Positions 1-64,000 of a DNA stretch of 64,000 nucleotides are shown in pieces. The translations under genes were made by a program, and so were the position numbers. The first letter of the stretch is position 1. Each line of letters opens with the position of its first letter. The notes under the pieces were generated by a model. The model worked only from the letters and a program-made list of their open reading frames with translations. It searched no databases and was not told the DNA's origin. Origin of the DNA: Muricea muricata (taxonomy: Eukaryota > Cnidaria > Anthozoa > Malacalcyonacea > Plexauridae); assembly GCA_963855995.1 (NCBI GenBank), contig OY979717.1, forward strand, positions 47,148,044-47,212,043, read 5' to 3'.

Positions 1-847
1 TTCTCACAGCAAACTGAAAATCAGATTTGAAGTCAACATACTCAGTGTGACAAACAGGAAGACGGAAAATGCAGGAGCAAGTTTTTGCTTTTGGGATCTT
101 TGAGAGAAGACCATTTTCTTCTGGCTCATGCAAGAATTCTAGCTGCAGTAAAATGCTTCGACAAAAAACAACCCTCAACCCTGAAGCAAAAAATAGAATG
201 TCAGAAAAAGTGAGTTCACATTCCTTTTCCTCAACATCCAACAGGAAATCTCTCCAAAACGCGAGAAGTCTGTTCTCTACCTCCCATCTGTTGGAGCCGA
301 GCTTGAATACCCAATGGATCAACCCTAGTTAGGGATTCTTAAACACGCCTTCTTTGAACATGGATATTTCTTGCTCGAAGATATCCAGATAATAATTTGG
401 AACCACAATCCGGTGACGAGCTTTTGATTTCACTCACTATGGCATCCAATCGCTCATCATTTATTGCAGTGAACCTATTCATGTTTGTTAACTCATATTG
501 ACTTAGGGGCAACAGAGTAGTTGTGCCAAGTTGTTGTGTTTTGGCAATACGGGCAAGCTATCCATCTCCAAATGGGATATATACAGGCTTCCAGCCAGCT
601 AGACTTTGATGAGAATATTGTCGACAGTGATGTAAATAGCTTGATGTTTTAGTCATGCCATGCCAGTCTCAACTGTATAAATTATATTTCATTTCTTTAG
701 AATTTGATTGTTTTCACAGTCATTGGAGACAGAAATATAGATAGCAGGACTAAAATACTAAATTATCAGGCTGGCTACACTATGCTGATTGTTGATACAC
801 ATTAAGGACAATTAGGCATATACTGTACCAGGTACTTTCAGTATTTT
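1..847. other. No gene recognised
   Basis: This stretch holds only short open frames without recognisable domains, including an 87-codon frame at 69-332 that is serine-rich and low in complexity. I see no splice-compatible exon and no inverted repeats here. It may be intergenic DNA or intron. Confidence 0.4.
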
Positions 848-916
848 ACTAGTTTAGCTTGTGCAAACACCATGTAAATGTATTATTTACATGGTGTTTC
901 CACAAGCTAAACTAGT
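848..916. repeat. Near-perfect 32-bp inverted repeat (hairpin)
   Basis: The left arm (848-879) and right arm (885-916) are reverse complements at 31 of 32 positions, separated by a 5-base loop (gtatt). The arms start ACTAGTTTAGCTTGTG. If transcribed it would fold into a pre-miRNA-sized hairpin; it could equally be a local inverted duplication or a short foldback element. No target-site duplication is visible. Confidence 0.85.
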
Positions 917-1471
917 ATTCTATTTCACCATGCGAACGTACAAGGAACTTGATATTACAGAGTATTTTGTTTTGGTTGTGGAATGTTTCATTGGGGTTAT
1001 TAAAATTACATATTATATATTTACAAAATCATTTTATTCAGGTATCTATTATATATACTTGCTTGTATAATTAGTTTGCATGATATTATAAGGCCATTTA
1101 CAGGTGCACAATAGATCTCTCTGAGTGCTGAAGGTCATACAGAATTCTGAAAGTTTACCAAAGAAGACACAATATACCCTAGAATACTAAACAAATTACA
1201 TGTATATTAGGGGTAAATATAGGGGCAAAGGTAAATAGCACTATCCACCAGATAGTGATTTTCTCGACTTTCTGGACAGACTCAGTAAGCACTAAAACCC
1301 ATTTTAACTTTTAAACACATTTTTTGACAATTGCAAGTGACAATATAATGTTATCAGTGAAATGTATTGTGCAGTTATCTTTTCCATTAAAGAGTTTTAA
1401 TTATTGTAGATATTAATTTAAAGACAATACTGTATATACTATTTATAAAGAAATTTTACTTTGAGTATCAG
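917..1471. other. No gene recognised
   Basis: AT-rich sequence with no coding signal. It immediately follows the hairpin and precedes a MITE. Confidence 0.4.
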
Positions 1472-1604
1472 GGCAGTTGTATAAAAAGGTACAGTAGTTA
1501 CGTTTTAACCACAGTTAGTGAAAGAGTTAGCTAATCAAAAGTGGGTATTTTAGACTTAACCGTGACTTTACTACCCAAATGTGGTTAAGAGTTTTATACA
1601 AGAG
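1472..1604. mobile_element. MITE with TTGTATAAAA termini
   Basis: A segment of about 130 bp whose ends are inverted: GCAGTTGTATAAAA on the left and TTTTATACAAGAGG on the right. Further inside, AACCACA-type motifs are also inverted. The termini resemble those of the element at 55270-55418, so both may belong to one family. It interrupts the second exon of the gene fragment on the minus strand. Precise ends are uncertain because no target-site duplication is clear. Confidence 0.6.
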
Positions 1605-2058
1605 GATCGAATTGCGACTTGTTGGCTTTGAACCTCGCTTCCCTGGTCGCCACCTGGAAGACTTTCCGGCTCTTAGTATCGGTCCCTCAGTTTGAACAGA
1701 TATTTCACTGCAAAAAATATTTTAAAGACTTTATATAGACCCATAATACATTAATAACATAATAAGAAAACTAAACTGTAGTGAATCGTTGTAATTACCT
1801 GAACTGCCGCTCTTTGCGCGCCATATATTCATCAAGCAATATTGCCGCAAGTTCTTTGTCTGATTTTAGCGACAACTCTTTCAACAAATCACGCCATCTT
1901 TTGTGTTGGTCACCTGAATAAATTCTTGTAGCTTCCCTTTCTGAACGTTGCTGTTTTCTCCTGGCAGTTATATCCTCGTCAGAAGCAAGTCGCGCGACTT
2001 CTAAAGGCAGCGATGAAGCCGATGAGGCACTAACAGACGCGCTCCTCTCATCGGCCAT
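1605..2058 (-). CDS. Unknown two-exon gene fragment, N-terminal part
   Basis: Exon 1 (2058-1799) starts MADERSASVSASSASS and encodes a serine-rich then charged, probably helical region ending in MARKERQF. A GT donor follows (1798-1797). A TGCAG acceptor at 1708-1712 joins in phase (AG|T gives Ser) to exon 2, which stays open from 1707 down to the MITE at about 1604 and is basic (GPILRAGKSSRWRPGKRGS). The 91-nt intron and matched phase make it a credible gene start. I do not recognise the family; the (R/E)RW-L-K-L-S pattern is only suggestive of transposon-associated DNA-binding proteins. The coding sequence is broken by the MITE. Its upstream flank is directly the CGCGCC repeat array. Confidence 0.55.
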
Positions 2059-2079
2059 CGAGATAGTCTAATTCTCGCG

Positions 2080-2232
2080 CCTTTTCTTCGCGCCTCGGGC
2101 CTTTTCTTCGCGCCTCGCGCCTTTTTTGGCGCCTTTTTCTCGCGCCTTTTTTTCATGCCTTTTTTCATGCTTTTTTTTCGTGCCTTTTTTCTGCTGTTTT
2201 TCGCGCGCCTTTTTTCTGGCCTCGCGTTCTTT
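2080..2232. repeat. CGCGCC-rich tandem array, left
   Basis: Imperfect tandem units of the type TCTTCGCGCCTCGCGCCTTTT with variable T-runs. CpG-rich in an AT-rich region. It is the inverted counterpart of the array at 4243-4402. Confidence 0.85.
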
Positions 2233-2384
2233 TATCTAAAAGTTCATTAAATTATTTACTACCACTTACTGACGTTCACTTTGGGCATATAAGATTAGCC
2301 CGTCAGTGAATTTTAATTCATATAAACCCGTGTTTAACTCAACCAACTATAGTTTGAGTTCAACTAATCAGAAGGTAGATAGGT

Positions 2385-3850
2385 AGGTAAAACTTTATTT
2401 TACTACGCTGACCATTCAGCAAGAGCTGATTTCCAAGAGGGGCGTAGTTTAAAAATCATATTACATACATATATTAAAAATATTAAGCAATTACAACATA
2501 CAGACAGTACGTTACTACATGGAATATTTGGAATTACTCATAAATAGAAATTTTGAACTCACATGAAATATGTAAATAGATTAAAAAATTTTAAGAAATT
2601 GGCCAGGTGCACGAATGCTGGTTTTAAAGGCAACAAGTGATTCTTTACTTCGTATATCATCTGAGAGGCTGTTCCACAGTTTTTCCCCTCTATACTAAAA
2701 CTCTTTTTTGGATAATCAGTCTTAGGTTGGGGCGAACAAAGTTTAGTGGAAGAACCTCTCAGATTGTAATGTCGAGAGGAGGGCATTTCATGAAAAATAT
2801 TGGATAATCGTTTGGGTGCTAGATCGTGGGTTATTTTATATATCTGGCTTGCAACAAACTGAGCCCTTCTTTCACTTGAGGTCTTCCAGTTGAGTTCAGC
2901 CAGAGCAAGTTCAGACTGTCCATGTTCGTTTATACGGCCCATGATTATTCTAGCAGCCCTATTTTGTAATTTCTGCAAGCGATTGCAAAGTGTAAAATTA
3001 ATAGTGTCCCAAACTTCACAACAATAATCGAAGTGCGGTAAAACTAGTGCATTGTAAGCACGTATTAACATATTATGATCAACATGAGGCTTTAGTTTCC
3101 TGACCGCCTCGATGCCGGATGAGATTTTTTTCGAAATATTTCAATGTGCTTATTCCAAGATAAATATTCATCAATATAGACCCCAAGTGCCTTTGTTCTT
3201 CCACCCTTTTGATTGGCATGTCACCAACATGCACTTTGGGAGCATGAAATAAGTTATTTATTTTATGCCTTGATCCGATTAATAAATACTCAGTTTTGAC
3301 AAGATTTAGTGATAATTTATTTGCTGCCATTGTTTGATATTTGCAAGGTCATGATTGATGGCCACCTCAACATCTAGAACTGATTCACCAGAGGCAGTTA
3401 ATGTAGTATCATCAGCAAACATTCTTGCGACGAAAACTCCAAACTACCAGGTAAATCGTTTATATAAATTAAGAATAGAAGTGGACCAAGAATCGAGCCT
3501 TCAGGAACACCACACGCAACTGTTTTTGAACAGGACAATACGCCATTTCCTGAGCACATTTAAGTTCTGTCTGTTAGGTAATTTCTTAAAAGATTCAACA
3601 CTGGTGATCCCATGCCATACCTTTCAAGTTTCTTTAAAAGAATATGATTTATATCAAAAACTTTTTGTAAGTCTAGAAATACTGCAATATTAATTTTACC
3701 ACGGTCCACATCAACTAAGCCACTCATTTATGCTATCTAGAAGGGTTGATGCTGTGGAGTGAAACTGTCTAAAACCAAATTGATGATCGGATAGCAAATT
3801 ATTTGAAACAAAATAATCATATAACTGTTCATAATCAGACTTTAATTAAT
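2385..3850 (-). pseudogene. 5'-truncated CR1-like LINE (RT C-terminus, 3' UTR)
   Basis: On the minus strand, reverse-transcriptase C-terminal sequence runs from about 3830 down to 2559. Recognisable blocks are [51 protein letters not shown] and [10 protein letters not shown]. Frameshifts and stops break it. The endonuclease and most of the RT are absent, so it is a dead 5'-truncated copy. It ends in a stem-loop (2402-2448) and a short (TACC)n-like tail, and lies wholly inside the repeat-ended element. Confidence 0.8.
2402..2448 (-). promoter_or_regulatory. LINE 3' stem-loop
   Basis: Read on the minus strand, ACTACGC (2448-2442) pairs with GCGTAGT (2408-2402), and inside it CAGC-TCTT-GCTG forms a small hairpin. 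Two other LINEs here have the same architecture with different but paired outer stems (18837-18880 and 31017-31108). Such 3' stem-loops are the RT recognition element in CR1/L2-clade LINEs; that role is inferred here. Confidence 0.7.
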
Positions 3851-4242
3851 CAAGGGTAACCCCCCTAATTTTGTACTTATCTATTTTATGTTATTTTCAG
3901 ACATTTGACTGATGACATATGACATTGGACAGTATTCATAAGTAATACACAGTATTCATGAGCCGATTTTTTGCTGGCGATTATTTTCGCGCGATGTGAC
4001 ATGTGTACGGTTCTACTCAAATTGAAATGAACTATTAATTAAGAATCTAATTTGTTCTAGTTGAGAGCCTATAAGATAGAAGATTTGCGCGACAAAAATT
4101 TGCCAGTGAAAAAACGGCTTTATTGCGGAGTTATCGTTCCAGTTAATGAATAATAGTAGAGTCACTTGTTTAGCAAGTTTCTTTCTCCCTATACATTAAA
4201 AGATGATAATGGTAATTTTTAAGAATAATTTAATGAACTTTT

Positions 4243-4402
4243 AGCGAAAAAAACGCGAGGCGGGGAATAAGGCGCGGGAAAAACGGCAGAAAAAAGGTAC
4301 GAAAAAAAAGCATGAAAAGTAAGGCGCGAAAAAAGGCGCGAAAAAAAGGCGTGAAAAAAAGGCGCGAGGCGCGAAGAAAAGGCGCGAGGCGCGAAGAAAA
4401 GG
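4243..4402. repeat. CGCGCC-rich tandem array, right
   Basis: Units of AAAAGGCGCGAGGCGCGAAG with variable A-runs, inverted relative to the left array. Overlapping minus-strand open frames rich in Phe, Arg and Ser here are products of the repeat, not genes. Confidence 0.85.
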
Positions 4403-4446
4403 AGGAGGTACATCTAAACTTGGTGAGGAGGTACATCTAAACTTGG
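4401..4446 (+). repeat. 23-bp tandem duplication
   Basis: AGGAGGTACATCTAAACTTGG occurs at 4403 and again at 4426. It lies in the first coding residues of the LTR retrotransposon and, not being a multiple of three, shifts its frame. It is at the edge of the repeat-ended element. Confidence 0.85.
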
Positions 4447-6335
4447 CACACAGCAACCTCAGTCTCCACCTAGACGCACTGGTCGTTGATAACCTGGATG
4501 TTGATATCTTAGCTGGGACTCCTTTCATGATCACCAACGACATCTCTCTCAGACCAGCAAAGCAACAGATCACAATCCAGGGGCAGGAAATTTGTTACAA
4601 TGGTACTACTAACCGTCCCAACTCATCTGAGAATCCAAGTTCCATTCGTCGTACACAGGATATGGTCTTCCGTGCCCCATCTCCCTCTTCTGTCGTTTGG
4701 CCTGGACATTTCCTCGAGTTAGACCTTCCCGACCGTATTCCCATAGATTCTATTCTCGCTATTGAACCGCGAAGAGATTGCTCCAAGTCCACCTGTGATT
4801 GGCCACCCCCCAGCATTATCGACGCTGCGGCACGAAAGATCCGCATACCCAACGAAACCCATCAACCAAAACGTATTCCCCGACATGACCATCTTTGTCA
4901 GGTCATACCTACCTACACCCTCGATCTTGGTGCAGACCACCCCCCAATTTCCAGACCCTTGATAGTCTCCCCCCCCGTCTCCTTCAACCACACTCCATCT
5001 CTGTCCAACTAGACCCAGATTCGATCTTGCCTGAAGGCAGTCGCACAGCATTTAGCGGCGCCAGATCCTTTTGCAGAATATGATGACGTTTTCGATAAGA
5101 GTTTCTCTGGGTATAATGGTTCCGTAGGTCCATTTGAAGAAGTGGTAAACTGGGTCCTGTACAACCCCCAGAACGGAATGGACGACTTCCCCAGTATTCC
5201 CCCGACAAGATGGTTCAGTTACAAGAAAAGCTTGACGACCTTGAGTCACAAGGCATTTTCCAGCCTCCCGAAAGCGTTGGTGTTACCGTTGAGTACCTCA
5301 ACCCGTCGTTCCTTGTTAAAAAGCCAAACGGCGGCCATCGCCTCGTCACTGCGTTCGCAGACGTCGGCCGATATAGCAAGCCACAGCCATCGCTCTTACC
5401 TGACGTTGACTCAACACTCCGAGCCATTGCCAAGTGGAAATACATAATTGTGACAGACCTCACCAGCGCCTTTTATCAAATTCCATTGGCTAAAACATAT
5501 ATGAAGTATTGTGGTAACCCCTTTCCGCGACGTTAGAGCTTATACTCGATCCACCATGGGTATGCCCGGGTCAGAGACATCCCTCGAAGAACTCATGTGC
5601 CGCATACTCGGTGATTGTCTTAAAGATGGCATCGCTGTTAAACTTGCAGATGACCTGTATTGCGGTGTTGGCTCCCCAGAAGAGCTCCTGCTAAACTGGA
5701 AACGGGTCCTTGATGCTCTTAGGAAGAGCAATATCAAGTTGTCCCCATCCAAGACCGTCATCTGTCCTCGCAGTACCACCATTTTAGGATGGGTTTGGAA
5801 TCAAGGATGTTTGTCCGCCAGCCAACACCGAATCGTTACACTGTCGTCCTGTTCTCCCCCTGTAACAGTACGTGGCCTCCGGTTCTTTATTGGAGCATAC
5901 AAAATTCTTGGACGTGTCCTTCCGCAGTGTGCTGATATCATCGCCCCATTAGAGAGTTCTATCGCTGGACTTCAGTCACAGGATAAGATAAAGTGGTCAG
6001 AGACTTTGTCTGAGCAGTTTAAGTTAGCACAGACATCCCTGTCTAATCACAAATCCATCGCACTTCCTAAGCCGTCTGACAAACTGTGGATTGTAACGGA
6101 CGGGTCTGTAAGCAAACGAGGTATTGGTGCTACCTTGTATGTGTTGCTTCAACAACATCTCCTCCTCGCTGGCTTTTTCAGTGCCAAGTTAAGAAAACAC
6201 CAAGTGAACTGGCTACCATGCGACATTGAAACAGTGGGAATTGCCGCTGCCGTGAAGCATTTTAGTCCCTTTATAATCCAGTCTCAACATCACGCTTGCA
6301 TACTTACCGATAGCAAGCCATGCGTCCAAGCCATT
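4404..6335 (+). pseudogene. LTR-retrotransposon protease-RT-RNase H segment
   Basis: Residues DALVVDNLDVDILAGTPF (from 4470) are the end of a retropepsin domain. RT follows with [20 protein letters not shown] (about 5310), [10 protein letters not shown] (about 5459) and KLADDLYCG (catalytic ADD near 5646). RNase H shows IVTDGSVSKRG (about 6090) and LTDSKPCVQA (about 6303). Frames change near 5010-5210 and at 5511-5536, so at least two frameshifts are present. The segment stops inside RNase H where the Harbinger element enters. Confidence 0.8.
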
Positions 6336-6638
6336 AGGGAGCTTAAGATTCGACGACGCACTCGTCTACGACGCGGCCGGAAGTAACATGCGTACAAACT
6401 GCGCATGCGCATACGTCGACCCGAGGCGTACTGAATCTACGACGCGGTGTTTTAGGTCTTTTTGGCGTCGTCGTAGAATTGCTAGTCAATTGGCATTTTG
6501 AAAGCTTTAACTGGTGAGTTTTTGCCATTTTTTAGAAGTTTTTGTCCTCGGTATTTGTTCTACAATTGTTTTTTTGTAATGTTTTCTGATAGATAAGTTT
6601 AAAGTTCTTTTTTGTTTCAGTTTTTGGATCAAAAACAG

Positions 6639-7922
6639 ATGGCTGAACAATCAAAAAGTGACTCAACCAAGGCCAAATCACCGTATGTATTCGTATGTGT
6701 TGTTTATCTTTGATTTACTGACGATAGTAACCAAAATTCACAAGGTTTCTTTTTCTCAAATGCTAATTTATGGTAAATACATGTAAGGTCAATGACCTTT
6801 ACCCTGTTCATTATTTGTTTAGCTAAAAACATGCTACAATATATCAGCTTCACCATGAGAAAAGCAGAGCATTATGCGGAGATAAATGTGCCAAGGTCTC
6901 AAAAGTATATTACCTATGGCTCAATTTATTTTAGTATGTATGACAATTGGGCCATTTCATTTGACCAATACCTAAGCCTGTAAATATTTTTACATATCTG
7001 CAATTTTACTGTCCTTATTTATTGGAAGTGTGGATATTAAATGGATGCCCCATGGTGAAAATATTATAAGAATGTACAAGGTTTTATACTTTTCTTAATT
7101 TCCCAGAGTGCAGAGATTACAAATGACTTCATTATGTTACTTTTACATAGGAATTGTTTTGTAATGAAGTGGACAACAGATCATGATATAGAATTTTGTA
7201 AAGAAGTCTTAATTTCCAAGCTGTTTGAAACAAAGAAGAAGTCCATAGAAAGGGGGCAGGTGTGGGAAACCATAGCTGCAAATCTCGAAAAATTGGAGTA
7301 CCCTTCCTTTCGTGTTGACCAACGTTCAGTAAGGGACAGATTGCGTAAATTACTTCTACAATTCCGAAAGAAGGAAAGGCAAGAAAAGAATGCAAGTGGA
7401 ATAGTGCCAGAGCAATCTGAGCTTGAATCCCTCTTAGAAGAAATAGACGATCTTGAAGAAGCATCAGATATCCTTGCTGCTGAGACACATGCAGAAGAAA
7501 AAAGGAAAGTGGAAACAGACAAAATGGCAGCTGAAGAAACAAGAAGAAGGGCGATGGAAACGTTATCAGAAACAAAGAAACGAAATGAAGGCGAAGATAA
7601 TGGTAGGAAACGGAAAGTCAGAAAGGGAGGAAATGCAGCTTTAGAGTTTTTAAAAGAAAAAGGAGAAAAAGAGCAGGTACTAAAAGAAGAAAGTAACAGG
7701 CTTGAAAGAGAGCGTATTGATATGGAAAGAGAACGGATGGAAAATGATAAAAAAAACAGTGAAACATTGATGAACCAGCAGAATCAGCTTTTGGCAACAA
7801 TGTTGGAAATGCAAAAGCAACAAAGCAATCAAATGCAGGCGAATCAAATGTTGCTCATGCAACAGCAGCAGCAGCAAGGACAGGCTTTGATGACTCTACT
7901 AGCTAAACTTGCAGGGAAGTGA
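6639..7922 (+). CDS. Harbinger Myb/SANT-like DNA-binding protein, two exons
   Basis: Exon 1 (6639-6682) encodes MAEQSKSDSTKAKS and ends in a GTATGT donor; exon 2 (7151-7922) begins after TTTTACATAG, and the junction codon CC|G (Pro) is in phase, giving 271 residues. Residues about 20-95 (MKWTTDHDIEFCKEVL, then RSVRDRLRKLLLQFRKKE) match a Myb/SANT-like fold. The rest is a long charged coiled coil with a basic cluster (GRKRKVRKGG) and a glutamine-rich C-terminus. In this superfamily the partner helps import the transposase and bind the transposon ends. The reading frame is intact. The start was chosen because the downstream long frame alone has no ATG before the domain. Confidence 0.8.
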
Positions 7923-9006
7923 AAGATGTTATATAAGGACTGCTTATTATTTACTGTACAAGGAGACATAGGTAAATTGTCCAAAGGTAGACATTTTTAT
8001 TTGCCCCCTCTTGTAGTACAAAACTAACAATTTCAAGTCCCTTCCCCTCTCTGAGATTGTAATTTTTAATTTCAAAACAATTTCTTGCAACATATATTTT
8101 ATGTTATCCATTTCATGTTGATTTTTTAAAGTATATTAATGATCTTTTTACCCAACTTATTTTAAATTAGAAGGTCCCACTCTTTCCTGAATGTTCTTTC
8201 CTAAATAATAAGCACTCCCTAATTTTCTTACATGTTTATTAAAGTTATGTCATCATGTTAAGTTATAAAAACAACTATAATTTATTATAAAAGAAACATT
8301 TGTTTATTATGATACATTTACAACAGTGACTTTCTTCAAAGATACATTGATTTATATTCATGTTAAATGCAAGTAAGCAAGTGTTGCAGTATGCCATGTT
8401 GATTTCATGTGTTGCATCACAATAAAGACTCCATTAAGTTATCTGACTTTGTAGTTAATTATAACCCACTGAGTGCATGGCAGTGTATTCACCTTGATGC
8501 AGGGCTTCTATTATCTAGGAGATTTCCTTGAAAAGGACCACCATGATAAATTCATACAGTATATATATTGTGAAATCTTCAAAAGTTCCTAGTTCTCATA
8601 TGTTGCAGATGATCAGTGAATCATTGTCAGTGGTCATTCAAGGAGAAAATTCACAAAGGATTTTACTCAAGAGTGATCACAGATAATAGTCATCTCTGAT
8701 GTCAAGTAAATAGGATTGTGTGGCATTAGACAAAAAATAAAGTAGGCCACATTGCAACCTGAAGGGTTAATGTCCATTTGTGAGCAAAACAAAAAGGAAA
8801 TCACAGGAAGTCAATCATTATTGGCAAATCATGTCAACCATAATAGGTCAAGTGAGGTGGCTATATACCTAATAAAGTGCTAATTAAGATAGCACAGTAT
8901 ATAATCTGTCAATTTCATTTATAGTACTCTTTATATAATGTTGCACCCTTATTAGCATTACAACGCTGCATTTTGAACAATTTCTTTGAAGGCTAATTAA
9001 ATATAA
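7923..9006. other. Non-coding interior of the Harbinger element
   Basis: AT-rich sequence between the convergent SANT and transposase genes. No coding signal seen; it should contain both 3' UTRs. Confidence 0.5.
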
Positions 9007-10453
9007 CTATGAGAAGTAGTTCTCTAAAGTAAGAGGGTCCAATTGAAAAAAATTAGAGGTAAGGTTTTCCTGTAAACAGGTAAGTGCATTCCTGAAAAGA
9101 GCACTAACCATGTACATCTTTCCAACACTGCTTAATCCAATTTTTAAGTTCTTTTTAAAATCAATGAACTTAAAATAGTTACAAATGTCTCCAAAAATCC
9201 ATTCCACTGATACCCTGGCAGTGCTCATAGACTTGTTAAATGCAGCCATTTCAGGTGTTAGATTCTCACGTCTGTATGGTGCTTGTAGATGAACTCGCAA
9301 AGGATATGCGGGGTCCCCATATAAGCACATAGGTTGACCATCCACAAAAGCATGCTGTTCTAAGTCGTTTAAAAGACCAGAGTCCAACAACATTGCAGCA
9401 TCGTGCCTTCTTCCTTCTACAGCATAAAGATCAAAACTGTATGCATAATTAAATTGGCTTCTTTTCGAAAAGGTATCCAGAGCTGAGGTGCTCTTATCTT
9501 GGCATTTGACTCTTCACTAATGCACTAATAGATAAAGGAGAGTTTTCACATTATATATGATTCTTGTTATTCAGGAAATCCCGAGCTGCCATTCTAGGAG
9601 TATCCAAGTTTTGCATTTGAAGAGGTGAATGAGGAGGAGTCTCGTGTTGATTTTCGATTTAAAAAGAATGAAATACTTGCACCAACTTGAGTGTTAAACT
9701 AACCAGAGAAGTTTACATAATAATCATAATAATTTAAAATATATGTAAAAAGTGCATACCGATTGGGCCAAACATATTTGCAATTATTCCATTAGGTAGG
9801 ACAACGGATTGAAATTTAAGAGCATGCACCCTTTTGTGCCCATTGTAAACAATTCTCTGCATCTGACCAGGACGACAAATCCGCCTTACTGTCCCATCAA
9901 CAAAACCGAAACAGTTTTCTAATGCAGCACCTTTCTGGTGTATTGCATCTGCATAGAGTCGTAAAGATTGAGGGTTCAAAAGTGCATGGTTCCATGTCGT
10001 TAATTTTTCACCATGATTTTGAAAGATGAAATCGACAACAGTGTTGGTGATCATGCTCAGCTCAGGCACGGGTCGGCCAAACTGAGGTACCAAATCGCTG
10101 AACCTACAAGGGTAGGCAAATCGACGAAGAACTATTCATAGCGCCTCGATACTTTCACAAACCGTTCCCTGGTCACATGTAAACTTCTCTGGTAAGTTTA
10201 ACACCCGAGCTAGCGCAAGTATTTCATTCTTTTTAAATCGAAAGTCAACACAAGACTCTTCGTCATTCACCTCTTCAAAAGCAAAACTTGGGTACTCGTA
10301 GAATGGCAGCTCGGGATTTCCCGAATAACAAGAGTCATATAATGCGAGAAACTCTTCGTCATCTATCAGTGAAGAGTCATACGCGACGACAAGAGCATCT
10401 CTGGCTTTTCGAAAAGAAGCCATATTTTTCATGCTGTACGCGTTGTCCTTCAT
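9007..10453 (-). pseudogene. Harbinger DDE transposase, one internal stop
   Basis: Exon 1 (10453 to about 9762) starts MKDNAYSMKNMASFRKARDA and includes ENCFGFVDGTVRRICRP with the first catalytic Asp. A G|GTATGC donor near 9762 and a TGTAG acceptor near 9421 join in phase to EGRRHDAAMLLDSG. Exon 2 (to 9007) has YGDPAYPL (second Asp) and STARVSVEWIFGD with the catalytic Glu region, as in DDE_Tnp_4 (D-D-E) transposases. A TGA at 10138-10136 interrupts an otherwise open frame between IEAL and IVLRRFAYPC. No frameshift is seen, so a single nonsense change appears to have killed it. The intron contains an inverted copy of part of exon 1. Confidence 0.8.
9559..9718 (+). repeat. Inverted copy of transposase exon 1 within its intron
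   Basis: These 160 bp match the reverse complement of 10177-10336 over the full length with about 15 differences (about 91% identity, counted by eye). The source segment codes for the transposase region GNPELPFYEYPSFAFEE and onward. The copy has stops when translated. A transposase pre-mRNA would carry both arms in opposite sense about 460 nt apart. Confidence 0.85.
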
Positions 10454-10560
10454 GTAATCTTAACTGAATATAGTGCTGTTCGCGGACGCGTCTCGTCGCA
10501 GTTTTCCCGCGGCTTGGCGACGCGTCGTACATCAGCGCGTCGTCGAATCTTAAGCTCTCT

Positions 10561-10830
10561 ATTAACAAGTTAAGACGCGGCAAGTTCTCCGCCAGCCCAC
10601 GTGTTACGTCGTTTTTATCGGTCGTCAGTCGGTACCAAGCGGACGTACAACATCTTGCCGGGTCAGCTAACGTACCGTCAGATTTCTCCAGTCGGAATGC
10701 ACCAGAATGCAACAATCCGCTGTGCCAAGTTTGTAGTTTCATCTTGACCACCGAAGACTCCGTAGTTCGGTCAACATCTGCCCAAGACATCCGTAATCAG
10801 TCCCCCATACCATTCGCAACCAGTTCCTCC
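10561..10830 (+). pseudogene. LTR-retrotransposon RNase H C-terminal segment
   Basis: Continues the RNase H reading after the Harbinger insert: KFSASPRVTSFLSVVSRYQ, HLAGSANVPSDFSSRNAPEC and CNNPLCQVCSF. It ends at about NQSPIPFATSSS, where the LINE begins. Confidence 0.8.
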
Positions 10831-10917
10831 TAAAATCGTCTACGTGTAGCCAACGTATACGGACGTGTTAAACTTTCTCCTGCGAATTTCTCCTGTAAAT
10901 ATAATACAACTTTGAAA

Positions 10918-11676
10918 ATGAATGCCGAACTTGGCAAAGGACATAGTCTAATACATGGTGTATCAAAGAATGATAAGGGGAAGCTGATTTGGACGGAGTC
11001 CTACGAGGCATTGCAGATGTTTGTCGAAGAGGTATTAAATATCACGAATGGCGTTTGGTCAAGCCCTGGTGGGGCAGCAAAACAGTTGAAGACCGAAGAT
11101 ATAGATTTGAGGTGGTATGAAGATACAAAATCAATTACGCTAAACGGAAAATTGAAGGACGAAATCACAGCAAAGTTGCTTTCTTTAGCTAAAATCTCAG
11201 AAGAGTTGAAGACAAACACTGAAAACGAAGTCCCTGAAGATGGCGGCCATACCGTTGACCATATTGACGATCACTCTTGCATAAAAGATTCTATGCCACT
11301 CTCCCTCGAGTCCCTTAACAGTAAATTAAAAGTCCTTATTAATGATGTGAATGCAAATACAGCGGCTATTAAGTTGTTTTCGCACGACTCCGAAAAAGAA
11401 CGTCTAAGAAGAGACAATGTTAAATTGGCAAATGAAAATAGCGATCTAAAGCACGAAAACGGGAAGTTAAAAGAAAGAGTGGATAATTTGAACTATATCC
11501 TCGCAGACTTAAATGGAAAGGCAAAAAATGCCGAAGACGAAAAAAATAGTTTAATTACAGCTATGCGTCTTCTACTTGAGGATAACTACAAAGGAAATGC
11601 AATGACCATGAACCATGACGATCATCCTAAGGACGAAATCGATCAAAGTTGCGAGGAGGCAGATCTGGAATGGTAG
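10918..11676 (+). CDS. LINE ORFa, coiled-coil protein
   Basis: A 252-residue intact frame starting MNAELGKGHSLIHG (ATG at 10918). The N-terminal third is a small folded-looking region (WTESYEALQMFVEEVLN, then WYEDTKSITLNGKL). Residues about 125-230 are a predicted coiled coil (RLRRDNVKLANENSDLKHEN), as in ORF1 trimerisation segments of LINEs. No RRM or zinc knuckle is visible. The stop TAG (11674-11676) overlaps the ATG of ORFb. It is probably the RNA-binding/chaperone ORF, by position. Confidence 0.7.
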   Translation: MNAELGKGHSLIHGVSKNDKGKLIWTESYEALQMFVEEVLNITNGVWSSPGGAAKQLKTEDIDLRWYEDTKSITLNGKLKDEITAKLLSLAKISEELKTNTENEVPEDGGHTVDHIDDHSCIKDSMPLSLESLNSKLKVLINDVNANTAAIKLFSHDSEKERLRRDNVKLANENSDLKHENGKLKERVDNLNYILADLNGKAKNAEDEKNSLITAMRLLLEDNYKGNAMTMNHDDHPKDEIDQSCEEADLEW

Positions 11677-13347
11677 AGTCGAAACCATAGAAATAATAGA
11701 TATAGAATGCGTACTCCTATCTTTTCTCCGTGAAACATTTGTCGCCACAAAATGGCGGATTTATAAGGGCATTTGACTAGTTCCAGACTCCTGAAAGAGA
11801 GAATTTCGCGCGGTCGCAAGGAGTGCGATTTGTTTTTGTCAGCCAGAGTTTACAAAAAAGACAAATTCGAGACTTTAAATGGAAAAAAAGGTTTAGAAAA
11901 CGTTTGAATAAAGAAAAACAGATTTTATGGGACTTTTTACGTAAAAGGTGACACAAAAAAACGGGAGAGTGCGATAATGCAAATGATAAGAGCAGAAAGT
12001 ACAAGAAATTGTTTGCGGAGTTTTCAAGGTTGCTGTGACAACACTAAAAAAATGATAAAAATTCACAGGTATGTCTTGTCGTTTGAAAATACACATAATC
12101 ATGTAATGTTCAACACTATTCTAAAAGCTCAAATGGTACCTTTGTTGTTTTAGTCGGAGTTCCTCACTGACCTTAGTTTTGAAAGGCAGTTTTTGACAAT
12201 TTTAAGCAATCGATATTTACAAACAATCACCTCGTTCGTGCACTGTAAAATATTGTAGTTTACATAACTTCTGTTATCTTAATGTCTTCTGATTTAGCTT
12301 CAAAGGTCAATGAAAAAAGCGACAATTTGGTCACTTTTTAAACGAAATGTTTAGTCATATGCATGCATGCAAAGCATGCAAAGTAAATCATGTTTACGCA
12401 AAACTATAACGGTCTTTGTATTATAATACACAACTATTATTTACCATCAGTGTGTCACTGTCTTTATCTCATTGTTTTAAGAGAACTGTAATAAAGCTGT
12501 AAATTTGTCAAAAGACAATTTTCTATCAGGAACTGCTTTGTTTTACAAACTCTGACGTTTAACTCCTGGTCAAATCCAATATGGCGGATTTATAAGGGCA
12601 AATTATTTTAAATTTTAAGCACAGGCTAGGTTACCAAGCACGCATTCTATATCTATTATTTCTATGGTCGAAACAGAGGAGCGTAGTGCAAAACTCGAAG
12701 ATATCATTGAGTAATAGATTCTCCGCTCTTACCGTCGAGAGAAATAACTTAAGCGACGAGGAGGACGAACAGCCTGACAGCAAAAAGAAAAATAATGCAC
12801 CTACACAGAAAAGCAAACTCGTTAATGAAGCTAAAAAAAGCTAGAAAGCTTCAACCGCTACTGTTATTGTTGGCGACTCAATGATCAAGCATCTTGATTC
12901 GAAAAGGCTAAAGCGATCTATGAAGAACGGGAAACAGAGCGTTTTTGTTGAAACCTATAGAGGTTCCAACTTGGAAGCCATGAGTCACCATATAAAACCA
13001 TGCCTTACAAGAAAGCCAGACCAAATAATACTGCATGTGGCAAAGAGCCAAACGAGATTGTGAATGGTGTCTTAGAAATTGATAAAATCATAAAGAAAGA
13101 AAGCCCAAAATCAACTGTAGCTGTATCGGGACTGATACACAGAGCCGACAAACCTGAATTTACGAAGAAAGTTGAACAGGTAAATAAATTGTTAGTCAAG
13201 GCTTGTCAACAACATGACATGGATTTTATAGATCATAAGAATATTCAACATAAGCACTTAAACGCCTACGGACTGCATCTAAATATATCTGGTACGGGCG
13301 AAATGGCTAAGAATTTTATCACGTATCTTAATTCTAAATGCGATTGA
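11670..13347 (+). pseudogene. LINE ORFb, SGNH-esterase protein (interrupted)
   Basis: ATG at 11670 lies in ATGGTAG, overlapping the ORFa stop. After removing the hAT-type insert and one TSD copy, the frame continues through SNRFSALTVERNNLSDEE into the esterase domain: TVIVGDSMIKHL carries the block I GDS catalytic serine, and AYGLHLNISGTG near the C-terminus is the block V region with the catalytic His. A TAG near 12840 and a frameshift near 13035 break it. SGNH esterase domains occur in ORF1 of CR1-clade LINEs in invertebrates. The ORF ends with TGA at 13345-13347. Confidence 0.7.
11686..12666. mobile_element. hAT-type non-autonomous element, 8-bp TSD
   Basis: The 981-bp insert begins CATAGAAATAATAGATATAG and ends with its exact inverse; TIRs are about 27 bp. 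The perfect 8-bp duplication GTCGAAAC flanks it (11678-11685, 12667-12674), which is the hAT signature length. Internally ATGGCGGATTTATAAGGGCA is directly repeated near each end. It has no coding capacity and interrupts the LINE ORFb just after its start. Confidence 0.9.
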
Positions 13348-13475
13348 TGTTTAAATGTGTCCGTCCCAGAGCATTGCTTAAAATCTGATAACAAAACCGG
13401 TCAATTATTCACTGATAATAAAGCCGGTCAATTATTTTCTGATGATACAGTACTGCCTAGAAGTAACTTAACACA

Positions 13476-13637
13476 TGCGGTTCGGTCGCGGTTCGTGCGG
13501 TTTGCGGCTGCGGTTCGTGCGGTTCGCGGTTACGGTTCGTGCGGCTCGCGGCTGCGGTTCGTGCGGTTCGCGGTTACGGTTCGTGCGGTTAGCGGTCGCG
13601 GTTCGTGCGGTTCGCGGTTGAGGTTCATGCGGTTCCT
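13476..13637. repeat. GCGGTTCG-type subterminal array, left
   Basis: Tandem imperfect units such as GCGGTTCGTGCGGTTCGCG, strongly CpG-rich. Open frames rich in Val, Arg and Ala here follow from the repeat. Confidence 0.85.
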
Positions 13638-15632
13638 TAGCTGACTGTGCTAAAATCATTGCGGCGTATTCCGACATTCTCCGAGCTTTACATTTTATTA
13701 TGCGACGATCGTTCGGTGTTGAACGGCGTTGAATAGTCAAACATACTATTTACGAAATTATAAAACAAATCGCAAAAATACTTGACAATACTATTAATAG
13801 TAAATTGCGATGTTTAATGCGTAGCAATTTTGTATTTGAAAAGCTGAACTATGTAGGTTTATTTAAAAGAAAGATACTTTATAAACCTTTTATAAAACTT
13901 TTTTGCCCACTAAAGTAGGAACATGCCCATTTGTATACACAGATTATTGAGAAAATACAGTGATTTTGTTTAAGAGCTCACAATTTATCCGCATAAATAA
14001 ATTAGTTTCTGTTTACATGTAGCGTGATTATGATAATTGACAGAGTTAACAATCAGAATCCATCGCAAATATAAGGGGTTAAAAATCACTCATTTACGCA
14101 TTGCCTTTGGCTTTTGCGATCACTGAAGCCTTGGCCAACGCTAATTTGGTGTCTAAACAATAACACCAAAAACTAATACACTATGAATTCGTTCGGCGCA
14201 AAACGTCATACTGGGTAGGCAATAACAACAACACGCTTCCACGCATTCCCTGTAGACAACAGCTATTTCATAAAAAAATGAACACGCCAGTATCACAGAA
14301 ACTATACCTGTACTTCCAAAACTATGTCAGGCGTTAATTCTACTTAAAATCCAAAAATGTTGACGTTAGTCAAAAAGTATTTCGCACCAAACAACTGCTA
14401 GTTTGAATACGCATTACAGTATACTATTACAATAATTATCACAATGTTTGAATCAAACAAGCCGAGATACTGTATACTGATCGTGCTTTGAGTTCGCGTG
14501 GATAAAATATTCGTAACAACATAAGCTTAAATGTACTCACTCTCATGCGTCCAATATGTCCTACCCATTCCAAAGTCCTCCATATAACACAGTAAGCCAG
14601 TGTATTTTAAGTGTTTTTCGCCTACGCTGTGATTTTGTTTAAGAGCTCTGCGGTTAATTAGCATGTTTCCGACTATGAATAAATTAGCTCGGTATACATA
14701 AGTGCATCACTATACATACAACACATTAGAAAATGATATAAAAATTTAAAGGAGGAAATATGTTGCTAAACCGTTGTAAATTCCGACATACCTCACATTA
14801 TATTTAGTATTTGGTCATTAATTCAACATAATCATAAAAGTAAGTGACATATATGATGATAGTCAAAACGGCTTGCCCCAGATCAAAACGGCGAAGTTTC
14901 CGATAATGAAAACGGCCCCAACAATGTTAATCAGGATGCATAGCTGAAATTGTCATTGTTCTCAGCGAGTTTCCAGAATCCGAACAGAAAATAGATCTAT
15001 TGTCCAAGCGCGGGTTTTGTTGGCTAATCCTATTGTGACTGCACAGTTTGCGTTATATACTTTGAAACAAACAGCATAAATAGTTTGCAACATAAGTTTG
15101 ACTTAGGGCCGTTTCGACTGATACGTATATATATAGTACAAGAAGAGAATTTAGAAGATATAATATACTGAAAATATAAAGCATTAACAAATACTATAAG
15201 AGTTAAATAGAAACCTGAAAAGGGGAAAGAATTTTGTGACACACTATAGTGAGTGTTTGGTCATTTGCATTACAGTGACACATTCCACACTATGCAAAAC
15301 TTCGCTCATTAGACACCTTAATTGATATCGATGCGATAACACTTTGTTATGTTAACACGAAATTACACAGTGGATTAAAAAATTGATCGGAAAATGCTCC
15401 AAAGAGAAAATGCTCCGTAGAGAGAGAAACGACTCGACTTCGAGCATATAGCGATGGCTTTCCCATTATTGAATTAAAATATAAACCAACTTAAACGAAG
15501 AACAGCTTCTCAGACACGCACAGAAGAACAGAATACAAGGTATGGGTGTCAGTTTAGTGACCGAACCGAAGCCAAAGTCGGGCTATTATCGTATTCTTCC
15601 GTAAATTGAGATCAATCTCAGTAAAAGAGGGC

Positions 15633-15787
15633 AGCACGCGGTCGACACGAGGGCGGCACGAGGGCGAACCGCGGTTGGCCCGTAAGCGAGCCGCGGTTCG
15701 CCCGCGAGCCGCCCTCGTGTCGACCGCGTCGAGCACGCGGGCGAACCGCGGTTAAGCCGCGGTTGGCACGCGGTTGGCCGCGGTTTT
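15633..15787. repeat. GAACCGCGGTT-type subterminal array, right
   Basis: CpG-rich units with AACCGCGGTT and CACGAGGGCG, partly palindromic. It is broadly the inverted partner of the left array but with more varied units. Confidence 0.8.
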
Positions 15788-18700
15788 CTGTTAAGTTACT
15801 TCTAGGCAGTACTGTACAAGTGATCAATCCGATGAATTGGCTAGGGAAAGAATTAATATGTCAAACATAACTAAGAAACTATTATATAATAGTAATAAGG
15901 GAATCAAAATAATGCACCTTAATATTAGGAGTTTGATAAAGAATATAGATCAGTTTAGAGTATATGCTTCTAATAATCAATATGACATTATGTGCATTAA
16001 TGAAACCTGGCTAGATGATAAAGTCAGTGACCATGAAGTGGGTATAGATGGCTATGATCTGGTGCGTAAAGACAGGAAACGCACTGGAGGTGGGGTAGCC
16101 GTATATATTAGAAACTCTATAAATTATAAAATTAGGCAAGATGTAATGCCTGATAATTTGGAGTTAATCACGGTAGAAATCATTAAACCTAAAGCTAAAC
16201 CGTTTCTTCTTAATGCATGGTACAGACCCCCAGATATGCCCATTGAGGCATTTAACGATTATGAACAATGTTTACAAAAAATGGATTATGAAAATAAGGA
16301 AATCATATGCATTGGTGATTTCAATTGTGGTTATCTCCAACCTGTTAAAAAGGAAACTAAAAGGTTAAAATATTTGGCTAAAATGTTTCAACTTGAACAA
16401 CTAATTGAAGAACCTACTCGAATTACTAGAAATACACAGTCTCAAATTGACTTGGTATTTAGCAACCGATCGGAGATAATAGTTAAATCAGGAGTTAAAC
16501 ACATTGGAATTAGCGATCATAGCTTAATCTATATCCACAGGAAAATATCTGTATCACATAAGCAACCAAAGATTATAAATACACGACAGTATAAATATTA
16601 TAATACCGAAGCTTTTAAACTAGACCTGTTTAAAATCCTTCAAACAAGAACGCATGAATGTGATCCAAATATACTTTGGGAAGACTGGAAAGAAAAATTT
16701 TTGATGGTAGCAGATATGCATGCACCTCCGATCATCAGGAGGGTGTGCAGTGAGCATGTGCCCTGGCTTACCTCAGAAATTAAAACAAAAATTTACAACA
16801 GAGATTTTCTTAAAAAAAAGGCAGTAAAAACTGGCTCTACTTATTTTCACAATTCATATAAAAAGGCTAGAAATGAACTGAATAAGTTGATTAAGGAGAC
16901 AAAAGTCAAATACTATACAAATGCAATCAATCAAAGCAACAAGGATCCAAAATCCATGTGGAAAACTATAAACCAATTAACTAATAAGAGATCGAAAACT
17001 ACAAATCAATGAATTGATAATTAACGATGAATCAGTGAAGGAACCAGAACTAATAGCAGACACTATGAATTCGTATTTTTGTGACATTGGACCTTTTCTT
17101 GCAAACAATCTCTCAAATAGCGATAATTGTTTTGAAGCATATATTAATGCTACAAATACCACATTTGAAATTCAAAAGATTAGTGACTTGGATGTTAAAA
17201 GTGAAATCTTGAAAATTAAAACTTCTAAAGCAACTAGACCTGACCGAATTTGGGCCTAAGCTTTTAAAAGATAGCGTGGAAGTTATCACCGAATCACTTA
17301 CAAACATATTTAACAAGTCTATTGAATTTGGTATCTTTCCTGATGATTTCAAGACTGCATGCATATCTCCTATACATAAGGGGGATAGCAAATTGGAATG
17401 TAGCAACTATAGACCAATATCTGTTATATCTGTTGTAGCAAAAGTTTTTGAAAAGTTTGTTTCCAGCCAATTCATTGGATATTTAGAAACTAACCACTTG
17501 CTGTCAGATAGTCAGTCTGGCTTTAGGAAAAAGAGTTCAACAACTACGTCCATGTAAAAAATACGAACCAATGGTATATAAATATGGATAAAGGGCTTCT
17601 AAATGGAATTATTTTTCTTGATTTAAAAAAAGCCTTTGACTGTGTAAATCATGATATTCTGATTAAAAAACTATCATACTTTGGCTGTAGGGGAACCACC
17701 TTAAACTGGTTCAAATCTTACTTAACAAATAGAAAACAGATGTGTAAAATAAATCAAAAGACGTCAAAATGTCGTACAATTTGATGCGGGGTACCACAAG
17801 GCTCAAATCTGGGCCCAATATTGTTTCTTATTTATGTAAATGATTTACGCAGCTGTTTAAAAAACACTACAGCCAGTATGTTTGCAGATGGCACAAATCT
17901 AACGGCAAGTGGTGATACAATAACAAATATTGAAGTAAAGTTAAACAAAGATCTGGAAAATATACACCAATGGTTGCTGGCCAATAAATTAACGCTCAAC
18001 ATGGATAAAACTGAGTACATGATTGCTGGTTCTCGACAAAGAATTGATAAAATTGAAAATGATCCAGATATTAGACTAGGTAATGATAATATAAAAAGGG
18101 TTAAAGAAACCAAAACTTTAGGGATCATTATCGATGACCAACTCAAATGGAATACCCATATAAATAATGTTGTCGCCAAGGTATCAAGGGCGATAGGATT
18201 AATTCGGCGGATGAAAATGTTTGTACCACAGGCAACATTAATTTCTGTTTATAATGCAATAGTGCAACCTCATTTTGACTATTGTAGCCTTGTCTGGGAT
18301 ATAGGTAATGCTTATTCGCTTGAAAAACTCCAGAAAATGCAGAACAGGGCTGCAAGAGTCATTACTGGAAAATCATATGAGGTGAGGTCTCAGTCTATTT
18401 TACAGGAATTAGGCTGGCAACCATTAGTAGAACGATGGAAACAAAATAAAGCGGTATTTATGTACAAAGTTAAAAATGGTAATTGCTTGACAAATATTAC
18501 AAACATGTTTAACGTTAAAAATAATCTGCAGTATAATTTGCGCAACAATGAATGTGATTTTACTGCTGAAAAACCTAAAACTAATTTTTTAAAAAAGTAT
18601 TGGCTATTCAGGTGTAAAAACCTGGAACGAATTACCTTCAGAACTTAAACATAATGGAATATCATTACAAAGATTTAAAGCTGTGCTCCGAGACATACCA

Positions 18701-18836
18701 ATTTAAGTAACTATATACTTAACTATGCTTCATTCGGGTTTTGGGAGGGTGGGTGGGTGGGATCCGGGTGGTAGGTATGTGTGTGGTGGGTATATGTGTT
18801 TGTTTAGTGTTAATTTTTAATTGTTTTTTTATTTTG

Positions 18837-18880
18837 CAACGGCCTCTTGAAAATCAGCTTTTGCTGAAGGGCTACCGTTG
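18837..18880 (+). promoter_or_regulatory. LINE 3' stem-loop
   Basis: CAACGG (18837-18842) pairs with CCGTTG (18875-18880), enclosing CTCTTGAAAATCAGC and TTTTGCTGAA, which form an inner CAGC/GCTG hairpin. The inner block is nearly identical to that of the LINE at 2402-2448 while the outer stem differs and still pairs. Confidence 0.75.
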
Positions 18881-18928
18881 CATGTCTTGTAAATAAGATT
18901 AAATAATAATAATAATAATAATAATAAT

Positions 18929-20690
18929 CCAGTCCGAGTGTCCTGCCCTACGTCGAACGTGTGCCCACCTTAAACAAGGCACGCGCCCTTCTAAAAAGTT
19001 GACGAACATAAAGGACGTTAAACGGTATCTGAACGCCCTCACTATTGCTAAAGACGGTTTACTTGTAGCCCGCGGGACCAACTTCCTTGTGCCACCTACC
19101 GAGTTAATTGCTGTTCCTCGCAACGTCCTTGATGGTCTTATGACGGCCCTACATATTAAACTCGATCACCCGTCTCAGCAGCAACTTCAAATGATAATGA
19201 AAGTGCATTTTTTGCACTTGACATGCAGGCTGCTATTGCTCGCGTGTGCAACTCGTGTCATATGTGTGCCTCCTTGAGAAAGCTCCCCCCCACAGGCCGT
19301 TCAGCATAGCACAGAACAACCACCCGATGTCGTTGGATTCTCCTTTGCCGTCGATGTACTTAAACGGTGTAAGCAAACTATCGTCGTTCTGCGTGAGACC
19401 CCAACCTCCTTCACTGCAACGTCTATTATTCAGAACGAGAAAGCCGTCACACTTCGCGACGCTCTTGGTCGTTTATGTAGCGAGTTACACCCATCTGAAG
19501 GTCCACCTGCCCTCGTCAGAGTCGATCCAGCTCCTGGTTTTATTGCTCTACTTGACGATTCAACCCTTAAACGCGTCGGCATAACGCTAGTCATTGGACA
19601 GGTCAAAAACGTCAACAAGAACCCAGTCGCCGAGAAAGCCATCGCCGAGCTCGAAGAAGAAATCCTCCGTCAGACACCCAATGGTGGACCCATATCTACT
19701 CTTACTTTAGCTGTAGCTACATCTTGACTTAATTCCCGTCTTCGTAGTAATGGTCTTTCAGCGCGCGAGCTTTGGACTCAACCAGACCAGTTCACCAGTG
19801 AGCAACTTCCCATATCTGATCGCGAGATTATCTCAAAGCAGCACGTTCAACGAAAGAAAAACCACCCCTACAGTCAGAAGTCAAAGAATCGCACCCGAAC
19901 TAGAGTACCACCCCCAACCGTCAACGTAGACGATCGACTTAGTGTATTTGATGCCCGATAGGGATAAAACTCAGTCCCGTAGCAGGTATTTGGTCGTTTC
20001 AGTTAAAAACCCGTGGTGTTTTGTCAAAAAGTTTTCAGGCAATCAGCTGCGTGCTACTTCCTACAAGGTTAAAGTCTCGGAGTGTCTCGTAGTTCCAAAC
20101 CAGTCAGTGAGCAAAGCACCCCACTCCCACCGGGACGAAGATAGTTCAGACCATAGTTAATAGAGCTAGATGGTTTGGAAACTCATTAGAACTACAATAT
20201 AAGTCATTATCTATGTTTTTGTTCTGGTTTATGCAGGAATGAGGTCCTTCGTCGTCACGTGCGTATTGTATTTTCACCTAACTAACCAATAGCAACGTTT
20301 TAGGAAATTTAGCCATCCGCGACTTGAACAATAGGGTAATTTAAGAATTCCTATTGGTGGATTTGGCGAAAACACAATACACACGTGACGATGAAGAACC
20401 ATATTTTTGAATAAACGTTGACCAACATAGATAATGAGTTTTATTGTTATTCTAATGAGTTTCCAAACCATCTACTCTATTAACTATGTTCAGACGAAGA
20501 AGCTCTAGGAGAACCACCGTACATAACCCACAGCATCCCAACCGTGTTATCCCTCCCAGCGGAAAACTCCTCAGCACCGCGCCCTGATCCCGAGCGTTTA
20601 TCTCCATCGAGCAAGTCTGACGAAATAAACACCATCACTTCACGCCCCCAGCGAGAGCATAAGCCGCCGGAGTATTATGGGTATAGTTAG
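18929..20690 (+). pseudogene. LTR-retrotransposon integrase and C-terminal tail
   Basis: Resumes with QSECPALRRTCAHLKQGTR and TNIKDVKRYLNALTIAKDG, then an integrase zinc-binding region (HIKLDHPSQQQLQM, CNSCHMCASLRK). The catalytic core is frameshifted near 19200-19330 and hard to follow. The tail, after removing the MITE at 20152-20487, ends with RPQREHKPPEYYGYS and TAG at 20688. It closes the element opened at 4404. Confidence 0.75.
20152..20487. mobile_element. hAT-type foldback MITE, 8-bp TSD
   Basis: A 336-bp element with long inverted ends (about 120 bp imperfect) starting CATAGTTAATAGAG and sharing GATGGTTTGGAAACTCATTA. The flanks repeat GTTCAGAC (20144-20151 and 20488-20495). Deleting it with one TSD copy restores the retrotransposon frame (DEDSSD to EEALGEPP). 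Confidence 0.9.
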
Positions 20691-20808
20691 TTGACATTAC
20701 CCGTGATTACAGACCACATAAACTATGTACACGACTATCATCGGGTAGAGCTTAACATTTGTTTCTAAAGAAAGAAGAAAAAAGAAGACACCACGCCATA
20801 GCCGGCAT

Positions 20809-21014
20809 ATTGTTGTAGTTAGTCAGTCAGTCATAGTTGATATTGCTGATAGTTATCCTTACATAAAGTAAAGCGTAATTGGTAGTTAGAGTACTTCCGG
20901 CTCACGAGAGTACGTTTGCTGTACGTTGTTTTTGTAACAATATAATACATTTTCGTTATTCACATCGTTCCTTATTCTGAGTCTTTCTTCCTTACTGGCG
21001 TACGTGTAATTTAA
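20809..21014 (+). repeat. Probable 3' LTR of the split retrotransposon
   Basis: Follows the pol stop and a purine-rich tract (AAAGAAAGAAGAAAAAAGAAG, about 20765-20785). It begins TGTTGTAG and contains TATAATACA near 20940. The partner 5' LTR is outside or lost, so both ends are estimates. Confidence 0.4.
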
Positions 21015-21046
21015 ATACCGGACGTTTAGTTTATGTACTGATTCTG

Positions 21047-21426
21047 AGACCCCGTTCACACGATATATACCGGTATGAAACTCTGCGGGTTAAAAATCGT
21101 TACGTTTTCAACTGTTCACACGGTACCGGTAGAGTTATACTAAGTCTTGTTATACTTTTTTTCATTTCATTATTGAAATTCGCACGCTAAAATGTTTTGC
21201 ATAACCGAAATAGAACTCTTACGGTTAGGCGTTCACACGGTAGTCTGACGGTTGAATTTCGTTCCGTTTTCAAAGTCTTACGGTACGTATACCGTTTTCA
21301 AACTCAGCTCACGGTTAGCGTTACGGTTTCACACAATTTCATGCCGGCATCCTGTGAACGCAACCCCTAAACGTAAGAATTTCATACCGTTTTCAAATTC
21401 TGCCGGTATCGTGTGAACGGGGTCTA
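21047..21426. mobile_element. MITE with AGACCCCGTTCACACGA termini
   Basis: TIRs GACCCCGTTCACACGATA and the inverse TATCGTGTGAACGGGGTC bound about 380 bp. Inside, the motif GTTCACACGGTA and ACGGTT variants recur. No coding capacity; TSD not identified. Confidence 0.75.
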
Positions 21427-22069
21427 AATATTGCATTGCTTGGCTTTGTTTACCTTTTTGTACTTTTAAAAATTGTTTTATGTCCATATCTGCTTAATTT
21501 TATCCTCACTTCATTGGCTCTGGTAAATTTTAACCCCACTGAAGCCATGATTTATTGCATTGAAATAATCAAACTAGCCTCGTGATGCCCGTTTTGTAAA
21601 ATAGTAATTCCAAAGTGAGTGATTTTAAGAGCAATAGACGGTCATGGCAAGTCACGTATAGTGTATTTTATTCAGGAAGTAAGGGATGCTGCCGTAAACG
21701 TTTTATTGCATATTGTTCCACATATTTGTATCAGACTTTCAGAATAATAGGAGAGAGAGTTGAAGGGAGAAAAATGAGGTAGAAGAAAACAAATTAGTGA
21801 AATTTGTTCTTCCAGCTAAGAAGGATTATGAAAATATGTTGTAACCTTACTTGACTTAATTAATATTAAGCTAATTTTGACATGTTATGGCATGCGCTAA
21901 GTGATGCATGCGGAATTATTAATTTATGATAATGCCAAAAAGTTATAAAAGTCAGGTCGATTTTCTCGATTCATTTATTTTCATTCTAACTGCGCTATAT
22001 AACAAGTTGCTCTAAACCTAAAAGGTTTATTCCATTGGACTACCTCCAATTAGCCAGAATCTTAAGAAT
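21427..22069. other. Non-coding, likely upstream region of the lectin-type gene
   Basis: No coding signal. A roughly 55-bp piece (about 21702-21756, TAAACGTTTTATTG...TTCCACAT) recurs with about 80% identity at about 25244-25295. Confidence 0.4.
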
Positions 22070-22199
22070 ATGGAAGTTATGCATCAAATTTCATTCTTGT
22101 TTAAATGTGTAGCTATCCTCATTTCACTATCGGAGCAAGCTCACGCAGAAAAGTCTTCCAAAAGAGAAATATACTTCCGGAAGATAGTACATAATGCAG
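22070..22199 (+). CDS. Signal-peptide exon of a secreted protein
   Basis: ATG at 22070 starts MEVMHQISFLFKCVAILISL, a short N-region with a hydrophobic core and a plausible signal-peptidase site after AHA. The exon ends GCAG|GTAAAA in phase 1. The next compatible exon on this strand is the PAN exon at 24621, whose phase matches. Homology of this exon alone is not diagnostic; the assignment rests on signal-peptide features and splice phase. Confidence 0.6.
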
Positions 22200-22982
22200 G
22201 TAAAAAATTTCTCTATTTCCAATATGTTTTTTTGTGATGGTAAAATAAAGGAGACAACAATCCTTGGAACCAACATAAGCAATAAAAACAAATGGATAAT
22301 CGATTAATCGATTAGCTTATATGGATATCCCATCGTGCAAAGACCGATTGTTGACAGGCTACATGCATATAATTTTATATACTGTATGTTTCGTAAGATA
22401 TAATTGTGATGATGATAGTTTTGTACTACGTTTTTTTGCACACCAGTTTGGTTGATATCCTTCTAATCCATATGGCAGTTAAACATCAGCAAGACGTGAT
22501 AGAAAAAAAATGTCAATTAAGTAGCATAGAAGGGGGAAAATTTTGTTGTATTTTTGGCCCAAAATGTGTTTTGCTGAATTTATTTCGCGATGATTTTGTT
22601 TCAAAATGAAGAAACCTAGCTGGGCTTAGAATTGTCAAAGATCTTCCATGCATGTGGCAATATAATTAGCATAAATAATAATATATTTTGCCAAGTATAA
22701 AAGACAAATCAAGCAATAATAATGAATCCTATAGCGTCGTTGTTATGCACTGTTTTAATATTCTCGAAATTGTCTAAAATGTGTTAATAAAATGCGTGAA
22801 ACATATGCTTTTGACTACTTTGCAATTGTCTTGCGTGAGACAACGATCGAACCTCTTGAATAATTAACTTGCCTTCATTCCATTTTTAAAAATAGACTAA
22901 GCTATTGGCTTAGCACCTGCTACTTCAAAACAACGTCTAAATGAACAACAATAAATTATTGATGTTCAAACTGCATTGCAGT

Positions 22983-24572
22983 GCAACCTAGTACCTAGGC
23001 TTCTATCTACGCTCCCGGTGCCCTGCCGCTGCAAAAGAACCCTAGTATTGTCTGGTCACCGGATATCCCAGATTTGGGATATAGAGTAATTTGTCATTAG
23101 GGTGGGTACGTAAGGCTGACACTTTGCTTTTCAATTCGCGTGTGTTTGTCGCGTGTTCGTTTGTTAACGGTAGTCTTGTATCTCGTTCACGGGTGAACGA
23201 TGACTTTGCCGTGGTATAGCTCGGCTTTTATGCAACGCAAAAGAAAATGAGTACTACCAATGGAATCAGCATATAAAGGTCTATTAGAATATCTTTTTAG
23301 ATTTTTTATACAGTGCAATAAAGCCGATTTATGGCCGTTTAGATATATGAAATTTGATATATTGTAGTAAAATGTTGTAAATTGCATTGTCAATTAACAT
23401 ACATTGTAAACAGTCACCTTTGATTGAAAATATCTCCGCTGCTTCTAGGGTTTATTTCTTGGCAATTGTACCAGCAGAATTGCCTTGAAAAGCTCTTTTT
23501 AGTGATCTATATTTTGTAACTATACGCACACAATTCGCTGAGAACAAAGACGCATTCCATTGTAGCAAGAAAACCGGAAGTGAAATGTTTTGTGCCCAAA
23601 CTATACGAACAATGACCCCTAGACACTCAAACACACCGGCAATCGATTCTACCGGTCAATTTACCCCACGTAGCATGTATTTCACGTGATTCTGTCTATT
23701 GCATAACCAAATATAAGCCAAATTTGGTAGAGCAATGGTCAAGAGTGAAATTCCCGACATAAAAATGCTTGTAAATAAGCTTCTATTTGGCGTATTGAAA
23801 CGAAATTTTCAGTACAAAAGCGCTTCAATATAAGCCTTATTTCTTAACTAATAACCATTGGAAGATGTTTCACAGAATCAGTGTAATTTTCCCATAACTC
23901 GAGTAAATGACGGTAAGTTTCAATCAAATCTTAAATATATTTGCAAGTTAAATGAACTTTATGAGTTTATGGCAATGCTTGTCTTGACAAATGACTTGTA
24001 CGTTTGCCCACGTTTACACGCATACAAATTACTGGACGCACACAAATTACTGGACGCACACGAATTAGTTTTTTCTTCGCTACAGTTTATTCTGAAAGAT
24101 AATTTTTGCTCATTTGAATAAAAAATCTTTTATATTATTGACGCTTGACGAATAAAATTCGAATAATAGATGTGTTACAATCTATTAGACTAATGTTTGA
24201 AACTGTCAATCATATCTATAAATACACAGCAATTAGTTATAATACAATTTGTCTGCATTATGTGATAAACAAACGCGTCGCACAACTTGTATTTAAAATT
24301 ATATTGCGATGTGAAAAGCTAGCATGGTACACCAATTTATGGATCACAGACTTTAGAACCGTAGTCCTGTCTCAAAATATATCTTTTCTTAACACGACAA
24401 AGCTTAATAGTCCGCTCTTAATGAAACAATACAGTAACGATTTTAAAACATTTGCTGACAAAAGTAGTCAATCGTCCCACCCCTACTTCGTAGGGCAGCC
24501 GAGCACTAATCATGTGACCAGACAATACTAGGGTTCTTTCGCAGCGGGAGAGAAGCCTAGGTACTAGGTTGC
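22983..24572. mobile_element. TIR transposon in intron, 8-bp TSD
   Basis: Ends GCAACCTAGTACCTAGGCTT and its inverse; similarity continues in patches to CCTAGTATTGTCTGGTCAC (about 80 bp). Flanks ATTGCAGT (22975) and ATTTCAGT (24573) differ at one base, consistent with an old 8-bp TSD (hAT- or P-like). The 1,590-bp interior has no recognised transposase; a short tandem ACTGGACGCACACAAATT repeat occurs near 24030. Confidence 0.75.
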
Positions 24573-24620
24573 ATTTCAGTGCTGTAACTATCTTTCATCA
24601 CACGTTTCGATTCAAAACAG

Positions 24621-24847
24621 GGTTGGTGCCACGAGAAGATCACATATCTAGCCATAATGTTTATTCCAAAATTGAATGTTCCTTGAGATGTCTCCAAGAA
24701 TCCACATGTGTGGGCTACAACTACAGACCCGCATCAAATATTTATGCAATAAATTGTCAACTCAGCAATAAAACTCAAAAACGAGAATGGAGAGGAGAAA
24801 GAGAAGGTGGTATAGGAGAATGGACGTTTTATCAAGAGCTGGAAAGT
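24621..24847 (+). CDS. PAN/Apple-like domain exon
   Basis: Bounded by a weak AACAG acceptor (phase 1, fitting the exon at 22070) and a GTAAGT donor at 24848. It encodes GLVPREDHISSHNVYSKIEC then SLRCLQESTCVGYNYRPASN and INCQLSNKTQKREW. The Cys spacing (C-x3-C-x5-C, then C-x-L-S-N) is that of PAN/Apple domains in cnidarian secreted proteins. An alternative acceptor at 24580 exists but is out of phase with the upstream exon. PAN domains bind proteins or carbohydrates extracellularly. Confidence 0.7.
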
Positions 24848-26459
24848 GTAAGTAGAGAAGATCAACACACTGTATCATTTTTAAAATCGTCAACGAACCT
24901 TGAAAATCCTTCTGTACAGGGCTAGGATAGGGCAGCCCGATACTTTTAATGATCACTCGTGTACAAAATTAACACATGTACAGCGAATCCAAATCTAGAT
25001 GCTAGCATAATTAATTTGAACATATAGTTTGTTGATTTCAAAAAAAATCGCGACCCAAACCCCACGCATCTCTTCGCGACTTTAAAGGTAACATGCACTT
25101 TAAATTCTATGTTTAACGATCTAAAATCTTCTACCTTAGCGGATTCGTATCCCGATAATCTTGCAAAGATCGATGTGTTCACATTTTTTTATATTTTGCG
25201 AGTAACGTGCATATGTACTATTACGTTGGTAAACGCGGTCATTGCAAACGTTTTATTGTTCGTTCCACATGTTTGTACGAGACTTTCAGTATAATGGGGA
25301 AATTTAAACTATTTCACTCCACATACTGTCACCTTTTTGGTCTTGCACAGTACTTTTTCTCGTTTTTGCTATATGCTACTAGGTATCTCAAAAAACGAAA
25401 CAAATTCGACCAGCTGTCATGCGTCACATGCTGAATTTAGCGAATAATTAATTTTACAAATCAAGAAAGAGGAGTTATTTAGCTTTCGATCGATACTTTT
25501 CTTGTATCCTAACAGCATGAAATGACCAAATACACTAACTTCAATTGCTCGGAATTTAATATGCAAATTTTGCCAGCCAGGTTTGTCCGAGGTTCTTAAG
25601 CCTGATTTTCTTATATCTTCGTCACTATTCCGAAATACAAATTTCTAGTAGTCAAATTTTTACAATTTGGATTAGGGTTATGTTTTGGAGTTCAATATTT
25701 AAAATTTTAGAAAACAAAATCTTAGTTTCATCAGATACTTAGGCTTAGTAAAAATCAGTAAAGGATCCGACCATCTGGGAGGAGTCCGAGCATTGACATA
25801 AATAAATCTAGACTGGGTGCTCGCAATATTGTCGCTTGAATTTTGCATTATCAATTGAAACTCACAAAGGCTGACCAATAATAACGAAAACTGACAAATA
25901 TGAATGTGATTGAGCATCGCTGGCTTTTAAATAATACAAAAAAATACTGGTCAGCAGTCAACTTCATGAGCAAACACTCTCAAAATTCGACCATCTTTGA
26001 TAAAGCTTTTCAAAAAGCCAAGCTGGCGGTCCAGATGTATATAATATGTCAATGGGTCCAACTTTCTACAGTATTAGAGTTACCCTGTCCGTATGGCGGA
26101 AAATTTATCCAAGCTGGCGGAATAATTTATGCTAGGCGTTGACGACAGCAGGCCGGGCAGCGTGATTGCCTAACGTTGTTGAGTAACATGACTGGGGTAA
26201 CGTTATGGGGTAATGCTATTTCGGAATGACAGAGAAGATACACAAAGTGTTGTTTGAATTATATATTACAAGGTTTTTACACCAAAAAATTTGATACAAT
26301 AAACAAATTTTAAATATAATTGTTCGAATAAATTGTTCAAGTTACAGTATATAGTTGCTTAAAGTAGTAGCAAGATCGTCAAAAAAATTCAGAATCGTGT
26401 TGACGTGTTGAACTTTTGGCATTGGCCTCGAAATGCTAAGATGAGGGCAAATTGACCTT
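24848..26459. other. Non-coding, probably intron
   Basis: No domain-bearing frame found. The repeat of the 21.7-kb piece lies near 25244-25295. Short frames at 25207-25434 and 25900-26142 lack recognisable features. Confidence 0.4.
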
Positions 26460-26460
26460 G

Positions 26461-26991
26461 CAGAATTTGTTGCCAACCGTGGCCCAAAAATTGTTAACCA
26501 GGCAATCCAAACTGCTAATGAGCTGAGTGAGGCTCAAAGGAGATTAGAGCGATCTAATAAAACAAGAATCGAGCTCTTAGAAGAAAGTGCGTCGAGCCCT
26601 TGTGTTGAAGACTGTTACGGGCAGTGGATGTCAGCCGCAACTCAAATACTGGAGTCGAATAGTATCTCTGCCGAACGGTTTTCGTCCGCCGTTTACAATG
26701 CACTGAAACGTGGAATAGGAAAGTGCCGCAATGTGTACCTATTTGGCCTAGCAAATTGCGGTAAAACCTTCCTTGTCTCGCCCCTGAAGAAAATTTTTTA
26801 ATGCTTTGTGAACTCTGCTTCTGGCTCTTTTGCGTGGCTTGGAATAGAGGATGGCGAGGTCATTTTGCTAAACGACTTTCGATGGAAGCCCTCTCTTATA
26901 CCCTGGTGCGAGCTGTTGCAAGTATTGGAAGGCGATACAGTTCACTTTCCTGCACTGCACCTAAAAATCTGATGTCCAAGGATATTGTCTT
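26461..26991 (+). pseudogene. SF3-helicase-like gene, 5' part (interrupted)
   Basis: Frame-open sequence with a helical N-terminal region (NQAIQTANELSEAQRRL), a PCVEDCYGQW motif, then a superfamily-3 helicase core: Walker A GLANCGKT (about 26751) and Walker B region EDGEVILLNDFRW (about 26850). An in-frame stop lies near 26800 and another near 26970. SF3 helicases occur in small DNA viruses, in virus-derived genes and in mobile elements; this family is widely copied in invertebrate genomes, so I cannot say which applies. The Gypsy element enters between motifs B and C. Confidence 0.65.
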
Positions 26992-27008
26992 TGTTTTTAT
27001 GCTTTATT

Positions 27009-27193
27009 TGTAATTCTTCTTAAAATATATTATCTACTTTCAAACAAGCTTTTTATAAAACGTTCTCTCCCTGTCCGATCTCATGCCCACGTCCTCGGTC
27101 TCCTTTCGCGCCCTTTCTCGTTACCGTGACAACAGAACAGATTATTACAACAGTAATATTAATATATAACAGCAATCATATATACATGCAACA
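27009..27193 (-). repeat. Gypsy 3' LTR
   Basis: 185 bp, about 95% identical by eye to the copy at 34085-34269. The divergence indicates an insertion that is not very recent. Confidence 0.85.
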
Positions 27194-27619
27194 TCTCCTC
27201 TTCTCTTAATAGTTGTTCGCTTGTTTGTTTTGATCAAACCGGTTGTTTATGTGTTTATTCCCAATCTGCTGGGCTGCTTGAAAACTCGTCCACTGCGTGT
27301 TCTAGTCGCATCGCTCGTTCCTGTCGCTCCTCTGTTAGGCTCTGCAGTGTGTCCCTTTGCTAAAATCGTTGGATGGGCATCGTCTTCGTTGGTCTCTGGT
27401 GTAGGTGGTTTTGGGACTGCACTTTCTGTGCCTCGTCTGTCTGGCTCTTCTTCGTCTGAGTAATTATCATCGGAAAATGTAGTAGCCCGTGATGGTCTTA
27501 AGAATTTTCTATTCCTTGTGTGAGTATATCTTTTACATTCGACTTCATAGGATCGTATCCCGACCTGTCGTAAGATTTTTCCTCTTCTCTATTTCTTTTC
27601 GTTGCCGTGCGTTGGCTGT

Positions 27620-28551
27620 AAACGGACCATTTCTCCGGGTCGAAATGTACTGAGCTCTTTTGCTCCTTGGTCGTGGTATTTCTTTTGTGTTTCTTGTCGT
27701 TTTCTAATGCGTTCGTCGACTTTCTTGTTTATCTTAGGCTGGAGCAAATTTTCGGACCAGGACTTTGGACGTGGACTTTGTTCGGCGGTTGAGGAGTCGT
27801 TGGGCCGGACTTGTTTCGTGGATCGTCTGTGAGGTGTTTCGGACGGCCAGGAGGGCTAGGTATATGTCGTCACCGGAAGCTTTGTATGTTCGCAGTATTC
27901 GCTTGGCCTTTTTAACCGCAGATTCTGCTTTGCCATTTGATTGGTGGTGATAAGGGCTGGTAGTGACGTGGTGAAATTGGAACTTTTTGGGATGGAACTT
28001 TTCAGGGATGCCATATCTGGCAAAATGAGGCTTTAATTTCTTTATTACGGCTTGAGATGTGGAAACTTGCAGGTGGTCAACCTCGAAGAAGCCCGAGTAG
28101 TAGTCTACGGTCACGAGGTACGTTTTCTTCTCCAATTCAAAAAGGTCGCAGCTGACTTTCACCCAGGCTCTCGTCGGTATTTCGTGCGGGATGAGTGGTT
28201 CTTTACGCTGCTTGGCACTGTATGTTTCGCAGGTGGCGCATCGGGAAATGTGGTCTTTCAGTTCCTGGCTCGAATGTGGCCAGTAAACTGTATCTCTCGC
28301 TCGCCGAGTTGTTGATTCGATTCCTTGGTGGGCTGAATGTAACTCAAGTAACATCTGCTTTCTGAGTGACCTCAGAATCACGATGCGGTCTCCGCGAAAT
28401 ACTAAATCGTCCTGAGTGGGTAACTCGTAAACAGTTTGCGTTTCCCGGCCATCCTTTGTAGATGTACGATTTGACTTGCTGGAGCTCTTGGTCTTTTCGG
28501 GTCTCGTCTCGGAGTTTAGCCGTCGTGGTTTCGCATGCTAGTACCTGGTTG
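27620..28551 (-). pseudogene. Gypsy integrase, second catalytic Asp deleted
   Basis: Frame from 28381 encodes the zinc-binding module (LHSAHQGIESTTRRARDTVYWP, then CATCETYSAKQRK) and the core with LVTVDYYSGFFEV (first Asp). After RYGIPEKF the expected SDNGPQF segment with the second Asp is missing, and sequence resumes at VTTSPYHHQSNGKAESAVK (Glu present). So D-D-35-E is broken by a deletion of roughly 20 codons. Upstream residues to 28551 continue the linker from RNase H on the other side of the LINE. Confidence 0.8.
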
Positions 28552-28558
28552 ATTGTGT

Positions 28559-28943
28559 GAAAAAAATTGAAATATTATTTCAAAATATGGAAAATGACAG
28601 AAAAGAGGTAATTATTGTTGGTGATCTGAATTGTGATTTAATTTCAGTTAGCAATTACACGAAACGTCTAAATGATTTACTTAATGTTTTTCAAATGACT
28701 CAGCTGATTAAAGAACCTACCCGTATTACAAATACCTCGGCAACCCTTATAGACGTAGCTATAGTAAGTAAACCTGAGAATATTTGTAGATCGGGAGTCT
28801 TGCACATAGGAATTAGTGACCATAGTCTGATTTATGTTTGCAAGAAAATATCCTTCGCTAAAAAAGATATAAAAACCGTAAACACGAGAAATTATCGAAA
28901 TTATATTCAACAAAACTTTATAGCAGATTTATCTATCATCTAG
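28559..28943 (+). pseudogene. LINE endonuclease C-terminal remnant
   Basis: Begins mid-domain: VIIVGDLNCDLISVSNYTKR, QLIKEPTRITNTSATLID and LHIGISDHSLIYVCKK, the last catalytic blocks of APE endonuclease. A frameshift after 28940 separates it from the RT ORF. Confidence 0.8.
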
Positions 28944-29260
28944 CACTTTTAAATTGGGAAAATAACGATCCAGATATACTATGGAACAATTTTGAAAAAA
29001 CGTTTAACCATGTTTCTGATATTCACGCTCCTTCTCGGAACAAAAGAGTTAAAAGTCAACTAACGCTGTGGCTTACCGATTCAATAAAACGTGACACAGA
29101 TCGTAGAGATTTTCTCAAGAAAAAATCGGTTAAATATAAGTCTGCGTGGTATCATGATGCTTACAAAGCCTTACGCAATAAAATTAACAAAGATATCATT
29201 CGCGCGAAACGAAATCACTATGTTAAATCAATCGAGAATAATAAGGGAAACCCTAAACTT

Positions 29261-30961
29261 ATGTCGAAACACATAAATTGTTTGCTAAACAAGAAGCATA
29301 AAAGTACCAGCGTAGATTTTATTATAACCGATGCAGGAGACGTGAGTGATAATCAAAAGATATCAGAATTGTTTAATGAGTATTTTTCGAAAATTGGTCC
29401 AATTTTGTCAGATCAAATTACAGATCCAAATGGTCAGGAGTTTGAACAATTCATGTGTGAAGTATCTAAAACATTTACATTCAGCGCCATTGATAGCACT
29501 ACTGTTCTCAACGAGTTGGAAAATTTGAGCTCATCTAAATCGACAGGTCCTGATAATATCCATATTAGACTTTTGAAAGATTCTAAAGAAGTAGTTGCTC
29601 CATTGTTGGCACATATTTTTAATGTCTCCATAAACAATGGAATATTCCCAAACAAACTTAAGGTTGCAAGAGTCTCGCCAATCTACAAAGAAGGTGATAA
29701 AAAAGAAAGAGGTAACTATAGGCCGATATCTGTTCTCTCAAACGTCGCTAAGCTATTTAAAAAACTCATATATATTCAGTTAATAAATCATCTAAATGCA
29801 AACAAAATCTTAAATCCATGCCAGTCAGGCTTCCGTCAAAACCACTCAACAATGTCATCTCTAATTTCAAATACTGATTCATGGCTAGTCAATATGGACG
29901 CTGGACTAATAAATGGGGTCATATTTCTTGATCTTCGTAAAGCATTTGATACTGTTGATCAAGAAATTCTCCTCAAGAAATTAAAATTTTATGGAGTTAG
30001 AGATACTGCTCTTAAATGGTTTACATCATATCTGTTTAATCGGGAACAGTACTGCAAGGTAGGGTGTGCAACATCATCCACTCGCATCATTCGCTGTGGA
30101 GTTCCTCAGGGCTCAAATCTTGGCCCACTTTTATTTTTACTGTATGTCAATGATCTTCCAAATTGTTTAAAGCAATCTAGTGCTGAAATGTACGCGGATG
30201 ATTCAAATTTGACTGCGTCCTCTAATGACTTGTATAGTTTACAAACTATTTTAAACTCTGAACTAAACAATATTAATCAGTGGTTAGTAGCAAATAAACT
30301 AACTTTGAATGTAGACAAAACAGAGTATATGATTATAGGAACACGGCAAAAATTGAATCACCTCTCACACGACATAGAAGTCCATATCGGTGAAAAAAAA
30401 TTAAAACAAGTTACCTCCAAAAAAGTTTTGGGTGTAACAATTGACGACCAATTGAGTTGGGAAGAGCAAGTTGACAACATAAGTAAAAAGGTATCTCAGG
30501 GCATTGGCGTGCTACGACGAGCGAAATTATTTGTTAAATATGATACACTCCAAATTCTTTACAATTCTTTGGTTCAACCATATTTTGAGTATTGCTCCCT
30601 TGTCTGGGGAAATTGTTGTGACTCCTTAAAGGAAAAACTGCAAAAACTCCAGAACAGGGCAGCAAGAGTTATTACGGGTGATAACTATGACACACGCTCA
30701 AAAGATATTTTACAGAAACTGAACTGGAAAAATCTCTCTGAAAGAAGACAACAAAAGGCAATAGCATATGTCTCTAAGGCTATTGCGGGAAATTGCCCGG
30801 AAAATATTTCTAAAAAATTTGAGAAGTCGTATTCTGAGAGATATGATCTAAGAAACAATAATAAATTTTTATCTCTACCAAAACCCAGAACAAATTCTAT
30901 GGTTCGTACCTTTGGGTATGCTGCTGCTAAGATTTGGAACGAAAATAACAAACTTGAGTGA
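29261..30961 (+). CDS. LINE reverse transcriptase ORF, RT core intact
   Basis: A 566-residue uninterrupted frame. Blocks in order: [95 protein letters not shown] (YADD at 30191-30202), [16 protein letters not shown], and the C-terminal [12 protein letters not shown] region. The catalytic YADD is intact, unlike the LINE at 10.8-18.9 kb. It lacks its own start because the 5' part is truncated. Among the LINE copies here it is the best preserved. Confidence 0.85.
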
Positions 30962-31016
30962 CTATGGTTTAAATTTTCTATTCTTAATTTTCATAATTCT
31001 TGATATTTTTGATAAT

Positions 31017-31108
31017 ACACGGCCTAATGAAAAGCAACCATTTTAATTTAACTTTGTATATATGTAAATAATAAGCTAGGTAAGGTAAAGGTTGATTAGT
31101 TACCGTGT
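31017..31108 (+). promoter_or_regulatory. LINE 3' stem-loop
   Basis: ACACGG (31017-31022) pairs with CCGTGT (31103-31108); inside, CTAAT pairs with ATTAG and GCAACC with GGTTG. The loop is larger than in the two other LINEs, but the outer-stem position and the GGCCT next to it are the same. Confidence 0.65.
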
Positions 31109-31121
31109 CAAAATATGTTTG

Positions 31122-31182
<61 letters not shown>

Positions 31183-31197
31183 TAATAATAATTGTGT

Positions 31198-33060
31198 CTA
31201 AACTATCCGTCCATTCGAAATCGCGTTCTATGCTGCACGCTTCGTCGTTGCAACTTCCCAGATGATGACGGCTCAGCGTGTCTGCTAGCAGCATCTCGAA
31301 TCCTTTCTTGTAACTAATGGTGACGTCATAATGATGTAGTCTCATCATCATCTTTTGAAGACGGCGAGGTGCTATGGAAAGTGGTTTTTGATGAATTATT
31401 TCCAGCTGCTTGTGGTCTAACTCGACTGTGACTAGTCGGCCATATGTGAACTGGTGGAAGCGTTCGACACCATAGATGATTGCCAAAAGCTCTTTTTCAA
31501 TTTGAGCATATTTCTGTTCAGCTTGTGATAGTGCGCAACTGGCGAATGCAACAGGTTTTCCTCCTTGTATGAGGGCAGCCCCGAGTCCATGGTCACTGGC
31601 GTCGCACTGTAGTACCAGGGGTTCGTTTGGCTCATAAAGCTTGAGGACTGGTGGCGTTGTAATTGATTTCTTGATTTCGCTGAATGCGTTGTCGGTTGCT
31701 TCGTTCCAAACAAAGAGATGGTCCTTCTTTGTGAGTTACCTGAGAGGTTCGGACACTTGTGATAAATGGGGTAAAAACTTAGCAAGATAGTTGACAGTTC
31801 CTACAGTTCGTTTGACTCCAGCGACATCACTGGGTTGCTTCATCTCCAAAATAGCTTTAACTTTTGTGGGGTCAGCTTTCACACCATCAGGGGTAAGAAT
31901 ATGGCCGATGTAGGTCATTGATGTCTTCTTGAACTCTATCTTGCTTGAGTTGAGCTTGATTTGCTTTGTTCGGCAGCGTTCAAATAGTCTCTTTATCTTC
32001 AGATCGTAATCAGCCGTCGCTTCTTCCAATGTCGCGCCGTTACCGGATATTAAAATATCGTCTGCGACTGTCCGTACACCTTCCAAATCATCAATTGCCT
32101 TGTTCAGACGTTGTTGGAAGATCTCTCCGGCAGGAGAGATCCCAAAAGGCATCCGCTTCCACTTGAATCGTCCGAAGGGAGTGTTGAACGTCGTAAGCAG
32201 TGAGGACTCATCGTCTAGCTTTACTTGCCAATATCCATTGCTACAGTCGACTTTGGTGAATACTTAGCTTTAGCATTCAATAATTCCGGAAGGACATCAT
32301 CTATGGTTGGAATTGGGTGATGGTATCGTTTCAAGGCTTTGTTAAGTGGTCTTGGGTCTAGGCACAACCTAATCTTTCCATTCGGTTTAGCTACGACAAC
32401 AAGTGCACTGACCCACTCTGTTGGACCGTTGACTCGTTCTATGATGTCACGTTTAACGTGATCATCTAAATGCTCACGTAATGGCTGTTTCAATGACTCG
32501 GCATCTTCCTTGGCGGAAGTTAAACCGGTGGGCAGTTTGGATCCACCTCGAGGTGCAGCTCTGGGCCTAGGGTGCCAAGGCCCTCAAAAACATCTGGGTA
32601 GGTTTCTTGGACATCTTCTAGTTTCAATCCTAGGGGATGGGGTACGGGAACATCTTCGCTGACTTGATTGACTTGTGTTGACGGTTTCACGCGTATTAAA
32701 TACAATTGCTGAACAGTGCGTCACCCTAAAAGGTTACTTTTGACATGGTGATCCTCGACGATTGTAAAAGGACCTTGAATTTCTTTGTTGTTGTTGGATC
32801 TCGTACTTGTATTTTGCATTTGCCAAGGGGTATAAGTGTGGAATTGATGTACATCTTTAATAAGTGCGGGCTACGTCTAATTCGTCGCTCGTACTTAGTG
32901 CCTTTCAGTTCGCTTTTTCTTAGAACATTACAAGTTGCGCCTGTATCGATCTGGAATTCGGTCGACTTACCGCCTTTAATTTGCATTCTGACAAAATGTC
33001 GTGGTGCGTACATGTGTTCCCGGTTCGTGGTCGTGTACGGCTGAGATGGTTTCGGCGGGG
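31198..33060 (-). pseudogene. Gypsy pol: protease, RT, RNase H
   Basis: Protease has FQIDTGATCNVLRKSEL (DTG active site, about 32950). RT shows DIIERVNGPTEWVSALVVV and PNGKIRLCLDPRPLNKAL, MPFGISPAGEIFQQRL, and VRTVADDILI, where the YxDD box reads VADD. RNase H shows VLQCDASDHGLGAALIQGG and ELLAIIYGVERFHQFTYG. Frames change at about 32720, 32500, 32220-32150 and 31740, so pol is inactive. Gag and pol are in different overlapping frames, as usual when pol is made by frameshifting. Confidence 0.85.
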
Positions 33061-34032
33061 TGTAGTTCGACAGTCGATATCGAGTCTCCCGAGTCGCTAG
33101 AGCTATCTTTCGATATGTCGTGTACTGGTGCGTTACGAGGTTTTCTTTTCTGCATACATACTTTGGCAAAATGACTGTCGCGACCGCAATTTCTGCAACG
33201 GTTGCCGAATGCAGGGCAGGATTCTTTTTTCCTCTGGTGTGATGTGCCGCAGTACTTACATTGGATTTTCGTGTCCGGTCCGCCATCTCGTCGTTCGAGA
33301 CTGCCACGCCCCCCGTCACGCCTTCCGGTTTGGGTTTTGTTTGCATTTGTAAACATGGCGTTGATTTCCGCTTCGCTTGCTGCCTTAGCCTGGTCGTCGT
33401 TGGCATGGATTTTTTTGACTTGTTGTTTGGTGCTTTCACTGCTTCGGCAGATGTTGATGGCTTTCGCCAAGGTAAGATTTCTATCTTGTTGTAACTTTTT
33501 CTGTAGAGCGTTGTTGTTGATGCCAATGACCAGTCGGTCGCGTATGAGTGAGTCTCGTAAACAGGCGCAAAAGTTACATGTTTTTGCTAATGTTCGCAGG
33601 GCTGTGATGTATTGATCGACTGATTCAGTTTCATTCTTTTGTCGGCTGTTAAATAGGAATCTTTCGTATGTTTCATTTGTTTCACCTCAGCATAGGTTTT
33701 GGAATTTTTTTACGACAATATCAAATTTTGTTCGCTCGTCTTCCGAGGCGAAATCCAAGCCTTTGAAAATTTCCATGGCTTCTTCCCCGATGCAAGATAA
33801 AAACGTTGCTGTCTTGAATTCCTCTTCAAACCGATTTAGTTGGGCAACTATGGCATAATTGTCCCTGGCGCGTTTAATTTTTTTTCCAGTTGGACGCTAG
33901 ATTTCCTTCGGTTTTTAGTGGCTTTGGCATTGCTAAGCCGGCTGGCAATAATGGCTGAACTTCGGTAGTCACTGTGCTTGACGATGTGCTTGCTACTTCG
34001 CTCATATTCGCTTGAGGTTCGTCGCCTGGCAT
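32976..34032 (-). pseudogene. Gypsy gag with zinc knuckles
   Basis: Starts MPGDEPQANMSEVAST (ATG 34032). The capsid-like part includes RDSLIRDRLVIGINNNALQK and the C-terminus has two knuckles, CKYCGTSHQRKKESC and CRNCGRDSHFAKVC. A stop near 33690 and a frameshift near 33890 interrupt it. Confidence 0.8.
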
Positions 34033-34084
34033 GGTTGTGATTTACGTGATAGCTAGGTTCTTTAGACTCCTGACATCTAGACCT

Positions 34085-34269
34085 TGTAATTCTTCTTAAA
34101 ATATATTATCTACTTTCAAACAAGCTTTTTATAAAACGTTCTCTCCTCGTCCGATCTCATGCCCACGTCCTCGGTCTCCTTTCGCGCCCTTTTTCGTTTC
34201 CGTGACAACAGAACAGATTAACACAACAGTAATATTAATATATAACAGCAATTATATATACATGCAACA
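34085..34269 (-). repeat. Gypsy 5' LTR
   Basis: Partner of 27009-27193; runs TGTTGCATG... to ...GAATTACA on the minus strand. Confidence 0.85.
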
Positions 34270-34274
34270 GTCTT

Positions 34275-34545
34275 GGACAAAGATACACCGTTTTTCGCAA
34301 CAAGCGATGCTCGTCTCGCACTCATCAACGGCGTCACTATTGACCGAGTCAACACCGAAATGATGCATGTGAGATGGAATATGTTCCAATTATATTGGCA
34401 AATGCCACGAGAGAAGCAGAAAGAACTAGAGCGTTCATTGCTGTAACTAGAGCGTTCATCGGGGGGGGGGGGGGAATATCCACTTATTTCTGTTCTGCCC
34501 AACGAACTCCTTTTTAAATCAGTTATTATTAGGGTATCTTCCAAA
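34275..34545 (+). pseudogene. SF3-helicase-like gene, 3' part
   Basis: Resumes directly after the TSD with motif C (KDTPFFATSD, about 34280) and the arginine-finger-like region TEMMHVRWNMFQLYW. Stops and a run of 14 G at 34460-34473 follow, and the frame ends near 34545. Together with 26461-26991 it is one gene split by the Gypsy insertion, degraded beyond function. Confidence 0.65.
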
Positions 34546-35300
34546 GCATTTTAAGACATTGCTAGCACATCTAGTGTAATCACTAAAATAACCAAAAATC
34601 AATGCCTGAGTGACTCTGCCCAGAGTCCTAGTAAGATTGCATTTTTTAGAATTTAATTTAGATTAAAGACTTTCATAGTACATATATTAAACGAGATTCT
34701 TTTGTCATAATACAACCAACATATGGCTGTTTTATTTTTGGGTAGTTGCAAGTAAAGAAAGTTTACTAAACGTGTATACAATACATAAATATATTAACCT
34801 GATAGCATCATTTAAATCAATTCTGTAGCACACTGCATGAAGTCTCCACGATATAATTTGTTGGGAACTTTAGACTGACATGGGTATTTCTGGAATTGGA
34901 AAGTTAAATGTCTCTTACCTTTTATAAATGTATGAGATCCCACAAGCAAATAAATCATTTTGCACGAAATGTCAACATCTCACCATAGGTATAGAAAACC
35001 AAGGAAAGAAATCACAACGAATACTTCGTGATTAGAATTAGGAACACATTTCCTAGACTTACTCCTTGATCATGGAATGATGGAGTCTATCAAAATTTGC
35101 CATTTTAAAACATTTCTGGAGAAATGTTTTGACAAAGAACCTTCCTTTCTCCATATGTTCACTACTGATTACATGTCAAAAATTGTGTTTTGTATATAGA
35201 TATTTTAGTGGAATTTGCGTTCGATTCATGTTTAGAAATTTGTACATTTCTTATAAAGTGGAAACACAACAGAAAAGACGGAAACACGCTCTCAAAACTT
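34546..35300. other. No gene recognised
   Basis: AT-rich sequence without coding or repeat signals that I can support. Confidence 0.4.
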
Positions 35301-35307
35301 CACCGCG

Positions 35308-35503
35308 CACCCGATCCGAACGTTGTATATCCCAATAAAATTATTCTCTCCAATAAATTTTTGGGATTGTTAGGGTTAGGGTCAGGGTTGGGGTCTGGGT
35401 CAGGGTTCATTTTATATGCATGAAATGACAATTCCTGTAACCATTGGAATTATCAAACGTTGTAACCAGTAATTTTATTGGAATACAACGTTCGGATCGG
35501 TTG
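35308..35503. mobile_element. MITE with TTAGGG-like core, 7-bp TSD
   Basis: TIRs CCGATCCGAACGTTGTAT and inverse bound 196 bp; CCAATAAAATTA extends them to about 33 bp. CACCGCG flanks both sides (35301-35307, 35504-35510). The core has TTAGGGTTAGGGTCAGGGTT-like sequence. Confidence 0.85.
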
Positions 35504-35510
35504 CACCGCG

Positions 35511-36990
35511 AAACATCGCTCCTCGGTAAAGTTTCGCGGTGGAATTTGTCGTTTTAAAACATTTTGCATGAGAATCTTTGCACGTAAAACCTTCTTGCGG
35601 CTTAGATGTTCTAGCATACATGTTAAAATGCGTGTTTTGTTGACATATTCTGCTGGAAATAGAGTTTTAAGGCCTTGTTTAGGTCGGCTCACGCGGCTTG
35701 TGCCCAGCGGTATCACCCATGAGCGCTAAACCGACTTCTGTCACCGAAAAAAAGAACCAGAAACGCGGCGAATTTAAAACTCCGCCTCACCTACGGCAGG
35801 CGGAGTAATTAAGATAACTCCTAATAATGCATTTGACTCAATGCTTCACCAACAAACATTAGATATCGACAATATACAGAAACACATAACCTTCGACCTT
35901 TGCACTCTTGCACCCACCACACGAACGTATGCTAATTTGAATGGACTTATTTAAATATTCATAACCAGTAAATGATAGAGCTATGCATTAAACAAGGTGT
36001 CTTGCCTTATTGCCTAGTACTTCTTGCCCAGCTTCCTGGCACAAGATAGGATGAAGGTTTCAGCACTAAAATTTTGAGCCAGAGAACATCAACTGTCGTT
36101 GAGTGTCTAGCCGTTTATCAGCCGACTTGGCTTTCACATTGTCGTGTCTCAAAAGCACGTCATTCGCCTTCGAACGAACTCATCATCACTCGAGTCAAAC
36201 CGCAGCTTTAACTCCCTCGAAGTCGTATTGACTCATTTTAAAACACTGCCGAGTGTAAACTTACAACTCAATTTTACTGATGCGAATGCAAACATATTGT
36301 CGCAAAAATTTGCATATTAATCTCAGTAATATTGATTTTAGTTAGGCGGAAGTCAGCAAGTATGAGGCTCTCGGTTAGGCAGACTCCTGTGCAAATTCCT
36401 GCATTTAAATTTTAGTTAGGCGGAAGTCAGCAAAACATGATGTCTTGGCTAATCAAACGTCTTGAATATTGCGAAAATTTAGGCAGACCACCGCAAAGTT
36501 TACGCAAACGTCATTTTGCCGAACTAAAGATCAGTTCACTGAAATCTGGACGGTCAATAAACGCTGCGAAATTTATGTAAACTCATTTTGCCTTAACTAG
36601 AGGTCGCTTAGAGTAACTGGACTGCCAACAAATGTAAAATATGTATTTCTGTATTATATTTTGGAGAAATTTTTAATTGGTGAAATTTTGCGTATGTCGC
36701 GTGCTTAACTTGACTACCCCTAGATCCGCCCCTTGACAATTTTATTTCAAAATACGTAGGATATGTCAAAAAGTTAATTTTAGAATTAGGTGTCAACCGT
36801 TGAATTTCTTGCTATTTACAAAGTTTCCTGACAATTTAACATTCCCATATCAAGAAATACGTATTTTAAGTATAATTGCCACACTGTTGAAAAATTTTGC
36901 AATCTAATGTTTTACTGCTGGCACAAAACATGAAAATTGCGTGCCATAAAAAGTGTCAACCGTGAGCATTCTCATTAGTATGGGTTATAG
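35511..36990. other. Mostly non-coding; short direct repeat
   Basis: No gene. TTTTAGTTAGGCGGAAGTCA occurs at about 36336 and again at about 36413. A small perfect hairpin CTCCGCCT/AGGCGGAG lies near 35783-35808. GTGTCAACCGT appears at 36790 and 36953, the latter close to the mariner copy and possibly part of its terminus. Confidence 0.5.
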
Positions 36991-36996
36991 GTCATT

Positions 36997-38084
36997 TTAG
37001 TATTTTGTTCTGAGTCCTTTACATTTAATTACAGCTTCAATGCGCTTAGGCATACTTAATAATAGATTGTTAATGACACTAACTGGTATTTCAGTGATCA
37101 TTTTATGTACTCGTGCCTTAAAGTCTGTCCAAGTTTTGTGTTCTATGCCCTCAACGATCGCTTGCCTGTCCAGTTTTTTTTTCACAATACGAAATAAATT
37201 CGCGATTGGATTGAGGTTTGGCGAACGGGAAGGAATCTCAAATAATGTCGCCCCAGAATCCTTGATTACTTTCCTAGCCACATTGCTTCTCTGTGAAGGA
37301 TCATTATCCATTACAAACCACTTTTGTTGAAATCTAGGACGGAAAAGCTCAATTAAATCACTCCTAATGAAATCACTAAAATACTTTCCATTCATGCGCT
37401 CATAATCCTTAGCAAGAACGACACCTCTGTTAAATGAGATGGCTACAACAAAATGTAATCTTTTCCCTTCTGGTAAATTTTTCGAACCTTTACTTGTCAG
37501 CCGCAGCCCTTCCGATCTTTTGCGCCAAATCTTTCCTTTAGGGACGGAAGCATTATAGTTTGGTTTTCGCTTAAATATGAAGGAAACTCCGTCCAAACAA
37601 AACGAAATGCTTGAATGGATTAAGTCCAATTTTGTTTTTAATATTTTGCTACATTTTTGGCGAACCTATAGCGCTTGGCACAGTCGCAATCACTTATGGG
37701 GACTCCTTTTTTTCTTGAATTGAAAATTTAAAGCCTGCCTTCAAAATCTCTCTGTAAAACGTCGCATAAGATGCAGATGAACCTTGAAGTCCACTGAACC
37801 GAATAAGCTCTTTCACCGGGAAATTCGCATTGTACTTTTGCAATAGAACAATACTGCGCCTTAAACGCCTAACATCACGAGCGGATAGTATTTTCGGTCG
37901 TCTCATATCTTATTTCTTGTCTTGCTTCCCACGAGGCTGCAGATTCGATTCTTTCAAATATCGTGCGACACTTGATTTAAAAATCTTATCTCTCAATGCA
38001 ATTTCTCGAACAGATTTTTTTTTCCATATGTAAGGATTTCACAAGCGCTCGAGTTTCGTCGGATATTCTCCTTAAAAAAACCAT
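36997..38084 (-). pseudogene. Tc1/mariner-type transposase, dead
   Basis: From ATG at 38084: paired-type HTH (RISDETRALVKSLHMEKK), then RRPKILSARDVRRLRRSIVL and ELIRFSGLQGSSASYATFYR, then the DDE domain: ISFCLDGVSFIFKRKPN (first Asp), FVMDNDPSQRSNVARK (second Asp) and SPNLNPIANLFRIVKK. The usual NPIEN Glu is Ala here, so the third catalytic acid is lost. Frameshifts lie near 38015, 37910 and 37690-37630. C-terminal KGLRTKY precedes the stop at 36997. Confidence 0.85.
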
Positions 38085-38595
38085 GGTGTTTATACCATCA
38101 TTTAAACGTATGAAATGTGCCTTCCCCTGATATTGCATTGCATTATACAGTTCATGTATGCTTACGTCATGATTACAATTTGCGTCAAATACATATGCAA
38201 ACACATACGAGCAATATTTTAAATACTTCCTATGCATCTTACGCAGCAGTGAATGATCTAGTTGCCTGAGCAGATAATTGTGCGTTAAACTTTTGCATCA
38301 AGCAATTTCGTTCCCGAACATCATATTCGCTAAACCTTTTTAACGACCATTGTATATCTTTACAATAATATAGATATATTAATATACACTAAATTTTCTT
38401 CAAGATATTTCAAATATGCTGATAAAATCACTCATGGTAAACAGAAAGTGCACACTATTCTACAGTTTGGAAACCAAATACCAAATAGAATTGCTTAAGC
38501 TGTTAAAAATATGTTGTTAAAATACAGTGAAAGTTTAAGAATTAAGTCTACAGCCGAGACAATCAGTTTCAAAAGTAGTTGGGACACATGCGGTT
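38085..38595. other. No gene recognised
   Basis: AT-rich; probably includes the mariner 5' UTR/terminus, but I could not identify matching TIRs. Confidence 0.35.
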
Positions 38596-38611
38596 TCACC
38601 TTACATGTGCT

Positions 38612-38730
38612 TGTGCACAATCATACCCTTTAAAAATGATTGTGCATCCACCCCACATCCACCCTACATCCACCCACATCAACACCGCATCCACCCCGCA
38701 TCCAACATAGCTACATCCACGCCACATCAT
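38612..38730. repeat. CATCCACCC minisatellite with adjoining hairpin
   Basis: Seven to eight imperfect CATCCACCC(C) units at 38645-38725, preceded by an inverted pair GCACAATCAT (38616) and ATGATTGTGC (38637). Confidence 0.8.
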
Positions 38731-38797
38731 CAGAAAAATATTAATATCTCCAAACACTTCATTGTTGGTCACGTATGAATAAACATCGCGAGTGTCA

Positions 38798-39935
38798 AGA
38801 TGCCCTATAAGCACAAAAGAGACTGTCCTGTCTGTGACAAAGTCAGGTCTTCGATATATGATTTATCCTGATTTGCGTCAAGTCCATCTTTTGTACGGTG
38901 AAGAATGGAAAAGGTGGTTAGGAAGAGCCAGGTTCTTAATTTCACATAAACACTTTTCTGGTTTACTACCAGGAAAAACCTATTTTGCCCAGCAAATTTT
39001 GGAACGCAATCGCATTGTGTACGAAGAGCAAAAAGTATTCGCATTCATTGGTAATGCAATCAATGGCAAGAATGTTATGAAGGCTTGAAAAAGTCTCTGC
39101 AAAAAAGCGCCCAGTTCGAATGAGGTGTGCCAGAGCTGCTGAAGATTTGTGTGAAATTAATCCCCGGTACAACAACATCATCATCCTAGACGATTTAATG
39201 GCTGAAGCAACAGACGGTTCTGTGGTATCTCGACTGTTTACCGAAAGCCGGCATCGAAACGCAAGCGTTATCTTATTGCTGCAAAACATGTATCTAAAGG
39301 GAAATATAATTGAGATATCAGCCACCTTGCTCTCTTCCGCAGTCCTAGCGATAGAAAGCAAATTGGAATTATCGGTGAACGCATGTTTGATAAAAACAGA
39401 ATCCGCTTTATGAACGTTTAGTACAAAGAGACCGAAAAACCGTTTGGATACCTGTTGGTGGATAACAAATTAACCTGACACACCAGCCGACGAACAAGTT
39501 CTTGCAGGCCTATTTGGGGAATGCTATGTATATCACTTTGGTGTGAAAAGTCCTGTCGAAACAAAGCCTAAAACTCACTTCGCCAAGAAAGTGAATAGTA
39601 CGACAACCAAAACCACGTCTTCAAGGAAATTGCAAACCGTCACCTGGTCCAATACAAGTATTTCTGAGTGGCAAAAATACACCTTGAAAGCACCGGCGGT
39701 CCGTAAAATTCTCGAAGGATATGTTATCATCGAAATGTACAACACATCGCGTAATGAAAGACATCAGCCTGTCCGTGGAGGTGTGTTAATCACTGGCGAA
39801 AATTGTTTGCCGGTGAAATTAAAGTACCTGTCTACAGGTCGTACCAAACGAGTGAATCTACACAGCGATGAGCCTACGGTCCAATCCATTGCAAAAAACC
39901 CCATGGAAAACACTACAGTTAAACTACTACTCTAA
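38798..39935 (+). pseudogene. Polinton/Maverick relic: zinc-motif protein fused to packaging ATPase
   Basis: MPYKHKRDCPVCDKVRS (38798) and QVHLLYGEEWKRWLGRARF resemble the small C2-motif proteins of Polintons. This runs into ATPase sequence: PGKTYFAQQIL (Walker A, first part missing), KVFAFIGN, NNIIILDDLMAEATDGSVVS (Walker B), SRHRNASVILLLQNMY. FtsK/HerA-type ATPases package DNA in Polintons and relatives. The region 39543-39935 is an open frame (KSPVETKPKTHFAKK, then a beta-rich part) that may be a further Polinton protein; I do not recognise it. Stops and frameshifts show decay; no TIRs, polB or capsid genes seen. Confidence 0.65.
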
Positions 39936-40011
39936 CTAAATGTTTGTAATGAGAAGGCTATATCTGGAAAAATATTTCTAAACACTGTTTTTGTTGTCTT
40001 TTACGTGTTTA

Positions 40012-40056
40012 TTTAACCATAACGATGACGTTTACTTAACCATAACGATGACGTTA
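40012..40056. repeat. 22-bp direct tandem repeat
   Basis: TTAACCATAACGATGACGTT occurs twice back to back, 23-bp period. Confidence 0.85.
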
Positions 40057-40737
40057 GCCGCCAACTTGAATATTTTTTAGCGCGCGTTGCCATTTTAAAC
40101 AAACGTTATCGATAAGGTTAGCAGTAACGCTACCAGCAATTTTACCGATAATGTTATACCTGCCAGTATAAAAAATACGCTGCATATAATATAAGCCAAA
40201 ACACACTGTCACCATGGCTGCCATAGCTGCTTTGAAATCCGCAAAGCAACCACATTCTCGCTGCGAAACTAGCACGGTGAAGTCGAGCGTGGTCAAAGAT
40301 TTAATGAAACTTCGCTACGGTTGACCCTGTTCGTGATGTGCGACACAACCAGACCAGAATGCCATCATGGATTCTCACCGCAAAGTAAAAAAAGAAGGTC
40401 TCAACAAAGATCGTTTATTAATCTCTCCAGTTAACCCACTTAGTGGTAAAGTTTCCCCACTGACAAGTAGAAATATCTGGCATTTGACAAGTAAAAAAAT
40501 AAGTACGGCGCACTTGGGCACTTTGCTAGTTAATTAGCTGCAATGCATACAGGGTGTTTAAAACAAGTACGACCGTACTATGCGACCGGGAACTGGCAAG
40601 TTTCAGTAAAAAGCGTGCACAGTCTAGCGTTTAGAATTTTAAAACCTCTATATATGTACAGAACGGGGGACATTTTTTCATAGCAACATCCGTGACTTTA
40701 TCTTAGAGACAAACACGTCATAATGTATAACAAACGT
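40057..40737. other. Non-coding, probable dispersed repeat
   Basis: A stretch near 40430-40540 (CACTTAGTGGTAAAGTTTCC, CTGACAAGTAGAA) looks like a repeat I associate with cnidarian genomes, from memory and unverified. A short frame at 40214-40323 (MAAIAALKSAKQPHSRCETS) could be another Polinton fragment. Confidence 0.3.
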
Positions 40738-41382
40738 ACAAGAAGAGGAAGATTAGCAACGTTTGGGGACCAGTTCCTGGTCCAACAAAGACAGTGTTGA
40801 ATTTAGTCAAACTTAACGCTTATAATTAATCGTTCAAATTCTTTAGACTATTGTCCGAGAACTCTTGTGATTGTGTTCACAACAATAGAGAAGACAATGT
40901 CTTTCTTATCATTTGCGTTTGCTCATATATTCGCTGAATATTAATGATATGAATACATTAATGACCCAAGCTGTCAAAAAAGGATTAACACTTAAAAAAT
41001 GCAAAGTTTATGTGGGAGAAGGGGTTCTGGGGTAAGAAGACTCCAATTGTATAATGCGTGGCTTCATCCCTACTCATGTTACATCCCATGCTGCACTGAT
41101 TCTAAACTGGAAATGCTCTGTAATAGATCCTTGCCAGGGGTAGCCAATCCCTGACGAAACCTGACCAAGATAACAACACCTGGACAGTCCTTAATCCCCA
41201 ACCTGTCCAGGGAGCATAAAAACTCCTATGAACAGTCCTTAATCTGACCAAGGGGTGCTAGGCCCCTATGGACAGTCCTCAGATAGATATTGCATATATG
41301 TGACGTATTGAATCGATGGGGCTGAAGTTGACATTTTAGAGACGAATGGCATACCCTTCTCTCCCATTTTTTAAAAAATTTT

Positions 41383-42580
41383 TTACTCTAAGCTACTTGT
41401 TAGAGTGGCTGATACCCCATATAGAGTGACAGGAGGAATTTTTATATATCGTTCGTAGCAATCAGATATCCAACGTCCTAAGGTTTTGATTAGCCACGAT
41501 GGCAATTTAGCGGCAGCTGCGGTTGTTGCTGCCCCAATTCGATAGCTATGACCAGCATAATGCGCTGCATTTAAACCAGATTTTTAAAGCAGTGACCGTG
41601 TCTCAGATGTCAGAAGTTGCTTTGTCAAAGGCTTACCCAAGGAAAGAACGAATAATGGGCCATTATCAACTTTTCTTGTTGAAAGATACCGTTTCATAGC
41701 TAAGACCGGACATAGCGGAGAGTTACATGCTCCTACTGTTATAGATTGCCCAATACGAAAAGGATCGGTTTTGGATTCTTTAATCCGGCCGGATTGTCAC
41801 AGTAGCGAAGCCAGCCCGGCAATTTGGTCATGCTATGCAAATCTAAATCATTATCATTATTCATGCATTTCTTTAGAAATTCATTTCTTATACAGTCAAA
41901 AACACAGAACTATTTGCATTTGCATGACCAAATGTCGGGCTGGCTTCGCTACTGGATTGTCATAGGCGCTGGATTCACGCTTTGTGTTAGTAAAACGTCC
42001 GTTAGTGTCCGATGTACTTCCTGATTAAACTTTGAGTTGCAGGTTAACTCTCTCAAAGAAAGCCAAAGTCATGGCGGCCCAAATCATAATTGAATTATAG
42101 TTTTCAGTGGACGGAATTGAAAGTAGCAGATGAAATAATTTCATATGGTGAATCGTAATAGGTAGACGGATCTGAATTTCGCCTCCTTGGGATCTCTTTA
42201 TACCACACTAGACCAGCTGAAGGCGAGACATTTTTTGAAAATTTAAGCGAAAACCTTGACGAATATGAAAATGACGGACGGCGGCTAAATAGATTTTTAT
42301 TGAAGAACGTTTGATGTTTTATGCCAAATAAGCAACGAATTCAGTTAGTAAAGCTTCAGAGGCAGGAAGGCATTGTTGCATTGTGCAAACTTTGGATAAA
42401 TGTATAAGCTCCAGAAAACGTTTTTCACCCGATGAGTAGATCTGCTTGGTAGATGATGCCATTGACAAGTTTATGTACCTTTCTATGTCCTTATTTAAAT
42501 GGGCATGCTAGGTCCCCTGAAACCACTTAGATTTAAGATTCCCTCTATAGCCTTTTTATCTGGATGCATCAGTGTGTAGC
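41383..42580 (-). pseudogene. Tyrosine recombinase (DIRS-like), interrupted
   Basis: The C-terminal end reads HYAGHSYRIGAATTAAAA and LGRWISDCYERYIKIPP: the H-x2-R box and the nucleophilic Tyr are both present. Upstream, CNSPLCPVLAMKRYLSTR fits the linker of these recombinases. A hAT-type MITE splits it at 41800-41954, and stop codons interrupt the frame (one just before the H-x2-R box). Upstream sequence to about 42580 is poorly readable. Confidence 0.65.
41800..41954. mobile_element. hAT-type MITE, 8-bp TSD
   Basis: 155 bp; TIRs CAGTAGCGAAGCCAGCCCG and inverse, extended by TTTGGTCATGC. The perfect TSD GATTGTCA lies at 41792-41799 and 41955-41962. The CAG start and 8-bp TSD fit hAT. Confidence 0.92.
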
Positions 42581-42841
42581 TCTAAGAACTCGGACCCTTA
42601 CCAAGTAGATGAAATGAAAAAATTTCTCCCATTCCAATTTGAAATAAAAATCTTCCACATCTGTAAATCAACATTTTGAAGGTCATCAACATGACCGAAA
42701 GACTTTGTTGGCATAAACTATTTATAGGTAAGATGTCAGCTTGAGGTTCGATAACTAGAAAATCGTCTAAGATATGACATACAATGGAAATCTGACATTT
42801 ATTAATCAATATCCACTCAACTGCATCCGAAAGTTGATTAA

Positions 42842-44206
42842 AGAGAACTCTTTCGCAACAGGTCGGCCATTTTATTACACTTGCTTACATCACCCCGGTT
42901 GAATTGAAAGTCAAATTTAGTCGCGATTATTTACATCTAATTACTACAAATAGTACCAATCGATTCCTCATTCGGTAGGTTTTTTATTGAGCATATATTT
43001 TCCGCCTAAGTATCTAGATTAACTCAAAATTAAAGCTTACGACGTTGAATAAAATATAACTTGCCTTATAAACATGAACTCATTGGCTAATATCTCCTAA
43101 TTTATTTGACAGTTTCCTTCCAAAAGAGAATCAGAATCTTCCTTATGCTACGTGTTATAATTCTTACAAGTTTGGTTGTAATTCGAGCATTTGTTTATCT
43201 GTGGCGGTCGTTTACGTATATAAGTCTCTTCGGATTTTCCCGTGCACTTGAGCACGTGCGCTAACCTTCGAGAGCCGACAGTCTAGCGACTGCATTGGGT
43301 TAACACCCTTCGTTCACCATACTTACCCGTTTGGATGGTGAGGTGTTAGCCCAGGTGACCGAGGGATGGCCTGGGCGATTGCTGTTACTTGGACTCAGGT
43401 TAAGATCTATGCCCAGTGGTATCTTAGGCTGACCACTCCTTTAAAGGATTAACACCTTCACACCAATTAAAATAATTGGTGGAAATTTAAAGAGAACACG
43501 CGAAAAGGAGAAAAAAAGGATAATCAAACTACAATTTTAGAAAAAAAAAGAAAAAAGCTAGCTTTCTAACATGCTTGTTCGCCACGTTCCGATACTGATG
43601 CCAGGCCTTAAGCCACTCTCGTATTACTTGCCTCTCTCGGTCACGTGACCCTGTTGACGTATCGAGGTCTGGTTACCTAGCTGTTAACCTTGGTTATTAC
43701 ATAACCTCATGTAAATTCACGGGGAAAAATGCCATATAGTAAACTTTGACCTGTAGAATCGATTTCCGTTGTCGTTTGTTGTCTAGGTAACACGCTTTCT
43801 TCAAAATAAAGCTTCGAACATCTTTGGAATGTTTTCTTGTCGGATTATTTTGTTTTTCTCTGTATTGAGCTAAAACTTGGTGACTAAATAGTATTTTCAA
43901 AGGGCTATACAGTGGTGTAAAGACAAAAAATAGGCGAGAAGCGAAGGCGATATTACGAACCGTAAAACTTGGAGACATATAAATTTCGTGAACTGGTTAT
44001 AATATATTTATACACAATTCTCACTTCCCGACAAGAATTTGCTTCAAATACCACAAAAACGTTTTCGAAGTAAATATACACTAAGTAGACAAATTGCTGC
44101 AGATCTAATGGTGGTATTGTCATCGAAAAATCTCAACCTGAAGCGAAGATATTTTAGTTTTTAATTCGGGTACCCCGGCGTCCCCGGCGCATGGAACCTG
44201 TTGGGA
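42842..44206. mobile_element. 1.37-kb insertion in DIRS RT, 8-bp TSD
   Basis: TTGATTAA occurs immediately on both sides (42834-42841, 44207-44214) and the RT reads across when the insert is removed. The ends share only CAACAGGT inverted (42855, 44200 region), so TIRs are short or eroded. The insert has no protein-coding signal but holds the structured segment at 43217-43480. Confidence 0.65.
43217..43480 (+). ncRNA. Candidate structured RNA, TATA-like element upstream
   Basis: TATATAAG at 43217 precedes a chain of stems: GTGC-ACTTGA-GCAC (43242-43255); GGGTTAACACC (43297-43307) with GGTGTTAGCCC (43342-43352) including a G-U pair, enclosing CACCAT/ATGGTG; GCCCAGG (43349-43355) with CCTGGGC (43370-43376), an alternative partner of the former; and TAAGAT/ATCTTA (about 43404-43430). 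No match to 5S, U1, U2, U6, 7SL or tRNA that I can justify. It may be the transcribed part of a SINE-like or hAT-type element. Confidence 0.35.
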
Positions 44207-44800
44207 TTGATTAATTAATTACAGAGACAGGGTGCACTTCGGAGGCCAAAAGGTAACACGAATTATCATAATAAAATTTTTCTTTCCAGTGCATGCTTAG
44301 TAATCCATAGTCGTCGGGATGAACAGGAATAAGTCGAAATGCAGATTCTATGCCAGTCTTAGCTAAAAAGCAGCCCTGGCTCGCATGCTTTATGCCTTCG
44401 ATAGGATGGTCAATTGTGACATATGTACTGTAACGCAAAATCATCTTTAGAAATTGCACTGTTTATGCAGATCATACCTGATTTAGGAAAAGAGAGATGA
44501 AAAATTGTCCGGAATTTGTCAGAGTTCTTTTTTGGGACCAAGCTATCAATATTAATGATATGAATACATTATTTGCTACGAATACAGTCAAAAATGGCTT
44601 GTATTTTGCTTCGAAAGTCAAAAATGAAAAATCGAACACCGTCAATCGACGCGGAATATTGCTTAAAATGATTGTGTCAAGTTTCATTCCGATCAGATGA
44701 GTGATGACGGAGCCTTAGGGTTTTTTCAAAGAGCGTCACCCCTAACAGCAAGAACAAGAAGATTAGCAGCGTTTGGGGACCAGCTCCTGGTCCAAAAATA

Positions 44801-46379
44801 ACAGAACGGGTCAGAACCCAAATAATTATGTATGTATTATGAACTTATGAAGCTAAATCAGTAATTGAAATCAGCCAGACAGCAATTCTAATTTCTCTTT
44901 AGTGGCTTATTAAACAAGAGGAGCTGACTCAGAGAAGCACAGAAGTGCCAAGCTTATCCAACTAAAGTGATGACAACTGGATTCTAACTTCAGCAAATAC
45001 ATAATTATTTATACATGCAGGTTCCGGTTTTTTGGGGACACCATGCTTAATTTACTGGACAGGTCTAAGTCCACACGATTTTACTAGTATGAATTATATG
45101 CACCAAAAGTGGTAAATGTGCAGGCATGGCTAAGGTAATAGTTTGTTTGCACAGATGGCTTCCAATCTTGACAACTTCAATCAGTACAATTGATTTTCTT
45201 GACTTGTTTGCATCTAGCCATTTTTTATCTATGATATAGAGGAAAAAATAAATACATGGTATGTGTTAAGACGAAATGCAGTAAGCACAATTGCCCTTCT
45301 ATTCTAACATCAAACAATTATGTTTGTCAAATGGGGAGTGCTGCACCCGTTATAGCTGTACAATTATTATGTAAATGCGTTTACAAAATTCATTCAATAT
45401 CTTCGGGTAGGAATCCAGAGAAGAATTCGTGTCAAACACATCTCCTAGCATCTCATTGAGTGCAGAAATACAAGATTCGACATCGTCACTTGCTCCACTA
45501 CATGGATGTTCAGGCATCTTTTTCGGAGTTGGTACTCTTCTCGTCTCAGTCGAGACTGGTTTATAGGCTAAACAGGAGTGCTACTACAGTTTCTTATAAT
45601 TAATGTTAAAATAATTTTCTGGTTCTTTAACGCCAGAAATGTTTTTGCTCAAATAGTTTCAAATTGTCACTTTGGATCGCATTGCAACCCCGAACGCAGA
45701 GAGCATTGTGCATTAGGAGACACACATTGGGCACAAGCACTCCAAAAGTCCTGATTTTTTAATCAAGGCCATGTTTCATAACTTTCATTGATTCTTGAGC
45801 AAGCCAAACACAATGCGATATATTCCGCAAGACATTTTAATTAATTGAAGAACTGACCAACTATGCTTTGGTGGTTGTGTATCAAGCTCTCTCGGTTTAT
45901 CACCTGTAGAGAGTAACAATTGCTTTTTATGATGTGCTGTTGTCTCAGACGCTCCATGTCGTCGTCTTACTTTTGATTAAGGCTTTCCTGGCGTATCACC
46001 TTGTGGGAGCCATGCACGTTTTCTACTACCATTCGCATTTTCCATTTCAGTATTGCACTTACAATAACTATGCAATTAGTGTCATTTAATTTATAATTGT
46101 ATAAATTTTCCATGAAAATAGCATTAACAAAACAAGGGAGAAATTGAGAGCACCTAATTGACCCACTGTGGGCAAAAAGTAAAAATTTAAATAAACGAAA
46201 TGTATTCATGAATATCCCCCATCCAATTGAAATAACATCACACAACCTTAAAAATTTGATATACTTCATAATGTACTAATGTTCTTCACAACATTTAAAA
46301 AGGGGAGAGGGTGATCAAGTCTGTGTTAAGGCTTTGTCGAAGATTGCAGCTCAACACTCTCACAATTATAATTCTTAGT
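44801..46379. other. No gene recognised
   Basis: On the minus strand near 45570-45380 a readable stretch (VSTETRRVPTPKKMPEHPCS, then ESCISALNEMLGDVF) could be a remnant of the DIRS-like gag or an unrelated exon; I cannot place it. The remainder shows nothing. Confidence 0.3.
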
Positions 46380-46469
46380 TCTATTCTCTTTCGCTGCGCT
46401 CAGCCGAATAGAAAATATTTCAAATCTAAGTATAGGAAACGAGAATGGAGGTGACCGCCCAGAATGTGT
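46380..46469 (-). repeat. Split direct repeat B2
   Basis: Matches 46838-46926 (starts TTCTATTCTCTTTCGCTGCG) with about two or three differences. Confidence 0.9.
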
Positions 46470-46716
46470 GCGCGAGTCAAACATTTATTGACAATAAATG
46501 GTCAATGCGTATACATAGGTAATTGATGTACTATATAATGGTATACTAATGCATTTAATTAATTATCCGTTTACGAACAAAAAAGTTTATTATTAATTAC
46601 AAAGGTAACAATGTTACTGCTATTACAAAAAAAAATCGATATATACTGGTAGTTTCGATGATTGGAATTGACTAGTGTAAATTCGCGAAGCGAATTGAGA
46701 AAGTAAAACCGGTTCC

Positions 46717-46842
46717 GCTGGAGATGCTGAGTGGCGTCAAGTGCAGAATATCGTTGGAGCGTGGGTTTTATACTGACGCAAACACAATGAGATCTCGCGT
46801 GGGCGAGAAGCATGAGCCACAACGAATTGAAATACATTTCTA
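46717..46842 (-). repeat. Split direct repeat A2
   Basis: Matches 51483-51602 (AGATGCTGAGTGGCGTCAAG to TGAAATACAT) with about one difference besides its edges. It abuts B1 directly. Confidence 0.9.
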
Positions 46843-46926
46843 TTCTCTTTCGCTGCGCTCAGCCGAATAGAAAATATTTCAAATCTAAGTATAGAAAACG
46901 AGAATGGAGGTGACCGCCCAGCATGT
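46838..46926 (-). repeat. Split direct repeat B1
   Basis: Partner of B2; just downstream of the recombinase stop. Confidence 0.9.
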
Positions 46927-46958
46927 GGGCAAATATCAAAAGGAAAAGCAAGTCAGGA

Positions 46959-47801
46959 TCAGAGACCTAGATTTAATGACACTGCCAATTGATGTTTTAA
47001 ATCTGAACGGCAGTACAATTCTTTACTTTTGTCAGATTTCCACCTTCCGTGCTCTTTGATGGCTTGGGGTGACACATCCCGATTCGCTGCCGCCGTTGCA
47101 CCACCAATGCGTAAGGAATGTAATCCAAAAGAAGATGAGGGCAATCCGATTTCCTTGTGAAGTATAACCTCTCGAGTGCGTGAATAGGAGAGCTGTGAGC
47201 CGGTTCGAATAGTATAAGAATTACAGAGACGGTGGAAAACCAATTTTCCAAAGACAAAAGTATTGGAAGAGGTGTCTGCCCGAGCCATGGAGGCGTATCG
47301 AAGGAGCATGTTGTACGGACATGTAGGAGTTGCTGTCTTAGCAATCAAGATGGTAGAGCCTACGTGTAACTGATCTGTCTTGCTGCGGGGGAGGAAAACC
47401 GACAAATGATACTCGTGAAATGTGATGTGACACCATTTGAGGTTGCAAATTTCGTTAAAACGGAGAAAGCCAGCAAAACCTATTAAACATAAAGTGACAT
47501 CACGAATGTCGGAAAGAGAGGCAGATGGTCCTGCAAAACGCGACACGAGAGCAAGTAGATGCTCTGGAAGAATAGGGGACTTCTGCTTGGGAACACGAGC
47601 CTTAGCGATGTCTAGACGCTTACAACCTTTGAGAACAGCTTTAACAAAACCACTGACACAGGGGCTCATGACCCCACATGCGTTGTAAAAAAAATTTATG
47701 GCGTAAAATGCCGAATTACTAGTACTAAATGTAAATCCAGACTGTAATAAATTCACTAAGTATAAAGCAACGTAACAATCCTGTGCATGAAAATCATTCA
47801 C
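46959..47801 (-). CDS. Tyrosine recombinase of the Ngaro-like element
   Basis: A 280-residue open frame. N-terminal core-binding part (CYVALYLVNLLQSGFTFSTS) and catalytic part with GFAGFLRFNEICNLKW (Arg I), SKTDQLHVGST, HSLRIGGATAAAN (H-x2-R) and HGRWKSDKSKELYCRSD (Tyr nucleophile near the end). All expected catalytic residues are visible. The enzyme inserts the circular DNA copy without a target duplication. The true start may be further upstream, since the N-terminus looks a little short. Confidence 0.85.
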   Translation of the reverse strand: MNDFHAQDCYVALYLVNLLQSGFTFSTSNSAFYAINFFYNACGVMSPCVSGFVKAVLKGCKRLDIAKARVPKQKSPILPEHLLALVSRFAGPSASLSDIRDVTLCLIGFAGFLRFNEICNLKWCHITFHEYHLSVFLPRSKTDQLHVGSTILIAKTATPTCPYNMLLRYASMARADTSSNTFVFGKLVFHRLCNSYTIRTGSQLSYSRTREVILHKEIGLPSSSFGLHSLRIGGATAAANRDVSPQAIKEHGRWKSDKSKELYCRSDLKHQLAVSLNLGL

Positions 47802-48599
47802 TTCAGGAAATTGGGCACACTATAACTTCCATTTGTTGAACTGAGACACATATAACTTGGAAGTGGATGCGGCCGTAGAACTTCCAAGAGCATTAGTCAC
47901 ACCAGGCACGAGATGTACGAGTTCCGGACTTTGTATTTGAGGTAGTAGATCTGTAAAGAACATAATAGTCGCAAATTACTCCCGAATTTCCACTAAATAT
48001 TTAATAATTGGAGCCTAAATGAATTGGCGCATATAAGCCTTTGCAAATAACCCATGAGTCGGTGCTAATAGACGTGTACGGCGCCAGAAGGCGAATTCCA
48101 ACATTCCAGTGCCATAAGGCAAATTCTAACAGCCCATAAGGGAACCAATAAGAACACACATAACAGCCCATGAGGGCAAATCATATTAAATTACAAAAAG
48201 CATACAAACAGGTCAAATTCCAAGCTAAATGGTTGTGAGGATAAGGGTATAAAGCTAATGGAAACAAACCAAATAAATGTCTGGGACACTATGTTGAACC
48301 AATAGTTCATTAGAATACCGCCATAAGGCACATTAACCAAATACATGCCATATTGCAGCATAAACTGTGCTCGGCTATACAACTGGTAGTCATAAATGGG
48401 CTATAAAGCCATTACATATCGGAATGCGAACCAATAGGCAATAGTTCGTTGGAGTACCGCCATAAGGCGCATTAACCAAATACATGCCATATTGCAATAT
48501 AAATTGTGCTCGGCTGTACAACTGGTAATTATAAATGGGCTATAAAGCCATTGCATATCGGAATGCGTCTATGTCAATAAACACTCCATCAAGACGATT
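47802..48599 (-). other. Inter-ORF region of the Ngaro-like element
   Basis: No protein-coding signal apart from a possible upstream extension of the recombinase to about 47900. It includes the 137-bp tandem duplication. Confidence 0.5.
48294..48567. repeat. Tandem duplication, about 137-bp unit
   Basis: Two copies (48294-48428, 48429-48567) share ACCGCCATAAGGC, CATTAACCAAATACATGCCA and ATGGGCTATAAAGCCATT, about 90% identical. Shorter fragments with CATAAGG and CCCATAAGGG recur at 48090-48180. Confidence 0.85.
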
Positions 48600-50696
48600 T
48601 TAATGCTTCCGTGAAGCATCCAAGCAAATGGCTAAAACAGAGGATTTAAAACATCCGCCGCAGAATACTGTAGTCACTCCGCGTGGGGGCCTCCCGAAAA
48701 TATTGTGAGGATCACTAAATTCCCAAACTTGTTTAACAAATGTTCTCAGCCCTGAACTGGGAAACAAAATGGGCCAAAAAGATGCGGACTTCCACATAGG
48801 TACTATGAGAACTCCTCGGGTTTTGCAATATTCGAGGTGATAAACTGTGCGAATCACTAAATAAACAGGGGCACTAACCAGCAGTTCTCATTGGACCAAT
48901 CAAAGCTGAAAGCATCAACGCCGGAAGTACCCGGACACCAAAATTTCGAATAAAATTTTCTGCATTTAGCCGTGCCCGAGGAAGCAAAACAGTCAAGCGT
49001 AAATGGGCCATACATGGAATTTAAATGATTATAAAATTCAGACGTAATACTCCAGTCGTCATGATCGACGATGCGACTAATATTGTCTGCATACACATTT
49101 AGGGACCTAGGGATCTGCACCTGGAGAATGTTGTTGTTCTGTAAGCAGAAGCAAAAAATATCTAACGCGATTTGATGTAAGCGTAGTGAGGTCGAACCTT
49201 TCCCGCAAATAATTGCAGCATTAAGGTTGTCAGTAAAAAATTGTACAACGCTGCTCTGTAAATGTCTTTTGAATGCTCGAAGGCCATAAAGGATTCCTAG
49301 GAGCTCACGACTGTTGCTATCTAATTCTGTCTCTCGGGAAGAAAAGGCAGTAAAATATAAGTCGAACTCAGTCCGGTCTATAAAGAATACATGACCACCA
49401 CATGCGTAAGCACTAACATCCGAATAAAAAATCGCGGTAGGGGCATGGTGTCGAAGCAAATTACGGTTATTAAGAGAGACAATGTTGCTTGACCAAAACT
49501 TTACCTCAGTGAGGCATTGCTGATAATACTGAAAATTGCTAAGATCTATTACAAAATCCCACTGGTCCGACAAAGCCACTGCTGATTGTAAAAATCGTGA
49601 CATTATTAGGGTTACATTACCAATGACTGGCGACATGGATATAACTTTGCCGACGATAGAAGCGATAAAACGAGGGGAGACAAAAGGCAAATTATCACTA
49701 AATTTCTGAAGAGCAGTCGTAAAATTCGTTATCCTTGAGTGAGCTACAGCAATATAACCCTCAGTGAAATTCCATATCAACCCTAACCACTCGAGTATTT
49801 GTACGGGATCCCATACAGATTTTTCGACATTGGGGACAATTCCTGCGCTAATTAAGTCTTGGCGAACGGATGCGGGGACAGAGCAAGCGGCATCGTAGGT
49901 GTGCTCGCACCCAGCCCCGTCATCTAAAAAGAGAACGATACGAAAACAGCTTCGTGAACAAATAGGGAGCTGATGATAGCCCAAAAGGGAGAACAGTAAA
50001 ACAGAAATAACGCATTTTTGTAGAATTAAGGGGCCACTGAAAACCCAAAAACTGTTGGTGGTCAGGCCAGATATCCACATGATGATAACCTGACTTCATG
50101 TTGAACTTAAATAGGAAACCGTCCGGTACAAAATAGTTGGCAAATACTTTCCAGTCGTCCATGCGGAACTTAGGTTTAGGGATGTGCTTATTAACATGGC
50201 GTAAATCTAAAATAAGTCTGGGTGTTCCTTTTGCGTTAAATGAAACGGATAAAGGATTAATTACCGTCGGTGGCTGGGGACACTCAACAATCAATCCCAG
50301 TTTAAGTAAATCACTAATGGCTTGTGACACAAACACATTGTTGTCCATGGCTGAGTGGTTATTACGAAACTGTGCAGAGGCAGGTAACGAATCAAAAGGA
50401 ATCACATAGCCGTTTGTAATAATATTAATTACCCAATCAGGGGCACAAATATTTTCCCAAAATTTTACGTGGGCTCTTAACCGCCCTTTGACAATAGGGA
50501 CTGATTTACCACACTCATATTCGTATAAATTATTTGCATAAAATTGAACTAATTCACTATCAGATACACCTTGTGAAAAATACTTATCTTTAAGACAGTG
50601 TGTGAACTCATCATCCGCCAAAGGAGAGCGCACCGATGATTTATAACTCTGCAAATCCGAACCAGCAGCATCCCCGCCATTAAAACTAGAAACCAC
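48600..50696 (-). pseudogene. Ngaro RT-RNase H with two frameshifts
   Basis: The N-part (50696-49920) has GRLRAHVKFWENICAPDWV, SLPASAQFRNNHSAMD, GTPRLILDLRHVNKHIPKPK and TVLPFGLSSAPYLFTKL. About a dozen residues are missing and the frame shifts near 49940-49920, just before RIVLFLDDGAG with the LDD box. RNase H has IFYSDVSAYACGG and SSRETELDSNSRELLGI. The distal GPFTLDCFASSGTAKCRKFY and PGTSGVDAFSFDW segment is usual after RNase H in DIRS-type elements. A second frameshift at 48857 separates the last 85 residues (IRTVYHLEYCKTRGVLIV). Confidence 0.8.
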
Positions 50697-50801
50697 ATCA
50701 GTAGCTAGGCACTGTAAAAAAGAATCCCTATCTGGATGTGTTGGTGCTGTACGATCCCGATTGTGGGTGGGGGAAATAGGTGTTGCCGTTGTTGTTTCTG
50801 G

Positions 50802-51471
50802 CTAGTCGAACAGGGCACTCCCGCCACCAATGTCCATATGCTCCACAGAATCGACAGGATCCGCGCGACGAACGGGTATTTGGTGTACGACTCCAGGTGG
50901 GGAGACCACTGGAGGAGAACCGGTCGTAGGAGCGGCCGAAGGCGAATGTAGCGCCGCCGCGACGTCTTGTTTAAACTGTGAAAGGAAGTCCATACTGTCG
51001 GCGAGGTTTTGAAGCTTTTGCTTTTTCTCTTAAAGCCTCACGCTCAGCTTGTCGGATTTTCTTGTCGTCGTCCGGATCTAATGCAACAGCCGAAGCTTCG
51101 TAATGTTTTACAGTGAGCCAACCGGCCTCGGAGGTATCAGCAATCCTAATTTTCCGATTTCTCTCGTCAATCAGAGCCAAAGCCTTGTCGAGCGTGTCCT
51201 TAACTTGATCAAGCTCTGTACTCTCTAGAAGCTTGAGAGCAGTAGCTAGAATTCTAAGCTCAGTATTGAACTTAAAATTTCTTTCGTTACCAGAATGTGT
51301 AAACTTGATATCAGCGTCGGTTTTAAGTTGCTTCGATAAGGCCAAGGCACTTTCCGCTTTATTGCAAGAGCCTGTTACTTGATCAGCCAATTGATCTTTG
51401 TGATCGTTAAGCTCCTTAAGTAGAAAGCTACGAAACTCGTCGAGGTCAGCTTTAGTAACAGAGTCGGCCAT
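50802..51471 (-). pseudogene. Ngaro gag-like ORF1
   Basis: Starts MADSVTKADLDEFRSFLLKE (51471) and continues as an alpha-helical, charged protein (TALKLLESTELDQVKDTLDK) to 50971. The frame then changes into MDFLSQFKQDVAAALHSPSA and a Pro/Ser-rich stretch. No zinc knuckle is visible. It lies between repeat A1 and RT, the position of gag. Confidence 0.65.
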
Positions 51472-51482
51472 GTAGACTCGCT

Positions 51483-51602
51483 AGAGATGCTGAGTGGCGT
51501 CAAGTGCAGAATATCGTTGGAGCGTGGGTTTTATACTGACGCAAACACAATGAGATCTCGCGTGGGCGAGATGCATGAGCCACAACGAATTGAAATACAT
51601 TT
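51483..51602 (-). repeat. Split direct repeat A1
   Basis: 5' terminal repeat of the Ngaro-like element, immediately upstream of the ORF1 ATG. Confidence 0.9.
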
Positions 51603-52063
51603 TTGCTCAGCATCGTCTGATTACCGATGCTATATGTAATGCCACCTGCTAACTGACAAAATCTACGTTTTTGATTTTACCACTGTACGAAGAACAACAT
51701 TTTCTAATATCTTTCTGTTTCGTTCTAGCTGTCGATTAGAAATAATGATGACCTGAACAAAGAGCCAACAGAACAAGAAACAGGTTTAGGTTGGTAATTT
51801 TTGTACTGCGGTAGTATAATAGTATAATTTTTGTACGAAGTAAGTATTTCATCACTTTCCACTCAGTCTTCAGAATGCGCTAACTAACTGACAATACTGC
51901 TTATGCTTCTAAAATTTACCAGTGCTATAAAAAGGTATCTTGCTATACCCGTCAACTAGTTTTTTTCTTCCAACATCGCCCCATCTGGCGCCATATCATA
52001 GCCAAATATCAAAGAACTAAAATTACGCTGGGAATCGTATGTAATAATCATAGACGTTATAAG
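51603..52063. other. No gene recognised
   Basis: AT-rich sequence between the Ngaro 5' end and a MITE; nothing seen. Confidence 0.4.
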
Positions 52064-52201
52064 CATAAATTGTGAGTTGGACCGTGTATCCTAGGAAACG
52101 GGAATTTGCGAATTGTTATTGGTCACTCGTCGCAAACAATGACCAATAACAACGCATAAATTCCTGTTTCTTACGATACACGGTCTGGATCACGATTTAT
52201 G
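52064..52201. mobile_element. Foldback MITE
   Basis: 138 bp almost entirely inverted: CATAAATTGTGAG...CCGTGTATC...TGTTATTGGTCA and its inverse, arms about 65 bp with scattered mismatches. (A)ATAAG lies beside both ends. Confidence 0.8.
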
Positions 52202-52643
52202 AATAAGGTCTATTCGTATTCACCAAAGAGTTTTTTATAAATTCCACTTTCGAAATTAGCAAGTGGAACGCAGTGTCAAGCTATCAATAGAGCTCATGAA
52301 TAGTGATGTAATTGTGCAGAAACGGGGAATTCAACTGAAGCAAAATATCGAAAAATTCTTCAAAGCTGAATAGGAGCCCACTTGCTGGCCGCAACTATAA
52401 CTATGTCTATGCTAACTAATAATACAGTAATTTCACTTAGTCGGTGGAATAGTCAGTTTAAAAATGAATTAATATCATGGCATTCTATTAAATAATCAGA
52501 ATGCATGACAAAACATGCACCACTGGTCCTAAAATGAACAGAATAAACTTCGAACGGGAAGCAAAATTGTTTATTAATGTGTTCACTTTTTAGACTTTAA
52601 AACAACATAACCTGCTTGTATTTTCCCGATCCCTATTGTTTAG

Positions 52644-52723
52644 ATAACATAAGAAGCTGCGAAGACTTGTACAACATAAATCCTCAGTTGCAGGATGGAT
52701 ACTATGAATCCAGTTATATGCAG
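52644..52723 (+). CDS. Short exon before the intelectin/FReD domain
   Basis: An 80-nt exon with TTTAG acceptor and CAG|GTAACA donor. It encodes NIRSCEDLYNINPQLQDGYY then ESSYMQ. The SC-D/E-L--I-P---DG-Y pattern opens fibrinogen-related/intelectin domains in cnidarian proteins. It ends in phase 0, exactly matching the exon at 54461. Its phase-1 start does not fit the phase-0 donor after the PAN exon at 24847, so if one gene, at least one further exon is unseen. Confidence 0.75.
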
Positions 52724-52919
52724 GTAACACATACATTTGTTAGTAACATTTTGAAAATATGTGAGTATTACCCTGCATTATGTTTGTTTAAATTCGCCTG
52801 TTCAAATTCAAATTTTATAACCATTTGTTACATTATATATAAAAACTTTTGTACACAATTTCATAATGCTCTGAAGATGTAGCGGCAAAATGCTTAAAAG
52901 CTCTTTTGCTATAATGGTA

Positions 52920-53150
52920 CTCTCTTAATTTAAAAGACTGGTTTGAGAGATTTTTTCAATCTTTAAAAAGTTTAAAGAATTTTTCAATCTAATAGACTAC
53001 TTTTTAAACTAATGGATTGAATATAGATTGATCGGTATACCCTTTCGGTGTTCCAATCGACTGAAATATGTCACTCAATTAGATTACTTTTCAGTGGAAA
53101 ACGTATGATCCATTAGATTGAATTTTCAATCTTTTGAATTAAGAGAGTAT
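52920..53150. mobile_element. TA-flanked MITE
   Basis: TIRs CTCTCTTAATTTAAAAGAC and inverse, with TA at both outer edges (52918-52919, 53151-53152). The inside repeats TTTCAATCTAAT/ATTAGATTGA in both senses. No coding. Confidence 0.75.
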
Positions 53151-54460
53151 ATTCATCTTTTATCTTAAATTCATACATGTACTACATGTGCACAACACAT
53201 CAGCGAAGTACCAGAGTAATGAGAGTACAGTTATATATCAATGAAGGAAAGTTATTAGCATGCAAGCAACCATCATTAAAAAAGACGTGATCCTATATGA
53301 ACTGCTACAGAGTGACCTAACGTAATATACGTTAGTTTGTACAATGCGAAACATTAGAGTTTTATGGTAGGAATTTCTTTTATCTTTGCTTTTTCTATAG
53401 CTGTTTTCAATAGGAAAAACCACGATTCAATGCCGTAGGGATTTTATTTTAATAATACATTCTAAAATGATTGGGTTTGATTGAATTACAATTGATAACT
53501 GCCTAAAATACACCATAAACATATTACAAATAATTACTTAAATACCTGAAGAGTGGGTCTCTACAGCTTGAATAAACGCACTTGTTTCTCTTTGTAAGCT
53601 GGACTGTTGTCGTTCACTGTTCACTGACAAGTTCAATTGCTCTTGTGTGAACACATATATCCGTATATATCAGGTTACATGCAACATGCAAATCAGGTTA
53701 AATCAACTTGCAATAAAAGTTAAATTTTTGTGCAATCAAATTAATTACTAATCATAAGTTTATGTTCGAAAGGCTGTATAAAAAACAGCGTGTCCGTAAC
53801 AATAGCTTAGCAACCTTTTTTCCGATCACTAATTCGATTTAATTTTGCTTGAGTAAGATATAGCTGCTTTTTCCCGAGCCACCATTTTTGGCTGAGTTTC
53901 AATCATAAACACATTTTTTTTATTTTTATATTTTGAGAATTAGTGTCAGGGTTATTCGAAGGATTAGAGATCTTTGTTTAAGTGTAGGATTTTGGTTAAG
54001 ACTTGCGTTAGGGATTGGTTAATTGGGATAAAGGAATATAATTCTATATTGAAATAATGCTCATCATCAGATATTGGTCGTACTCATAATAGGATACCAT
54101 TTTTTTTTCTTTTCTTCAAATTATACTTCCATTTGAGCTATATAGTACATACTCGGTTCGTCATTAATCAAAAACCCCTTAACACTGTAAGAGGGTCCTA
54201 TAAATTTAGGTATCTCTCGGCAGCCTACCAGGCCAGTCAGCCACTCAGCATGCCAACGAAAGTTTAGAACCACTGATCAATTTTAAAATCTCTGGAATAC
54301 CCGGAACGCCATATGGTAAAGGTTCATTTTAATTGCGGTTAGATTAGCAAAAATGTTATTCGGTTCTTGTATTCCACTTAAAGACAATTTTCTCAATAAA
54401 AATATATACGAAATACATATAAAGTTCGAAATTATTTGAACGACTTTTTGGCTTGTTCAG
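53151..54460. other. Intron of the lectin-type gene
   Basis: No coding signal. A small palindrome CTAACGTAATATACGTTAG lies at 53317-53335. Confidence 0.5.
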
Positions 54461-55096
54461 GCTTATTGTGACCTATCAAATAAAGGCTGGACTCTCATTG
54501 CCCGTTTCGCAAATAGCGATTCCAAACATTGGATCGATGATGGTTCTTTTTGGTACGACCGGGAAACTCAATACGGAAATTTTAAAAGCGCTTCATCCAA
54601 TGAAGATATGATATCCATGGCATTTTGGCAGGTTAAGGGGAATGAGTTTAAGATTTCTCGAAGTGACGACTCCAGTAACACAGCTCTGTTACAGACCACG
54701 TCTAACTGTCTTCACGACAAAACATTCAGGTACAAAATCACAAGTCATGGAAATTTTCGTAATGGCAAAGTTTGGGCGAGTGACCAGTGCCGTGGAAGTT
54801 GTCCAGTTATGTACAGCGGTCAGTACAAGACTACCGCAGGTTTTGAACAGCACAGCTGTAGCAGCAATATTCAGAGCAGTGCCTACATTGGGTTTTGGTG
54901 TGATTGGTCTACTGGTGATGGTGCAGTGATGATGATTGGCGGTGGTGGAAGAGCTTGTCAAAGAGCAGACCATGGTATTGGAATAACAGAGGAAAATTCG
55001 GCAAGACTTGGTGGAACACTACCACGTTTTGATTTTGGCTACGAAGCAAACAGGAATCCTCCATCAAGCTATTCACTTAATCTCTGGGTTCGTTGA
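54461..55096 (+). CDS. Intelectin/fibrinogen-related domain exon, C-terminus
   Basis: Opens after TTGTTCAG in phase 0 with AYCDLSNKGWTLIARFANSD and runs 211 residues to TGA. The N-terminal part has the fibrinogen-related C-D----GWT-I-R pattern; the later FWCDWSTGDGAVMMIGGGGR and CQRADHGIGITEE match the intelectin (X-type lectin) calcium/sugar-binding region, where acidic and His residues coordinate Ca2+ and exocyclic diols. C-terminus SYSLNLWVR. Likely a secreted lectin domain used in recognition of microbial or self glycans. Intact. It may be the 3' end of the gene that begins at 22070, or of a separate gene. Confidence 0.85.
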   Translation, partial: AYCDLSNKGWTLIARFANSDSKHWIDDGSFWYDRETQYGNFKSASSNEDMISMAFWQVKGNEFKISRSDDSSNTALLQTTSNCLHDKTFRYKITSHGNFRNGKVWASDQCRGSCPVMYSGQYKTTAGFEQHSCSSNIQSSAYIGFWCDWSTGDGAVMMIGGGGRACQRADHGIGITEENSARLGGTLPRFDFGYEANRNPPSSYSLNLWVR

Positions 55097-55269
55097 ACGT
55101 TTCGATTAATTATGATGCTGAAAATATTATAATTGAAGCATGGTATCTTTTTTATTTGTCGTATGCCTTTTTAGTTTGATTGATTCAACTTGATTTAATT
55201 GCTTTGCCGCATTTAAAAATCTACATAATTATATAAGTAAACACAAAACACAAATAATTTGAGCACCTG

Positions 55270-55418
55270 GGCTGGTTGTATAAAAAAGTGATTAAAGTTA
55301 ACATTGATTGTTGCAAACAGCAAGCAATCAGAATAACGTATTTAGCACTTAATCACTATTCAGCTACGAAACAGTGATTATATAAAAAAGTGATCAACAA
55401 TTTTATACAACCGGCCCC
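55270..55418. mobile_element. MITE with GGCTGGTTGTATAAAA termini
   Basis: Left GGGCTGGTTGTATAAAA and right TTTTATACAACCGGCCCC; CTGG flanks both sides. Internal AGTGATTA/TAATCACT is inverted. The terminus resembles that of the MITE at 1472-1604. Confidence 0.8.
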
Positions 55419-55753
55419 TGGCGGGCCAAACATGTTAGGGTATTGCTCCAATTACGGTTCTGAAGTGAGCTAGCCGTAAAAGTTGTAGATATAGTCGGAA
55501 GTATAGAAATAAAAGTTTAGAACATTTGATCAATATGTGTTATCATCACTTATCATGTTCAGTTTAAATAGTTTTGTATTTAAAGACTTTTGGCAATAAA
55601 TTGTTTTAATGATTTATTTGAATAAAAGCATGAAAAAATAGGCCGATTGGCCGTTTATACATGGGAAATAGATTATCTATTTTGTTGAAAAGCTTTTTCC
55701 AAATTGTGCAAAATATAAATTTGCAAAGTTAGTTATTAAGCTCAATAACAAGC

Positions 55754-55812
55754 AGGGCCGTAGCTAGAACGTTAGTTTGGGGGGGGGGGGTATTCATATT
55801 TCATATATGCTT
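55754..55812. repeat. G-run repeat end
   Basis: CAGGGCCGTAGCTAGAAC precedes 11 G and TATTCATATTTC...TTGTTCTGTCC. A diverged counterpart of the G-run plus TTCTGCCC portion lies at 34460-34510, at the tail of the helicase-like gene. Confidence 0.5.
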
Positions 55813-55892
55813 GTTCTGTCCGAAGAGCTTATTTGCAAATCAAATTGAAATTATTGAACAATTTGAATTTGATTTACACAACCAGAAACGCC

Positions 55893-56760
55893 ACAGACTT
55901 GCTGCAAGTTGTGGACTTTACCGGCTTGCTGCAAGTTGTCATCAAGTTGCAGCAAGCCTGTTGACTTCATCAAGTTGCAGCAAGTCTGTGAGGATCAGAC
56001 TTGCTGCAACTTGATATTTGCAGACTTGCTGCAAGTTGTTACAACAACTTGCAGCAAGCTTGTGGATATCAAGTCTTGACAAGTCTGTCGTAGCAACTTG
56101 CATCAGGCTTGATGCGCGTTCAACAGACTTGCTGCAAGTTGATAGTAATTTCAAACTTGCTGCTACACACGTAAAAATCTCACAACTTGTAACAAGTCTG
56201 CAGACAAGCCGTCAACGAGACGTGTTCGCACTGCTTGTACCAAGTTTGTCAACAAGTTGCTCCAAACTTGTTGACAACTTGTAACAAGCTTGACGAAAAT
56301 ATCAGACTTGTTACAAGGTTGTTCTAACAACTCTGATACAATCCTTTTGTAGCAAGTTTGTTACAAGATTGACAACACAAGGCTGTAACAATATTGTTAT
56401 ATCATGCTGTATCAGTCTTGTTGGAACAATCTTGTAACAGGTCTGATAGTCCCATCAAGCTTGTTACAATTTGTCAACAGCTTGTTCCAAACTTGTTCCA
56501 ACAAATTCGGAACAAGCAGTGCGAATGCATCTTGTCAACAACTTGTGAACAGACTTGTTACAACTTGTTTGCAGGTCTGTAGCAACTTGTGCGTTTTTAC
56601 GTGTGTAGTTGATATTTTCAAATTTGCTGCAATTTGATATCACAGACTTGCTGCAAGACTGAAACCACTGATGAAAGCATCAGTGCTGATACAAGGGAAT
56701 CTTGCTGCAAATTGAATAATATATAAGTTGCTGCAAATTTGCAGTGAAAATCAGACTTGA
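55893..56760. repeat. Palindromic ACTTGCTGCAAGTTG array, left
   Basis: Dozens of near-palindromic units spaced irregularly by about 20-35 bp, changing to ACTTGTTACAAGTTG types inside the nested element. Open frames here (e.g. LAASCGLYRLAASC) are repeat artefacts. Confidence 0.85.
56164..56607. mobile_element. Nested related element with ACTTGTTACAAG array
   Basis: 444 bp, ends TACACACGTAAAAA and inverse, then CACAACTTG as in the outer element. Its whole body is made of CTTGTTACAAG / CTTGTTCCAA motifs. It appears to have inserted in, or arisen from, the outer element's array. Confidence 0.65.
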
Positions 56761-57721
56761 TGCGATTTAATATTTTAATGCAGCCTTTCTGCAAGCTATT
56801 GAAAAAACTTGCTTGTGAATAACAAGTCTTGTCAAAGCTAGCCTGTATTTATATATAAGAGCTCACAGACCTAACAGTCGTCAGCGTAAAATAATTGAAA
56901 TCTATCCTCGAACACTGGTTGGAAAATGTTAAAAATACGAAAAACTATTCTCTAACTTAAAATAAAACGGCACTAGAATTAAATTTTCGCTGCAGCTTGT
57001 GACTTTATTTATTTTTGTTATCAATGACAAATTGTCACGAATAGTCGATACAGCATTTGATTGGCTTTTAAAATTCAAGAACAATCTAACAACCAATCAA
57101 ATCAAGATCAGACCGTATTCGTCATTTTTTGACAAACAACAAGCGACAGCAAGAAAGATATTTAAAAAAAAAACAACAGAAGATGTCAAGCCTTTCAAAG
57201 GTTGAATAGAGATTGAAGCGAAAAAATACAGGTACAGTTAAAGTATAGTTCTTTACTTAGTGTATAGATGGGAGTTTAGACTAAAAATGACATTTTAATC
57301 ATGTTTCTTACCATTTTCATGGGCGACAAGACATTTCGTGTTTCGGATATTTATAAAGACATTCAACAGTATCCCAGCGAAAACGGCAAAGAAAAGTCAA
57401 GCTTGCATGTGGTACGACTGCACCATACATAAGGTAGTTGTCATCTCAACGTGAGAAGAAGACTGTGCAACAGATGACAATGTTTTAGCTAGCCTGCTAA
57501 TAACAAAATGGTTCTTAACGGTTTTTAATGTTAATGTTTAACTATATAGATCGTAGTTTTTATGCTAATGGCGTAATGCTATTTTTACATAATGATTTTA
57601 AAATGTTAACGTCATAAATGACAAATGTATACGAGTATATACTGTAAGACGGATAAAATAAAGCAGTTCATTTATTTCCTGTCTTTTTTATGGCTTTGTC
57701 AATATGATATGCAAGCCTGAT

Positions 57722-58018
57722 TTCGACAACTTGCAGCAAGGTCTGCAGTTCGCAACTTGCAGCAAGTCTGTCGTTCGCAACTTGCAGCAAGTCTGCCGTT
57801 CGCAATTTGCAGCAAGTCTGCAGTTCGCAAGTTGCAGCAAGCCTGCAGTTCGCAAGTTGCAGCAAGCCTGCAGATCGCAACTTGCAGCAAGCCTGTTGAC
57901 AACTTGCAGCAGACTTGTTGTCATCAAGCCGGAGCAAGCGATGCGAACGCATCCTGATATCGGCTTGATGATCGCAACTTGCAGCAAGTCAGCAGCAGAC
58001 TTGCTGCAAGTTGCGCGT
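57722..58018. repeat. Palindromic ACTTGCAGCAAGT array, right
   Basis: About nine units GTTCGCAACTTGCAGCAAG with a regular period near 30 bp, more homogeneous than the left array. Confidence 0.88.
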
Positions 58019-58031
58019 TTCTGGCTGTGTA

Positions 58032-58930
58032 ATCGGGAAAACGTCTTTCCATATGAACAGGCCCTTAAAAAGAAGCTCGTCGGGCAGGATATGAATATAT
58101 AAATGTACACCCCACTCTTATTTACGTCCTAGATACCGCCCTAATAACAAGATGCATCAAAAATTTTTTGGTAAATATAAAGGTAACAACAATATCGTCA
58201 AATGGCAAAAATACCCCTTAGAGAATTTATTATTGTTATTTTTATACTTTTATATCTTAATGTTTTCATTTTTCAAACATTTGAAAACTAACTAAAAATA
58301 TCTTTTGTAAAACAACTCAACAAAACCCAACTTTATCGTTTACCAATAATGTTTTGTCAACGTCTCTCATGAATTTTCACTACATAAAATGGATAAATCG
58401 CATTTTTTGCCAGTTTTCATTCCTTCTAAAAATTCTTGCTCGAGTTCAAACTTATTCATCTCAGCTAATATTTTATAGAAAATTCAAAGTAGGCATAAAA
58501 ATTTAAGTTAGTCATTATTGCATTCAATAAACTTCATCTGCATGGACAAGATAGGTACTTCAAAGAGGGGTATATTTTTTGCTCCACCTGGTATTTATGC
58601 AAAACTTTAAGTTGAGTTTGATCAATTTTGTATCCGGTAAATGTACTTTCCCTATAAGTGACAACGCATCTTTTGCAGGATCAGCAATTGATAGTTTGCA
58701 CATTTTTGCGAATAACTTCGCAATAATAATAAAGAATTGCAGTAAACGGCCAATCAGCTTATTTCTTGTGCTCTTTCAAACAAAACAGTAAAAATAATTG
58801 CTAATACTTTCTAAATAATCAATATGTTTTAAGGTGCCTAAAAATAAAATTCTATTTGTCCAATTATTTATTGACTGCATTTCAAAGATCGCGTCAAATC
58901 TGTGTAACTTTCGTGGTAGCATTTCTCAAA
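58032..58930. other. No gene recognised
   Basis: AT-rich; no coding or repeat signal that I can support. Confidence 0.4.
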
Positions 58931-59247
58931 GGGGCTGATTATATGATCCCGCTTACCCGGGATTACGCGAGGCGTAACATGATTTTGAGGTATTGAAATA
59001 AGTCATAGTTTGCGTTGTAAAAAATGTTTAATCCTTGATTGCATGAGATTTTTGTTTTGCCAAAATATGAAGTAAACAAAATGGTGTATAGCAGCACTAA
59101 TTTTTGTTAAGTGTATCTTTTTGTTGATTAATGCTGAAAGCATTCAAACTTTGGTCGTTTCATTTCATAAAATGAGATTTTTCAATACCTCAAGATCATT
59201 TTACGCTTCATTTATTCCCAGGTATGCGGGACCATATAATCAGCCCC
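58931..59247. mobile_element. MITE with GGGGCTGATTATATG termini
   Basis: 317 bp, TIRs about 75 bp with mismatches: GGGGCTGATTATATGATCCC and GATTTTGAGGTATTGAAA further in, both inverted at the right end. AAA lies beside each end. No coding. Confidence 0.85.
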
Positions 59248-60498
59248 AAAGTCTCTTCCTTCTCGAGACATTCAATTTTGTTCGATATATAAATTACGTA
59301 ACTTATGACATCACAGTGCATATATTAATAACTTTTCAAAAATCATCAGTAATTTGCAACGTGATCGACATGTTCCACACAAAAGTGCAGTCATTAATCA
59401 TAGTTTACACAAACACAACACAATCTTATTTGTTTTTTTTTTATTTTCATATGCTACAAAATTAGCAATCTCAAAGATACTTGTTATGCGCAGTGATAAA
59501 ATAAGTTGTGTAATTTACATATCCATTATCCAATAAAGTTGAAATCTCTATATAGAAAGAACAGAGCTAGAGAAATTGTACCAAAGAAGTTACAATGTTA
59601 TTTTAAGCGGACTTTGCAATACAGTAAAAAAATAGTTATACGAAATTTCGTTGCATAACTTTAAATTGCAGTGCTGTGAATTAAAAAACAAATAAATAGA
59701 CTTTCGATATTCGATTGGTAATTCGAATTGAGTGCATGACAAAAACGCGATGCTTTTATTTCTCTTAAACACAGTAAGGAACATTTCGAAATTAATCGAA
59801 AACTATAACTTGCAAAAACACGACGTCGTATGGACGTCGAAATTTCGTTGAATTTTGGTCACGATGTCGATCGACTATGTATCAACGTCGTTTCGACTTT
59901 CGTTCAAGATAATAAATTGGTCCATATCACTACAGTTCGTTGATGTTTGGGTTTGTGACGTTTCTTGACTCACTGAAGACTTGTAAAACATATCACGTAT
60001 CTCAGCAGACACTTCCCCCTGAGCAACAATATCTTCACTAAAGCGATAAGGTCGCTTGTCAGTTTGCCATTTGCTGATTTACCCCCAGTACGGGTTATCC
60101 GACGTAAAGGTTTATCTTTTGGAAAGCTGGGAAATTTGTACTTACAATATTCAATGACGTTGTCTCTTCTATACCATGAACCTTACCCGATGTATCTTTA
60201 GATAATTTTACTTAAACGGCTGCGGTCAACGACTTTAAAATTTCAGAGTTTAATTCCTCATGTATACTTCTGAATTTTCATCTAGCACCTTACGCTTTTT
60301 CGAATGAAGTGGTCCCTCTTTGTAGTCTCTACTCTTTGATATTAGTGTAGTATGTAATCAGTATTTAAGGTGTGCTTTGAATAAAAGGTTTTTAGTTCGA
60401 GGGAATAAGTCTTGGCTGTTACAACTGGGCCTTCGAGCCGGATATAGACGTTTGACAGTTGTTTTAAGTTGACCCTAGTGTTGTAAACCTCGGTGAGA
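59248..60498. other. No gene recognised
   Basis: AT-rich; nothing supportable seen. Confidence 0.4.
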
Positions 60499-61164
60499 AA
60501 TGGCAGAACGTGCCAGATTAGAAACATATAACTATGCTGTGGGACTTGGGTCACTCGAGGATGGCGTACAAGAAGTGGGCATCAGGGACATCTAAGACAG
60601 CTGAATAATAAGATAAGTGTACTTTTATTCGATGCTAAAAATGAAGATGCAGTGCAGGAATTAGTCAAATTATTTAATAGACAATGGGAATGATTCCGTC
60701 TAGTACATCATGAAATATTGTTATTTGCTAATCTTATTCAGTTGAGCGTAGCGAGCGCCACGCAGGTATACTAATTGCAAGTAGCAAAAAACCAGAACTA
60801 TTTAACAAAGTTAGTCAATATCTCCACTGCAAAATCAGTAGCAAGACCGAAATCTCGTAGGCTCAATTGAAGCGTGAAAAGGCTAAAGCACCTACATGAT
60901 CAACAAGAAATTGAGAAAACCGTTGAACTTCGGAAGTTAGAAATGCGCCAGCTTATAGAACGACAAAAGCTAAAGGACAAAATTGAAATCCCTAAGTTAG
61001 AAGAGCGACACGCTGCCGAGGAAGAACAATTGTTATGTGTCGACGAGAAATTATACAATAATGCAGATTTCAGCGAGCCTAAATTTGAATACTATAATTT
61101 GCCGACCGAATCTGCAAGAAGAGAAGGTCAGTTAGACTCTACTGAACCAAAACAAGGTATATAA
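60499..61164 (+). pseudogene. Degraded BEL/Pao-type gag-like N-terminal region
   Basis: Weak coding from MAERARLETYNYAVGL (60499) through NEDAVQELVKLFNRQW to an intact coiled-coil frame (60874-61164): MKRLKHLHDQQEIEKTVELR, RQLIERQKLKDKIEIPKLEE and FSEPKFEYYNL. In cnidarian genomes such Glu/Lys/Arg-rich segments precede gag of BEL/Pao elements; that attribution is from memory. Frameshifts and stops break the upstream half, and nothing of pol is present. Confidence 0.45.
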
Positions 61165-61409
61165 AACTATTCTGTCGTCAACAAGGGCGATAGAGAGACA
61201 GATACGACGCGATACAACTCGCAAACGATTTAATGACACTTCTCCGAAGGGGAGGATTCCGCTTGACCAAATGGATTAGTTCAAGTCAGGAAGTTCTAGC
61301 TACTATTCCGGACTCAGAACGAGCAGATCCAATGCCGAACTTGAGCATAGATAAACTTCCAATATCTACATATAAACTTCCAGCATAGATAAACTTCCAA
61401 TATATATCT

Positions 61410-61516
<107 letters not shown>

Positions 61517-61559
61517 TACATACATTTTCAAGATTAAAAAGTTCTAGATTAAAAAATAT

Positions 61560-62159
61560 GTACTGAATTTTCGGTTGCTAACTGCAGCCTTCTTCAGAGT
61601 TTAATACTGAGTATTCTGACAGAATATCATATAGTGTCATTATCGTTGCATGAATGCACTAATGGCATGTAGATTGGTGGAAATCTTTATGTTCATTTGT
61701 TGATCTTTTACCCAACACCGAGTGCAGGGATTCAAGGAAGAGTCTCTTGTGTGTATTTTGCACTCTCTTCTCTATGATCTTCGCATTATCCATACAAGCC
61801 TCGTGTCCTGTAGCTTCTGCATGATCTTTAATTGCAGACCTTATTTCAGGTCGTACGCCTGGCTTGTGCTCAGCCCACCGTGACTTTCACGATCTTTTGC
61901 TCTCACCAATATAAGTGAATGGACAGTCTGGATATTCAAACTTGTAAACAATACCCTTTATTTCAGAATCTGCTTGTTTGTCTTTTTGCTTTCCAAATAT
62001 GTCACCCAAACTTTGCATAGGTATATATGCTGTTAGTACACCTGCATTGCACAATACCCGTTTTACTTGTTCGGACACGCCTCTCACGTATGGGATGCAC
62101 GTAAATGGGCCTCCAATTTGGCTGACATTTTGGACGAAGACATTTCTATAATAAAACAC
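61560..62159 (-). pseudogene. Penelope-like element, GIY-YIG endonuclease part
   Basis: Reads GGPFTCIPYVRGVSEQVKRV, then EIKGIVYKFEYPDCPFTYIG, ESKRS (GIY-YIG catalytic motifs), followed across one stop/frameshift by KSRWAEHKPGVRPEIRSAIK and HAEATGHEACMDNAKIIEKR. PLE proteins join an RT to this endonuclease. The RT part is absent here. Confidence 0.8.
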
Positions 62160-62199
62160 GATAGAAAATCACTCCTTTTCAATCATGGAAGACCGTGAA

Positions 62200-63860
<1,661 letters not shown>

Positions 63861-64000
63861 GTATTTCAAAGTTTTAAAACTGGCCGCACATATTTTATGA
63901 AATTTGATTTTCAATGTGCTTCAAGCAATGTAGTTTATCTTATCTCTTGCAAAAGGTGTCATCTTCAATATGTGGGATCTACTAGGACAGAATTTAAAGT
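63861..64000 (+). pseudogene. Third PLE fragment, GIY-YIG start (truncated by window end)
   Basis: FDFQCASSNVVYLISCKRCH followed by LQYVGSTRTEFK, the start of a GIY-YIG domain (VVYLI...YVGST). It runs off the window edge, so the integrity of the rest is unknown. Confidence 0.75.

Follow-up and report, generated by a model that had tools for sequence, protein, structure and literature searches.

Transposons whose ends carry arrays of short repeats have already been described in other animals. In Aedes aegypti, the report on Mutator-like elements (MULEs) ascribes this architecture to 10 of 12 families with long terminal inverted repeats (TIRs): Muta1 and other mosquito MULEs have 8–9 bp target duplications and TIRs of more than 100 bp built from a terminal motif and short subterminal tandem repeats, and their non-autonomous copies vary in repeat number and carry captured fragments (PMC5225508). 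The Mutator/Foldback element Tm1 of root-knot nematodes has 9-bp duplications, asymmetric terminal motifs and ~14-bp repeats in variable number within each TIR, and its family comprises both MITE-like and transposase-bearing members (PMC3169594). In Galileo, repeats in the TIRs bind the THAP domain of the transposase (PMC3688188); Galileo belongs to another superfamily (P) and has far longer TIRs than the elements described here, so that it is relevant for mechanism only.

We analysed a stretch of 64,000 nucleotides of genomic DNA (the window) and found that 2060–4402, 13448–15814 and 55877–58029 are non-autonomous DNA transposons, each belonging to a family of its own. Their end-array architecture has the precedents given above. 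A keyword literature search returned precedents for element 1 and, among the papers listed, none for the families of elements 2 and 3, which may nonetheless have precedents in print. The features are the following:

2060..4402, plus strand: element 1, non-autonomous and MULE-type, right terminal motif lost in the window copy (from genome copies and duplications)
2060..2256, plus strand: left TIR of element 1 with its array of CGCGCC units (from end alignment and comparison with other copies)
4224..4402, minus strand: right TIR of element 1 with array, terminal GAGATAATCTAAT missing in the window copy
2559..3140, minus strand: reverse-transcriptase-like ORF fragment, captured or inserted, inside element 1
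13448..15814, plus strand: element 2, non-autonomous, TIR CAGTACTGCCTAGAAGTAACTTAACA, TA target duplication
13476..13635, plus strand: left array of element 2, 22-bp period, 7.4 copies
15627..15785, plus strand: right array of element 2, GC-rich and differently arranged, enclosing a 21-bp inverted repeat (by eye)
55877..58029, plus strand: element 3, TIR CACARCCAGAAACGC, CAC...GTG ends, 2-bp target duplication
55892..56163, plus strand: left array of element 3, CTTGCWGCAAG palindromes
57711..58014, plus strand: right array of element 3, 25-bp period, 7.4 copies to 57895, then palindromes to the end
56166..56605, plus strand: nested MITE-like element, TIR CACACGTAAAAA, TA flanks, nearly all one hairpin

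To compare the arrays with chance, each element was resampled 300 times under a first-order Markov model. Element 1 has 13 unit matches (resampled mean 0.94, maximum 4), element 2 has 23 (mean 1.35, maximum 6) and element 3 has 15 (mean 0.03, maximum 1); the arrays noted in the preliminary description are present, far above chance. Its element sizes of 2.2–2.4 kb hold, and the ORF list contains no transposase-like ORF in the three window copies, as it had stated. A genome-wide copy search yielded further copies of each family, and wherever the ends of a copy were read they carried arrays, some of them weak; this bears out three unrelated TIR families with end arrays, and copies lacking arrays, sought as counterexamples, did not occur among the copies with ends read. 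The evidence does not support the proposals that this locus is special or that the three cases reflect convergence under selection: each family has copies elsewhere, and four other inverted-repeat (TIR) candidates within the 64-kb window show no tandem array.

We consider it probable, at about 0.7, that the elements are transposed in trans by transposase encoded elsewhere and that the arrays at their ends serve as recognition sites, repeated in the subterminal region. The arrays are most likely docking sites for transposase. Multiplied transposase sites, suggested in the preliminary description, are plausible, and we favour them, with the Galileo binding precedent (PMC3688188) and with Muta1 and Tm1 as elements of like layout. 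We infer that transposase binds the arrays, and elements 2 and 3 would have transposase partners as yet unseen. Several transposase subunits may bind array units side by side, which would confer enough specificity on a short, common motif and would help to keep both transposon ends together. Because a single genome offers three families for comparing the size of end arrays with copy number and insertion age, and element 1 adds a short/long pair with common ends, the role of reiterated subterminal repeats, an old question, becomes testable.

Element 1 is most likely a Mutator-like (MULE-type) transposon in shortened form. The left TIR starts at position 2060 with GAGATAGTCTAAT (start sequence GAGATAGTCTAATTC), 10 bp before the start at 2070 assigned earlier. 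On the right, the match to other copies stops at ~4402, and the terminal motif is missing from the window copy. The two ends of the window copy align over ~180 bp, arrays included, with the terminal motif extra on the left only; this exceeds the 100 bp of long-TIR MULEs, and the term 'short TIRs' does not apply to this element. At least 45 genome matches were obtained with 40 of 142 first-look candidates scored. We fetched 32 of 39 other places and found both ends in 17. An exact 9-bp flanking target duplication was present in 10 of these 17 copies, 8 of 9 bases agreed in three and 7 of 9 in two, and L021 and L033 had no target duplication; MULE duplications measure 8–10 bp, usually 9. Genome-wide, the terminal motif with at most one mismatch occurs 58 times forward and 58 times reverse, compared with 0 for a reversed-pattern control. 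The fragment at 2559..3140 has 39% protein identity to the reverse-transcriptase-like window ORF 30476–30955 and 38% to another such ORF at 18166–18621, and no Pfam match at E 0.001. In the features listed at the outset, element 1 and its family, with a likely transposase-bearing member in the long form described below, resemble the mosquito MULEs and Tm1 (PMC5225508, PMC3169594), whereas the motifs of Muta1 and the sequence of Tm1 differ. Element 1 arrays consist of CGCGCC units separated by T-rich spacers; these units are not palindromic.

The number of units per element 1 copy ranges from 8 to 22 on the left and from 6 to 21 on the right, the two ends are unequal in 16 of 16 copies, and left and right numbers are unrelated (Spearman 0.15, p 0.57, 16 copies). 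Such free variation would be expected if replication slippage and unequal exchange passively expanded short tracts, GC-rich or palindromic, in the terminal regions, without function. We regard this explanation as unlikely, however: both ends carry arrays in the copies read, the core CGCGCC is exact in 434 of 526 element 1 units while the spacing changes (a count of the core alone, in a class admitting transitions only), and the arrays of element 2 hardly differ among 11 copies, although these belong to a young family. A bolder version of transposase recognition, which we hold to be quite doubtful, is that at least three transposase lineages here depend independently on multiplied subterminal sites, and that the number of end sites, not transposase level alone, decides which non-autonomous copies win. 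If this were true, the variation in element 1 unit number would be a readable record of competition among non-autonomous copies.

Location of the arrays bears on whether they are incidental satellites that became joined to the elements. In 42 loci (227,652 bases), 32 of which were selected for holding element 1, 50 of 51 E1-type arrays adjoin an element 1 end anchor, and the remaining one sits 17 bases inside an element 1 end in L031. Arrays apart from TIRs, the occurrence of which had been raised earlier, were not found for element 1 in this sample chosen for element 1. Words like those of element 3 abound genome-wide, with 5175 first-look candidates inside or outside TIR pairs, which would suit a satellite origin; weighed against the anchoring of the element 1 arrays, this origin is barely credible.

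A long form of element 1 at C1:16061276-16068845 has the same ends and arrays (13 and 22 units), AGCAAAAAG on both sides and a perfect 9-bp duplication. It measures 7.6 kb, compared with 3.2 kb in the mosquito system (PMC5225508). Its 657-aa open frame (stop to stop) includes a SWIM zinc finger, matched to PF04434 at 23.4 bits (cut-off 19.6), and is a likely, though putative, transposase source for element 1. A Pfam scan of two long-form pieces gave no MULE catalytic domain (0 families at E 0.1), and the FLYWCH and MULE domains reported for Tm1 (PMC3169594) are unmatched in the pieces scanned. The element 1 terminal motif was absent from the ten best PF10551 loci, each taken with 1.5 kb on either side, and by comparison of lists none of the 103 PF10551 places listed (150 of 269 candidates scored) lies inside long element 1 pairs. 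Some copies break at window position 3489, and we rejected the view that they are only shared subtelomeric segments: in 5 of 9 loci (L009, L010, L014, L015 and L020) the opposite end lies 9–12 kb away, and these represent, at least partly, the long form with the same TIRs. Pairing of long forms is by position, the 9-bp duplication being confirmed in one long copy, C1:16061276-16068845. L088, considered as a MULE locus with element 1 arrays, was rejected, having one isolated match only.

Element 2 has a TIR of 26 bp flanked by TA. It occupies at least 41 distinct places (40 of 105 candidates scored), at least 23 of them spanning 1–2367, window included, and 11 of 11 copies read, that of the window among them, have TA at each flank, as in Tc1/mariner-type target duplication. 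This TA-target family is young. Its arrays are nearly identical across the 11 copies, with length kept in 9 of 11 on the left and 9 of 11 on the right. Partial copies without one end also exist outside the 11 read (for example, query 349–2367 and 165–1956). From its TA duplication and short TIR starting with CAG, we take element 2 to resemble TA-target MITEs of the IS630-Tc1-mariner type. The arrays are not inverted as had been described: GCGGTT occurs 14 times forward and 0 times reverse in the left array and 6 times forward and 2 times reverse in the right array, and the best end-to-end alignment covers 28 bases only (TA plus TIR). This difference in layout would be odd if both ends were bound alike and speaks against recognition sites. 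The window contains no second copy of the element 2 TIR at up to 3 mismatches. The DDE_3 ORF at 36997–37665 was considered as a partner of element 2 and found no support, with no element 2 TIR nearby.

The interval 55875–58031, described earlier as a single element, comprises two: element 3 and, nested in it, a further element that has a TIR and repeats of its own and is similar in build to element 3. The left TIR is present in 9 of 9 element 3 copies read, and the 6 two-ended copies all have CAC...GTG at both ends and a 2-bp duplication, TA in five and TT in one (L096). Both the ends and the duplication, within 2–3 bp, agree with CACTA/EnSpm-type elements. We presume that element 3 and the nested element are related in kind to CACTA/EnSpm-type (CMC) non-autonomous elements, which have CAC...GTG ends, 2-bp duplications and subterminal repeats, whereas the strong TA preference of element 3 also fits TA-target families. 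Of 8 other element 3 copies read, L097 has the nested element at the corresponding place and 7 lack it there; for the nested element of L095, the 2-bp duplication was also confirmed against an empty site. Candidate likenesses of the element 3 TIR flank the DDE_3 ORF, at 35752–35766 (2 mismatches, starting with AAG, not CAC) and 45865–45879 (3 mismatches).

The arrays of element 3 are present as described, and 'inverted orientation' has little meaning for them, the unit being palindromic. Perfectly palindromic units could play a structural role, with extruded hairpins assisting excision or template switching, and the nested element, which folds into one long hairpin (DNA fold of 56164–56607, −122.1 kcal/mol; 100 shuffles, mean −54.0, s.d. 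4.9, z −13.95), is in line with this idea. We nevertheless judge it very unlikely as the explanation of the arrays, given that the units of element 1 and the left units of element 2 are not palindromic, and that long TIRs alone suffice for a whole-element hairpin. Within the stretch fetched, the element 3 copies L098, L099 and L100 hold only 2, 4 and 6 strict palindromes, respectively. These low counts, the TT of L096 and the missing duplication in L021 and L033 count against the reading that we favour. Viral contigs gave 0 matches when scanned for the TIR of the nested element and 19 single matches when scanned for the element 3 palindrome.

Arrays of short repeats are present in all three elements of the window, as the preliminary description had reported, and they lie strongly above chance. 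Its claim of one design holds for the layout and fails otherwise: element 1 carries matching arrays in long TIRs, element 2 two different GC-rich arrays and element 3 palindromes. Further copies were sought in the whole genome (453,007,491 bases, 74 contigs), where the window occupies C2:47148044–47212043.

Array-bearing elements in the window, with observed features of each
2060–4402, element 1: ends aligned to each other, arrays included
13448–15814, element 2: TA-flanked TIR element
55877–58029, element 3: outer ends and target duplication
56166–56605, element nested in element 3: missing there in seven of eight other copies

The two ends of the window copy of element 1 align over ~180 bp, arrays included, and element 1 is therefore a long-TIR element. 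A search with its left 331 bases (2070–2400) yielded 45 matches from the 40 scored of 142 candidates, a sample that favours copies retaining the left array because the query includes it; 32 of the 39 non-window places were fetched, and 17 of these 32 show both ends. A 9-bp duplication flanks these 17 copies exactly in 10 cases, at 8 of 9 bases in three and at 7 of 9 in two, and is absent in two. Counting the window together with the first 20 loci, 17 of the 18 left ends with a terminal motif carry GAGATAGTCTAAT and 7 of 10 right ends carry GAGATAATCTAAT, and five ends are without a motif. In the window copy only the left motif survives; a 23-bp tandem duplication (4402–4446) adjoins the break where the right one was lost. 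Unit number is unequal between the two ends in 16 of 16 copies and varies from copy to copy, the units (CGCGCC) being spaced mostly by 7 or 12–13 bases. An interior fragment common to the copies has 38–39% protein identity to the window's reverse-transcriptase-like ORFs; because it has no match in Pfam, it is named from this similarity and from general motifs. Eight loci with element 1 copies (L009, L010, L014, L015, L016, L020, L022 and L023) are ~98% identical past window position 3489, most with internal repeats offset by ~127 bp, and several lie close to contig ends.

Genome-wide, the terminal motif of element 1 (at most one mismatch) has 58 matches per strand, with 0 for the control. The distance between opposed ends is 2.2–2.8 kb in all of the 17 two-ended loci but L039, where it is 4.9 kb; among the 100 places listed, paired by position only, further opposed ends are separated by ~5.5–13.6 kb and those of one pair by 0.66 kb. 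The long copy at C1:16061276–16068845 has AGCAAAAAG on each side, arrays of 13 and 22 units, and a 657-codon stop-to-stop frame with a SWIM zinc finger, a domain often present towards the C terminus in transposases of MULEs. Since neither the remainder of this frame nor an upstream 219-aa frame matches Pfam, we provisionally assign element 1 to the MULEs from its ends, the duplication length and the SWIM domain. Two results count against this assignment: element 1 ends were not found within ~1.5 kb of the ten best MULE-domain loci, and the long pairs contain none of the 103 MULE-domain places listed. Other MULEs are thus present in the genome, and the catalytic part of the long form is either too divergent for the MULE-domain profile or absent. 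The layout of element 1 is also that of mosquito MULEs (PMC5225508) and nematode Tm1 (PMC3169594).

Element 2 occurs at 41 distinct places among the matches listed, 23 of which, window included, are full-length at 93–100% identity, the other listed places being partial. Its ends, CAGTACTGCC and GGCAGTACTG, are TA-flanked in all 11 copies read (window included), two right ends carrying one change; the left array is shortened in two of the 11 and the right array in two. The left and right arrays, which had been described as inverted, are not mirror images. The TA duplication and CAG ends suggest a putative Tc1/mariner-type mover; no partner element came to light. Contig C1, 27% of the genome, holds 30 of the 41 places, a count that candidate ranking may bias; element 1 has no such excess there (3 of the first 40 rows).

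For element 3, a first look gave 5175 candidates, 40 of them scored, and nine copies, window included, were read. All nine carry the left TIR. Both outer ends are present in six of them, flanked by TA/TA in five and TT/TT in one (L096), and these six contain 10–17 strict palindromes each; in the other three (L098–L100) the right end was not reached or not found within the fetched stretch, and their counts of 2, 4 and 6 therefore reflect weaker arrays or copies cut by the fetch. The nested element at 56166–56605 is lacking in seven of the eight other copies and present in L097; its exact empty site was not found in them, the best match (L100) reading CTGCAAGTT where the flanks predict CTGCTAGTT. 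The copy L095 contains at 872–1257 (element orientation) a different nested element of 386 bp with the TIR CACAGCCAAAAACGC and related repeats, whose empty site GAATAGTCGATAC is exact in five of the eight other copies and differs by a single base in three, which shows a TA duplication. Element 3 and the two nested elements thus belong together, their ends and their repeats being related. Sequences weakly resembling the element 3 TIR occur in the window at 35752 and 45865, on either side of the DDE_3 transposase ORF (36997–37665).

The arrays probably represent reiterated transposase sites, which would account for their position just inside both ends, for their remaining with the TIRs, and for a unit number that varies while the core is kept in most units. 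Galileo provides a direct precedent: the THAP domain binds to repeats in its TIR, and specificity is proposed by the authors to come from having several sites (PMC3688188). Convergent selection at the locus had also been proposed; three array-bearing families in 64 kb are insufficient alone as evidence for it, and the preliminary description is partly confirmed as observation and partly supported as interpretation. No tandem array was seen at the four other computed inverted-repeat candidates in the window (11685–12667, 20152–20488, 41800–41954 and 58932–59246), whose status as elements is unproven. The 155-bp candidate at 41800–41954 has an 8-bp duplication, GATTGTCA, and ends CAGTAGCG, features that we presume to be hAT-like.

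The window also contains a DDE_Tnp_4 ORF (PIF/Harbinger type) and, close by, a possible DNA-binding ORF (9007–9513 and 7059–7922), the latter (7059–7922) having no Pfam match, and a DDE_3 transposase ORF (36997–37665). A phage-integrase-type recombinase ORF adjoins reverse-transcriptase-like ORFs (46959–47819 and 48857–50801), together perhaps forming a DIRS-type element.
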